The translations under genes and the position numbers were made by a program. Shown here in pieces: positions 1 through 64,000 of a stretch of 64,000 nt of DNA. The notes beneath the pieces were generated by a model. That model worked only from the letters and a program-made list of their open reading frames with translations, had not been told where the DNA came from and searched no databases. The stretch comes from Ectocarpus siliculosus (lineage: Eukaryota > Sar > Phaeophyceae > Ectocarpales > Ectocarpaceae), in the NCBI GenBank assembly GCA_000310025.1, contig FN648481.1, positions 1 through 64,000 of the forward strand, written 5' to 3'. Position 1 is the stretch's first letter; every line of letters starts with the position of its first letter.

Positions 1-983
1 GCGGAGGGGGGGGGGGGGGAGGAACAGCAGGCAAGAGTGACGGGTGCCGCTGGGTGTGCCCGTGCGGCGGGGGTGCGGGCAGGTTGACCCTGTGAAGTAG
101 CTTTGCGTTTGGTGCTAGCGGCGGCCGATTTTGGCTGCTGCTGACGGGCTAGACCCCCCTGCAGGAGACCCACCATCGAAGAAGCCGTACCCTCCGCAAT
201 CAGGATCAACGTCCGTGAGAACTGCGGGACTTGGATCGCCCCCACCGTATTGGGGGGTGGAGGGGAGAGGGTGTTGCGCTGCCGGAGCGCCCTAGCTTCG
301 GTGGTCAGACGACTGACGAAATCGGCCCAATCGAGGTTGGCGTCTTGCTTGAACCTGGCGAAGACGTCGGCCTCGCGGCCCCTGAACTCAGCGCAGTGGC
401 GGGAAGTGTAGTGGCGGAGGTCCTCGGAGATCCTGAAGAGTTCCCGGGAAAACAGGCCAACCCTGTCGGCCCCGGCCGGCGAGGCGCCCGCCATGCCGTC
501 CTTGATGAAGACTTCCAGGACGCGAACGAAGGTGTCGAGATGCACGTCGAACGTGCGTGTCACCGCCGCTACCCCCGGGGGACGCGGCGGCGAGAACGCC
601 GCAATGTCGATGGCGCCGAAGGTAAGCAGCGCGTGCAGGCCCGGTTGCGGGTGGGCCACGTCCCGAATGATGTGGTCGAATTCGCCCCCCGTCATGACAA
701 TGGGCGAGAAGGTAGCACCTCGCATTAGGTACAGGGCCGCTTGGCCATCTTTTTCCCACGTGCGGCCCTCCAGCTTTTGGGCTTCTTTCAGCCGATGGGC
801 ATTGTAAACAGGCGCGGCCCCCGGGATGCTCGCGAGCTGTTGGTATCCCTGGGGCGCGGCCGACGAGGACTGGAGGTAGTGCTGGTTGGGGTAGGCCTGG
901 AGTTGTTGGTGTTGATACTGTTGTTGCAATGGTTGCGGCTGCGACTGCTGCCGGTGCTGCTGCTGCTGCTGCTGGTGAGGTTG

Positions 984-1037
<54 letters not shown>

Positions 1038-1666
1038 AGGTTGTTGCTGCTGCTGCTGCTGCTGCGGCGGCGGCGGCGGCGGCGGCGGCGGTTGGACCAG
1101 GGGGAGGACTACTGACTGACTATTGTTGTAGGCGGGGCCATCCCGGGCATTGTTGTGGGCCGCGGCGCCCTGGGCGGGCTGCCGGTTGCCGGTCAAATTC
1201 ACGACCACATCCTGGAGAGACCGAATCTGTTGCTGTTGTTCCTGGAGAGACCGAATCTGTTGTTGCTGGCGACTGCCCTGGGACACGAGCTGTTGTAGCA
1301 GCGCGAAGAGGTTCGGATTACTCCCACTGCCCTCCTGCTGCTGTTGCTGCGGCTGTTGCTGGGGCTGCTGCTGTTGCTGCTGCTGTTGCATCAGCTGAGG
1401 TTGGGGGGCTCCGTGAATCATGGGCAGCGGCGGCGGAATTGCTGCCGCCGGACCGCCGTTTTGTTGCTGCGGGTGGCCATGCTGGAGATCCTGCTGCTGC
1501 TGCTGCTGCGGCGCCTGACCTGCTGCTGCTGCTGCTGCCTGTTCTGGGCGTTCCCGCCACGGGCGGCCGAGCTTGGGGGACTGCCGTCCGCCGGATTGCC
1601 TTGGCTGGCCACCGCGACGCCCGCGGCGCCGTTCGCCCTCGCCGGTTGCCCGTCATTGCCGTCCAT
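1..1666 (-). CDS. Glutamine-rich protein of unknown function (3' end beyond the window)
   Basis: Read on the minus strand from the ATG at 1666. The N-terminus is Gly/Ala/Asn-rich and followed by a first Q run. From about 1520 one frame stays open without a stop to position 1. It encodes Q-rich low complexity with P-rich patches, a leucine-rich segment (NLFALLQQLVSQGSRQ), a tandem QQQQIRSLQ(E/D) repeat, a run of eight prolines, long Q/H stretches, then about 230 residues of ordinary composition (for example YNAHRLKEAQKLEGRTWEK and FSRELFRISEDLRHYTSRH) that look like a folded, mostly helical domain. The two N-terminal parts are out of register by 2 nt at about 1515-1540, inside a CAG tract; this is a frameshift, an assembly slip or an unresolved splice. 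The coding sense is minus; the plus-strand Ala/Leu runs over the same DNA are shadows. Function is not recognised. A transcriptional-coactivator-like Q-rich protein or an element-encoded Gag-like protein are both possible. Confidence 0.68.
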
Positions 1667-2528
1667 CCCGAAATCGATCAAATCCTAGGCGGCACCCCGT
1701 GTTTGCTGCTCCTCAAAGCTGCTATATCTGCTACTCCTCTCCTTCTCTCAAACGCACTTGCTTGTCTCTCGCCCAGCGCGAGCACAAAAACTTTCTGACA
1801 CCGAGGCTGTCTCTATTTTTCTTCGATCCCCGCTTTTCCGAATTCCAACACGCCTCCACAAACCACAGATTCACATACGTACTGAATCTTCCCGTTTGCA
1901 CGTGTGTGCGGCTCTTTTCTCATATGAATAACATATCTCATCTTTATCTTTTCTCATATGAATATATTTTTCCGGAATCTTTATTTCGTTTATCTTTTTC
2001 CTAGAATCGCAGGATTTTCTGTGGGCCAGGGATCGTTCTCTCGAGCGCTCTCAGGCCACCACGCTTAATCACTTGCTTTCAGAGTGAAGTCCCGACCGTT
2101 CGAGCGCTCACAGGCCAGCATTTCGCATTTTGCAGTTTTCGCGATTTTGTCGCTCGGAGGGCAGTTCCTTCGGTCCGATGAGCTCTACGGTCTTCTCCAA
2201 TACCATTCCATTGGTCTCTGCCTTCTTTTCTCTTCCGGCCTCGCTGTCTCGCCGTCCTTCCCGTCGTGAGGGACACTCTCAGTCTCTCACTCTCTCTCTC
2301 TCTTCGGCGCTTTTTCGCTCTCTCCTCTCTCGGAATCAGAGTCGGAAGCAGAATCGGAAGCAGAGTCGGAATGGGCGGTACAACTTCTTTCTATTTTTTT
2401 TTCCGTTTCTCTCTTTGTCTGTCTCTGTGTCTCTTTGTGTGCCTGTGTGTCTTTCCCTGCCTTCTCACTCTCTCCTTTGTTTCGTATCTCTTTCTTTTTC
2501 TGTCTCTCTCTATCTCTCTCTTGTCACA
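1667..2528. other. Intergenic, pyrimidine-rich DNA
   Basis: I see no convincing gene here. The plus strand is rich in CT runs (2280-2330, 2390-2525), which create leucine/serine ORFs without domain character. A short motif built around CGAGCGCTC occurs twice (about 2041 and 2100). Part of the stretch is presumably the promoter and 5' region of the minus-strand Q-rich gene. Confidence 0.4.
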
Positions 2529-2991
2529 TGTTACGGTTACATAGTTTACGGTACAGGGAGTTGCACCCTTCGGGATTATAGCGTTGTTCCCATAGGGTGG
2601 TGTTGACAGTTCTGTACAATTGCGGAACCCCTTGTCTCGGGCTTCGTGCTGCCGCACGAAGCCCACTTACTTACTTACTTCCTGTTGGCATCCCGTGCTC
2701 AGCAATAATCAAAGTGCATTCCGTATCCACGACTGGAGACCTTCTCCACGCTCCACAAGCCTACATCTAGGCTTCCTCTACCGCTGTTCAAGCGCGCATC
2801 TTCGAACTCGGTACTGATCGAGAGGCTGCTACCATCAGGTCGGTAGCTTTTGGTAATCATTCCGGAAAGCGTGACTCCCTTCCTATACACACAACCCTGG
2901 ACTTGTGGCCACGAATGGCCACAAGCACATGCCTAGATAGACCCACTCAAGTCGCGAGATCCATCCCAAGTCAGAGCCTCTCTTTCCGTCA
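2529..2991 (+). repeat. 5' LTR
   Basis: It matches 7629-8076 nearly base for base. The main difference is at 2640-2665, where this copy carries a GGCTTCGTGC...GCACGAAGCC hairpin that is shortened in the 3' copy. The LTR has TG...CA ends and contains a triplicated CTTA tract. Confidence 0.88.
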
Positions 2992-2993
2992 CA

Positions 2994-3012
2994 TGGTGTC
3001 CGATCCGAGCAC
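2994..3012 (+). other. Putative primer-binding site
   Basis: TGGTGTCCGATCCGAGCAC starts 2 nt after the 5' LTR. The leading TGG pairs with a tRNA CCA end, as expected of a PBS. It is not the common initiator-Met type, and I cannot name the tRNA. Confidence 0.45.
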
Positions 3013-3800
3013 TGTAGTACATGTGCTGTTGTGGTACTGCTGTTGTGTAGACGTGAGGTACAGTAGCTCACGCTCACGCTGGGAAATGCGGCGAGATTAT
3101 TATTTCTGCCGCGACCCTGCCTGCATGTTGTTTTGTCGTACTGTATTGTCTATCCTTGCGGCTCGTGCTTCGAGCCGAACTGTCCATCGCGAAAGCACAC
3201 CTGGGAGCCTCTACGCTCTTGGGTGTCTGTCCCTTTGCTTTCAACCCGTTGTGGCCCTAGTTTTCTTGCTTGCTATAGCGTGCTGTGGGTACAGGTTACT
3301 GCTGCAGGAGACCCTGTGGCTCACACTTTTTCACTGCCGTGGGGAGAAGGAGGACCCTGTGGCTCACACTTCTTTACTGCCGTGGGAAGAAGGAGGACCT
3401 GGCCGCACACGCAGACGACGGAGGCTGGCTGTTTCCTGATGGGCGAGTTGCATGCAAGCTTGAGCCACACACACCGTGTTGACCCCTGTTGCCGTCTTTC
3501 CCTTTCGGCGGCCGATAATGATGATGTTTATGAGAAATTAAGTGCATAAGTCCGAGCTTGAGTTGCAGATTCAGGCCTTGCGGAAACCGGTGTGTATGTG
3601 TCTCGCTTTCGCAACCTCTTCCTGGTCTTGGAATACATGCGTCTGGTCTTTGCTGCTGGATGCAAGTCCACGTCCAAGGCCCAGGCCCAAGCGTCGCTAA
3701 CATCAACGCGCCAATTCTTGCTACCACGTACGTACCACGCCCACCGATGGGCGCTGAACCCCAATTTTCCATTTCCTCTGCTGCTTTCAAGCGTTTGCGA

Positions 3801-4107
3801 TGTCGCGCGGCCGTCATCACACAGCTCCCCGGGGACCGCGGGATATTGCTTTCTGCAAGGGGGGAGACGCCGCGGTCACCGGAGCACGGCTGCCTGAAAG
3901 CAGGGCGGAATACCCAGGCAGGATTGGAGGCCATCGGAATGTCGTCGGCACGTCTCCCAGAACAACAGCAACGAGGCGACGCGCACAGGGGGCAGGTTTT
4001 CACAAGTGTCGTGACAGCAGTTGAAGGCTTGGGGGTACGTAAAGAGGCAAGACGTTGAATAGGCTAATGCGAACAAAGGGAACGAGTTGCCAGCCACCGC
4101 AGAGTCA
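3801..4107 (+). repeat. Left direct repeat (5' LTR) of the nested element
   Basis: Nearly identical to 5139-5446 with an offset of 1338 bp. It is followed at once by TGG (4108), consistent with a primer-binding site. Confidence 0.7.
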
Positions 4108-4610
4108 TGGATTGCCTCCTTCATTATTATTATTGTTATTATTTATTTTTATATGCTCGTTTTTTGCGACGTTCTTTTCTTTATCCTTCTGCTTCCTGTT
4201 TGGGGACATTTCTTTTTTTCCAACAATCATTCCCATTTCTGAGTGTTCATGCCGACGTTGTCTCATAATCCTTTGTTTGCAACCACGCGGCTTGCACACT
4301 GGTGCATGTCCAGGCGTGCAACCCCATGCCTAACTCTCAGCTAACTAACCCTAACATGTGCTGGTATTTTGATTTTTTTTTTTCCGGTGTCTGCGGTATA
4401 TTTTTCAAGGCTCACATGCTTCCCTCATGCGATGCGTGGGTCATCGCGCATGGCATAATTTCCGTGCACGGTTGCTATCAGCTCACTCGTCTCCCGACCA
4501 GTTTTTTTTTCGGCGGTGTGGTTGGCGGGTGGAGAGAAATGTGCATTGGCTGACCCGGGTGACTACACCCATGGCCGCCCCCCCGGAGGGGGGAGGTGCC
4601 GCTGGGTGGC

Positions 4611-4868
4611 TGCACCGACGTCTGATATTGGTGTAGCTGCCACTCCTGGCGGCTGCATTGATGTTGGGTATTAGGTGTAGCTGCCACTCCTGGCGGCTGC
4701 ACCGGTGTCTGGTATTGGTGTAGCTGCCACTCCTGGCGGCTGCACCGACGTCTGATATTGGTGTAGCTGCCATTCCTGGCGGCTGCATGATGTTTGGTAT
4801 TAGGTGTAGCTGCCACTCCTGGCGGCTGCACCGGTGTCTGGTATTGGTGTAGCTGCCGCTCCTAGCGG
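4611..4868 (+). repeat. Minisatellite, six units of about 43 bp
   Basis: Each unit runs from TGCA through GTAGCTGCCACTCC to TGGCGGC. Two sub-variants (CACCGRYGTCTG and the shorter ATTGATGTT/ATGATGTT types) are interleaved, suggesting a higher-order repeat. It lies in the interior of the nested LTR element. Confidence 0.85.
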
Positions 4869-5138
4869 CTGCACCTGTACCACTGCTCGTCTTGTTGAGA
4901 GCGATGAAACGTGTGTAGCGACCACTCTGGTTGCTGCACGTAATACATGCGATACGTTTTCCCCGAATAGTGCTCATGCATGCTGTCACGTAGGGGTGAG
5001 GTGGAGTTTTGCTCTTGGCAACACACGCTGCGCTGTCGGTAGAAACCGCTTTCGATGCCGAGATAGGACGTCGAAGAGAGCACCCTCGCACCTTTGGAAA
5101 CGACCGCGGATGGATGCTTTGACTTCAGCAAGGGGGGA

Positions 5139-5446
5139 TGTCGCGCGGCCGTCATCACACAGCTCCCCGGGGACCGCGGGATATTGCTTTCTGCAAGGGG
5201 GGAGACGCCGCGGTCACCGGAGCACGGCTGCCTGAAAGCAGGGCGGAATACCCAGGCAGGATTGGAGGCCATCGGAATGTCGTCGGCACGTCTCCCAGAA
5301 CAACAGCAACGAGGCGACGCGCACAGGGAGCAGGTTTTCACAAGTGTCGTGACAGCAGTTGAAGGCTTGGGGGTACGTAAAGAGGCAAGACGTTGAGTAG
5401 GCTAATGCGAACAAAGGGAACGAGTTGCCAGCCACCGCAGAGTCCA
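5139..5446 (+). repeat. Right direct repeat (3' LTR) of the nested element
   Basis: Begins directly after the AAGGGGGGA purine tract and matches 3801-4107 apart from a few substitutions and one inserted C near the end. Confidence 0.7.
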
Positions 5447-5731
5447 TGTTAGCCGACATAGTCGTGCTGCCCCACACACGTACGACCACGCAGGGATGGA
5501 AGTGACCTGGTCTTTGATATTCTACAGTTGTCACTGGCCCACCTTGGCGATATGCATTGGCAGTTTGTGGTGGCCATGTTGCACTACGGATGTCGAAAGA
5601 ATAAGAGATCGTTACCCTTTCTCCTAACACAACCCCCTTCGAGAACGGGTAGTTTGCCCGTCCCTTGCACGTTCATAGAGGCTCTTTGTGGCGCCGCGCG
5701 TTGAGACATCGCCAGCGTCGTAGAGCACGTT

Positions 5732-6379
5732 GTGCCCGACGCGCGCTCGCGGCTCCCGGTTGCAGGGCCCGCTGAGGAGAACGTCGATGGCTCTTTTCGG
5801 GACGATTTGTCGCCCGCGGTAGAGGACGCGTCAGTCGAGGCTCTGGGCCCAGAGTTGAACGGTGTGAGATTGGCCGATCTAGACCCTGCACAGGCAGACC
5901 AAAAGGAGAATGCGGTAGCTCACGTCCCTTCCCCACCCTTGGTCCATGGGGCCGTTAACGCTAACCCCTCCGCCCTTGGAGCGCTGCCCTTTGCGATGTG
6001 CACAGCGTTGGATGCCGAGTCCCAGGGACTACGCCGTAGCGGCAGGACTCGCACGCCATCCGTACGCCTGCGGCCCATCGGCGACGTGCAGCTGCCACCG
6101 GTGGGAGAGACGGGGCTTCTCCAGGACGAGCAGGAGGCTGGACCCACACCTGTCGAAGCCGTGCCACCCGCACCCCCGCTTCCAGCGCTACCGCCGTCGC
6201 CCGTCCATCGAAGCCACGACGACATCGGTGAAGTGCTCGCGGCGCGGGGGGAGGTACCGAGGTCGTCGTCGGGACCAGATGTTCGTGGGACGTCAGCCAT
6301 TGACCGGGCGGCGCAGGTTCTCACCAAGCCATCCATCCTCGCACAACGGCAACGGGACGACACCCTTTTGGGCCAGTGA
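5732..6379 (+). pseudogene. Ty1/copia-like polyprotein spacer remnant
   Basis: An open frame of about 215 codons, rich in Pro, Ala, Val and Glu, lies inside the LTR element on its sense strand. At about codons 97-115 it carries LRRSGRTRTPSVRL, which resembles the basic RRSGR motif found between the integrase C-terminus and reverse transcriptase in copia elements. No catalytic domain precedes or follows. Low-complexity proline segments limit certainty. It could also be a non-functional ORF. Confidence 0.4.
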
Positions 6380-7585
6380 CCAGAACTGGGAGGAACTCTC
6401 TCGTCGAGAGCTTGAGCGGCTTTCAAGATAACGGCTGCATTACGGCATGCACAAATCCGAGGCGTCGCTGTGCGTGCATGATGTTGGATCAGGGCTGTGT
6501 CTGCAGGTGGCCTAACATCACCCGTACACGAATCGGCAACCCCCGGATGTATTGGCTGAGGCGTTCGTTTATTTAAATCATTGTGTAGGTAGCCTGGGAC
6601 AACCGTACATGTTGGAGGTGTTTGTTTATTTTACAGTCGTTTTCTAGGTAGCTTCAAGACACACGTACATTCCTTGGGTATCGTATATGGGTTGACAGAT
6701 AGTCGCGGCCGTTTGCCGGTAGTTTTACCACGCCTGCACAAGAGTCGGTACGCTTCCAACTTTAGTTAAAACGGATGGGGTATCGCTGTATAAGTCCTTG
6801 GAGTGTGTTTCGTGGAGCGTTTTTCGTGCAATAAGTGACGTGTCCGTTGGGGTTGAGATTGTTGTGTTCTGGATGTTTATTTCGTATAGGGAATAGCGTT
6901 TTCCCGTAGCTTGCGCACGTTGCTCTGCTCCGTCTGGGCGTCGATATTCGTGTGATCCAGTTTCGTTTAGGGTGGTATTCATAGAGTTGGATTTTCCGAG
7001 TTGTTGCAAGAGTGCTAAGTACCGTGGGGTATAGAGTACCGTACCGTACCCATTTCGGGAACGCAGCATCGTTGTGCTGTGCGACTTGGTGTGCCGTGCG
7101 ACCTAGTGTTGTAGGTGCTTGCATAGTACCGCGGGAGTGTGACACCGTTTTCCGGTGTGATTTGGTGTTGTAGGTGCTTTGCGCAATGGGATTTTCCCTG
7201 GATGGCCAGGTCTTTCCCGCGCTGTAGATGAGGGTCGGGCCAGCCACTACAGTGAATTCACCAAGCGAGGGACGGTTTTTTGTAAGAGTATTGTACGTCC
7301 GAGTGTCACTTGGTGTTTTCGGTCGCTAGCCTGGATTCTTTGACCCTCGGGATGGGGGCGAAGGGTTTCTCCCGGACACCGGGTTTTTCCTTCGCACAAG
7401 TCGATGTCGGGCTTGTTCAACGCGCAGTGAGAATGAATGTCGAGACGAGCGGTTTTTATGTAGGTTTTGTCGCTGTCACCTCTCGATATTTTCGGTCGAA
7501 CTTTCGGTCCAACTTATAGGCATCGCATGGTAGTTTTCAAGAGGAAGTGTGCCACTTTGCGGTGTCCGCAATTCCCGCTACCGTT
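6380..7585. other. Non-coding 3' interior of the LTR element
   Basis: No frame with protein-domain character is visible. The GTTGTAGGTGCTT motif occurs twice (about 7108 and 7162). This is presumably the decayed pol and 3' region. Confidence 0.4.
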
Positions 7586-7628
7586 TAGCATGTGACAGCT
7601 GACAAATAGCTGTTCATGCTAGGGGGGA
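7586..7628 (+). promoter_or_regulatory. Hairpin plus polypurine tract before the 3' LTR
   Basis: TAGCATGTGACAGCT and AGCTGTTCATGCTA form an imperfect inverted repeat around a GACAAAT loop. It is followed directly by AGGGGGGA (7621-7628) and the TG of the LTR. The purine tract is the expected plus-strand primer. The hairpin may act as an RNA 3' structure, which is inference. Confidence 0.7.
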
Positions 7629-8076
7629 TGTTACGGTTACATTGTTTACGGTACAGGGCGTTGCACCCTTCGGGATTATAGCGTTGTTCCCATAGGGTGG
7701 TGTTGACAGTTCTGTACAATTGCGGAACCCCTTGTCTCGGCAGAAGCCCACTTACTTACTTACTTCCTGTTGGCATCCAGCGCTCAGCAATAATCAAAGT
7801 GCATACCGTATCCACGACTGGAGACTTTCTCCACGCTCCACAAGCCTACATCTAGGCTTCCTCTACCGCTGTTCAAGCGCGCATCTTCGAACTCGGTACT
7901 GATCGAGAGGCTGCTACCATCAGGTCGGTAGCTTTTGGTAATCATTCCGGAAAGCGTGACTCCCTTCCTATACACACAACCCTGGACTTGTGGCCACGAA
8001 TGGCCACAAGCACATGCCTAGATAGACCCACTCAAGTCACGAGATCCATCCCAAGTCAGAGCCTCTCTTTCCGTCA
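7629..8076 (+). repeat. 3' LTR
   Basis: Partner of 2529-2991 with the same ends. It is about 15 bp shorter because the small hairpin present in the 5' LTR is reduced to CTCGGCAGAAGCCC. Very few other differences suggest recent insertion. Confidence 0.88.
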
Positions 8077-8240
8077 CACACACCCAATAATACCTATAAT
8101 ACCTATTTACACGTGTGTCGCACATACCTATTTGCACGTGTGCGACAGCATGATATATTTTTTCGGAATCCATCGGGGTTCGGTCAACGAGCGGTGCATG
8201 AGGTTCGTTAGGTGGTGTCCGGATCTTCTTAGGGTTTTCG

Positions 8241-8877
8241 CGCACAAAGGTAATAATGGCAATTTCCTAGAGTCTTTCGCCACAAACCAGTGGATCGCTC
8301 CGTACAACATTTGGCTGTTTTCCAAAACAACTGCCACATGTGTTTTGACGTCTGTACAGCAGCGGCAGTAGTTCAATACATTTACAAATACATTAACAAG
8401 GGCGCGGACTTTATCAACGCTAAGATCCTGTGCGACGGCGATGAAATAGAGGCCTGCCGTTCAGCGCGATACATTTCAGCTGCTGAAGCTGCGTGGCGCT
8501 TGCTGGGTAGACAGTTGCGCCAGCTATTTTTTATGCTCATTCTTGACGGAGCCCCTGCCAACCTTCTTTGGGAGCATTTCAATAAGGACTTTACATCAGA
8601 TTGGCGCATGTCCGTGACCGATCTGGATGCCGATAACGCCGCCCTTCGCGAAATCGATCTCGGGTTACAGCACCATGGACGAACGAACGTTATTGGTGGA
8701 CTGCCTGCCGTAATCCATCGAGACACAGAATACTTGCGTTTCAAGCACATGTTCAATCCGGAGCAAATGCGCTTGTTGCCGAGCATCTCCCAAACTTCAC
8801 CGTCGAGCAACGTCATGTTTACGATAGCGTGGTTAACAGCGTGTCATCAGGATCGTCTAACGTATTCATTCATGATA
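8241..8877 (+). pseudogene. Helitron Rep/helicase gene, upstream part (broken)
   Basis: Plus-strand frames encode the conserved stretch between the Rep and helicase domains of Helitron transposases: NQWIAPYNIWLF, then QYIYKYINKGAD, then DEIEACRSARYISAAEAAWRL, and finally the entry to the helicase (FTVEQRHVYDSVVNSV). Reading them requires a frame change near 8325-8330 and another near 8770, so the gene is dead. The catalytic HUH/Y2 Rep region is absent; the LTR element ends about 160 bp upstream. The coding sequence stops at a TA at 8876-8877 where a large TIR element begins, and resumes at 32881 with the Walker A motif. Confidence 0.85.
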
Positions 8878-8900
8878 CACAGGTGGACGCTACCCCCCCC
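8878..8900 (+). repeat. Left terminal inverted repeat
   Basis: CACAGGTGGACGCTA followed by eight C; exact inverse of 32856-32878. TA at 8876-8877 is the putative target duplication. Confidence 0.88.
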
Positions 8901-8934
8901 TTGGCCAAGGTGCCATAACGTGAAAAGGTTTGAC

Positions 8935-9470
8935 CTTGTGCAAGGTAACCCCCCCAAAAAAGTGCACATTAGACAAGGCCCGAGAAATCGACCATGTTGG
9001 ACAACGTCCTCCAACCCAACCTTGGGCAAGGTACAGATTTTCCGAGAGGGTTGAGCAGGGTTCGAGGGAAAGGGGTTGCCCAAGGTTCGACAAGAAAATG
9101 GGCCTTGTGCAAGGTAAAAAAGTGCACATTGGACAAGGTCCGAGAAATCGACCATGTTGGACAACGTCCTCCAACCCAACCTTGGGCAGGGTTCAGATTT
9201 TCCGAGAGGGTTGAGCAGGGTTCGAGGGAAAGGGGTTGCCCAAGGTTCGACAAGAAAATGGGCCTTGTGCAAGGTAAAAAAGTGCACATTAGACAAGGTC
9301 CGAGAAATCGACCATGTTGGACAACGTCCTCCAACCCAACCTTGGGCAGGGTTCAGATTTTCCGAGAGGGTTGAGCAGGGTTCGACGGAAAGGGGTTGCC
9401 CAAGATTCGACAAGAAAATGGGCCTCGTGTGAGGTAAAAAAGTGCACATTGCTACAATCCCGAAAAAACG
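8935..9470. repeat. Left subterminal array, 160 bp units
   Basis: The marker AGTGCACATT recurs at 8961, 9121, 9281 and 9441, an exact 160 bp period, giving three full units and a partial one. Each unit holds several CAAGGT/CCTTG boxes and CAAGGTAAAAAAGTGCAC. These would be plausible transposase-binding repeats by analogy with other TIR elements. ORFs that run through all units are repeat artefacts. Confidence 0.9.
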
Positions 9471-11155
9471 AGGACGTTGGACAACGCCCCCCGACCAAAT
9501 ATTGTGTTGGACTCATCTAAGAGTTTGGACTCATGTACTAAAAACAACCCTACATCTCGCACGACACTAAGAGGACCTGATACGAGCACCGCCTCAACTA
9601 CTTGTTTGCTCGTCCGTCGCACGACTACATGAGAGTGCCGACCCAAACCAACTCAACCGGTCAACCAAAAACTCCCAAACAAACCTTCACGCGTTATCAA
9701 CTCCCCACCTACACCACGCACGTTTTGACGACGCTGGCCCATTTTCTGCTTGCTCGTCTATTCCCTGCTTGAGGCGTCCTGCACAACGAAATCAGACCGG
9801 GACGCTTGTTTGCAGTGGGATCACAGCGTTCCAGAATCCGGCCATTATAGGTGGTAGAACCTCCTTGAACGACGGCACCGGGACAAAAAAAAACAACACA
9901 AACAAAAGCTTGTCGCGGTGTGAGAGTTTTCAGACAATGTACTACACTCACAAAACCGTGGTACGTCGGCTACGACGAATCTCACAACCTCCAGGGGGAT
10001 TTCCGCGCCCCAAACCGCGAAACTAGCGCACAAATCACCAAACAACTCTCATAATTCCACACTTCATCACCACAAGCGCAAATCGGCGCACAAAGAAAAA
10101 GGCGACGCGAACGAGCCGCACAGACCGGGTTCTCTAGATTACCATGACTAAAAAAAAAGTACCCACGCACCAGCAAACGCAACCAACCCGTTGAGTAATA
10201 TGCGAAGTAACCCAAAACCCACAGCTGGTCGCAGTCCTTCACAACACGCCTCTGGCTCTGTGGCACGCACGTGACGCGTGTGCAAGAGGCGAGAAACATT
10301 TTCGTAAACAAACACACACGGTTGTCGCAGAAACATCTCACAACGGAAGCAATGCTCCACAGACAATAACCCAAGCACAAAATATGGTGCGTCCGAGTCG
10401 CCACCACGAAAAACAACTACAGGTCCAGTGTCGGCCAACGATTTTCAGCAAATCTTCACAACACAATCAACCTTGTTTGTGGCCGGCAATCTGTTACTTC
10501 AAGAAAATAAAACGTTACCAATAGCAATTCAAAACAAAATGATGGAACAGATACCAATGAATCAGCGCGGACGGTTCCTGCTTAACTACTCCTGGCGTGC
10601 GCAAACGCAAACGAGTTCTAAACCGCAACCAAACTCTGCCAACCGCTAACTTGCGTGACGAAGCAAGATAGCGTCTGCCTGTACAAAGGTTGTCACGCAA
10701 TAAATTCCACAGCCCGCCCCGCGTCCGTCCACGTCAAAGACTCACCACCAGAAGCAGGGAATAACGATGGCAACATTCTACGCCGCATCATTCTCCTCTT
10801 GCTTGTAGGGCCGGAGAAGCAACTTCGCGGTTTTGATGCAGTCGACCTTGGTTGTTTTCGCCTCCTGCTTCATGTTGTAGTTCCACACAGAGACCATCGC
10901 CTCGAACAACCTGTGTGAAGGGGTGGGGTCAACACGATTGAACGGTTGCAGCAGTAGCGTCACCTGGGGCGTGATAGACACGTCAACAACCGGAAGCACG
11001 CGAGAGCTGCGCGTACGTGGAATACAAGCAGAGGGACGTCCGGAAATACAGTCATGCGCATAAATGCCGTTGCGTTCACACCGCATACCACGAGAAACCC
11101 GGGGCATACCTGTGCCTGCGATAGGCTGCGTGTTGAGATTGGTTTTCTGGGGCAA
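9471..11155 (-). other. Possible decayed or intron-split coding region, minus strand
   Basis: Several consecutive minus-strand frames have ordinary protein composition rather than low complexity: about 11110-10778 (ending in LLLRPYKQEENDAA), 10438-10148, 10045-9900 (around PLEVVRFVVADVPRF) and 9890-9520. Together they could be exons of one gene of the TIR element, for example its transposase, but I recognise no domain and cannot join them with confident splice sites. Confidence 0.25.
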
Positions 11156-11185
11156 CGACAGTTATTCATCCCCCCCCTCCCCCTC

Positions 11186-11378
11186 GTGTTTGCCATCGGG
11201 GTTGGGTTTTCGTCGCTTGGCAACGACGTTGTAAAACAAGCCGCCGCCCCCGGTGTTTGCCATCGGGGTTTGGGTTTTCGTCGCTTGGCAACGACGTTGT
11301 AAAACAAGCCGCCCCCCCCGGTGTTTGCCATCGGGGTTTGGGTTTTCGTCGCTTGGCAACGACGTTGTAAAACAAGCC
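11186..11378. repeat. Minisatellite, three units of 67-68 bp
   Basis: Units start GTGTTTGCCATCGGGG at 11186, 11253 and 11321 and contain TCGCTTGGCAACGACGTTG. They are separated by C-rich spacers of slightly different length. Confidence 0.9.
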
Positions 11379-11750
11379 AATTCACTTCGTGAACTCGGCA
11401 ACCAGGTTACCGTTTTTTTTTTTTACCTCGGTTTTTTTTTTTTGGCGGTAACCATAATGGTGGTCGAGTAGATCATGTTGTGCGGGGTCGAGAAACCTCA
11501 CTCCGCGCAACGGGGGATGATCGCACCTCGTTGTGTTAAAATGGTCAAGCTTCCTCGAGGCAGTTACACAGCGCTTACAACTGTCTCTGGAAGTGAAAGC
11601 ACCAGAAAATAAATTAAGTCATACGTAGCTGTCATCCGTACGCAAGGAAGTAAGCACAAGATGCCGAACACCCTTAGCAGGATGCAGCTCACCCTTCATG
11701 CGACTCGCCAAATACCTCACGGCGCTTCGCGCTTGGTGATGTGAGAGCCT

Positions 11751-11845
11751 GGTCCGGTGAGAACCCGGCGTGCTCCGTCCCGGCTTTGTAGGGATGCGAG
11801 GTCAATGGTCAAACGACTACGGCATGCACGACTATGAGTACACCC
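11751..11845 (+). repeat. Dispersed short repeat, copy 1
   Basis: It shares GGTCCGGTGAGAACCCGG, CGGCTTTGTAGGGATGC and a terminal GAGTACACCCCC with 20911-21010 and 29302-29402. Its right part also matches 50222-50290 on the other strand. The C-run at the end and high conservation suggest a MITE- or SINE-like family. Confidence 0.7.
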
Positions 11846-14396
11846 CCCCCCCCCTTCCCCTCCCCCTCCCCGGCCGGACCGCCGCCCCCGACGGGCGCGC
11901 TTTCCAACATAAAAAAAAAATCCCCCCCCCCCCGCACAGGATCCCGGTGTAGATTGGACCTGCTGCTATCTCCTCTACGTTCCGAACACGATCAAATAAA
12001 ACACACACGCAACAACGACCGCTGTACGACGCAGAGGAGGAAAGTGGACCTCGAAAGAGAACAGTAGCATGTACAACAAATAGAGAAGAAAGGAAGAGGA
12101 GAGGCAATCAAACGAATAGACAGACGCACTTAAACTCTACTTTCAAGAAAAAAACAGGTAAACGAGAAGAAAATTCGACCAGAGCCCAGTCGTGTGCGAC
12201 GGATCTATTTCTTAGTGAACCACGTCATACCCAATCCGTTTGCACCCGAAAGGTTGATATCGCTACGCTTACTTACGAAATGAGAGATACGCGTACGCCT
12301 GTCATCGGCTGTGCCTTTGCAAAAGCAACGGAACAGCATTGAGGGACGACGCGTTGGACGGTTGCGCCATTTGTCAGAGAGGTTTTTCTGACTTCAAGAT
12401 TTCTTAGGAGACGAGACGAACAACACACCGCCTGTTCAACATCCAACTTTTTCTTCCCCTCCGAAGCGGTAGAAATATCCGGAGAAGCGTTGTTGCGTGC
12501 ACAGGCTCGAACGTTTTCGGTTGGGGTCTACAAGGCATTTTACTTTGACTTTGGAAACAACAAGCCACATCACAAAAACAATAACAAAAGAAAACATTAT
12601 TATGAACACGAAAAACCAGCAACAAAACACGGCAAACGACCTGCACCTGCACAAGACCACTTCGGCGTTGAGGTCTACGAGTACTCAACACTCACTTCTT
12701 GTTGAATCGCTGATCACCCTTTCTTCCGCCGCCCGCTGCGGGGTTTGTACGCTCGCTGATCCAGGCTCTAGCGCGGCCGAGGGCGTTGACCCCACCGCAG
12801 GCGACTCCGGTAAGGATCCTTAGCCGTCCATCGCCACATCGTTGTGCTCATCGCGCTAGCTCCTGAGAGCCGCCCACATGTCATCGATGACTGAGGTGCC
12901 CACGGGAACGAGCACCTGGTTCACAGTAACAAGTAGTAGGTGTCGGGTCGGGATGTGGCTTAAGAGGTTTCGCACGTTCAAGGTAGGGTTCCGCGGCCGC
13001 TGCTAGGTACGTACCCACACACCACCCGCTGTAGCACAACGCCAACAAACACGCAAGAGAGAAAGAGGGAGTGGGAAAGGGGGGGGGGGGGGCATCGGCG
13101 AACTTCTACGCGAACGAGTGTCTATGTGTCTATTGCTGAAAACACACAACGATCGGAGACCACCGATCATGTAAACAAACAATATAATCGCTCCATTTTC
13201 CTTCCGCGACAAAAAAAAGCTTTTGTTATCTACTTTACAGTATCCCCAGAGTCAAGACATGAAAGAAGGTATGTGGTTCACACCCCATCTGCACTTATTG
13301 TATCCCTTCTTCACCGCAACACCGGGGACATAGGGACCGAAGCCGAGGGCCCACACATTAGGCCTTGCAAACTCGTTCAGTTGTGGCATCATCATCTAGC
13401 CACGGAGGTGCCCACGTCATCGTTAGAACGTGCACGCACGGGCGGGAGGCCTCCAGACATGACGAAAAACAATCACGGCCGGTGACCAACGCAAGGCAAC
13501 TACATGGCGAACAAAATATAACAGCAGCGACGATCATGTGGCACATGGACAGCATCAGCAAAAAGCCCATCCTTCCATCAAGCAACCCCAAAGTTTTCGC
13601 TCTTTAGGAATCCTGTGCACGACGCTGGACCGAGCTTGTTCACATGCACAGCACCAACGAGCGTGTTAGCGCAATGTTCTGTACAACACGTTTCTTGCCT
13701 TTGGTCTCGAGGGTAGTAGCGGTCGCGGACAGCGACCTTGCCCTTCGTCTTGATAAACGCAGAATGCTTGTCCAGCGTGTACGACCGAACACCTGCCCAG
13801 CAAGATCTCCCCTTGCCTTGCAAGCTGTGCACCCCCACCTCGATCTGCCCAGTCAACACGTGAACGCAAAGCACGGCATTGATTCCATCATAACTACTCT
13901 GCAGGATATTGCTGAGCGCCTACCATACACGAGGTTTGAGGCGGCTTCCGCCGCCACGCTGAAGAAAGCGATTCCAAGATACTTCTATACATGTTGAAAT
14001 CGCGCCACATCCATGATTTGATCGTGGTTTTTTTACGGGGGAATAGTGAAGGTGAAGTTTGTGTAACGTGTACCTTCCCGACGTTCGTGGTTGGCACTGG
14101 GAATTGACCCAGATCCATTCCATTTTGCGCCGTCGCACTTCACCGATGCGCACGAGGCGGCAGAAAGTTCTCGCGTGGAATAAGACAGACAGGCGCAGAA
14201 GAACACAATATGGGCGCGTCGACTGGCAGGGACAAGACAGTCTATCAAAACTAATTGACTCAGAAGAAGGCGGGCTGTCGCTTGGCTTTTTACCGATGAT
14301 GCGCCAACTAAGGCGACGAAGAAAAACAAAGAAAAGGAAGCCTTGAATTTGGTTGAACTGAAGCCGAAATGGTTGACAGCCGCAATATTATGTGGC

Positions 14397-14450
<54 letters not shown>

Positions 14451-16034
14451 CGAGGGGGAAGGGTGATGCAAGGGATGGAGAGACCGTGGTGATCTACACT
14501 CTACCACTGGCAGCAAACCGGAAGCAAGAAGAGATGGACACGGAGCCGGGCGTGGACACACACAACGCACAGAGTGGACATCTGCACGAGGTGAAACTTT
14601 GAGAGGTGTGCTGCAGCACAGCACCATAGCGGTATACATGTATCAGTATCAGTGTTGCTGCGTAGCGGCGAGTGCGTGTTGTTGTGTGTATCTCTTGTGG
14701 CTGTATCAAATACCTCTGTACCTCTGTTCATCAAGCCAATACACACACACACACAAAAAAACAGGACTATGCACTGCTGAAAGTCCAGCGGATCAGACTA
14801 CAGCGTGTCAGACTCGGCTGCTCCACGTTCCATTCTAGTAAATAAAAACGCTCTCCCCACACGCTGAGACGAGCATGCCAACACATGTACTACTGAGGCC
14901 GCACAACAGAATCTGCTACTGCCGAGATTTCCACAGCTACGACTATTGAACATCGTTGTTACTGTGCTGTTTTCTTCGCTCGGGAGTCTGGTATTGCTGT
15001 GTATGTGCATGCCACGGTCGAGTCAACCACAGCTATTAATAGCTGCAATTCGAGCCACCATGAGACGCCACCTGCTCTACGTAGCTTTGGTTAATTTCTT
15101 GCGGGCAAATAAATGCCTGGGCCTCATTCCAGCTTGAATCATGAAAGCAAGTCTGGCATACATGGTGTGGTGGTTGTCTCTTCATCGTTGAGGTACAAGC
15201 GTGCTGTCTTCTTTCTTGCGCGCACAGCGGTTTTACCGGCACGTCCGTTCGTGTTCACATTATACGAGGCATTCCAAAGGCAAGTGCGCGAGAGACTGCA
15301 TGCGGGAAAGCACGTGATGAGGACGCGTGTGCCATCCTGGCTATCACCCCCCATATTCCCCGATTTTTTTACCCCTCTATTCCGTGTACACGGAGGCGTC
15401 TGGAACGGTTGAAGACAACAACAGCAACAACAACCACAACACCATGGGTTCTTGCTTCAAAAGGCCTTCATCGCACGGGCGATGTATCACTCCACAAAAT
15501 TCTGTAAGTGCTCTGAGTCGCTTGAGTACACGGTTTACGTAAGATTTCAGACCCCCTACACGCAATGCGTACCTCGCGTGACCACATGTGAACTCGTCGA
15601 GAGTCATCACCGGGTGTGGTATCTTATGCAACAGGCAACCTACGGTCCAATATGTTGAGGCAAGACGCAACTGGTCCAAAGATGCACAAGAAAAGGCTTT
15701 ACCCCAATTCACAGATACTCACCGTACGCCCTTGGTCGCTACATGTAGTCACGTACTGCTAAGTCACCCGCCGCCAAACCATGTCTCTGGGCCCAGGTTA
15801 GAAGAACCGTTCTGCGAAGTGCAGAGCGCAGAGGCACGGAGGGACAAAATGGGGAAATGAAATAGCATGATCTAGCACGCAAGCCACCACAAGTACGGTA
15901 ATAATGCAGAGGAAAGGTTTCGGTGTTACTCACCATTCTGAGGAGCAGCGGGTTTGACACAGCACCCATACGTAGGGCAAAAATTATGTTGTACCGGAAG
16001 AATAAAAAATATATATCTATGTTTTAGAGGGGCA
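11846..16034. other. TIR-element interior without recognised genes
   Basis: Contains a (GA)23 microsatellite (14401-14446), a G-rich run near 13080, and minus-strand frames of ordinary composition at 13874-13578 (for example DRYYPRDQRQETC) and 15712-15419 (for example LASTYWTVGCLLHK). These may be exons of element genes. No family could be named, and neighbouring frames are broken by stops. Confidence 0.3.
14401..14446. repeat. (GA)23 microsatellite
   Basis: Uninterrupted GA dinucleotides; uninformative for coding. Confidence 0.95.
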
Positions 16035-16348
16035 TGCCGGGTAGACACCAGTCCTCCCACCAATCACATGTCGACTATGTAGGACATTATGTAGTACAGA
16101 GACAGCTGATTGGGCGATGGCCACGCCGCCGAGCGGGAATCCTCCGAAAGCCGTAGCACAGCAGCAGCAGCACATGACACACGTAGACAACACGCGAGAC
16201 AACCAGTACAGCAGCACACGAGACTGCTGTGGACCAAGGGCAGCCAAAGGCACACATAATAGGAGGTCGGGTTCGACTGTTAGAGCCGGTTGGCTGCTGT
16301 GTCGGCAGCACCACAAGCGAAGGAGGCGACACAGGTCAAATCTGCTGC

Positions 16349-16381
<33 letters not shown>

Positions 16382-16798
16382 ACGTCGATCTTTTGAGCTT
16401 ACTACACAGAAGTGGTGCATCCCTAACCCAATGAGACGTACAAACTGCTGCAGGCCAAGGCGGCCAAAGGAACACATCATACATACGATGCATCGAGAGC
16501 GATTTGTGAAGCCCGTTGCCTGCTGCTAGAGCGTATAAGCGAGTGAAGCAAGTGCACACAAGTCAATCAATCTGCGGCTATCTTCGCCGGGCGGATCTAT
16601 CTTCTCTCCATCCACAACAGACCCGCGCAAAAACAGAGAGACAATGAGATGTACACACGCTGCAGGCCAAGGCGACCAAATACATACACACATAGAGGGC
16701 GTCGGGGGCGATTTTAAGGGCCCGTTGCCGCTGCTACGAGCGTAAGTGGTGCACATCATCCACACAGCGACAGCAGCAGCAGCAGCAGCAGCAGCAGC

Positions 16799-16840
<42 letters not shown>

Positions 16841-17060
16841 TGATGATGGTTCATGAAAGCTTCGTCCACACCACACAACACTTTCTTCACTCTTCCCCGC
16901 GCTGCTAAACAGCAGCAGTCTGGGTATACGGCTGACTGGTGGTGTTGGGTGAGGTGTGAGCGTGTGCAGTAGCAGTGGTGTGGCCTCTCTGTGAGGCTCC
17001 ATCCATATCTATTGCGCCTGCGTCTCTTTCTCCGCCCGTTCTTTTTCGCGCTTCGCGCGA
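16035..17060. repeat. CAG-rich internal module, paralogue 1
   Basis: Homologous along its length to 19670-20560. It opens with CTCCCACCAATCACA and CAGAGACAG, then repeats a degenerate unit of about 200 bp (CTGC-rGGCCAAGG-GCCAAA ... GCCCGTTGCC ... GCAAGTGCACA). It ends with GCAGCTGATGATG and a GGTGAGGTGTGAG-GTG segment. Long (CAG/CTG)n tracts are scattered through it. It is present again in the second copy at about 24721-25470. Confidence 0.75.
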
Positions 17061-19320
17061 AATAATTTAATTTAGTTTTTGTTGTACCCCTGTGTATGGG
17101 ATCTGAGCCGCGGGTTTGCGGGTAAGATCGAGACCGGAATGGCGATTTTTTACTGTCGGAGCCTCCCATCGGTAGCGGGACACATGTTTTTTGTACTAGA
17201 AATAGACTGGTACTTTGGCTGCCGTCGGTGACGGGACACGTTTGAAAAGGGGCACAGGAGGGGCACACATCACCTGCGATATTGGCAACACACAGCAGAC
17301 ACAGCATACCCAGCACACAGCACATAGCACACAGAGAAGGCGGAGGAGTGTGTGGGACACGGAAGCAACACGCCCCCGCTGCTGCTGCTGCTTCTGCTTT
17401 GCCACAAGCACACAGACAGCTACTGCTGCTGCTGTAGCTGTAGGAAAGAAGCGGCTTGATGATGCATGATGGTCAGACGCAAACAAACAATGTATGCAAA
17501 CGGTTGGCGCACTGACGCAGTGGCACCATAGTACACTCTAGCAACTGCTGCTGTTCTTCTGTGTATGGTGGTCTGGCGTGGTGCTGAACAACTGGGAGAG
17601 ACAGAGATCAGGCAGATCAGAGATGGTATCTGATGCTCGATTTTTGCCGTTGAGAATTCATTCATGTGGAAGGCAGCAGCAGCAGCAGAGTTTAACAGGC
17701 GGGATATTTCACTGCACACATCATCACAAGCGCGGATCTCGAGGCGGCACCACCTCTCTCGACATGTTGGTTGCTCGAATCACCGCTGTGGTGCTACCGC
17801 TGGCCTCCTGTTGAGAACGATGGCGTGCTTTTGTGTTGAAACGCTACAGCAGTGATAGATAGACTAGATAGATAGGCACATGAAGATGTTTTTTGACAAG
17901 TGCTGCTTGTGCGCTGCAAAACAGCACCGAGAGTGGACAAAAGGGGACAGTCATTCAGAGCGCAGACACATCCAGGTCATTTCCTGCTTATTCTGCATCA
18001 TGTGCGGCAACCCACTTGTGAATCGACGTCGTGGTCGTCGAGAGAAAGGCCTAGACTTTCTTCCTATTTTTTTTTCTTTTTTTTCCAGGCGCCGCCAGTA
18101 AAAAATCGCCACCGGAATCAATCATTAATACCATGTACGAGTAACAACGTCTAGCTGTTGGTTAACCGACTTTTTCATGTGGCTTGGGAAACAGAAAGTG
18201 GACTTCATGGTCCCCAGAGTAGTCAAGGGCCCTCCTCGCTCACTACTGCTGTCGTGCTACAAGGCCTGCTGTGGACATTTTGTCCGGTTCTGATCCTTGG
18301 CCATTGAAGCACGCCGCCGCAGGTTCAAGATCGAGATCGATTGTGCGTTTTACAACTCACGTTCGGCGTACATCCGTCCCTGGCAAAGACGACACGACCT
18401 TGCTTCTGCTGGTGTGTCAGGATTCGCCACGATGACGCCGCCGGGGGAGTCTCGCCCTGATTCCACCCGTCTCGACTCCCTTCTACGCCTGCTCTTGCCT
18501 CTACTGCTCCGGTCCTGGTGCACCCCTTTGGCCTCTTGTCTGTGGCCGCTTGTCTGTGGTCGTTTCTCAAACACAAAAGCGAGAAAGGGGCGTTTGCCCG
18601 GCGATTAGGTACCGCACCGATCTCCCGTGGTCTCCTGTTTGGTCCGACCCGCGAAGTGGTTATCTAGGTGTAGCATGAGTCTCCCTCTCCCTGCTGGCAG
18701 ATGCCTGGACCCAGTTGATCGCCATTGCAAATGAGGTTGCACTCACAGCAGTAGCCCAATTCTTTTTTATCCCACTGTGAAATTGCCCGCCTTTTTTTTT
18801 TAGCCCGCCATAGGGTTCAGAACCAGAACCTATTTTTCACCACAACGCTTCATCCCTCATCCCGCGCCTTAGCATGCTAGTGATGGACTCGACCCCCGGA
18901 GCATACAGCCACATGCAACATCAGCACGGCAGAAGCACAACCCTTGCAGACGAGGTTCAAGCAAAGGGCGGGCCACCGTTATGAGTGCAGCACCGGTGGG
19001 AAACCGCTCGAAACATCAGGCGCCACTCGGCGAGAACGAGAAGTCGGGGTTCCGCCGCGTCTTTCATCGGGGGACAGCTGCGATAGCGACAGTGATGGTA
19101 AGCACTCTAAAGCCACATATACTTGTGGGCATTCAATCTCAGCGTAGGTAGACAACCAGTCCATTGTTCCGCTTCGTTGGTTGAAGACCTGGTAGGAGTT
19201 GACTTGATACCCACACCATATCGCATATCCAACGAAACAAACTCGAACTAGGTATAATAGGAGCTACAGGCAGGTACTGATATACTGTAGACAGACACGT
19301 AACACCACGTGCACGACCCC
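17061..19320. other. Interior of the large repeat without recognised genes
   Basis: CAG-rich and low-complexity DNA (17200-17480), T/C tracts and scattered short ORFs on both strands. An ORF at 18944-19147 ends near a GTAAGC splice-like site. No domain is recognised, and the second copy is equivalent. Confidence 0.3.
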
Positions 19321-19379
19321 GATAGCTCCGATGCTCTAGTGGTTACCGTCGTAATCCTGCTACCAGCAGGTTCAACGCT
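19321..19379 (+). other. tRNA-like sequence (pol III A and B box), copy A
   Basis: TGCTCTAGTGGTTA (from 19332) resembles an A box and GGTTCAACGC (19369-19378) a B box, with tRNA-like spacing. Acceptor-stem pairing is not evident, so this is a tRNA-derived or SINE-like relic rather than a functional tRNA. A CT microsatellite follows. Confidence 0.45.
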
Positions 19380-19669
19380 CTCTCTCTCTCTCCCCCCCCC
19401 ACCCCCCCTCCCTCTCCGGAGTGGAAGAATTTTCTTTTGGCCGCGGAAAACGTAGTACTTCCAGTAAAGAGTTGTTGAACACTTGTCCCGGTCTCCGTTC
19501 GTGCACCGTCTCCGTTTGTGGACCAATTGCACGTCCAATAAATACTTCGAGCTCACGTTCGACGAGGGAAAACAGACGGCAAAATCCTTCTCGCGATGCA
19601 AAATAAGGCAAGAACCGCAGGAGGAAAAAACGTTGAATGAATCGGCAGCAGACCCATCGTAGAAACTTC

Positions 19670-20560
19670 CAACAGCAGATCGTCTCCCACCAATCACACA
19701 TCGGCTTTGTAAGACATTTTGTAAGACAGAGACAGATGATTAGGCGAATGGCACGACGCTCGGGGAGAATCCCCCAAATCCTCTTAAAAAACAGACGCAG
19801 CACAGCAGCAGCACACGTAGACAGCATACGAGACAACCAGCACAGCAGCATACAAGACTGCTGTAGGCCAAGGGCGGCCAAAGGCACAAATCATAGGGAG
19901 CGTTGGGTGTGACTCTTAGAGCTCGTTGCCTGCTGTTGGCAGCACAAGCGACGAGGCAAGTCAACCTGCGGTCTGTCTTCATCACCTGCCGATCTTTGGA
20001 GCTTCCCACACAGAGGCACCCCCACGACACAGACAACGAGATGTGCACACTGCTGTAGGCCAAGGGCAGCCAAAGGCACACACATGGCAGGCATCGGAAA
20101 CGATTGTATGGCCCGAGACACAAGTCCAGTCTATCTGTGGTCTGTCTTCGTCTGCAGGCTAATTTTTGCTTGCACAACAGACGCACCCCCGACACAGAGA
20201 CAAGTGAGACGTACACTGCAGGCGGAGGCCAAATACACGCATCGTAGGAGGCGTCGGGAGCGATTTTTAGAGCCCGTTGCTCGCTGTACCAGCGTAAGCG
20301 AGGAAAGCAAGTGCACAGCCACGCACAGCAGCAGCAGCTGCTGCTGCTGCAGCTACGTGTAGTAGCTGATGATGAGAGCTCTCCCATACCAGCGCTCTCA
20401 TTCATCCCCGGGCTGTTAGACAGCAGACATCTGACTGACTGGGGGGCTCGGGTGAGGTGTGAGGGTGTCCAGTCGTGGCCTCTGTGATGGCGTAGGCTCC
20501 ATCCACATCTATCTGCGCTTGCTTTGATGTCTCTCTCCGCCACTTCTTTTCGCGCTAGGC
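19670..20560. repeat. CAG-rich internal module, paralogue 2
   Basis: Diverged duplicate of 16035-17060 within the same element, with the same order of landmarks: CTCCCACCAATCACA, three degenerate units of about 200 bp with GGCCAAGGGC-GCCAAAGGCACA, GCAGCTGATGATG-GCTCT, GGTGAGGTGTGAGG. It also appears at about 28063-28953 in the second copy. Confidence 0.75.
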
Positions 20561-20910
20561 ACACATAGAACGAAGAAGCCGAGGCGATGGACTTGGTACA
20601 TCAGTCCGATGCTGATACCCGTGCAGAAACAATTCACACGGTACAGGGGGGGGGCTTAGCCGTCCGGAGTGGCGCTTGCAATATACTGAGGTAGAGGTAC
20701 ACACCGCGCGACGCGCCTACGCATTCTACCCCTTTTGTTTAGCTCCCTTCGTTTTGCTCTCGGTATGTGTTACAACATGGAAACGTTAGCACATGGCCAG
20801 TATGAGTCAATGTTCACGGTGCCCCTATCTCCGCCGTGGTGGTTCGACGGGCTCCGCTGAGTACAAGTCTTGCCCGTAAAGGTACTCCCCCCCTTTCCTT
20901 TATCTGAGCC

Positions 20911-21010
20911 AGGTCCGGTGAGAACCCGGCGTGCTCCGCCCCGGCTTTGTAGGGATGCAGGTCAATGATTTAACGACTATAATACGGTATGCACGACTAC
21001 GAGTACACCC
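20911..21010 (+). repeat. Dispersed short repeat, copy 2
   Basis: Matches 11751-11845 with a few substitutions; it ends in GAGTACACCCCC. Confidence 0.75.
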
Positions 21011-21444
21011 CCACCCCTCCAAGCAGCGAAAGTCATCCTGGGAAGCCCCAAGCGCGCAAATAATGCAGCCGTCAGGGCAGAACTGGGGATCCAATCGTTA
21101 CGATCGGGAAGAGATGCAAAGAAGCTGACATGCAGTACCGCATGTGCGATACGGGAGAGAAGAGGTTGCCGAGAATAGTCTGGGAGGCGACGTGGGCAAA
21201 TAAAAAGAGGGGTAGACAACCCACGGAGTGGGTCAAGGTTGTAGAGGACGTATTGAAGGGGTTCGTTATTTTTTTCTCTATGCGTCGTCATGTTTTTTCT
21301 TGATTTAACCTGACCTCGGCGTATCTGTGGTGTTTGAAGTGTATCTTAGATTCGCCTTGGCACGCTGTACGGCTTCTTTAATACGATGAAAAATTAATTT
21401 TCTCGCTTTTAACGCTATCCACTTTGGCTTACTTCGTGTGATGC

Positions 21445-21867
21445 TTGTGTCTCATGTACGCAATCCAGGAAACAGACCACTTTTTTTCTTCGCCACCTCC
21501 CACCGTTTGCAGCCATGTTCCGGTGATTACCGAAGGAGCATGCCGCCATGTCGAAGAGGCGGCTGTTTTCCCTCCTGGCGAGCGTCAGGGGCGCCGTAGC
21601 ATGGCGAGGGAGGGGGTAGGAAGGCTCGGCGGGCCGCGGTGCTGGACGTTAAGAGGTGTGCTTCCCAAGTTGGGGGTCCACTGTGCGTTAGTCAATGGCA
21701 AAGGAAGGCTCGTGATGAGGGGTCTTTGGGAAGGTAGCGGTGGGATGCGGTTCCTTCTTGAAGCCCACCGATTTCCAGTGTTGCTCGTTGACTTATCGAG
21801 GACCGATCAGGCGGCGCAGATGACAGCCCCGTTTGACATCTCCGCGCTCGCCGCGCACACGAGGTAG
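21445..21867 (+). CDS. ORF of unknown function in copy A of the TIR element
   Basis: An open frame of 140 codons whose second half has balanced composition (for example GVHCALVNGKGRLVMRG and LLEAHRFPVLLVDL) and ends at a GTAGGT that could be a splice donor. An Ala/Gly/Asp-rich frame follows at 21925-22296. In copy B a 1 nt deletion near 30010 splits the same frame into two pieces. I recognise no family. It could be a captured gene fragment or part of an element gene. Confidence 0.3.
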   Translation: MCLMYAIQETDHFFSSPPPTVCSHVPVITEGACRHVEEAAVFPPGERQGRRSMAREGVGRLGGPRCWTLRGVLPKLGVHCALVNGKGRLVMRGLWEGSGGMRFLLEAHRFPVLLVDLSRTDQAAQMTAPFDISALAAHTR

Positions 21868-23814
21868 GTTAAGGGCGGTGATATATATTTAAATATATAT
21901 ATTTTCCGAGGTGGTCTCGTCTCTGTGTGTCCGTTTATTGACATGGTAGATGATAATTTTGTTGCTGCCGCTGCTGTTGTTGCTGCTCCTGCTGCTTCTG
22001 GTGGTGATGGTATGTTCAGGAGCGGAGCGTCCAGCCTGGATTTCAGGAGCTCGGCAGTACACGGACCGGAGCAGGATGCCGCCGCCACCGACGCCGCCAG
22101 TGCTGCTGATAGCGGCAGCGCCGGCGAAGGAAACGAGGGCGATAGCGGCGTAGGGCAGGTGAGACTGGTTGGGCAGAATGTATCTGAAAGTTTAGTTGTC
22201 TGGCGGCGGGGCACGGAGAAGCATATTTGGCCACACACCGTCAAGACATGCTGTCCATCTTTGAGCCAGACCCTGAGTGAGCAGACTCTGAATTAGCGAG
22301 CGCTTGCGATTCGACACCAGCACCGGATGGGTGCTACTCCATCGATGATTATCTCGGCTCTCTCATCGTGCAAAAACCTCCACCCTTGATCGTCATCATG
22401 CCCTCCCCTCCCCACATCAATCAGTCCAAGTCGAAGGGGCGTCGCAACGGCGGCGGGGGAGGTTCTCTTGGGTGCTGCTATCGTCAACGGAGGGGGGAGG
22501 CGGTGCGAGTTCCCCTGTTTTTTCTGAGAGGCACCAACTACGGTGAGGAAAATTATTTGCAGAGCGTGTTGTGGAATTCATTTTCTTTTGTATGCGTGCA
22601 CTATCCCTCTGTGTTTCTTCCTCTGTTCTTGCGACCTTATCCGTCCCGCAGACGTAGCTGCTTGTGTAAACACCTAGAGTCCAGCCAGCATTGCATGCAC
22701 GCTGCGCCGAGAGGTATCGTTTGGTTCATGTTCACCTGTTTTATGTGCTGTGTGATCCCCGCTGAGTCATCCTGAAAAATATCCCGAACAGTGTACCGGT
22801 TGGATGAGGCAGATACACACAAAAACACAGACACGACAACGCGTGTCCTCACGATTGTTAACCCTGCTTCAAGATTCCGCGGCGTCTTTTGATTGGGCAG
22901 CCGGCCGGTTAGCGCGGTCGATGCTTGCTATGGAAACCCGCACACACGTGTACCACAGCATGTTGGAGTGTTTGTCGGCAACTCTTGCTGTTTGTATTTC
23001 TGGTGTGTTTCGTTCTTCGGTCGTGCGTGTCTTCCAGCTGGGTCGACGCCGTGTTTTATGAATGAATTACTGATGCACGACGCCGTTCGTGACGCTCGTG
23101 CCCCCTGTCCCTGCCTGTCCTTCTCGCACACACCCCTCAACGACATGGGTACCTCCCCTACTCCAAGTACGTGTCGCCGCCGATCCTTCTCGAGCACCCC
23201 GACCTTCATCTATGCCACTCGGAACCGCCGTCGTGCCCCCCCCGCCCCTGCCAGGAGCGAGGGCTGGCGCTCCATCCCCGACGCCGTTCCCCCGGGGCAC
23301 CTGGAAGGAGAAGCGGCACGTTCACCTTCGGCAACGGTGATAGGTTGGCGGCGGCTATCGACGAAGGCTCGCGGGGAGAGGCTAGTGGCAGGACAAGTTG
23401 GTCGCCTGGAGCTGGATCGCAAATCAGTCTGGTTGGGGGAGGGAGCGGATCAACCTGGATCGTTGCACCTCCGGTGCGTCCGTCGTCCGCTCTCTTTCTG
23501 GGAGAGAGTTCGCCCAGCGAAAAGATGCCGCCAGCGCTCGATCTGCTGCGATCTCTTGTTTGTTCCGAGCCGCGAGTTTTGTCTATCAGTATGTATGCTG
23601 TAGAACTGGCGGGAGCCTCGCTCTCCGTGCTGGCGGACAGCTGCCTGTGTTTCGTGGTACAAGATACTCGCACTGTTCTGGACACACAGTCCTTTGTTGA
23701 CGGGTTTTGGTTTCCCAGGAACTACTGATGTAGTACGTCGTGGAAGGTGCTAGAGATCACTTACCCGCCTTGCGAGGCACGGCAAAAATGCATGATTCGA
23801 GGTGGCCATTCGGC

Positions 23815-24460
23815 AATTTTTCACCCTGGGCAACGTCCTTCTACGGTCCAGAAATCGCAGACCTTGGACAAAGTTCGCCTTTGAGGTGACGTTGGGGCCA
23901 TTTTACCTTGCCCAGGGTGGGTGCAAGGTTACAGTTCCGCTTGACCTTACACAAGCTTCGACCCTGTGTGACCCTGGGGCGTTGTCCACCTTGCGCAAAG
24001 GTCCTTGGAAGGTCGAGAAGTCATCGACCTTAGAAACCGTTCGACCTATTGTGATCTTGGTGCTTTTTCCACGTTGTCCAAGGTCCTTTCAAGGTCAAGA
24101 AATCGTAGACCTTGGGCATGGCTCGCCTTCGTGGTGACCTTGGTTTTTTTTTACCTTGCGCAAGGTACTTCCAAGGCCCAGAAATGGCAGGCCTTAGACA
24201 TGGTTCGGCTGTGAGGTGACCTTGGGGGCAGTTGTACCTTGCCCAGTGTGCGTGCAAGGTTGCGGTTCCGCCGGACCTTGCCCAACGTTTGACCTTGCAC
24301 TACCTTGGGGCCTTACTTACTTTGCGCAAGGTGCTTCCAAGGCCCAGACATAGTAGACCTTGGACATGGGCACCCTTGTGGTGACCTTGGGGGCATTTTT
24401 ACCTTGCCCAGGGTGCGTGCAAGGTCTGTCCAAGGTACCGGTGGTGGGTCAACCTTGTGT
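23815..24460. repeat. Right subterminal array, copy A
   Basis: Degenerate units of about 165 bp built from ACCTTG/CAAGGT boxes, inverted relative to the left array at 8935-9470. The same array recurs at 32205-32860. Confidence 0.85.
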
Positions 24461-24462
24461 AA

Positions 24463-24485
24463 GGGGGGAGTAGCGTCCACCTGTG
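24463..24485 (-). repeat. Right TIR of copy A
   Basis: Six G, then AG and TAGCGTCCACCTGTG: the element's right end with one G-to-A change. It is flanked outside by TA, then by GCGGTCCGCG, which is not Helitron sequence. Confidence 0.85.
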
Positions 24486-24487
24486 TA

Positions 24488-24620
24488 GCGGTCCGCGATT
24501 TTCCAAACGATCCTTCTATCATCGAGTTCGGTGAGCTACAAGCTAGATTTTTGAAGCTGCTGTGCGGTCCATTTTTGAAACGCTTCAAGCACCTTTGCCT
24601 AAAGGCTAGACATGCATATA
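24488..24620 (+). other. Unrelated flank of copy A before the gap
   Basis: 133 bp after the copy A terminus, open in the plus strand (RDFPNDPSIIEFGEL ...). It has no counterpart at copy B or in the Helitron, so it probably belongs to another insertion site of the same element. Confidence 0.6.
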
Positions 24621-24720
24621 NNNNNNNNNNNNNNNNNNNNNNNNNNNNNNNNNNNNNNNNNNNNNNNNNNNNNNNNNNNNNNNNNNNNNNNNNNNNNNNN
24701 NNNNNNNNNNNNNNNNNNNN
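24621..24720. other. Assembly gap (100 N)
   Basis: A run of exactly 100 unknown bases marking a scaffold join of unknown true size. Confidence 0.99.
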
Positions 24721-24812
24721 TAATAGGAGGTCGGGTTCGACTGTTAGAGCCGGTTGGCTGCTGTGTCGGCAGCACCACAAGCGAAGGAGGCGACACAGGT
24801 CAAATCTGCTGC

Positions 24813-24845
<33 letters not shown>

Positions 24846-27710
24846 AGGTCGATCTTTTGAGCTTACTACACAGAAGTGGTGCATCCCTAACCCAATGAGA
24901 CGTACAAACTGCTGCAGGCCAAGGCGGCCAAAGGAACACATCATACATACGATGCATCGAGAGCGATTTGTGAAGCCCGTTGCCTGCTGCTAGAGCGTAT
25001 AAGCGAGTGAAGCAAGTGCACACAAGTCAATCAATCTGCGGCTATCTTCGCCGGGCGGATCTATCTTCTCTCCATCCACAACAGACCCGCGCAAAACAGA
25101 GAGACAATGAGATGTACACACGCTGCAGGCCAAGGCGACCAAATACATACACACATAGAGGGCGTCGGGGGCGATTTTAAGGGCCCGTTGCCGCTGCTAC
25201 GAGCGGAAGTGGTGCACATCATCCACACAGCGACAGCAGCAGCAGAGCAGCAGCAGCAGCTGATGATGATGATTCATGAAAGCTTCGTCCACACCACACA
25301 ACACTTTCACTCTTCCCCGCGCTGCTAAACAGCAGCAGTCTGCGTACACGGCTGACTGGTGGTGTTGGGTGAGGTGTGAGCGTGTGCAGTAGCAGTCGTG
25401 TGGCCTCTCTGTGAGGCTCCATCCATATCTATTGCGCCTGCGTCTCTTTCTCCGCCCGTTCTTTTTCGCGCTTCGCGCGAAATAATTTAATTATTTTTTG
25501 TTGTACCCCTATGTATGGGATCTGAGCCGCGGGTTTGCGGGTAAGATCGAGACCGGAATGGCGATTTTTTACTGTCGGAGCCTCCCGTCGGTAGCGGGAC
25601 ACATGTTTTTTGTACTAGAAATAGACTGGTACTTTGGCTGCCGTCGGTGACGGGACACGTTTGAAAAGGGGCACAGGAGGGGCACACATCACCTGCGATC
25701 TTGGCAACACACAGCAGACACAGCATACCCAGCACACAGCACATAGCACACAGAGAAGGCGGAGGAGTGTGTGGGACACGAAAGCAACACGGCCTCGCTG
25801 CTGCTGCTGCTCCTGCTTTGCCGCAAGCACACAGACAGCTACTGCTGCTGCTGTAGCTGTAGGAAAGAAGCGGCTTGATGATGCATGATGGCCAGACGCA
25901 AACAAACAATGTATGCAAACGGTTGGCGCACTGACGCAGTGGCACCATAGTACACTCTAGCAACTGCTGCTGTTCTTCTGTGTATGGTGGTCTGGCGTGG
26001 TGCCGAACAACTGGGTGAGACAGAGATCAGGCAGATCAGAGATGGTATCTGATGCTCGATTTTTACCGTTGAGAATTCATTCATGTGGACAGCAGCAGCA
26101 GCAGCAGAGTTTAAACAGGCGGGATATTTCACTGCACACATCATCACAAGCGCGGATCTCAAGGCGGCACCACCTCTCTCGACATGTTGGTTGCTCGAAT
26201 CACCGCTGTGGTGCTACCGCTCGCCTCCTGTTGAGAACGATGTCGTGCTTTGTGTTGAAACGCTACAGCAGTGATAGATAGACTAGATAGATAGGCACAT
26301 GAAGATGATTTTTTTGACAAGTGCTGCTTGTGCGCTGCAAAACAGCACCGAGAGTGGACAAAAGGGGACAGTCATTCAGAGCGCAGACACATCCAGGTCA
26401 TTTCCTGCTTATTCTGCATCATGTGCGGCAACCCACTTGTGAATCGACGTCGTGGTCGTCGAGAGAAAGGCCTAGACTTTCTTCCTATTTTTTTTCTTTT
26501 TTTTCCAGGCGCCGCCAGTAAAAAATCGCCACCGGAATCAATCATTAATACCATGTACGAGTAACAACGTTTTAGTCTAGCTGTTGGTTAACCGACTTTT
26601 CAGGTGACTTGGGAAACAGAAAGTGGACTTCATGGCCCCCAGAGTAGTAAAGGGCCCTCCTCGCTCACTACTGCTATCGTGCTACAAGGCCTGTGGACAT
26701 TTTGTCCGGTTCTGATCCTTGGCCATTGAAGCACGCCGCCGCAGGTTCAAGATCGAGATCGATTGTGCGTTTTACAACTCACGTTCGGCGTACATCCGTC
26801 CCTGGCAAAGACGACACGACCTTGCTTCTGCTGGTGTGTCAGGATTCGCCACGATGACGCCGCCGGGGGAGTCTCGCCCTGATTCCACCCGCCTCGACTC
26901 CCTTCTACGCCCGCTCTTGCCTCTACTGCTCCGGTCCTGCTGCACCCCTCTGGCCTCTTGTCTGTGGCCGCTTGTCTGTGGTCGTTTCTCAAACACAAAA
27001 GCGAGAAAAGGGCGTTTGCCCGGCGAAGAGGTACCGCACCGATCTCCCGTGGTCTCCTGTTTGGTCCGACCCGCGAAGTGGTTATCTAGGTGTAGTCTCC
27101 CTCTCCCTGCTGGCAGATGCCTGGACCCGGTTGTTCGCCATTGCAAATGAGGTTGCACTCTCACTCTCAGCAGTAGCCCTCCTATTTTTTTTAGCCCGCC
27201 ATAGGGTTCAGAACCAGAACCTATTTTTCACCACAACGCTTCATCCCTCATCCCGCGCCTTAGCATGCTAGTGATGGACTCGACCCCCGGAGCATACAGC
27301 CACATGCAACATCAGCACGGCAGAAGCACAACCCTTGCAGACGAGGTTCAAGCAAAGGGCGGGCCACCGTTATGAGTGCAGCACCGGTGGGAGACCGCTC
27401 GAAACATCAGGCGCCACTCGGCGAGAACGAGAAGTCGGGGTTCCGCCGCGTCTTTCATCGGGGGACAGCTGCGGGAGCGACAGTGATGGTAAGCACTCTA
27501 AAGCCACATATACTTGTGGGCATTCAATCTCAGCGTAGGTAGACAACCAGTCCATTGTTCCGCTTCGTTGGTTACAGACCTGGTAGGAGTTGACTTGATA
27601 CCCACACCATATCGCATATCCAACGAAACAAACTCGAACTAGGTAGGAGCTACAGGCAGGTACTGATATACTGCTGTAGACAGACACGTAACACCACGTG
27701 CACGACCCCG

Positions 27711-27768
27711 GTAGCTCCGATGCTCTAGTGGTTACCGTCGTAATCCTGCTACCAGCAGGTTCAACGCT
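27711..27768 (+). other. tRNA-like sequence, copy B
   Basis: Same as 19321-19379 with one substitution; followed by a longer CT microsatellite. Confidence 0.45.
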
Positions 27769-29301
27769 CTCTCTCTCTCTCTCTCTCTCTCCCCCCCCCT
27801 CTCTCTCTCTGGAGTGGAAGAATTTTCATTTGGCCGCGGAAAACGTAGTACTTCGAGTAGAAAGTTGTTGAACACTCGTCCCGGTCTCCGTTCGTGCACC
27901 GTCTCCGTTTGTGGACCAATTGCACTTCCAATAAATACTTCGAGCTCACGTTCGACGAGGGAAAACAGACGGCAAAATCCTTCTCGCGATGAAAAATAAG
28001 GCAAGAACCGCAGGAGGAAAAAACGTTGAATGAATCGGCAGCAGACCCATCGTAGAAACTTCCAACAGCAGATCGTCTCCCACCAATCACACATCGGCTT
28101 TGTAAGACATTTTGTAAGACAGAGACAGATGATTAGGCGAATGGCACGACGCTCGGGGAGAATCCCCCAAACCCTCTTAAAAAACAGACGCAGCACAGCA
28201 GCAGCACACGTAGACAGCATACGAGACAACCAGCACAGCAGCATACAAGACTGCGGTAGGCCAAGGGCGGCCAAAGGCACAAATCATATGGAGCGTTGGG
28301 TGTGACTCTTAGAGCTCGTTGCCTGCTGTTGGCAGCACAAGCGACGAGGCAAGTCAACCTGCGGTCTGTCTTTATCACCTGCCGATCTTTGGAGCTTCCC
28401 ACACAGAGGCACCCCCACGACACAGACAACGAGATGTGCACACTGCTGTAGGCCAAGGGCAGCCAAAGGCACACACATGGCAGGCATCGGAAACGATTGT
28501 ATGGCCCGAGACACAAGTCCAGTCTATCTGTGGTATGTCTTCGTCTGCAGGCTAATCTTTGCTTGCACAACAGACGCACCCCCAACACAGAGACAAGTGA
28601 GACGTACACTGCAGGCGGAGGCCAAATACACGCGTCGTAGGAGGCGTCGGGAGCGATTTTTAGAGCCCGTTGCTCGCTGTACCAGCGTAAGCGAGGAAAG
28701 CAAGTGCACAGCCACGCACAGCAGCAGCAGCTGCTGCTGCTGCAGCTACGTGTAGTAGCTGATGATGAGAGCTCTCCCATACCAGCGCTCTCATTCATCC
28801 CCGGGCTGCTAGACAGCAGACATCTGACTGACTGGGGGGGTCGGGTGAGGTGTGAGGGTGTCCAGTCGTGGCCTCTGTGATGGCGTAGGCTCCATCCACA
28901 TCTATCTGCGCTTGCTTTGATGTCTCTCTCCGCCACTTCTTTTCGCGCTAGGCACACATAGAACGAAGAAGCCGAGACGATGGACTTGGTACATCAGTCC
29001 GATGCTGATACCCGTGCAGAAAAATTCACACGGTACAGGGGGTGGCCTTAGCCGTCCGGAGTGGCGCTTGCAATATACTGAGGTAGAGGTACACACCGCG
29101 CGACGCGCCTACGCATTCTACCCCTTTTGTTTAGCTCCCTTCGTTTTGCTCTCGGTATGTGTTACAATATGGAAACGTTAGCACATGGCCAGTATGAGTC
29201 AATGTTCACGGTGCCCCTATCTCCACCGTGGTGGTTCGACGGGCTCCGCTGAGTACAAGTCTTGCCCGTAAAGGTACTCCCCCCCTTCCTTTATCTGAGC
29301 C

Positions 29302-29402
29302 AGGTCCGGTGAGAACCCGGCGTGCTCCGCCCCGGCTTTGTAGGGATGCAGGTCAATGATTTAACGACTATAATACGGTATGCACGACTACGAGTACACC
29401 CC
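29302..29402 (+). repeat. Dispersed short repeat, copy 3
   Basis: Counterpart of 20911-21010 in the second large copy. Confidence 0.75.
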
Positions 29403-32204
29403 CCACCCCTCCAAGCAGCGAAAGTCATCCTGGGAAGCCCCAAGCGCGCAAATAATGCAGCCGTCAGGGCAGAACTGGGGATCCAATCGTTACGATCGGG
29501 AAGAGATGCAAGGAAGCTGACATGCAGTACCGCATGTGCGATACGGGAGAGAAGAGGTTGCCGAGAATAGTCTGGGAGGCGACGTGGGCAAATAAAAAGA
29601 GGGGTAGACAACCCACGGAGTGGGTCAAGGTTGTAGAGGACGTATTGAAGGGGTTCGTTATTTTTTTCTCTATGCGTCGTCATGTTTTTTCTTGATTTAA
29701 CCTGACCTCGGCGTATCTGTGGTGTTTGAAGTGTATCTTAGATTCGCCTTGGCACGCTGTACGGCTTCTTTAATACGATGAAAAATTAATTTTCTCGCTT
29801 TTAACGCTATCCACTTTGGCTTACTTCGTGTGATGCTTGTGTCTCATGTACGCAATCCAGGAAACAGACCACTTTTTTTCTTCGCCACCTCCCACCGTTT
29901 GCAGCCATGTTCCGGTGATTACCGAAGGAGCATGCCGCCATGTCGAAGAGGCGGCTGTTTTCCCTCCTGGCGAGCGTCAGGGGCGCCGTAGCATGGCGAG
30001 GGAGGGGGTAGGAGGCTCGGCGGGCCGCGGTGCTGGACGTTAAGAGGTGTGCTTCCCAAGTTGGGGGTCCACTGTGCGTTAGTCAATGGCAAAGGAAGGC
30101 TCGTGATGAGGGGTCTTTGGGAAGGTAGCGGTGGGATGCGATTCCTTCTTGAAGCCCACCGATTTCCAGTGTTGCTCGTTGACTTATCGAGGACCGATCA
30201 GGCGGCGCAGATGACAGCCCCGTTTGACATCTCCGCGCTCGCCGCGCACACGAGGTAGGTTAAGGGCAGTGATATATATTTATATATTTTTTTTTTTTCC
30301 GAGGTGGTCTCGTCTCTGTGTGTCCGTTTATTGACATGGTAGATGATAATTTTGTTGCTGCCGCTGCTGTTGTTGCTGCTCCTGCTGCTTCTGGTGGTGA
30401 TGGTATGTTCAGGAGCGGAGCGTCCAGCCTGGATTTCAGGAGCTCGGCAGTACACGGACCGGAGCAGGATGCCGCCGCCACCGACGCCGCCAGTGCTGCT
30501 GATAGCGGCAGCGCCGGCGAAGGAAACGAGGGCGATAGCGGCGTAGGGCAGGTGAGACTGGTTGGGCAGAATGTATCTGAAAGTTTAGTTGTCTGGCGGC
30601 GGGGCACGGAAAAGCATATTTGGCCACACACCGTCAAGACATGCTGTCCATCTTTGAGCCAGACCCTGAGTGAGCAGACTCTGAATTAGCGAGCGCTTGC
30701 GATTCGACACCAGCACCGGATGCGTGCTACTCCATCGATGATTATCTCGGCTCTCTCATCGTGTAAAAACCTCCACCCTTGATCGTCATCATGCCCTCCC
30801 CTCCCCACATCAATCAGTCCAAGTCGAAGGGGCGTCGCAACGGCGGCGGGGGAGGTTCTCTTGGGTGCTGCTATCGTCAACGGAGGGGGGAGGCGGTGCG
30901 AGTTCCCCTGTTTTTTCTGAGAGGCACCAACTACGGTGAGGAAAAATATTTGCAGAGCGTGTTGTGGAATTCATTTTCTTTTGGTATGCGTGCACTATCC
31001 CTCTGTGTTTCTTCCTCTGTTCTTGCGACCTTATCCGTCCCGCAGACGTAGCTGCTTGTGTAAACACCTAGAGTCCAGCCAGCATTGCATGCACGCTGCG
31101 CCGAGAGGTATCGTTTGGTTCATGTTCACCTGTTTCATGTGCTGTGTGATCCCCGCTGAGGCATCCTGAAAAATATCCCGAACAGTGTACCGGTTGGATG
31201 AGGCAGATACACACAAAAACACAGACACGACAACGCGTGTCCTCACGATTGTTAACCCTGCTTCAAGATTCCGCGGCGTCTTTTGATTGGGCAGCCGGCC
31301 GGTTAGCGCGGTCGATGCTTGCTATGGAAACCCGCACACACGTGTACCACAGCATGTTGGAGTGTTTGTCGGCAACTCTTGCTGTTTGTATTTCTGGTGT
31401 GTTTCGTTCTTCGGTCGTGCGTGTCTTCCAGCTGGGTCGACGCCGTGTTTTATGAATGAATTACTGATGCACGACGCCGTTCGTGACGCTCGTGCCTCCT
31501 GTCCCTGCCTGTCCTTCTCGCACACACCCCTCAACGACATGGGTACCTCCCCTACTCCAAGTACGTGTCGCCGCCGATCCTTCTCGAGCACCCCGACCTT
31601 CATCTATGCCACTCGGAACCGCCGTCGTGCCCCCCCCGCCCCTGCCAGGAGCGAGGGCTGGCGCTCCATCCCCGACGCCGTTCCCCCGGGGCACCTGGAA
31701 GGAGAAGCGGCACGTTCACCTTCGGCAACGGTGATAGGTTGGCGGCGGCTATCGACGAAGGCTCGCGGGGAGAGGCTAGTGGCAGGACAAGTTGGTCGCC
31801 TGGAGCTGGATCGCAAATCGTCTGGTTGGGGGAGGGAGCGGATCAACCTGGATCGTTGCACCTCCGGTGCGTCCGTCGTCCGCTCTCTTTCTGGGAGAGA
31901 GTTCGCCCAGCGAAAAGATGCCGCCAGCGCTCGATCTGCTGCGATCTCTTGTTTGCTCCGAGCCGCGAGTTTTGTCTATCAGTATGTATGCTGTAGAACT
32001 GGCGGGAGCCTCGCTCTCCGTGCTGGCGGACAGCTGCCTGTGTTTCGTGGTACAAGATACTCGCACTGTTCTGGACACACAGTCCTTTGTTGACGGGTTT
32101 TGGTTTCCCAGGAACTACTGATGTAGTACGTCGTGGAAGGTGCTAGAGATCACTTACCCGCCTTGCGAGGCACGGCAAAAATGCATGATTCGAGGTGGCC
32201 GTTC

Positions 32205-32860
32205 GGCAATTTTTCACCCTGGGCAACGTTCTTCTACGGTCCAGAAATCGCGGACCTTGGACAAAGTTCGCCTTTGAGGTGACGTTGGGGCCATTTTACC
32301 TTGCCCAGGGTGGGTGCAAGGTTACAGATCCGCTTGACCTTACACAAGCTTCGACCCTGTGTGACCCTGGGGCGTTGTCCACCTTGCGCAAAGGTCCTTG
32401 GAAGGTCGAGAAGTCATCGACCTTAGAAACCGTTCGACCTATTGTGATCTTGGTGCTTTTTCCACGTTGTCCAAGGTCCTTTCAAGGTCAAGAAATCGTA
32501 GGCCTTGGGCATGGCTCGCCTTCGTGGTGACCTTGGGGCTTTTTTACCTTGCGCAAGGTGCTTCCAAGGCCCAGAAATGGCAGGCCTTAGACATGGTCCG
32601 GCTGTGAGGTGACCTTGGGGGCATTTGTACCTTGCCCAGTGTGCGTGCAAGGTTACGGTTCCGCCGGACCTTGCCCAACGTTTGACCTTGCACTACCTTG
32701 GGGCCTTACTTACTTTGCGCAAGGTGCTTCCAAGGCCCAGACATAGTAGACCTTGGACATGGGCACCCTTGTGGTGACCTTGGGGGCATTTTTACCTTGC
32801 CCAGGGTGCGTGCAAGGTCTGTCCAAGGTACCGGTGGTGGGTCAACCTTGTGTAAGGGGG
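32205..32860. repeat. Right subterminal array, copy B
   Basis: About four units of roughly 165 bp: TTTTACCTTGCCCAG-like marks near 32298, 32628 and 32793, and TTGCGCAAGGTGCTTCCAAG near 32549 and 32715. It is the inverted counterpart of the left 160 bp array. Confidence 0.88.
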
Positions 32861-32878
32861 GGGTAGCGTCCACCTGTG
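32856..32878 (-). repeat. Right terminal inverted repeat
   Basis: Eight G then TAGCGTCCACCTGTG; perfect inverse of 8878-8900. TA (32879-32880) follows, then the Helitron Walker A coding sequence. Confidence 0.88.
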
Positions 32879-32880
32879 TA

Positions 32881-34067
32881 GACGCGCCTGCTGGGACGGG
32901 TAAGACACACACGGAGAGCGTACTATGCGCCCACCTACGATCACTCAATAAATTAGCCCTTTGTGTTGCCAGTACGGGCATCGCAGGTCTCCAACTACCT
33001 GGTGGGTGGACTGCGCACTCCATGTTCAAACTACCACTGGATGAAAAGAATCAGCGGTGCAACGTGCAATATCTCCGCTGAGTCGCAACGAGCAGAAGTA
33101 TTACGTAAGTGTGACCTTATTGTTTGGGACGAAATCCCAATGAGCCATCGTTTTTCTGTCGAAGCTCTTAATCTTACACTCCAAGATCTTATTATGGGCA
33201 ATAACATGATCATGGGAGGAAAGAATATCTTGCTAAGCGGTGATCTACGCCAGATAGGGCCTGTCGTCAAACATGGCGGGCCCGCGGAAACAATTGATGC
33301 GTCCATCATTTCTAGTCCGCTTTGGAAACATGTACAACGTATGCGTCTTACCATATCGCAGCGCGATCGAGAGGACGCAGCGTACGCGGCGTTCGTCCGA
33401 AATATCGGTGTTGGTACCCAACCGCATGTTACAACAGACGACGGCGTCGATGCCGTGCCATTGGCATACGTTCATAGCATGCCAAACATAGCCTCTGACC
33501 GATTCGTCCTTGACAACACAGACTCTTTTGAAGAATTGATCAATTTCGTGTATCCGGACATTCCTGACGCCGACCCGACTGAGTTCAAGGCTAGAGCCAT
33601 CCTTTCGTCAACCAACGCTACCATAGACACCATTAACGCACACGTTCTTGAAATCCTTCCAGGAGACCTTCTCACAGCATACAGTTGTGACACCGTCGAT
33701 CCTGACGCGACTGACGACGGTTTGGGTTTCGTTGCCGCAGCTGACCTCCACGCTACTGACGTCTCTGGTGTACCGCCTCATGCATTGGATTTGAAACTGA
33801 ACTGCATTGATTGTCATGATCACACGAAACCTATAAACTTCAAGCAGGGCTTGGTTAATGGTCAGAAGGCTATCGTTCGTTGATACTCAAACACGAATTG
33901 TGCATGTAGAACTACTAGACGGTCTCTCAACGCTCGTTCTCATCCCACGCATTCGCTTCAAGACTAAAGTCGGCAGCAATGGTATTGCTTTCTCACGATT
34001 GCAGCTTCCTCTGCGCGTGAGCTACGCGCTAGCCATCGTTTTGTCGGAGTTGCAAATTGCGCACTAG
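32881..34067 (+). pseudogene. Helitron PIF1-like helicase, downstream part (broken)
   Basis: It starts at the Walker A motif (DAPAGTGKT), then LALCVASTGIAGLQLPGG with the TAHSMFKLPL motif, a DEAD-like Walker B (LIVWDEIPMSH), GDLRQIGPVV, the insert region with NATIDTINAHVLEILPGD, and the C-terminal LVNGQKAIVR, VLIPRIRF and FSRLQLPLRVSYALAI. This order is that of Helitron helicases rather than a host PIF1. A 1 nt insertion near 33053 and a frame change near 33880 break the frame, and the final NKSQGQ-type motif is lost after YALAI. It is the continuation of 8241-8877. Confidence 0.9.
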
Positions 34068-35138
34068 CGTGCGTTGTTACACGCCTGCTGTCCTTTGTTG
34101 CTTAGGACGCGTGGGAGTTTATCGTTCCTTTGGACCTAAGCGTGTCGCCTTCGCGTAATCGGCACCATGAACGAAGTGCATGTGCCTGCGTGCTACCGTA
34201 GGTACACGCCTGCTGTGTGAATGACCTTTGTTGCGTCGGACGCGTGGGAGTTCGTCCCTTCCTTAGTCGTACGCGTATCATTGGGTGCGGTCGTTGTCAC
34301 TTATTGGTGGTCGAGACTATAGGCTGCGTGTCGCCATATAGGACTGTCCTGGGTGTAGGTGTGTCGATTGCCTTTTGCGGGGCGAGTTTGTCTGCGTGCC
34401 AGAGTGTCGTCTGCGTGTCGCAATTTAGGATTAGCGTGTGTCTGCGCGTGGCCATTGGATTCTGCAACAATACACTTGCACTTCACCCCTATGTTTACAT
34501 GCCATCGTCTACATGTTATCACGCCATAGACATGCGCACCATCCGGGCATCTACGACACATAACGTCGAGTTAACCTTCCACGATCCACACACGACCGCC
34601 CCTATGTACCGTGGGACTCGCTCCATTGGGCGTGGCGGCGTAAGCCGCCAAAATACTTGTAGCTCTTGTGCGTGTACATTTATTTTTCCATAATCCTGGA
34701 ACCACACCATTTCGCACACGCCGTTCTGCTTCTTGTTGTGGCAATCACAGCAGCTGTGCGTTCCTCAGCCGGCTAAGTACACGTCTCGGTACTTATCAGG
34801 AAACGTTCGTCCTGTCGAGATACTAGTGTCGGTGAGGAAGAGACCAATGAACACCCGAACAATGAAAAACGGCTTCGCGACGCGGGAGAACACCTCAGCT
34901 TCTACAATGCCAGAGGCTGCATCATCATCAGCAGCAGCAGCAATGCCGGAGCTGACTTGGACCGTTCTACCCTCCAATGGGCAGGTATTGTATTTTAACA
35001 GCCTTTTTTTATGCCCGCGCCTTGAGTGCGAGGGACCGAGACGTACTTGTTTATGATCGTGGTCTCATTTGAAGAGCATCAAACTGCTGGCTGCTTGTTG
35101 CATGCCGTCCTGGGGATTAGAGTAGAAAGGGGTAAGCT
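34068..35138. other. Helitron flank without recognised genes
   Basis: A segment of about 45 bp (ACACGCCTGCTGT ... GACGCGTGGGAGTT) occurs twice, near 34077 and 34203. An ORF at 34733-35056 with a Ser/Ala run has no recognised domain. The Helitron 3' terminus (hairpin plus CTRR) should lie here, but I could not fix it. Confidence 0.3.
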
Positions 35139-35213
35139 GGTCGCCCAGGTGGTCTAGTAGTACCCTCGTAACCCGCTGGTCGCAGAGGTCGTGAGGTCGA
35201 ATCCCCACGGGGT
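35139..35213 (+). other. tRNA-derived SINE-like sequence
   Basis: TGGTCTAGTAGT (35150-35161) fits a pol III A box with one mismatch and GGTCGAATCCC (35195-35205) fits a B box, about 45 bp apart. It shares GGTCGCCC-GGTGGTCTAGT with 44174-44245, so both are one family. Stems do not close into a clean cloverleaf. Confidence 0.55.
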
Positions 35214-35305
35214 GAAAACTTCACAAATTTGCGGGTGAAAGCGAAATATAGCTGAAAAGCTCTCGTGAGTACGAAACTTCAACGTTATATATAGGTAGGT
35301 ACAGA

Positions 35306-35563
35306 TGTTGGGAAGGTGCAGCAGAAGGTGTTGGGTACTGTTGGGTAGTCGGGCGTTTCGTGTGTGGCACCATGTTAGTCATAGGGCATGCAATATCTCT
35401 AAGTTTTCAAACTTTTTTCAGTGTGGTACGCATATATATGTACGGAGTATGCATATGTGCGGACACATTTCGGAGTATGTCGTTGTTGTTGTTGTTGTCT
35501 TCACATTATACCGTTCCGATCTCTCTCTACCCAGTACCTTCGTATGTCCGTACTGATCCAACA
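35306..35563. repeat. Solo-LTR-like sequence
   Basis: It begins TGTTGGGAAGGTGC and ends TGATCCAACA, the short inverted TGTTGG...CCAACA ends typical of copia LTRs. Its interior (GTTGGGTAGTC-GGCGTTT, GTGTGGCACC, TTTTCAGTGT) is shared with 42573-42687, and the first 25 bp with about 41737. No target duplication is seen. Confidence 0.5.
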
Positions 35564-35732
35564 CTCGACGCGGTCGATTCTCGTGGTCACAGGTTAACTT
35601 ACCCTAAAAAGGTACACTCAAATAAACTGGCCCCGAGGGGTCCGCAAGTCAATAGAAATCAACGACAGATATTCTGGAGTCCTGCCGCTGCACCTTTTAT
35701 TTTTTCTAACATGGTGCCCCCGCCCCCCCCCC

Positions 35733-36131
35733 ATGCTTTCCTCATCGCATGAACGTGCTGCTACGGCTGATGCCTTGCTTCGTCTTGAAAACGCAGAGCG
35801 CCGTAACCGCCACCTCTACGACATACTTCGCCGTGCTGCGATGGTGGCCACGACTCCTACCGTTACGCCCGAGACGACGTCTTCTGCTGGGCTGTCGACT
35901 CGAGAGCTTCGGGCTTCAACCACCGGTGGCGGAGCGGGGTCCGCAGTCACCGGCGGGCCGGCCGAGCCTGTCCCGATGGTTCTACCCCCCGTGGCGTCTG
36001 CGACTTCGGCCACCACCGCTGCTTCGGCGGCACCCTCGGCTTCGGCCACCACCACTGCTTCGGCGGCGCCCTCTGTTCGTGATAGTTGCTGCTGTGTGTG
36101 TCGACAGAGTAACGTAGCACAATTTGATTGA
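35733..36131 (+). CDS. ORF with charged helix and Ala/Ser/Thr repeats, unknown
   Basis: 132 codons. The N-terminal part (ADALLRLENAERRNRHLYDIL) could be a coiled coil. The rest is a Thr/Ala/Ser-rich repeat (SATTAASAAPSASATTT) ending in a CCCVCRQ cluster. A similar Ala/Ser repeat is encoded at 38215-38325, beyond the next TIR element. It may be a fragment of an element protein. No family recognised. Confidence 0.3.
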   Translation: MLSSSHERAATADALLRLENAERRNRHLYDILRRAAMVATTPTVTPETTSSAGLSTRELRASTTGGGAGSAVTGGPAEPVPMVLPPVASATSATTAASAAPSASATTTASAAPSVRDSCCCVCRQSNVAQFD

Positions 36132-36279
36132 GCAGTTTGAATCTCGGGACTGTCAAGCTGCAGCGTCGCTGTGTAGCCACATATTATGAGAATATTGTGG
36201 AATGTTCTTGGTCCTTTTTCTCCTTGGCTGTAGGAATGTTCTTCGTGGATAGTACATTAGCCCGAGGATTTGTGATACG

Positions 36280-38006
36280 TAGGTGGCCCGATATACTGTA
36301 GTGGCATATGGGGGCAAGAAGACCAAATGATGCCACTATTCGGGGCAGTGCCACTATTCGATATAGTGGCACTATTGCCACAATGTCAACAGTGGCAATA
36401 GTGCCACTATAGGGTATCCACTATGGATTGACGCGGAATTTTGACCTTTGAGGATTGACGCCAACATAAAGTGACGGTTGAGGGTTTTGACGGGAAAAAT
36501 TCGCACCGCGTGTGCCCGTTGACACGTGAGAGGTGAAAAAAAAAAAAATGGTGGAGGTAGAGTTCAAGGTTGGTTCGGGCTGCCACCCAGGGTCGACATT
36601 CCGAAGCGAAGACTCACACCCCCAGGCTCCCAGGAGACTAGGTGTACCCCTTCGCCTCATCCCGCCGACCTTCCCTCCTTTGCCGCGGCGACTTTTCCCA
36701 GGCGTCAAACTGCGACTTCCCAGGCGTCAAACTGCCGTTCGTTGCTGATGAGTAAGGCAGCTGCTCGCTGCACTGCTGTGTATATACCGATGTCACTGCG
36801 GCAGCAGAGCACCGAACCCCGTGAGGGGGCGGGCGAAATGCACCTACTGACTGGCAAAGTCCGTGTACCCTCCCTTACTCCTCTCCATGTGCTCCCTTCG
36901 AGGGCGAGACTCCCCCAATCACTCCCCTGCCTATGCCCCTTTTTGCTGCTGAAAGCCCGTGCGCAATCGCGACGGCGCATCTACCGAACGCGCGCGCCGA
37001 ACACGCGCGTCTGGCCACTTGGCCGCCGTGAGAACTGCCGAGACGCGTGGGTGCAGGACCGCTAGGAGCAATCAGTATAGGCATGGTCAATGTGTTCGCT
37101 GCTGACCGCGCACAGCAGACCGCAGCAGAGCAAGCGTGTGTGAGCCACAGTCTGGCGATGTTTGAAGCGTCAATCTTTTCGCGTCGGTTTAATGGGTGAA
37201 ATTTAATTTTGACGCTTCCTCACAAAAATTTCGCCGTCAGAGTTTGCCCCCAAAAAAGCGGCGCAACCTCTTCACGTCAAAACTTCCTGAAATGTCAATC
37301 TTTCACGTCATTTCAACAACACGTGGATTCCCTCATCACAGCCTCTCATTCTATTTTTCATTTTTCAGTGCAGGCAGACCACCGAAACCACGCCCAAACG
37401 TACTACTGTAGGAGGCACATCATATATGTTTTGTCCGGCGGGCTATGTAACATGGGGTTCAACACACTTAAAAGAAATGACAACTGAAGCAACAAAGCTT
37501 CTTCTTTTTCGCGGCGGCGCCATCTCCGACAAGTCCCGAGTTGGGGGAGGCACGCTTAGGCTGATTCGAGGAGTCGGGTGTCTTTTGCTTCTTGGCGATG
37601 CACGGGTTGCAGACGCGGTGTATTTCTCTGCCGCCCTCCTCCTCTGGTTCACCACATATACCATGAAGCCGGCCACCGCAGCCGAGGCGACATGTGTTCC
37701 CGTCTTCTCTCCCAGTGGTCGGTGCGGGAGTTTACACAGTTCTAGGTCCTCCGCGCAGGCTGGCATGATACGTGTGGCGCCCAATGCTGAGGGTGGTGTG
37801 GGCAGGCGTGGTCCAGCAGTAGTGGGGGGCCGCTGTTTGGAATTGCCACTATTGGGTGTGTGAGATGGCCAATATGCCACTATTGAGGGCCCCGTCCTCA
37901 ATAGTGGGAAAGTGCCACTATATCGGGTTGAGATTTTGCCAGGAGATTTTCATGCCACTATATCGGGCATTTCACTATTCAGGTTGCCACTATATCGGGC
38001 CACCTA
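36280..38006. mobile_element. Non-autonomous TIR element rich in TAGTGGCA palindromes
   Basis: TAGGTGGCCCGATATACTG-TAGTGGCA at the left end (36280-36306) is mirrored by TGCCACTATATCGGGCCACCTA at the right end (37985-38006). The same boxes recur internally as hairpins (36362-36411 and about 37880-37920) and as TTGACGC/GCGTCAA motifs near 36430-36530 and 37170-37310, suggesting a second element nested inside. No transposase is seen; ORFs inside are not domain-like. Confidence 0.6.
36362..36411. repeat. Perfect 20 bp hairpin
   Basis: TATAGTGGCACTATTGCCAC, a 10 nt loop, then the exact inverse. It may be the collapsed termini of a smaller MITE nested in the surrounding element. Confidence 0.9.
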
Positions 38007-39690
38007 CTGTAGTACGTAGGAAAGTGCATTGGTCCGTTCCATGTATGTATTGGTCCGCGTTCGGTGTATATATATGCGTGATCGGACAGATGCCCAAGCG
38101 TGATGCTGCTGGGTTGCTGTGCACCCACCACCCAGCCCACTCCACCTTTTGACCTGTTCTCCTGGTCCAAGGTCTCATCAATACAACATATTTTCCCCAG
38201 AAGCCACGAGTTTACCAACACCCTCGGCTTCGGCCGCCACCCCTTCTTCGGCAGTACCCCCGGCTTCGGCCACGGCTTCGGCCACGGCTTCGGCCACGGC
38301 TGCACCTCTCTCCTGCCCGCTGTGGCTCTTCCAGGCTCTGTGGAACGTCATGTCCGCGGCGGCGCGTTCGACCGCATGCACGGACGCCGTTCGCATGAAG
38401 CGTCACTCACACTGTACTTTAGGTTCGTTCGTGGTTGTTTATTGGGGCCAAAAAACTCAACCAAACCACCAACGCTTGAAAATCAAAACGTGTACGCTAT
38501 TATAGTACTGGCCATATTTTTGTTGAAGAGTCTCGCGACAACAATTGTATGTGTGTGTTGTTGGTCTGTACACACATTGATTGGTATCATCGTGAATTAA
38601 TGGATGAACAGCAGTTGTTTCCCATCCAGGTGGGCCAGAATGCCAGAATATTACCGTAGATGGGACGAAGAACAAGCAAGCATCATCGGGTTGGTCGATG
38701 CGTCAAGTCGAGTGTACACACTTCAACTTTGTTGTGTTGTTTCCAAACAAACGTGAATTGCGATGGATTCATGGGCACAAAAAAACGACTTGACGGTCGA
38801 CAAGGGAAGGGAAAGGCTGAATCTTTCTCGTGAAAAGAAGGAAGACGAAGAAAGAAAGAAAAAACTCCTGTTTGTGTGGCCTTCTCGTCTATGACGCTGG
38901 CTAGTGCACCGAAAAATAGGTGCAACAAAACATGACGTCCGGTCAAGTACAGTACGTCCATAGTAAATTGGGTGATAACAGCAGTACGCCTTCAACTGCA
39001 TCAGTACAACGATTAGTAGAGTAAACCCGTACCCAGAGTATACCCGTACCCTCAGCTATAAATGTTACCCAGTTGATGGGTAGGGTATGCGGTGTACACA
39101 AGTTACCAAACCCTCGGGTAGGGTATGGGATAATGTACAAAAGATTCCGAAACCTGAATGTCCTCAGGGTTTGGTGTGTTTTCATACCGCCCTCGCTCCC
39201 ACAGCCGGTACTCGTCATGCTGATCCTCGTCTAGTGTAACGTGGAGAGTAGAGGGGTCGAACTGAGATAAATGTTTGTTTACCCCAATTTCGGCCATTGC
39301 TCCGGCCGAATGCAGATTGGCTCCTATGTTGGCCACCATCATGAGTAGTACCTCACATGCGGTGGGACTATCACCACCGATATCTCGTCATCTGTGGCGA
39401 TCTCAAGCTCTGCTTCTTCAGGCATTTCATGCCCCCGCACACACGGGACAACGAGCTCACATACGTTGGTTCAGGTGTATCGTGCACCGGTAGTACGTGG
39501 TCGGCATCAAGCTTGTCTATCATCACTGCTGCTGCAGGCACAATCGGCACCTGCTACTGCTTGTAGACGTCAACAACATCACCTGGCAGGGTTGGTGCAG
39601 GCGCAATTGGCACCTGCTCGCCGTCGTTCACATGCTCATCTGGTAAGTGATGGCATATTGATCATTATGAATCCCAAACTCGAGAGGGTA
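38007..39690. other. No gene recognised
   Basis: Contains an Ala/Ser-coding repeat (38215-38325) with GGCTTCGGCCAC repeated several times in tandem, A-rich DNA at 38790-38870, and a direct repeat of about 40 bp around GGCACCTGCT (39548 and 39608). Nothing domain-like is seen. Confidence 0.3.
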
Positions 39691-39696
39691 CGTTTC

Positions 39697-41112
39697 TTAT
39701 TTGCTCTCATCGTGCCGCACGTCTTTCCTATCGACAACATCTTCTTTGGAAACAAAAGATTCAGCGCTCAGTATTTGGCTCAATGCTGCAGAATCAGTGC
39801 ACACGGTCGTGTTCCAAACAGATCGTGAGTTCACCTCTTCTTCCTTGACTGGAAAAGCGTTGTTGAATGCAACATGTATGTTGCAGCACCGAGTGCATCT
39901 CCACCTGAATGTCAGTGGAGGCGAGTTCATCTTCCATAGCTACCCCAGGCGCATTGCACCTGCACGTCACCAGCAGCGCGCTCCTTCCTCCGGCTACGTT
40001 GCAGGAGGTATCTTCACTACTTTAACGTCACAAGCAGCAGCGCGCTCCTCAGGTTCCGCTGCAGCAGGCATCTTCGGCTCTGCGCGTTGTCTCCGACAAC
40101 GACGTTGAAGTCTTCCAACTCGCTGCTGTCTTCCTAGACTCAATCCAGTAAACCACGCCTCAGACGTAGTTGTTAGTTGCTTGCCCGGTGTGTGCCTCAT
40201 CTTCTCGGGCATCTTCAGCTTCATGCGACAGACGAAGCGGGCAGTTGGGCCAACCGTGCTCTGTGGAATTATGGCAGTAACGACACCTATACCCTGGTGG
40301 CTTCGGCCATTGTCCTGGCCGCTTCCTCGACCTCGACGTGTGGATGATTGATTGGCTGCCGCGACCTCTCCCGCGTGTGCGCCTTGGCCATCGCTGTTCG
40401 ACGATAAATTGCTACGGTTCGAGTTCCCGACGCTATTCCCGCGTCGATCTCCTTGTCCACGTTCACCTTGCCGGCGGAATCCACGTCTCCCACCATGCAC
40501 GCTCGTGCTGAGCGCACGGCCGTGGCTGCCTGAACCATCATCGTTGTTCGAAGAAATCTTTCCGCGGAGTTGCGAAGCATGAAATAAAGTTGCGCGACTG
40601 GCCACATCATCAAAGTCCAAGGCGACACGACCACCACTCGGCCTCTCGCACAGCAGCACGGTCTTGAATAAACCGTAGTGTGTATCGGGGAGCGATTTTA
40701 GAAAGGCGTGTGTCTTCCTAGCCGGAACTACGTTGTCGCCAAGAGCGTCCAGCTCGATGCAGATGCGGCGTAACTCGTGAATCACGCGTGCGGGATCAAA
40801 GTTGTCGGCAGCGGACACCTCGAGAGACCCGAACTTGTCGTACAACTCATTCTTCTTGCATGCGTGCGGTAGACATCATCGACACGGAGCTCCGCTTCCA
40901 GTGCAACGATAGCGCTGCGCCCGTCGCCGAATTCCTTGATCCCGATCGGGGCATACGTTTGCACTACTACTGCTGTACACCTGGGATTCCACGCTGGCGT
41001 AGCTGTCGGCACAATGATCGGACGTCGCCAATGTCGATTTCCTCGACCAGACTCTGGTGTGCGGCGAATTCGTGCGCGCAAGCAGTGATGGTGTCAAGAG
41101 CAGCTGCTGCAT
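39697..41112 (-). pseudogene. Ty1/copia gag (and possible protease) remnant
   Basis: On the minus strand, frames encode in order ALEAELRVDDVYRTHAR, YDKFGSLEVSAADNFDPARV, HELRRICIELDALGDNV, FLKSLPDTHYGLFKTVLL, DFDDVASRATLF, then a Gly/Asn/Arg/Ser-rich linker and a zinc-knuckle-like CRYCHNSTEHGWPNC. This is the layout of copia Gag (UBN2-type), where SLP-x-Y is characteristic. Frame changes near 40860 and near 40300 break it. Further down, VWNTTVCTDSAALSQI (about 39800) may be a degenerate protease site, DSGA having become DSAA. No integrase or RT is found. Confidence 0.65.
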
Positions 41113-43907
41113 CAGTCTCCGCTCCAGACACGACGACCTTTCCCAAGCCAGCTTCGTGCATCAGGGAGAGGAAGAGAGACTTCCAACCATGGAAATGCGC
41201 CGGATCTCCGTCAAACGGCGCATACTCTCACCTCACCGTTGCACCCTTGCCGTTACACAATTGTCTGTACTACTACTGTAACCCATGCAGCAAATCTAGA
41301 GTCGTTCTTTTTTTTTCTTCTTAAAAATGCACAACGAATCCTATCATACATACAAAAAAAAAAAGTCTGTGTGGAGGTCAGGATATGGAGATTCAGGGAG
41401 CACAGATACACGTACATCAAGAGTAGGATCTGAGAGGATATGTGATAATAGATTACCATTCTTCGAGGGTCTATGACTCTTACGATTCCCAACGGCTGCG
41501 AAGAGTTGATGAATCTTTAGGAGAATGGGAAAAGGGTCCACGAAGGCTCGCCCACTCTCCTCGCCACCCTAGCTTGACTGAGTTATCTGAGACAGATTAT
41601 TAGCAATGAGAATTCATAGCGTCAGAAAGTATACCTGTATGTCTACGATTTCCCAGACATATAGGGACATCTCATCCCCTGTGGGTAACAGGCTCAACAA
41701 GACAGTTTGGTAGCTGTCTTGTGTGTCTCGTATATGTTATGTTGGGAAGGTGCAGAAGAAATGTGTTAGGTATACTGACGTGTTTGCGCATACAGCGCAA
41801 TTTGCCATACTGATGCCATGTAATTTCTGTTAAAAATAAAGTCTTTCCACCGTGCGCAAAAAAAAAACCCGGAAGACGAAGACAGATGATCCGCATTTGG
41901 CCGTGTAATCTCGCCGCGCACATACATACATACATGCAGCCGTGGAGTTCGAAGGGGCCAGGAAAGATGTGCACATACATGTGCACCTACATTTGAAAAT
42001 GAAGCGATAGTCACACCACGCCCAGTCCTCCGAGATGTCGGCGATGCACAAATCCCTCCCCCTCACTGTCCTGATGACCGTGCGATCTACCCGTACTGTC
42101 TCCACCTGCAGCGCTATGAGCGCAGCGCACAACTCGAGCTCTTCCGTTTCGTGCTCATCTTCTTCCTCGCTGTGCCAACCAACAGCAGGACAGCTGCGCA
42201 CAAGAGGCAAAGCTGCTCATGCATCAGTTCTCCGGGGCTCATGGCGCCGTAGCGGCGCTTAAGGTTGACATCCCGGATCGGCCTCCTGGTTCTATCCATG
42301 ACTTGTGTATAGGGGCATGGGGCGGGCACTGGCTGCGCGTCTCGTAGCCCGCTGCCGTCTCGTGCCGTCTCGTGCCACAACGGCGCAGCAAGCGGCCCAA
42401 ACTGACGTGGACCAACCAGCGCGCGTGGTCGTTCGGGCGGCAAATTTGGCTTGCAAATTTCTCTAAATAGCGAAATCTCAAGACATATTTAGGCAGAAGT
42501 CGCGTCGGAGGAACTTTAGATACCCCGAACTGGTCGTTACGGGCCAAATTTTGTTCTGCGCAAATACGTCACTGTTGGGTAGTCTGGCGTTTTGTGTGTG
42601 GCACCCTTTTAGTCGCAGAGCATGCAAACTCCCTCAATTTTCAAACAAACGTGTTTTCAGTGTTGTACTGCTAAAGCAGATCCAACACTTAACACACACC
42701 AGACTGACATCCTTTCACCGCCCATCCGGGTAGCACGGTCGATGCTACCTACTACATAGAGATAGCGTGTTCGCGTTGATGTCTTATTATATTACGGTTT
42801 ATATGCGCACGACAAAAGCAGTAGTAGCGTGTTTTCGTCTTTTGTCAGCGAGCGTTTCCGGCGATGTGTGGTGTTTTTCCGTCGGTAGCACGGGACTGTC
42901 ACGATTACCATTGGTTTGGGGAGGGCCCTTTACTACCCAACAGACTGCTGGGTTTGGGCGCTCTCTCTCCCTCTCACGACTCCCGGCCCACCGACAGCCT
43001 GAAACGACGAGGAGGGTAGCAGCCGGGTTGGTATGGACAGCAGTCGAAAGGTTCACGACGATGGTGTGCACGAGATCTTCGTTCCCGGCCGGGTGGGTGC
43101 TATATGCTTGTTGTCTACGGTGTAGTGCGTATGTACGTGAGCACGTGAGCACACCTGCTGAAGGCTCGATTGCCTGCTGCCGTAGGTGACGTAAGATACC
43201 ACCTCCTGGCACGATTTTCCAAAGGTCACTTGCTCCACGATGAAGAGGTTGTACGCATACAAATCAAACAATCTACGAATCAAACGACACGGTAACGGAA
43301 AGCTCTCGACGAGACGATTCCAACGCCGGCATTGTGGGCACCGCCACTCTCTGTGCTGCGGAGTAATTGAGCTTCGAACATGGGGTATGATAAATATTAC
43401 GTCACCAACGGTTGCCCAGAGAGACACACTGCTGTAGGTAATGTACGCCTCGCGGTTTGTTCGTTTTTGAAGCTCGACATCTCGACAACATGAGAGGTTC
43501 GCCAGCACACACCATCCCGGCACCATAGTGTCGTCATGCCGATCCGTGACACCTACCCTACGTATTTTAGGAGGTGAAGTAAAGAGTCTGCAGCCCGGCG
43601 AATGCCGCTCGTGTACACTGAAGTATGTAGCAGCACATCATTTTGTCTTACGTACGCCTCGCGACCCTCCTCTGGAGGTCTGCTTCTTCGGCCACCTGGC
43701 AATACGCATCATGGCTAGCCTCTCCTAGCACGAATGCACATGCTCTGACAGGCACGTGCGGCCGTCACAGTAGTAGTCTTCACACGCCCTTTTGGCAACC
43801 CAAATATACCAGGTAAAGACCGAAAACTACTACTGGTAGCCTTTTTCTTTTATTGCAGCCTATTGTTCTCTTTCCCACGTTGTTCAGGGTGTGGGTTGGG
43901 GTTGTTA
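41113..43907. other. Transposon debris and unassigned DNA
   Basis: Holds an LTR-start fragment near 41737 and a shorter solo-LTR-like piece at 42573-42687. A minus-strand stretch at 42260-41990 has ordinary composition (ELCAALIALQVETVRVDRTV) but is broken by frameshifts and unassignable. Nothing convincing is seen from 42690 to 43900. Confidence 0.3.
42573..42687. repeat. Shorter solo-LTR-like fragment
   Basis: TGTTGGGTAGTC at the start and GATCCAACA at the end; clearly related to 35306-35563 but internally shortened. Confidence 0.5.
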
Positions 43908-43930
43908 AGGTTAGGGTTAGGGTTAGGGTC
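43908..43930 (+). repeat. Short interstitial TTAGGG repeat
   Basis: Three tandem TTAGGG units with flanking degenerate GGGTTGGGG/GTCGGGTTTGG. Confidence 0.85.
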
Positions 43931-44173
43931 GGGTTTGGTTGGGTCAACACCTACCCAACCTTTTTCTGCAGCATATCTCGCCCATCACCGTAGCGTTGTA
44001 GAGCCTCGAGGCCGAACAGAGCAGTTTCTCCGGTCGTCCTGCCCGCAAGTGGAGAACCTGCTCTGCCTGACAGCTTTCTGAGGCGCGCGTTGTCGTTGCT
44101 GATGTTTACTGTCTTCACGTCTAACAACCGTTCCGATCTCTGATAAGAAGATTTCTAATACCATCCATAGGCC

Positions 44174-44245
44174 GGTCGCCCCGGTGGTCTAGTTGGCATC
44201 CTCCAAACCTTCTAGAGGTCAGGTCAGGGGCTCGAATCCCGGCGT
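44174..44245 (+). other. tRNA-derived SINE-like sequence
   Basis: TGGTCTAGTTGG (44185-44196) is a perfect pol III A box and GGCTCGAATCC (44229-44239) is a near-consensus B box. The head GGTCGCCCCGGTGGTC matches the copy at 35139. The acceptor stem does not pair, so it is not a normal tRNA. A second A-box-like motif (TGGCCTAGTGGATAG) follows at about 44293. Confidence 0.6.
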
Positions 44246-44569
44246 AAGCGAGCTTTTCTTGCAAAGTGAGTTTTTCTCTCGCTTCCGCTCCTGGCCTAGT
44301 GGATAGCGCTAGTTGGTGTGTACACAGAGGGAAGAGAGTGCTGAACTCTTCTCGCATTAAAAATCGAAGGCAAAGTACCGCAGGAGGGGAGGGGGTCGAG
44401 GGGTTCTTCTGTGTGACCACGGGTTGGAATAAAATTGCACTAATAGTGCTGTGAGCGCTGATTTGAAGTGAAGACAAGAAAAATACAAAATAAAAATATT
44501 ACTGGTCCAACTGACGCTGTACGAACGAAATTCGTCGAACCCCCCCCCCCCCCGAACAAACGAACAAAG

Positions 44570-46770
44570 TTGTGCGTATTAGGCGAGCACACCGACTGGG
44601 CGGCGGGCTACCGCGACCGAAATCGCGCCGTTCTTCCTGGTTTCACTGTCGTGGCCACGACAAGGGAGGGCCTGCACGCTAGGGTCCAAGCCAGGGCGGA
44701 CGGGAGGCTAACATTCAAGGCCGCGTGCCCAGACGCATGTACGGCGGGCGAGGGCGGCGGCGACGGCATTACTGGCGGAGGGCAAACCGCCGCTGCTGCT
44801 GCATCTGGGGGTGCTGTTGATGGAGTCTCGACCTTGGATGTAGCCTTGACGGAGGAGGTAACAGCTTACGTACATGTGTCGTGAATGTTTGATCGTGCCC
44901 TCCGTACATTCGTGCAAGTTTCGAGGCCTCGCCTTACTCTGCATAGGAAATGCGCCTGCGATTTGCTACATGATGTCATGTGCTAAAAAAATTCGAAACC
45001 TAGGGCGACTCTGACATATACACGCACAACCAGCATCAGCTTGCCTGTGTTGCGGCACTTCCGTAGATTCCGTCGAGCGTAGGGCGCGACGGTGTATGAG
45101 ATGATATTCGACCCCCCCCCAACAACCCCGAAACCTTTTATTTTTGTGTCTTCCAAGCCCACGACGCTTTTTCTTTCTTGTTGAGCCACATACAGCCGAA
45201 ACGTGCAGAACTGCGCTGCCGGTAGCAACGGTAGCAAATTTTGCGTCGGCGTCTTGCGCATCACGTAAACGCAGTCAACCAACCCGCCAACTAAAAACCA
45301 CACATGCAGAAACCCGCCCACCTACCCACCCATCAATGAATATGTATATTCCCCGGCCGTAACACGTACTTGTGTGACGAGCAGACTCTGAAGGGCGTGA
45401 TCGAGGCCAAGGGATTTTTTATGTACGTCGCGGGAACGGCGCTCGTCGTTTGCTCCAGGTTCGGCCTCTTCTCCCCGCCGCTCTCGTCAGCCGCTGTGAG
45501 TATGTATAGGCGGGGTCTGCGAAGTTGTGGGGAAGAGGAGGAACGCCGCGCGTCCTCTCTGTATCAACGGCGTTGGTTGGAATACATACCCTCGCCCCCC
45601 CCCCCCCCCCCCCCTTGGAGTGTTCGCGCCATGTTTTTTGTTCTTCTCCGGCCGTGGCATGAGAAGTAAATGATTGCAGAGGGGAGTGGTCGTGCTCTGT
45701 GTCGGCTTTTTAAGGGTGCGCAACGATTTTCGTAACGACCGACTGCTCCAAATACACACACACCCGTTCTCGTTCCTCGCCACCGTCGGTTTTTGAGAGT
45801 ATGTGCGGGAGAAAAGGAAGATGTCCGAAGAAAGAGGCGTTCTGGAAGAACGCTTGCGGGGGAGTGTGCACCCCGCCTTGAGAACGGAGCTTCGAGTCAT
45901 CCCGTCGCCAAGGTCCCCACCACCACCCGCTTTTAAACTCTCTCTGGCGTTATATCGCTCTCTCTCTCCGCCAAGCACGGGGGGGGAATAGTCCAAACTG
46001 GCTGTAGCAAAATGACGAAAACTGGTTCGTGCCTCACCGTAGCCCCCTCCCCATCCCTCTTCTGGAAAGGGCGGAGATCCCAACGCTGGTGGCGTGACGA
46101 TCGACAACTACATGACCACCCTGCCGCTCAAGAAAGGGCTCAGCAGCAGCGCGGCCGTGTGCGTTCTGGTCGTGCGTGCGCTGTGCCTCGCGTACGGTCT
46201 AGAGCTGACCGTTCCCCAGGTAAGTTTCCCACTTACCAATAGGGGTCCCGCAGTAGTGCGTTCTTGGGGGGGTACCGATGTAGCGTGCTGTCGAGTTGCC
46301 CTTGGACAGGTATTGATGACCGTATGAAGGCCTGTATTCCCGGGTTACACAGAAGAATTGTCTCTCTATGTACCGTTATTTTTCATACATTGGTGATTTG
46401 AATCGGCCGAGGCAAATTCTGCCTTCACCCAGCGACATATTCTACTGTTGTTGGCAGTCCACCCCCCCTCCTTCAATTCTTGACGGTTACAAAGCACGTC
46501 CTCTGGCTCTTGTCGCCTCCGAGTATTTTCCACGCGCAAATCACATTTTCAAAAAGTGGAGCTTACTTTGGAATATTAATTTTCTCAAGTGGTTGCTTCG
46601 CCAACAACGGTGTATGCGGATACCACCGCAGGTGATGGAGCTCGCGCACCTGGGCGAGGCCCGCGCGGGCAGCAAGTGCGGGCGTATGGACCAGTGCTGC
46701 GCACTTGGCACTAACCACGTGGCGGCCATGTTCTTCGACGGGGAAGACGTGCGCATCTACGAGGTCAGGC

Positions 46771-46819
<49 letters not shown>

Positions 46820-49800
46820 GTGCGGTCTGATTGCATTTTGTTATTTTCCCGCAAAGAAGGAGGGCTGGGCTCGTTGTTTTGGCAAGCACTACTCAGTTTT
46901 TCCCGGATGGCCATGAACAAAAAGTATTTCCTCCTCGAAGGTTTTCGTAGCATACAGAACCTGATCCTGGGAATCGTTCCTCACCTCCATTGTGCAGCCG
47001 AGCTGCGAGGCGATTGGTAAGACTAATGTTCTGTTTAGACAAATGATACCGTCCGCGGGTATGGCGGCGTGGGACAGCTTCTGAGCTGGTCCATCGCCGC
47101 GAACGACACGTGGGCGAGGCCGCCGTCTCTACGCTGGCGACATGTAAGGTGTGACCACAACACACGCAAGAAGTTACATGTCATCGGGCCCTATGTTTTC
47201 TTGGCATCGCGCGTCATCTCGCGGTGCGGGTTTTCGCGATCGCTGCATGCACGAAAGGTGATTCGGGCATCTTGCGCACCCGCGGGCGACACGGCCTTCT
47301 TGAATCTGTTTGTGAAAACAATCGTGTTTTTTTCACACATTGCTGTTCAAGTTCAGATTTCCCCTGGGGCAGGCTACCGCTCCCTTCCTCTCGACGCAAG
47401 CACGGCAATTGTCGTGCACGATGGTCCCCCAAGTTTTTCCCGCCTCCCTCTCGACAAAGCAGGTGGCTCCGCCGGAGAGCGGGATATTTTTAGTGGTGGC
47501 CGACCTCAATGGCTCCAAGGACACCATCAAGATACTGGCGTCCCTCAACCAGTGCTTCCCCCGCTCGAAGGTGAACAGAGGGGGCGGGTACAAGTGCGGG
47601 CAAGCAACGCCCTGCTTCCGACAGTAGGATTCGTTCACCCTGCAGCTTTGTCTCCTCAGCTTTGAATGAACGGTAGGCTGAAGACGTCCCTTCGGTCGCC
47701 CAGAGCACTCGATCCTTCATTTTCGAAGCGCCCACCCCGTTGGCGTCATAAGTTGCATAGGTGTAAAACGTGCTGGGCTTTGTCTTAGCGCCAAGTCTAG
47801 AGAGCGCAGCAGGCGCGCGCTCACTCACCCTGCGTGAGATGGCCCGCTGGGGTGCTGCCCACGCGCACGTTCTGGTAATGCTGGTATCTCTCGTCATCAC
47901 TTCACCCCTCGCGCACGCGTCTTTTGGCCTTGGGGGTACGTTTGTTTCTAGGACGACGCCGAGGATAGAGTGCATCGTTATATCAGGGACAACGCCCAGC
48001 TGGCCTGGAGGGCGGTATCCGCGATAGAGCAAGGGGATGCTCAGGAGCTTGGCAGAGCCATGACAGCGGCGCAGGTGAGATGTGAGATGGTGAAATACAT
48101 ACAGGGGGCTATTGCTGTGAACTGCTCATTTCATGGAAGGAGAAATGTTTTTTTCAAGTCTCGACCCTAGTGGCAGGTGTTGTATTTTGTTTTTCTCTAG
48201 TACCAACACCCACAGATTTCCCCGTTATTCACCTCTCATCAAGGGTCAACCTTTTCCCCCATGTGCCCTTGCCCGCTTTGTTTCTTCGTGAAACAATCAA
48301 AACCGCGCCGGCGTTCTCGAGAACAGTCGAGCTTCGACGAGGCCGCGATACCTATCTGCCCTTCCGAGTTCTCCAGCCCTTTGCTGCACAGGGTCATGTC
48401 AGACCAGAGGTAAGCCCGCCGCTGCTTCGTCGTATCTGCGCGGTGCCACACTGCGTTCGCTGCAGGGTTCTCCGACAAGCACACGTTGTCTGACGAGCAC
48501 ACGGTGTGCACCAAGGAACGAGCGGCAAAGTGCCGCCGAACCAGCCCTGTTGGGACCTCTTTGCCCAGACGTACTGGCACGCTTTCGGTTACAAATGTCA
48601 CGGCAATGACGGTTGCGCTGTCGTTCGCTCGGCCTCTAGGTCTAATGCCGCTTGCTAGCGCCCATCGCGCCGGCGCCCCTACCGAAACCCTTATCCCTGA
48701 TCTCAAACCTTACCGGCGACCTCCGCCCTAAAGCCTCACACTGGAAGCCTGTCAGCCTCGTCACTTATTTCAGCGTTGGCCCCGCGTGCGTCCTCGACGC
48801 GCACCTTACCCTCGGAATCCGACCCTCCGCCCCCCAGCTAATCAAAACTGCCTTTGCGAATTGCCGTAGCGCCCTCAAGATCCTCCTTTTCTTTGTACGT
48901 TGATTCAGAGTCAAGTCGCTGACGTGGGGGATCAAAGGCGTCGGTGCCCAGGGGGACGGGAGTGTTCAGATGCTGGCAAGAGGGCGGCGGGAGCAGGAGG
49001 AGCTTACGCTAGTGCTCCGGGAAATGGGTGAGGAGATTAAGGAGAGCTCCCACCTTGCCGGCAAGAATCACTCCGACGGTACCCAGCAATGATTCCATAG
49101 AAACTTCTGAGTTATAGAAATGGTTGGCTGATAGAATTATGGCGGGGAACGGGCGAGCAGAAATGAAAGGCTTGGAGCCATGGTTGGCGGCGGCGGCGGC
49201 GCGTTGCCGGCCGGCGAACATATGCAATTTTCCGCGACGAACAACAAGGACACACGACTACCCATGCGCGACTCACACGCAGGGATGACCGGCGTCCTGC
49301 CCGTGACGGTGATACGACCGACGTCGCCAAGCGGAGACGGGAGCGAGACTGCAACCGGGGTGGGCCATCCAACCACCACGCCGCCGCCGCCGCCACCGCT
49401 ACAAACTTCGAGCCTAGCACCGCCGCGCATGCTGCACCCTCGCAGGGTCACGTCGGCGGTTATCGTGGCGGCGGGACTCAGCACGCGCATGTTCCCGGCG
49501 TCCGCGGTGGTTAAAAAAGAGCTCTTTCCGATCGTCGACCATGACGGAGTCTGCAAGCCGGTGATCCTGGCCATCATGGAGGGGCTTGTGGAGTCAGGCA
49601 TCGAGAGGTTTGTCGTGGTTGTGCAGGAGAAGGACATAGCGGTGTTCGACGACTTCTTCTCGATGAAGGCCGTGGAGAAGCACAAGCACAGGTGAGTTGT
49701 GGTTCGCGGGCTTTCTCTGATCGGCGGCTTGCGAAACTGCTGTGTTTGTATGTGTGCTGATTCTTCTCCAAGCGGAAAAAAACTCCATCTTCCTACACCG

Positions 49801-52800
49801 AGTTAGTCTCGTTCGGGCTGTTCGGAAACGAAGTCCTGCTTGGTAGTGCAACCCTCCCGACTTCCTATCCAATCCCATTAGACAACGCGTGTGCGCTGCA
49901 CGACCTATCCCGGTGTCTTCTACTGGTCAGGTTGAAGCCCCCGCAACGAGCCTACTGCGCCAGGATAGAGGCGCTCCGCCCGAGGATAACGTACTCCGTC
50001 CAGGAGCAGCAGGAGGTGCGTGCGATGAATCTGCCGCGATAGCTTGGGTGTGTCTACTGTCTCGACACGGTAGGACAAAAACCGCATTCATCCAAAGTCT
50101 TTGGCACCGAGACGCGTGTTTGCCGACCTTCGTTGTGCTCCCGCTGGTCCGTGCGGCCCCATCGCCCCGCCAAATACAAAGTGCGGGACAAGCGGAAAGA
50201 TCTTGTGTGCTAGTATTCATGTCGGGGGGGAGGGAGGGGTGTACTCATAGCCTTGCATGCCGCAGGCGTTTAGACCATTGACCTCGCAGGGGAGGGGAGG
50301 TAGGGGCATTTTCGGGGAAGAACGACAACGGTTGTACCGAAGATTTGGGGTACTACAAGCCCAGAGGACACACGCTCGTGACCCCTTTAACTGCATCCCT
50401 CCGACCACGACTACCGCCACTCATCAAAAACACCCCTTCGGAATAGGGCTTCGGACACGCCGTATTCTGTGCGCGCCACGCCGTCCTCGGGACCGAACAC
50501 GCCGGCTCGGGCGCGGCAGAGGCCGCCCTCGAAAACGGACGCCTCACCGGCGGCAGCAGCAGCAGCAACAGCAGCAGCGGGGAAGACCCGGATTCGTCAT
50601 TCCTGCTGGTTTTGGGCGACCACCTGTACCGGAGAGGGGCGGGCACGACGGAGGCCTGCGCCAGCCAGCTCGTGCACGCCTTCCTGGAGCACGGGGAGGC
50701 GGGGAAGCCGGCGATCGGGCTCAAGGTGAGTGAGCGGTTAGCTGGTTTCCGTAGTTTACGACGTCGACGTGTTTTTTGACGCGCCAAGGAGTGAGGGTCG
50801 CCAGAGCTTCGCTCGTAGAAGCTGGACAAGATTTATTGTCGTTGCCGTTGTCACGTTCTACAGCCGTTCTGATATTTTTGTTGTTGCCTCCTACTCCGTG
50901 CCCTTCAGCAAATAGACACATATTTGTGGTCACAGACGAACCCTACCGAGGGGGTACACAGACGAGAATGAAAGAACCTAAATAACCCACCCTAGAAACG
51001 ACTGTTCTCGAAATGACGTATTCCAGCATAGCGAAAAGATCGAGGTGACGCAGCTATGCCCAACAGGAGGGGAGAGCCTGTCGCTGAGACTCGGACCTGA
51101 GTAAGAAACAAGACACGCATGTAACAAAAAAAAGTCACCTTTGCGAGGTCGAAAAGGACGCGAAGAAGCTATCCTCAAGGATAGCTCTGTTAATGTTGCC
51201 TTCATTCTCCTCCCTTCAGCAGTAGCACCACCTCTTCTTGCATAGCTCAAGCGTTGCTCCCTCCGTCTGACACTTTTGCGGCGCCCGCCGTCGCGACGTC
51301 GTCGTTTGGAATTCATACGCGTGCAGGTCATGGGAGAGAGCTCGGTGTCTCCGTACGGCGTGGCGGCGGGACACTGCGTCGGGCACCCTCCCCAGCACAT
51401 CGTGGAGCGCTGGCACCGGGCCGCGGCCGCACCAACAAGGCTGGCGGGCGGGGCAGGCGGAAACGGCGCTCCGACGACATCACCATCGGCAGCAGCAGCA
51501 GCAGCAGCAGCAGACACTGAAGCCCAAAGACCGCCGCTTCCGCTTGCCGGGCGCGTGTACCGTCTTACGAAGTTCGCCGAGAAGCCAACGGCGGAATTTG
51601 CGCGCGAAAACCTCGTCACGCCGGGCCTCGGGCCTGCAGGCGGTCAAGGCGGCGAGGGGAGACACCTGGTTGTGTTCGGACAGGTGACACCGAACGCGCT
51701 CGATTCATCATTGGAGTGGCGGCGTCGCGCGAGTTTTTTCAGCTGTAGGCCTTTCCACCTCGATTATTTCGCGTTTCCGACACACCAACTCCGAACCCCC
51801 CTCCCCCTCCCCCCATTACACCAGTACATCTTGCCAGCCCGGCGCACGTTCAACATCTTGGCGGAGGATATTAGGCTAGACCGCCGGGAAAGGTAAGCAA
51901 AACCGTGGTCGATGCTTACACCTGTCTCGCGGTTTTACAGGGTCTATTGAATCGTAATGTCTCCGTTCAATATGGTGCGCTACAAAGCGTGGCAGGGAGT
52001 GCGCCTTGATGGAGAAGCGAATATCGTGCCAATAATAGGATGAGGTTCACGGACGTATCTAGACTCGGTGTTTTACGGCAGGGAAGTGGGGGTGCAATGA
52101 CCACCACAGTTTTCCCCCGCGGTGTTGGTGTTTCCACTGTTTTGCGTCTCACGTGCTGCCGCTTTTTGTTGCGTATGCCTTGAGTACACGAGTCTCTGTC
52201 GGACTGGAAGCCACTTCTTCGTCTCTTGTGACAATGGTGGACCGCAAGTAAGGTCGACGGGAAACCAAGACTACTGTTGATAGTCGGCCACCAAAGTATT
52301 TTGCTCTTGCACGCCGGTTTCGTTGCTTATTTTCGCTAGCAAAGCTGTTCCTTGCAACGCATCCCAGGTTGCCTACTCCACACCTTAGTTCTGTGTTTTG
52401 TTTCCATCTCGCAATCATTGCGAATTGGACGCTCCTCTTGACTGCATGTATCCGTATACAATTCTTTGTTTTTTTCTCCGCCGCACGACGACCACACGCG
52501 CAACCACGCAAACAGTGCGGACCTGTTTGGAATAAACCCCCTTGCTTGCTTCGGGGCAACCAGCAGGCCACTACCCTATTGTAGGTGTTCCTTGCGAGTT
52601 TCGGGATATTTAGTCGATGACAACACACCTGGCACCAGTACAGCCCTGCACTAACAACGTTATCAGAATTTCTGAAGAGTCTTATTAAGGTCTTGGTTTT
52701 CAACCACCGGGCTGTGACTTTACTACGAACTTCGTGTGGTCCTCTTGCCCTCGATGACACCCTGCAACAGGGGAGAGTTTCAGCTGACGTCCGTGTTGGA

Positions 52801-52930
52801 CCGCATGAGGGAACAAGACGACGGCATGCTGGGCTGCATCATTCATGGAGACGCGTTGGACATGGGAATCCCAAACCCGTACGTGAACACCATGGGCGCA
52901 TTCGCCAAGCCGCACAGCAGCAGTGCTTGA
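44570..52930 (+). CDS. GHMP sugar kinase / GalU-like nucleotidyltransferase fusion
   Basis: Fourteen exons, start codon upstream and not found: 44570-44857, 45385-45495, 46070-46219, 46632-46763, 47463-47570, 47952-48074, 48327-48409, 48909-49027, 49178-49691, 49931-50015, 50447-50725, 51327-51683, 51825-51892, 52771-52930. All donors are GT, acceptors AG, and phases agree, giving 858 codons plus TGA. Exon 1 begins LCVLGEHTDWAAGYR (GHMP motif 1). Exon 3 has PLKKGLSSSAAV (phosphate loop), exon 4 GRMDQCCALG, exon 8 GIKGVGAQGDGS (motif 3). Exon 9 starts the nucleotidyltransferase (GLSTRMFPAS, KKELFPI); exons 10-12 give QEQQEGFGHAVF, LLVLGDHLY and EKPT; exon 14 gives GEFQLT and the end. The first signature reads GLSTR, not the usual GxGTR. 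Expected reactions: sugar plus ATP to sugar-1-phosphate, then NDP-sugar. The substrate is unknown. The exon 2 and 9 starts are ambiguous; exon 9 may start further downstream. Confidence 0.92.
46769..46820 (+). repeat. (CTTG)n microsatellite in a kinase-gene intron
   Basis: About twelve CTTG units a few bases after the donor of the intron following exon 4; Cys/Leu/Ala ORFs over it are artefacts. Confidence 0.95.
50222..50290 (-). repeat. Dispersed short repeat, inverted copy in a kinase-gene intron
   Basis: On the minus strand it reads TGCGAGGTCAATGGTC ... GCGGCATGCA ... TATGAGTACACCCC, matching the right part of 11751-11845. It lies in the intron between exons 10 and 11. Confidence 0.7.
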
Positions 52931-54842
52931 GACTCACGCACCACGGTTGAATCGCGGGGGGGGGGGGGGCCCAAAGGAGATGGAGAGGAATTTTCTTTCT
53001 CGACGGGGGGGTCTTGCCACCGAGTATACATGACTTGTGGCGGTGCTTCCGCGTTTTTGGTGTCATACGGTGTGGTGCGGCGAGATAAACGCCTCTAGGA
53101 TATATGACATTTGTAACCTTTTAAACAGTTATTTTCCGGGTGGTCTTGCCCCTCTGTCGGAAGAGCTCCGACCCGCGGCCCAACATCACTTTTCCTCTGC
53201 AGTGCATGCCTTCATTATTATCGCGAGGAGGGGTCAGTAGTCCCACACCTCCGGTACACTCGCGAACAAGCACTTTCCTATGTGGAAGGTGCGAGATGCA
53301 GGGAAAAGCGCATGTTTTCAGAGATTGTTAGTGTTCCTTCGGAGATGAATAGCAATACGTCAGGCATGGTTAGTTAGTGGGAATGCCATGTGATACCTAT
53401 CGGTTGCCTTGATCTGTTCCGTTTGAGCGAAGTGATTGCTTTTCCGGACAAGCGACGCCGACGAGGCTCCAGCTACCCAGTTGGCGTTGTCCCCCCCGCA
53501 CCCCCCCCTTTCGAGTACATTGGCAGCCCTCGGTCAAGACGGCTATCTATTCAGAGATGGTTTACATGTTCTACACGTCAAGTTGGAGGTGTTGAGCGCG
53601 AAGTGGCATATGCACACGAAGTATCTTGGAATGCCGCCTAGTGGTAACAGCTGCGAGACTGTGTTTCTGTTTGTTTGTTTTTCTTTTTTATGGGTTTCGC
53701 GATAGCATTGTTTCGATTTCACCTGTGTTTTCCAGCTTAATACCTGGGACGTTGTAAAATCTATTGTCGGCTCTCGCTGCATGTGTTGGAGAACCGAGGA
53801 GGGAAAATATGTGTGCTGCGTTGTGGCCACCGAACACAATCGGCCGCCACGCTAGGAGCGTAAGCGCTGGCATGTCCATGACTGCCACTAGGCTGCACGC
53901 TGTAGCTTGAAGGCAAGGTTCTCTTGGAGAGTTGTCGACACACCGCCAATACGTTATGTTGGGAATGTCGCGTATCTCCACGAGAGCGAGTAAATTTAGC
54001 GGGAAATGCGCCATCATCGCGGTCTGGGAAGGATGAGAACCGGTGGATTTTCGTCTGTTTAACCTGTTTAACCTCGGAAACTACAGTCAAACTTGGGGGT
54101 GCCATAAAAAGATGAGGAGGTTGCGTCGGAGAAGAGGCAGGCCAACGCGCAGGGGTGGACGCCTCAGTTGGGGCGGCTTCGTGGAAAAGGGTGCAATCAC
54201 CATAACCCCCTGTGGTATCATATTTTATCAAGTACCCTGTCGGCATCCTCTTTTACGAATCCCGGTGAGGATGTGGGGTCAATGTCCGCAACTGCGTTTA
54301 AAACTGCTCTCGGCGGCTGTTTTGGGAGATCAATCTGATCACTCTCCATGTTGTGGTCGAGGCACAACCCGTCATAACAGCACCGCAACGTAGAAGACGT
54401 GATTGGATCGCATGTACTTCTTGCCATCCTGTGGACGAGGATACAGCTGCAGATGGGATAGACAATCGGCAACACATACGACTTCCATCATGATTATCGC
54501 TAATTCACAATTGAATGTTGGAGCACCCCTTCCGCTCCACAACAACCACAACTTTTTCCAAGGACGATGTTCCGGAAGAACATCGGTCGTAGTCGACGAC
54601 GAAGTGCCTGTGTGTTGATAAAAGGCCTCTCACCACATACAATACCCTCCAGGAACATCCCAATTGCGCCCTACGTAACGGTTACTTCCGAATCACACCA
54701 AACACCCGGTTTGCTGCCACTATACAGTGCATTGGTAGCTCTCTCCGGCGGCGCGAAACGCCCTTGACCGACGACGACGACAATTGGAACTTCCCCGTTA
54801 GATACCACACTTGTTGGTTAGGCTTCCACCACCAGCGGCCCC
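52931..54842. other. Intergenic space between convergent genes
   Basis: It must hold the 3' UTRs of the kinase-fusion gene (plus) and the LRR gene (minus). There is a G run at 52958 and C runs near 53490. No further gene, RNA or clear repeat is seen. Confidence 0.5.
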
Positions 54843-57800
54843 TCATAGTCCCTCTTCGTCCAAGTGTGTCGACAACTGCTGAGTAGGGAGCACCAGGGGA
54901 TCCGTCATCGCTTCTCCTCCACCGTTTGCGCCTGGGTCGGAACCACCCTCGGACGGCAATATTTTTTTGTTTCTGCGGGCGCGTCTCCGTCTATTGTTGT
55001 TGCCGCCGCCTTCTTCTCTGGTGCTCTTGTCCCCACCGTTACCTTTGCTGCCTCTGAATATTCTCCACGTGGCGCTACTGGGGCGACTGCGGCTATTATC
55101 ACCGGCAGTGGCATCGCCCTCGGCCGCATGTTCTTCCGGTTGGTGGTGCTGACCACCATCGTCACCGGTTGGTGATTTTCTCGTTGTTACTGTTGTCACC
55201 GCCGCCGCCGTCCGGCCATTGTTCGTCGCTGTGCTCTCATTTTCTGCAGCTTTGTGACCGTTGCTGTCGCCGGCGTTGGTATTGCTCATTGAGAGCGTGT
55301 TGCTGCCCCTTGATTCGGCGGAGCCCCTCTTGCTCCAGGGTGGTGATTTGCCCCGACCAATGTCCCCTGAAGTTACCGACCTACCAGGGCTTCGGGTGCT
55401 GGCCACCCTGACAGCACTCAACGCATTGGCCTTTTGGGTCGCTTCTTTCTGGGCTTCAGGGGATATGTGTTCGTCCTGCGACAGAATAGAGGAGGGAGGG
55501 GGGGGGGACATACTCATGTTTTGGATTCCTTTCTTATAGGCCATTGACCACGTGAGGGGGGGGGGGGGGTATGCGGGCATCGGAGAGTGGGGGGGCGCGC
55601 TGTGTATCCTGCGGGCAGAGGAGAAAGTGGTGACCAGGGAAGAAGATAACGACACCTTTGTTCTCTTCTATAGTTTGACCGTACATCCTTTGACCTTTTG
55701 GAGTGGAAACACCAGCCGGGGGAGGCGGAGAATATATCAACAGAGCCCAGCAGCTTTCTTGGAAATAGGGTTCAAGAGTAATTTGGGGTAAACTGTTCGA
55801 GGCAGTTCAAGACGAATTTTAAGGTCCACTGTATTAGACAAGTAGACAGACCGGAATTCCTCTCCAACACAGCGGCACACACGATTCAACCAACCACAGT
55901 GGGATGCGATGAAGTCTCACGTATTTTCGTATACTTTGCGGTGCACGCTTTGTCTGGTGGTTCGTGTTTTGCGTTGTACCGACCTCAATTTATCTGGTCG
56001 TTGTATCTAAACGACAATGCCAGCATAATACCAACGGTATCTAGCGCACCGGCTGGAATAATAGGTAGCGTTTGACGATGGCATGTGAAATACGTATGGT
56101 AGTAGTAGTTCTTCGACAATTCTTGCGAGTACCATGCCGTGCCGCGGTGCCTTGGACCAACAGCTCGGTCAGCAGGGACACCGCTCTCGTCACCACCACA
56201 TTGATGAACCTCACCTCACACTGCTGACACGCCCAGGAGAAGCGCCTCCCCCTGGCTGCCTTCTTGTTGAGCATTGTGTCCGTGTCCATCCTGGCCTCCA
56301 GGTTCCACTTCCGAATCTGGAGCCTCGCGTGCTTCTCCAGGAGTGTCATCTTATACCCCAGGACAAATATCGACATCACGAAGCTCATCTGACGGACGCC
56401 GGGTGTAAAGATTCATGGCAGCGTATCATGTTGCAAGTGAGTACCCAGGCACCCACTGAGCGCCTGTAGAAACTATCACGCACGGTTGCTCGCACTGTCC
56501 AAAACTGGATACACACGCGAACACTTTGCGGACATCAATATACACGTTGATTTAAAGGTACACCATGCACGTTGTGCGGAATTGAAGCGCAAGACGGGAC
56601 GTTGTCTATGTTCAAGAGCAGTAGATGGTTGTCATGTCACGACTACCAATCATACCACCGTGGTGGAATGAAAAATACTGATAGGATCGATTGAGCTTTC
56701 TCAGAGGTCAAGACAGTTTCTTCAAGGTCGATCCAAAAAACTAAAATGATTGAAGCGGTCCGAGCCACTCAATCTTCTGCCCCTGCCCCTGAAGACGTTG
56801 AACGAACATCGCCACTGCAAACAAATACAGCTTTTTTCTTTGCCCCAGGTCGCCACCAACCGATCACCGTACGTTCATCTGTACTCACAAATAAACAAAT
56901 GAAACAGAGACTACTCCAACCTAACCTCCCCCGTCCCCTTCGCCGTTAGAGGTGACACCGATGCGCGAGAAAATGAACCAAGGCGGTGTCAATAGGGAAC
57001 GCACCATGAAGACGAGATTGCTGGCGAGGTCGGGCTGCGTCACGAGGAGGTACATGTTGAGACCCAGGAAGGGCACGTCCTCGAAAATGGCGATGATGAT
57101 CCTCATGGAGTTTAGACTTATCAGGCGCTGGACGCCGATGTGATGGCTCAAGTACTGCATGCAGGGTTCATGAACACGGTGGTGGTGTTCGCGTACAATC
57201 CGACAGTGGCACGGCAGCATTGGCCCGACAAAGCGCGACAGTACATTAAAGAGAACGTAAGGACCAACGTTACATCAGCAAACCCCGGCAGAACCTGAAC
57301 GCTTTAACTAGAGACAGCGGCAACAGACCGTGACAATCAATGGAGGAGCGTTGGTCAGCATTTCTGTGCCTTGTGTGCTTCATACGCGCCATTTTCATCG
57401 AAAACATGCATGGTTGGTTTCGCCTTGTCAAACGATCACGAAGAAGCTTGACGGTATTCCCAACTGGTAAAACGAAGTACAACGTCGGGTACAACGACGT
57501 CGACGAAACTACGTCAAGGCCTGAAGTGGACCAAAAAACGCGTTGCTGGAGCATTTCTTCACCGGTAGGTGCGCACCTTCTGAGCCCCTTCGCTGGTCTA
57601 GGATTGCTCATTAAATACGCCATGTAGACGCTAGACCAATAGTCAACGCCTGCTTGAAGTCTTGGGCGTGCTTACAAAACGATCGCTGATGCTAAACTCC
57701 TACGTAGCATCACCCCCACCTTGTTGCCACGGTCGAACGGCACGTGGATACGGCAAGTCCGTTTCTGACTCATGATCTGCAATATTGTGAATTGCTTCTC

Positions 57801-60800
57801 GTAGTACAGCATGTTGTTTCCGGTGATCGCTAGCCCGTGCATTCGCTCCTGGTTTTAAGTCGCCGGTCATGCACAAGAGGTGGGGGGGGGAGAGACGGGA
57901 CCTTAAGGGGGAGGGCTTGGTCAAGCTTAGGATGATGGTGTTGGGAGGGGTGAGATGGATCTTTGGGCGGTTTTTGAACGGTCTATCTATCTTTAGGCTC
58001 ATCCTGGTCTGAAGCTCTCCGCCTATTTAGCCACAAGTTTGCCAACTGCCTCGTTAAACAGAAGGCCTACCACCTCTCTCTACGAACAAGTAGCGTAGCG
58101 TCAAATGCATGGTTCTGCGTACCTCCTGCATGTCGAGGATGATCATGGCCCGGGTGTGAACTCCGTGGAGCGAGGCCACCAGCGCAAAGGCCACGACGAT
58201 GGTGTAGACCACTTTCATAGCGCCGGTGAGCGCGGCTGTGTAGAGCAGCGATGCGTACGCTCCGAGGTCCGACATGAGGTCCATGATCTCCACGCCGCTG
58301 AAGAGACTGTCAAGGTGGTGATGAGTTTGGCGCAGATGCACGCGGCATTCCCAAGTTAGTACGGCTGCAGCTGCAGCTGCTGTTGCTGATGCGAATCAAC
58401 AGTTTGGTAGGCAAGTTGATCAACAACTTTTGGCTTGGTTCGGGATACGTGGATTTCGTCATGAGGTCCATGCCAACCCTAAAGCGACTGTCACGGCATG
58501 CTTTTCAGAAGTTATTCCGACGAAGTGCTACCGTTGACGGATACTCCTACAGGTCTAGACGAACCAATGGGTATTTAATGGTGCAAAGTGGGGGTATGGT
58601 GAGGGTCACTCAAGGTTTGGGCGTCTTGGTCTCTCCTCACCCCACTAAAGACACTGTGACTCCTTTGGTCTCGGAACTGTATGTAATCTCGCCGTAAACC
58701 GGGCTAGGGACAAGTGTACGCGACGGCGTTGTTGGAACCTTGCGATAACATGGAGCGAATGCCATTGCTTCCTCCCTCCATGAATCAATAAACGTTTGGG
58801 TTGACGGAATTGGGTTCCAGCTCTCCTGCTTTTTAAACTAGCATCTTTTTTTAAACTAGAATCTCGACTGACCTTATCCAGAACTGTTGCCCATATATGA
58901 AGCTTTTCATCTCCTCGTTCAGCTTCATGTGCACCTTCTCCTTTACCGGTATCTGTTGCATTCGTACAAGATGTCGATCGCGGCCGTGCTCTGTTAGTGA
59001 TGGGTAGGAGGCGGTGGAAGCAACTCTTTCTGTTTAACCGCGAGATGGGGCGAATACTGAGACACAAAAGAGCCACCTGAGCTTGACCCTCTGTGAAGAA
59101 CTGAGAGCTTCATGCGCAAGCAAACCGGGTGACGAAAGCGGCTGTGAAGTTGATCGGGATGCACTCAACTGGTAGATTGATGACGACGCCATTCTGCCAA
59201 AACCCGTACTGGTTCGGAGGAGAGACACTAGTTTCTGTAAAGACGCTTTCGTGTGTACAACAGTTTATTTCTTTTTTGTGCGTAGTTGAGCGCAGGATCA
59301 GGAAGGGACTGGGGCCTAGAGCAAGAATCACCGTGGCACGGTTGCAGACACGACTGCGCCACATCGTTGCGATACGTGAACATCTCGAGAAAAAAAAAAA
59401 AGATTCGGCACACGATGTAAGCCACACAACTACCGTAATAATGATACAAACGTGTGCGTGCTTACACGCGTCTCCTGGTGCAGCGGCTACACATACAGAT
59501 ACAGGTATACATACAGCGTTAGGGAGCGCTGAATACCTCGATGTTGTCGTCTCGACTCACCGCATCCCCGCAGTGCTTCTGCAAGAACACCCCCACGAGG
59601 GTGAACACCACCAAGATTATCCCTGCGATCAGGAGGTACAGCCCGATAAGCGTGCCGTCCTCGGAAAACTCATCCGTGCACTCAGCTGATCCTTCGTTGG
59701 CCACCTTTTTGGGTTGCCAAGGGGAGCGGTCAAGCGTTCACGAGGAACACCAAGGTGGGGAGAAGACAACACGGGTGTGAGAAGTCCGCCGCACGGGCCA
59801 GCGAAGAGGCGGTTTCCTCGCCCCCACCTTTCCTCGAGAGTGAGCGATTCCCTGCTCGGATAGGTTGGTCGACTGGATGAAAAAAAGTGCGGTCACACCT
59901 GAGAAGACGTATCGGGGGGAGACCACGAAGCACCACTTCGTCACTGCAACGCAGCAAGCAGCACGAGATCGACTCCGCCAAGCTGCCAAACAGAAAATGC
60001 GTAGTAAACAAACCCTGCTTGTTCCAGCGCTCGCTTGCCGTCCCTCTCTCACCTCACCTTGTAGGGCTACGCACGCACATAGCTTCCAGGAGTTTTCATG
60101 GTGACACCAACGCACAGTCTCAGCCAGCGTAGCCACGGTAAGGGAAGATCTTCACGAGCACGGTCTCACCTGGTTGTCATCGCAGGGAATGCAGTCTAAG
60201 AGCGACGACGCCCCGGCTATCGGCTGCGAATGGTTCGAAGGGCACTCGATGCAGGTCTCGTAGCTGCTCGCTCCCACGCTTCCCGAGTAGTACCCGGGCC
60301 AGCAGTCGGTGCACATGCTCTCCGAGGAGAGGCCTGAAGAAGCGCAAAAAAGGGTTAAGCCTCGCCGTAGAACCATCTGCGAGAGAAGGACCTCCGGAGA
60401 ACAGGGAATATGCAACATCTGAAAGGGAATGCGAGGTGACTTCTCGAGCGAAAGAACCCCTTGCCACGCTGACATAGTTCGGCAAGTACAAGAACTCGCC
60501 ACTCGCTGTTTCTGTCCCTAGGAAACACCAGAGCGATCCAACACGTCGCCTTTTCGCGTCCACGGGGCGTATTTGTGGCAACCCCGACGATGTCTTCGCC
60601 CGGTAATGTGGGCCATCATGATCGGTTTACGATGGAACCGGTTCTGCAGTACTTTGTCTGCCTCCCATCTAACGATATGCTCAAGCAGACACACCGCTTG
60701 GACGTGGGTGTTCTGTTACCAGAAATATATATTTCTCCCCGTCCCCCCAAACACACGATGGCGGCATCGTCCCCCCCCCCGCCCTTCGGATGTCATCCAA

Positions 60801-63800
60801 ATGGCCGCAACCGTCTCCCACCTTGTACGGCCCCGAACGTCCCAGCTGGACACTCCACGCATCCCGTCACCGAAGACAAGCCGTACGATCCTCCGTAGAA
60901 CCCCAGAGGACACTCCTCGCAATCGTACTGAGACGTGGCCCCGACCGTGTCGGAGTATGTCCCAGCCGAACACGGGAGGCACAGCCCGACATGATTTCCG
61001 TACGCAGGTTTGTAGGTGCCGGCGACGCAGCTCTTTTTCATGATGGCGGGGTGTTGGGCCGTTGTCGAGCAGCAGGGGGGCAGGGGCAGCAACGGAGGCG
61101 TTTTGTACTCACGGAAAGCCGTCGCCGGGGGGAGGGTGTGAACGCAGCGGGAACGTGCGCGGCGTAGTGATGTTCTACCACAGATCGGTCCTGACAGTAA
61201 GGACCATCGGGGACCACTCGCTGTGCTTGGGATTAACTCCGGGGAAAGACTGGACTATATCATGTACATACGCCAGACGAGATTCAACAAGGTCCAACAC
61301 GTCGTAGGGGATGATGACAACCATTCAGGCCAATCCACGGGTTTAGGAGCCTGCTTGCCAGTTCTGTGCACAAGCAGTACTCAATCACAAACAAGCTGTG
61401 CCTGTCCGGCTTCCGCTACTCCAGAACCTGAACCTTCAACGTTTGTCGGAGCCGCGAATCGCAAACCAAGGCACATGGCGATCGATGATTCGTACAAACA
61501 TTACACATTGCGGTGGGAAAAGAAACGAGACCGTACACGCTAAGTTTTCTACAGCAGTTGACGCTGAATTCTACCTCGCAAGCTCTACTCGTGGTGTTGA
61601 AGATGCGCCCTGGTTCACATTCACAGGACGCGATATTCACGGCTCCGGCCGTCAGCGTTCTCGACCCCGAGGGACACGCCAAGCAAGACGGCTCGGAGTC
61701 AGCTCCTCCCTGAAACAATGTAGGAAGCGAGCAAAAGACGATCGCCAGTAGTAGAAGGAAGTGGGGGGTGGAGGGGGCGTCACCCGCTGCGATGGATAGT
61801 TCTTGTTAACTGGACCGTCCGAGGTGATAGGGGTAGACCCGGTCCTATGCATTCCAGGAGTCAGTCGCATGTTCCAATCGGTTTTGCGGATGGGCACCCG
61901 GAGCGTAACTTCAACATGATAGGTACTGACAAAGAGGCCACGCATTGAGGGACTAACGATAGGCACCAGTATCGCGGGAGATCAGCGTGCGACACCCCAA
62001 TGCACTGTCGTCTCCGTATGTTCCCACAAGTAGCTCAAAAGCAGGAGGTGAACTCTTTCTCCTAGCAAGGGGGGAATGGAAGGTTACTCCAATAGCAGTT
62101 GCTGGTTCCTGCACATTTTCTCGTTTTGCACCCTCACACCTGCTCGTCGTAAAAGTTGATCGCGCAAACACACTGACTCTTGAGCCAGCTGCCGTTCTGC
62201 ATCGTGGTCGAATTCGACGGGCACGGCGAACACACGCCTTCTGCGAGGGGGTCGTCCTCTTTTTCCAAGTTGCGGTACGATCCCAGCGGGCACTCCGAGC
62301 ACTCCGAGTCACCGCCCGATCCTTGAAGTCTACGCGGACAAATCGTCGGACGGAGGCAGGATGAAGGGGCGCACGCGGGGCAGAGAACGGGGAGTGCAGT
62401 ACTTACGTGTCCCATGACATGTGTTTAGCAGTAGTAAGGGCAAATAGGAAGGCTTACAAGAACGTAGCAATCGCTCCTGTTGGTTGTTCCAGCAGCCCCA
62501 ACGCCGATTCGAAAGCGAACCAACCTGGCAACATTATCTACCATGTTTAGGCGTCATTCTTAGCTCAGTTGGGGATGTCTCACCCGTCGTTGCAAGTGCA
62601 GACCGAGTACCCGTCATAGGCATGATCCAGCGTGACAGCTGCGACATTCTCATCAGCTGACGGCTTGAAAGCCGGGCACACAAAGAGGTCATGCACGGTC
62701 GATTTCTCATTCCATGCACCGGCTGCCGTAGTGGTGGTGGCGTCGATAAAATCTGGCAAGTCTAAGCCTGAAAGGCCGGTGTTTTCCGCGAAGAGAATGA
62801 GCAGCTCCGAGTAGGAAGCCGGGACCTCTCCGACAAAGTTACCGTTGTCGGAAACGTCAAGGAGGTCTATCCGCCTGTTGTCCGTATCTACCACTCGTGG
62901 CGGCGACCCTTGTTAATAAGTTGCACAGCGCAGATGAAAAGCACAAAGAGAGTGGTTTGAGCGAAACATTTTTGAACCGTGGACATGGAGGATGAAACAT
63001 GACCTCTTCAGCGCTATGGTTGTAGTCAGCGACGATGACAGCACAGTGCTTTAGTTTTGTTCTACGAAACACGATGCTTGTGTGAGCACGTAGACGGACC
63101 AACTCAGGCAATCCCATACCATTCGTTTCCTTCTTGCAAATCACTAGCATCCCATGTTTTCGCCCTCTCCCAGGTTTTTCTCAATCTTGTGGGCATCTCC
63201 GGATCTACGAGTGCCTATTTTCGACTTCTCCATGTTTCACCTATTAAGTCGTTCCCGCCCACATTTAACACTCGCAATAGAGGTGCCGCAACGCTCGATA
63301 CATTCCCTCCGCACCCCGAGCTTCCAGACCCATCGCAATAGTAGTACAGAGCAAGAGCGTCGTCCACGGATCCGGTCAGGGCGTTGTCGCTCAAGTCCAG
63401 AGTCTGGAGCGATCTCCAGTTGGCCACTGCCTGCAGCGCAACGTATCCTGTGGCATTCATATTGTTTCCTCCGAGCAGCAGGCTCCGGAGTTCCGGTAGC
63501 CATGGTGATGAAGGCTGAAGGTGAACCAGTGGGTAGGAAGAACTGTCGGTCACGTTTAGCCAGGCAGCTGGAAACGAGCTGGGTGCGTGTCGTCCGGGAA
63601 TGTGCATTCAAAAGAGAGGGCTCGGTAAGACACGTTTTGAGTACCTCGCAGTATCACATACACACGTCGAGAAGGCATTCGATCGTGAAGTCGACATTGG
63701 CCAAAAGGTTGGCTGTTGCGTTTAGAGTAATTTCTTGTGTTGACCATAGCCCCTAATGCTGATAGTAAGTACTAGTCATATCGCATGCTTCTACAACGTA

Positions 63801-64000
63801 CGGCAATTGTTCCTAAAATTTCAAATGCACGTGTGTGTGTCGAATGCTCTCACCCGGATATTCTGTTGTTCTGCAGCGATAAGTGCCGTAGCATCGATGC
63901 ACCACTTCCCCATGCGGCCGGGAAGTATGACAGCTCGTTACCAGAAAGATCGAGTGTCTCCATGTTAGGCATCATCCCAAGATTCAACGGCACCGGGCCA
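54843..64000 (-). CDS. LRR / GCC2-GCC3 cysteine-rich multi-pass membrane protein (5' partial)
   Basis: Fourteen exons in transcript order: 64000-63854, 63578-63241, 62908-62584, 62329-62140, 61709-61575, 61032-60822, 60333-60170, 59704-59561, 59234-59088, 58952-58873, 58306-58123, 57127-57005, 56388-56215, 55475-54843; 998 codons to the TGA, 5' end outside. Exons 1-3 are plant-type leucine-rich repeats (METLDLSGNELSYFPAAW, LQTLDLSDNALTGSV, IDLLDVSDNGNFVGEVP). Exons 4-7 carry cysteine modules (ECSECPLGSYR, CLPCSAGTYSD, CEECPLGFYGG, CTDCWPGYYSG), i.e. ephrin-receptor-like GCC2/GCC3 repeats. Exon 8 has a membrane helix (LYLLIAGIILVVFTLVGVFL). Exons 11-13 add hydrophobic segments (VVYTIVVAFALVASL; MSFVMSIFVLGY), then a basic stretch. 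Exon 14 is a tail of about 210 residues rich in Ser, Asn, Gly and Arg. No kinase domain follows. Role inferred: cell-surface recognition or sensing. The exon 9 donor is uncertain: 59088 keeps phase, 59077 is the alternative. Confidence 0.9.

Follow-up and report, generated by a model that had tools for sequence, protein, structure and literature searches.

A giant transposon with inverted terminal repeats in a Helitron helicase gene of a brown alga, probably non-autonomous and mobilised in trans

Results

A Helitron helicase gene interrupted at a TA dinucleotide

The window analysed here, a 64,000-nucleotide stretch of Ectocarpus siliculosus contig FN648481.1, contains a Helitron replication-helicase gene that is interrupted by a large insertion. 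The upstream part is an open reading frame on the plus strand (8257..8877), which terminates in TYSFMI with the ATA codon at 8875-8877 and which, searched alone against Pfam, gave no match. The downstream part (32881..33883, plus strand) encodes a PIF1 domain (PF05970) in two frames split near 33069, with Pfam profile matches at 32881-33069 (E 1.2e-14) and 32957-33880 (E 8.6e-28). Its frame opens at 32881 with DAPAGTGKT, which we take to be the Walker A motif. The preliminary description of this DNA had placed the stop and the restart of the Helitron coding sequence at exactly these two points, and the ORF end, the motif and the PIF1 match all agree with it.

Joining the two flanks after a single TA restored the PIF1 helicase frame. 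The resulting 337-base empty site was spanned whole, or minus at most 6 end bases, in 23 of 27 genomic matches, and at 23 other places in the genome the last 178 bases of the upstream ORF run straight into the PIF1 part. Five pairs among these matches are spaced about 2.9 kb apart, so that the 23 matches represent at least 18 separate places. The restored frame and the matches uninterrupted at the joint thus confirm insertion into the helicase gene.

Element ends and target duplications

The inserted DNA is flanked on both sides by TA (8876..8877 and 32879..32880). Alignment of the two ends revealed a left terminal inverted repeat at 8878..8902 (plus strand) and a right one at 32854..32878 (minus strand), with the first 25 bases identical (CACAGGTGGACGCTACCCCCCCCTT), two more than the 23 bp initially reported, and 91% identity over 34 bp. 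The termini read CACAGG..CCTGTG (CACAGGTGGACG.. ends, CACAGGTGG-type). Both ends were found at other genomic places, so the inverted repeats are common to several copies and are not confined to this site. The left end had 8 genomic matches, window included, some of the 7 others with a decayed terminus. For the right end, 12 of 41 alignments reached or nearly reached the terminus, window included, one of the 12 being the inner assembly copy of the window itself.

Matching 2 bp duplications were present in three of five two-ended copies: TA at this site (C82), TA at C16 and CA at C120. The two copies without a matching duplication were C56, whose left end is decayed, and C114, which consists of two right ends in inverted order. 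Six single intact ends adjoin TG, TG, CC, GA, AA and TA (element orientation), and at C146 the left end of one copy adjoins the interior of another. The family thus duplicates 2 bp, which are TA here and at C16 but CA at C120. The split of the Helitron gene by a giant TIR transposon, as originally proposed, is supported by the empty sites, the other copies and the target duplications, which together with the shared inverted repeats are the features of a class II TIR element.

A genome search with the exact 13 bp terminus returned 25 matches, 13 of them at ends of the present family. None of the remaining 12 (a control pattern gave 7) lies in a facing pair, and this search revealed no autonomous partner sharing the ends.

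The 24 kb span is very probably in part an assembly mosaic

The interval 8878..32878, taken at first as the intervening DNA, contains a gap of N and, very probably, a mosaic stretch. The left part of the element at this site (8878..16377, plus strand) differs throughout from the C16 and C120 copies. Its last 121 bp (16257-16377) are identical to the right-hand contig, and 16257-24488 as a whole recurs as 24721-32881. Difference counts per 500 bp suggest that the stretch 16378..24485 (plus strand) does not belong here: 16378-18877 is near-identical to the C83 copy (4 differences in 2500 bp), and 18878-24620 to the C16 copy, with 0-1 differences per bin and 7 in one bin, counted over positions aligned with C16. 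Beyond an inner right end at 24485 come 135 bp (24486..24620, plus strand) that match the C16 copy's flank, TA included; 22307-24620 is 99.9% identical to C16:1898126-1900439. Since the C16 copy has its own TA duplication, this flank belongs at C16. A scaffold gap of 100 N follows (24621..24720), and then the right part of the real element (24721..32878, plus strand), ending in the TIR that adjoins the downstream Helitron part. In part, the 24 kb span very probably reflects an error of assembly, 16378-24620 being a mosaic of two other copies. Once the mosaic is removed, the element at this site is about 15,537 bp long, in keeping with the size of about 15.5 kb given earlier.

Subterminal arrays

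Near the left end lies a CAAGG-rich tandem array (8956..9450, plus strand) of 3.1 copies of a 160 bp unit, with 97% matches. The right array (32210..32819, minus strand) is CCTTG-rich on the plus strand and was called by TRF as 7.4 copies of an 82-83 bp unit with 63% matches; similarity was higher (86%) at a higher-order spacing of 165 bp. These lengths agree with the 160/165 bp first described. The 623 bp at the left end contain 17 CAAGG and CCTTG words together (shuffle mean 1.4, maximum 5) and the 678 bp at the right end 27 (mean 1.5, maximum 6), as compared with 10 in 4000 bp of the element middle (mean 8.2); the null was 500 mononucleotide shuffles for each end. The two arrays had also been described as oppositely oriented. 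Their CAAGG:CCTTG ratios, 10:7 on the left and 10:17 on the right, denote a bias but not a strict opposition.

Internal segments and inserts in other copies

Internal segments differ between copies. A segment of about 660 bp at this site (11186..11847, plus strand) is shared with the C56 copy, has pieces at other places too, and is missing from the C16, C120, C53, C184 and C142 copies. Another of about 2.15 kb (15957..18102, plus strand) is common to C82, C16 and C83 and missing from C120, C56 and C142; beyond 16377 it lies in the mosaic stretch, and its counterpart starts at 24721 on the right-hand contig. It includes a relative (16054-17052) of a widespread repeat of about 0.9 kb, a nested copy of which occupies 19683..20556 (plus strand) and has at least 25 further alignments, limited to this stretch, at 66-81% identity. 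BLAST rows shorter than 60 bp were dropped before counting in the self-repeat comparison, as were those below 200 bp in the copy comparison and below 150 bp in the phase windows.

Inserts in four other copies were considered as sources of a transposase and rejected. The 4.6 kb insert of C16 carries a 1245-codon open frame with an RVT_1 domain (E 1.7e-34; Pfam scan of three minus frames over 3.8 kb of the insert) and is read as a non-LTR retroelement. From its motifs, the 8.3 kb insert of C120 is presumably a piece of a Ty1/copia element. The 1.7 kb insert of C53 is an element rich in repeats that has duplicated its target, and that of C56 (2.7 kb) has no ORF above 183 aa. Two diverged right ends were found as well, at C16:5.13 Mb and at C214. 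The sequence into which they lead shows either no match to the element, apart from one further 246 bp match at C214, or retroelement domains, and no transposase was seen there in the plus frames of L055:1-6650 and the minus frames of L056:500-9001.

Coding content

A Pfam search of six frames of 8878-16300 and 16250-24500, with stops as X, gave nothing at E≤1, in line with the initial impression that the element has no nameable transposase; the second of these stretches has a near-duplicate in the right-hand contig (24721-32878). We then looked for codon-phase signal across ten aligned sequences, several of them partial and one being the window's own right-hand contig, with the assembly mosaic 8878-24487 as reference. 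None was detected: the largest chi-square was 9.8, as against a shuffle median of 12.2 and a 95% point of 15.8 (16.7 in a second run), and 2 windows exceeded the cut versus 3.8 expected. The test has little power on short exons or on those under mild constraint (0.03-0.61 for 300 bp in simulation). Inspection of 16 ORFs of at least 150 aa disclosed no clear third-position excess.

Two ORFs, of 286 aa and 161 aa, were each unbroken in 5 of the 7 copies that allowed comparison, counts that are upper bounds since inserts relative to the reference were untracked. Changes at the three codon positions numbered 37, 38 and 41 in the former, which lies almost wholly inside the widespread nested repeat, and 14, 20 and 20 in the latter. 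The inner repeat pair (16054-17052 and 19684-20556, aligned over 15901-17200 and 19501-20800), both copies of that widespread repeat, gave no coding signal either: mismatch by phase was 0.40, 0.34 and 0.37, and most gaps had a length not divisible by three. Genome searches with PF02992 and PF18759 returned no matches; their controls were equally silent, so these searches say nothing either way.

Discussion

The ends, the 2 bp duplication, the empty site, the several copies and the nested repeats, with no recognisable transposase and no coding constraint detected, define a genuine mobile family, of a kind already described in Ectocarpus. We consider it probable that this is a giant non-autonomous TIR DNA transposon family of a brown alga, with a copy of about 15.5 kb at a TA in a Helitron helicase gene, mobilised in trans by a putative CMCT-like transposase. 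Such a transposase, made elsewhere, would recognise the CACAGGTGGACG.. ends and the CAAGG-rich arrays, on the model of TNPA and TNPD in Spm/En, and the element would then be excised and re-inserted through 2 bp staggered cuts. The supplier would most likely be an EnSpm/CACTA-like element of the CMCT clade, and the family itself has most likely kept the cis-acting ends but no transposase, whether through loss or because it never had its own. Maize Spm likewise has defective copies, dSpm, and the subterminal motifs of Spm/En, recognised by TNPA, have a parallel in the subterminal repeats of this family.

An assignment to the CMC group had been suggested from the CAC..GTG ends. The CACAGG..CCTGTG termini fit it, as do the length of the duplication (2 bp) and the subterminal arrays. 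For the DDE transposase of the clade, with its C(2)C and H(3-4)H motifs, the six-frame scan of the element gave no match, and the genome searches had silent controls. The available part of PMC12730594 gives CMCT elements duplications of 2-5 bp and, for the most part, CA..TG ends. EnSpm elements proper duplicate 3 bp according to the portions at hand of PMC12730594 and PMC8978399, and neither this length nor the CACTA motif was observed here (2 bp, CACAG). KDZ (Zisupton) elements are given an 8 bp duplication in the same part of PMC12730594, whereas only 2 bp agree in the three duplicated copies.

Several other readings were weighed. The 15 kb size and the 286 aa and 161 aa frames could point to an element that is autonomous, its transposase being highly diverged, rich in introns and of unknown lineage, and intron-bearing transposon genes do occur in Ectocarpus according to the available sections of PMC12477816. 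Neither frame shows codon-phase signal, however, the longer one lies almost entirely in the nested repeat and Pfam matches are lacking in six frames of 8878-24500, which makes this reading unlikely. That the whole 24 kb is a genuine compound element, made of two elements in tandem or nested that share the outer ends, is very unlikely: the assembly does show this layout, with its inner right terminus, but the part before the gap resembles first C83 and then C16, bears C16's own flank and halts at the N gap.

A Tc1/mariner-like element would account for TA/TA here and at C16; the CA/CA of C120 and the varied single-end flanks depart from TA at every site, and no transposase domain was found in six frames. 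The duplications TA, TA and CA argue against this assignment, to which we give little credence. Giant viral elements have reportedly been seen in Ectocarpus (PMC13236599), but that the element is an integrated virus of large size, or something virus-like, is extremely improbable given the 2 bp duplication, the lack of any Pfam domain in the six frames scanned and the absence of a detected coding signal. The non-autonomous, trans-mobilised family is thus the reading that we retain. We regard it as rather doubtful that it represents a giant lineage not yet described, placed between EnSpm, ESTA and Plavaka, which would be wholly non-coding and yet long (12-15 kb) and would depend on a CMCT-like transposase acting in trans, whose 2 bp duplications follow no strict sequence preference.

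The suggestion of a new family is indeed weakened by the available text of Dinatale et al. 2025 (PMC12477816), where brown-algal transposon biology is called underexplored and where giant (generally >10 kb) EnSpm and KDZ elements, as well as giant families presumed entirely non-autonomous, are described in Ectocarpus sp. 7. As described there, these DNA transposons carry nested unrelated repeats common to copies, internal segments present in some copies and missing from others and, in some families, no transposase gene, as here; a brown-algal host is shared, probably, by our family. The non-autonomous giants are said in that text to carry other genes, whereas no coding signal was detected here.

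The present family is structurally defined by its ends, duplication length, empty sites and subterminal arrays, and its termini provide a handle for locating an autonomous partner. In this assembly a giant repeat may turn out to be a mosaic, and apparent lengths above 20 kb call for long-read checks. CACTA/En-Spm elements, such as maize Spm and soybean Tgmt* (20.5 kb; PMC2613891), are alike in their CAC..GTG ends, subterminal motifs and large size; the present family differs in having CACAG rather than CACTA and a 2 bp rather than a 3 bp duplication, and no transposase gene was seen in it. ESTA and Plavaka share the 2 bp duplication, and most CMCT lineages the CA..TG-type ends, in the portion of PMC12730594 at hand; ESTA duplicates TA there, unlike this family, which is not confined to TA, and the ends of PlavakaA (TGT..ACA) and PlavakaB (CATCA..TGATG) differ from CACAGG.

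Insertion into a Helitron helicase gene

The upstream helicase reading frame of the Helitron ends in ..TYSFMI, with its final codon ATA at 8875-8877, and the continuation, DAPAGTGKT.., begins at 32881, where matches to the PIF1 helicase family were found at 32881-33069 (E 1.2e-14) and, in a different frame, at 32957-33880 (E 8.6e-28). The intervening element has perfect inverted ends of 25 bp, described as 23 bp in the preliminary description, and TA on each flank. A direct empty-site test of the insertion was performed by fusing both flanks, with one TA taken out, into a 337-base query that was run against the genome (eukaryotic assembly, 189 Mb, 492 contigs; the window is the beginning of contig C82, and other C numbers designate contigs of the same assembly). 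This search led to 27 matches, 23 of which span essentially the whole query without interruption (1-337, 6-337 or 6-336); C37:267196-267532 has the query's length of 337 bases, and some other full-span matches differ slightly in length (326 to 346 bases). Because five pairs among the 23 sit about 2.9 kb apart, they represent at least 18 separate empty places. The remaining four comprise the two halves at C82, a match on C126 (130-239) that crosses the joint and one on C68 (1-78) that stops short of it. The joined flanks and the PIF1 match from 32881 thus bear out the reading that Helitron coding stops at 8877 and resumes at 32881.

The Helitron itself showed further peculiarities. PIF1 matches fall in two frames, with a frame change near 33069 (33040-33110), which suggests that this copy was also disrupted separately from the insertion, or that the assembly contains an indel at this point. 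On C15, C9, C30, C11 and C5, paired helicase matches about 2.9 kb apart lie in the same orientation, one at ~95% and the other at ~90%, and these Helitrons may have two helicase-like stretches in tandem. Upstream of the helicase part, near-identical ORF stretches are repeated (2771-3439 and 7856-8371; 3374-4063 and 4862-5401), which suggests additional repeats or duplications between 2.7 and 8.4 kb.

Length of the element

Positions 16257-24488 are repeated as 24721-32881, with the 100-N gap in between. Differences between the pre-gap contig and other copies were counted per 500 bp bin. Up to ~16300 the pre-gap contig differs throughout from the copies on C16 and C120, and from that on C83 where aligned; 16378-18877 is nearly identical to C83 (1, 1, 0, 0 and 2 differences in successive bins), and 18878-24620 to C16 (0-1 differences per bin, one bin with 7, positions in a C16 gap being unaligned). 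It also contains 135 bp of the flank of the C16 copy, TA included, which belongs at C16 since that copy has its own TA/TA duplication. Judged by these counts, the pre-gap contig is very probably an assembly mosaic. Gene conversion is formally admissible as an alternative origin of the patchwork, but it leaves the foreign C16 flank beside the N gap unexplained. With a mosaic, the exact agreement of the left and right-hand contigs over 16257-16377 (0 differences in 121) indicates their natural overlap, and merging them there gives an element of 7,379 + 8,158 = 15,537 bp, in agreement with the ~15.5 kb first proposed.

Other copies in the genome

The left end (91 bases) generated 8 genomic matches and the right end (342 bases) 41 alignments, 12 of which reach or almost reach the terminus, the rest being array repeat units. 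Body matches indicated that most end-bearing places are the same element, with identities of ~91-99% on C16, C120, C83, C53, C184 and C183 and, by stretch, ~88-97% on C56 and C142. A second copy with the same ends, which the preliminary description still lacked, was therefore found at several places. Two facing ends occur at five places (C82, C16, C120, C56, C114), with matching 2 bp flanks in three: TA at C82 and C16, CA at C120. The flanks at C56 do not match and its left terminus is decayed, while C114:21996-28244 is a 6.2 kb derivative that consists of two inverted right halves, with right termini at both ends and no matching target site duplication (TSD). C53 has one left and one right end, each bordering TG and not facing each other, which may be a single rearranged element. 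In the C146:40793 region a left end adjoins internal sequence of a second copy, the junction corresponding to window position 18240, so the family appears self-inserted, the nesting being seen from the left end.

When up to 3 mismatches were tolerated, the terminus had 26 matches in the genome, versus 13 for the reversed control; those with 3 mismatches are probably mostly chance, although C16:5131918, which is among them, proved to be a genuine family end. At C7:947744 a one-mismatch terminus (CACGGGTGGACGCTACCC, flank TA) leads directly into an N gap and perhaps marks a further copy concealed by it.

Subterminal arrays and internal content

The left array consists of 3.1 units of 160 bp and the right one of ~7 units of 82-83 bp, more similar at 165 bp spacing. 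At the left and right ends CAAGG/CCTTG words number 17 and 27, where mononucleotide shuffles average 1.4 and 1.5; the middle of the element shows no clear enrichment (10 versus 8.2). The arrays reported near the ends were thus recovered, whereas their strict opposition was not, word orientation being biased (CAAGG:CCTTG 10:7 left, 10:17 right).

No Pfam family was matched at E<=1 in six frames of 8878-24500 with stops read as X. In an alignment of ten sequences, several of which are incomplete, ~11% of reference positions are variable, and a codon-phase test on these ten gave a largest chi-square of 9.8 (shuffle median 12.2; 95% points 15.8 and 16.7 in two runs). Inspection of counts by codon position revealed no clear third-position excess in 16 ORFs of at least 150 aa; among these, the 286 aa and 161 aa ORFs are each intact in 5 of the 7 copies that could be compared, and the others in fewer. 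In simulations the power of the phase test was 0.62-0.99 for 600-1200 bp exons at codon weights 1:1:3 or 1:1:5 and only 0.03-0.27 at 1:1:2, where short, mildly constrained exons would be missed; hence the null result is fair evidence that a long, well-conserved gene is absent, but does not argue against a small one.

The element contains a sharp-edged repeat of ~0.9 kb (19683-20556 and 16054-17052) that is widespread in the genome, with at least 25 additional alignments that stay within its limits, at 66-81% identity, among the best 40 of 1026 first-look candidates scored with a 6 kb query. A segment of 2.15 kb is common to three copies and missing from three; another, of 660 bp, is present in two and missing from five. 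The 1.7 kb insert at C53:89815-91529, with ACACCCTGTAC.. termini, many ~42 bp tandem units and a target duplication, CAGGATTCC, is another TIR-like element nested in that copy.

Relation to known transposons

Defective Spm elements are mobilised by transposase supplied in trans and, by analogy, the ends and subterminal arrays described here would be cis-acting sites for such a transposase. TNPA binds subterminal repeats (PMC2613891). The CMCT clade, which includes EnSpm/CACTA, ESTA and Plavaka, has CA..TG ends in most cases and TSDs of 2-5 bp (TA in ESTA, 2 bp in PlavakaA, 2 or 3 bp in PlavakaB), as described in PMC12730594; the CAC..GTG ends and 2 bp TSD of the element lie within this range. 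From these two features we infer that it may belong to CMCT, a transposase not having been found. Tc1/mariner is contradicted by the copy with a CA/CA duplication, and the 8 bp TSD of Zisupton does not fit the 2 bp observed.

Giant transposons of Ectocarpus (KDZ, EnSpm, Sola-1) are reported in PMC12477816 to exceed 10 kb as a rule and to contain nested insertions that are generally fixed among copies; their transposase genes are often predicted to be pseudogenised, and several families are presumed wholly non-autonomous. Compared by description only, the present family fits this kind. Among the titles and abstract openings listed in literature searches, there was no other report of giant TIR transposons in brown algae.

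Elsewhere in the window, an ORF at 49135-49695 matches the nucleotidyl transferase family PF00483 (E 3.4e-6) and is perhaps a host sugar-nucleotide pyrophosphorylase gene. EsV-1-7 domains are massively expanded in the assembly (best 150 of 880 first-look candidates scored), with 0 of 14 control genomes positive. This expansion suggests a brown alga as the host, since the family is stated in PMC12477816 to have multiplied in that group and to be known elsewhere mostly from giant viruses.
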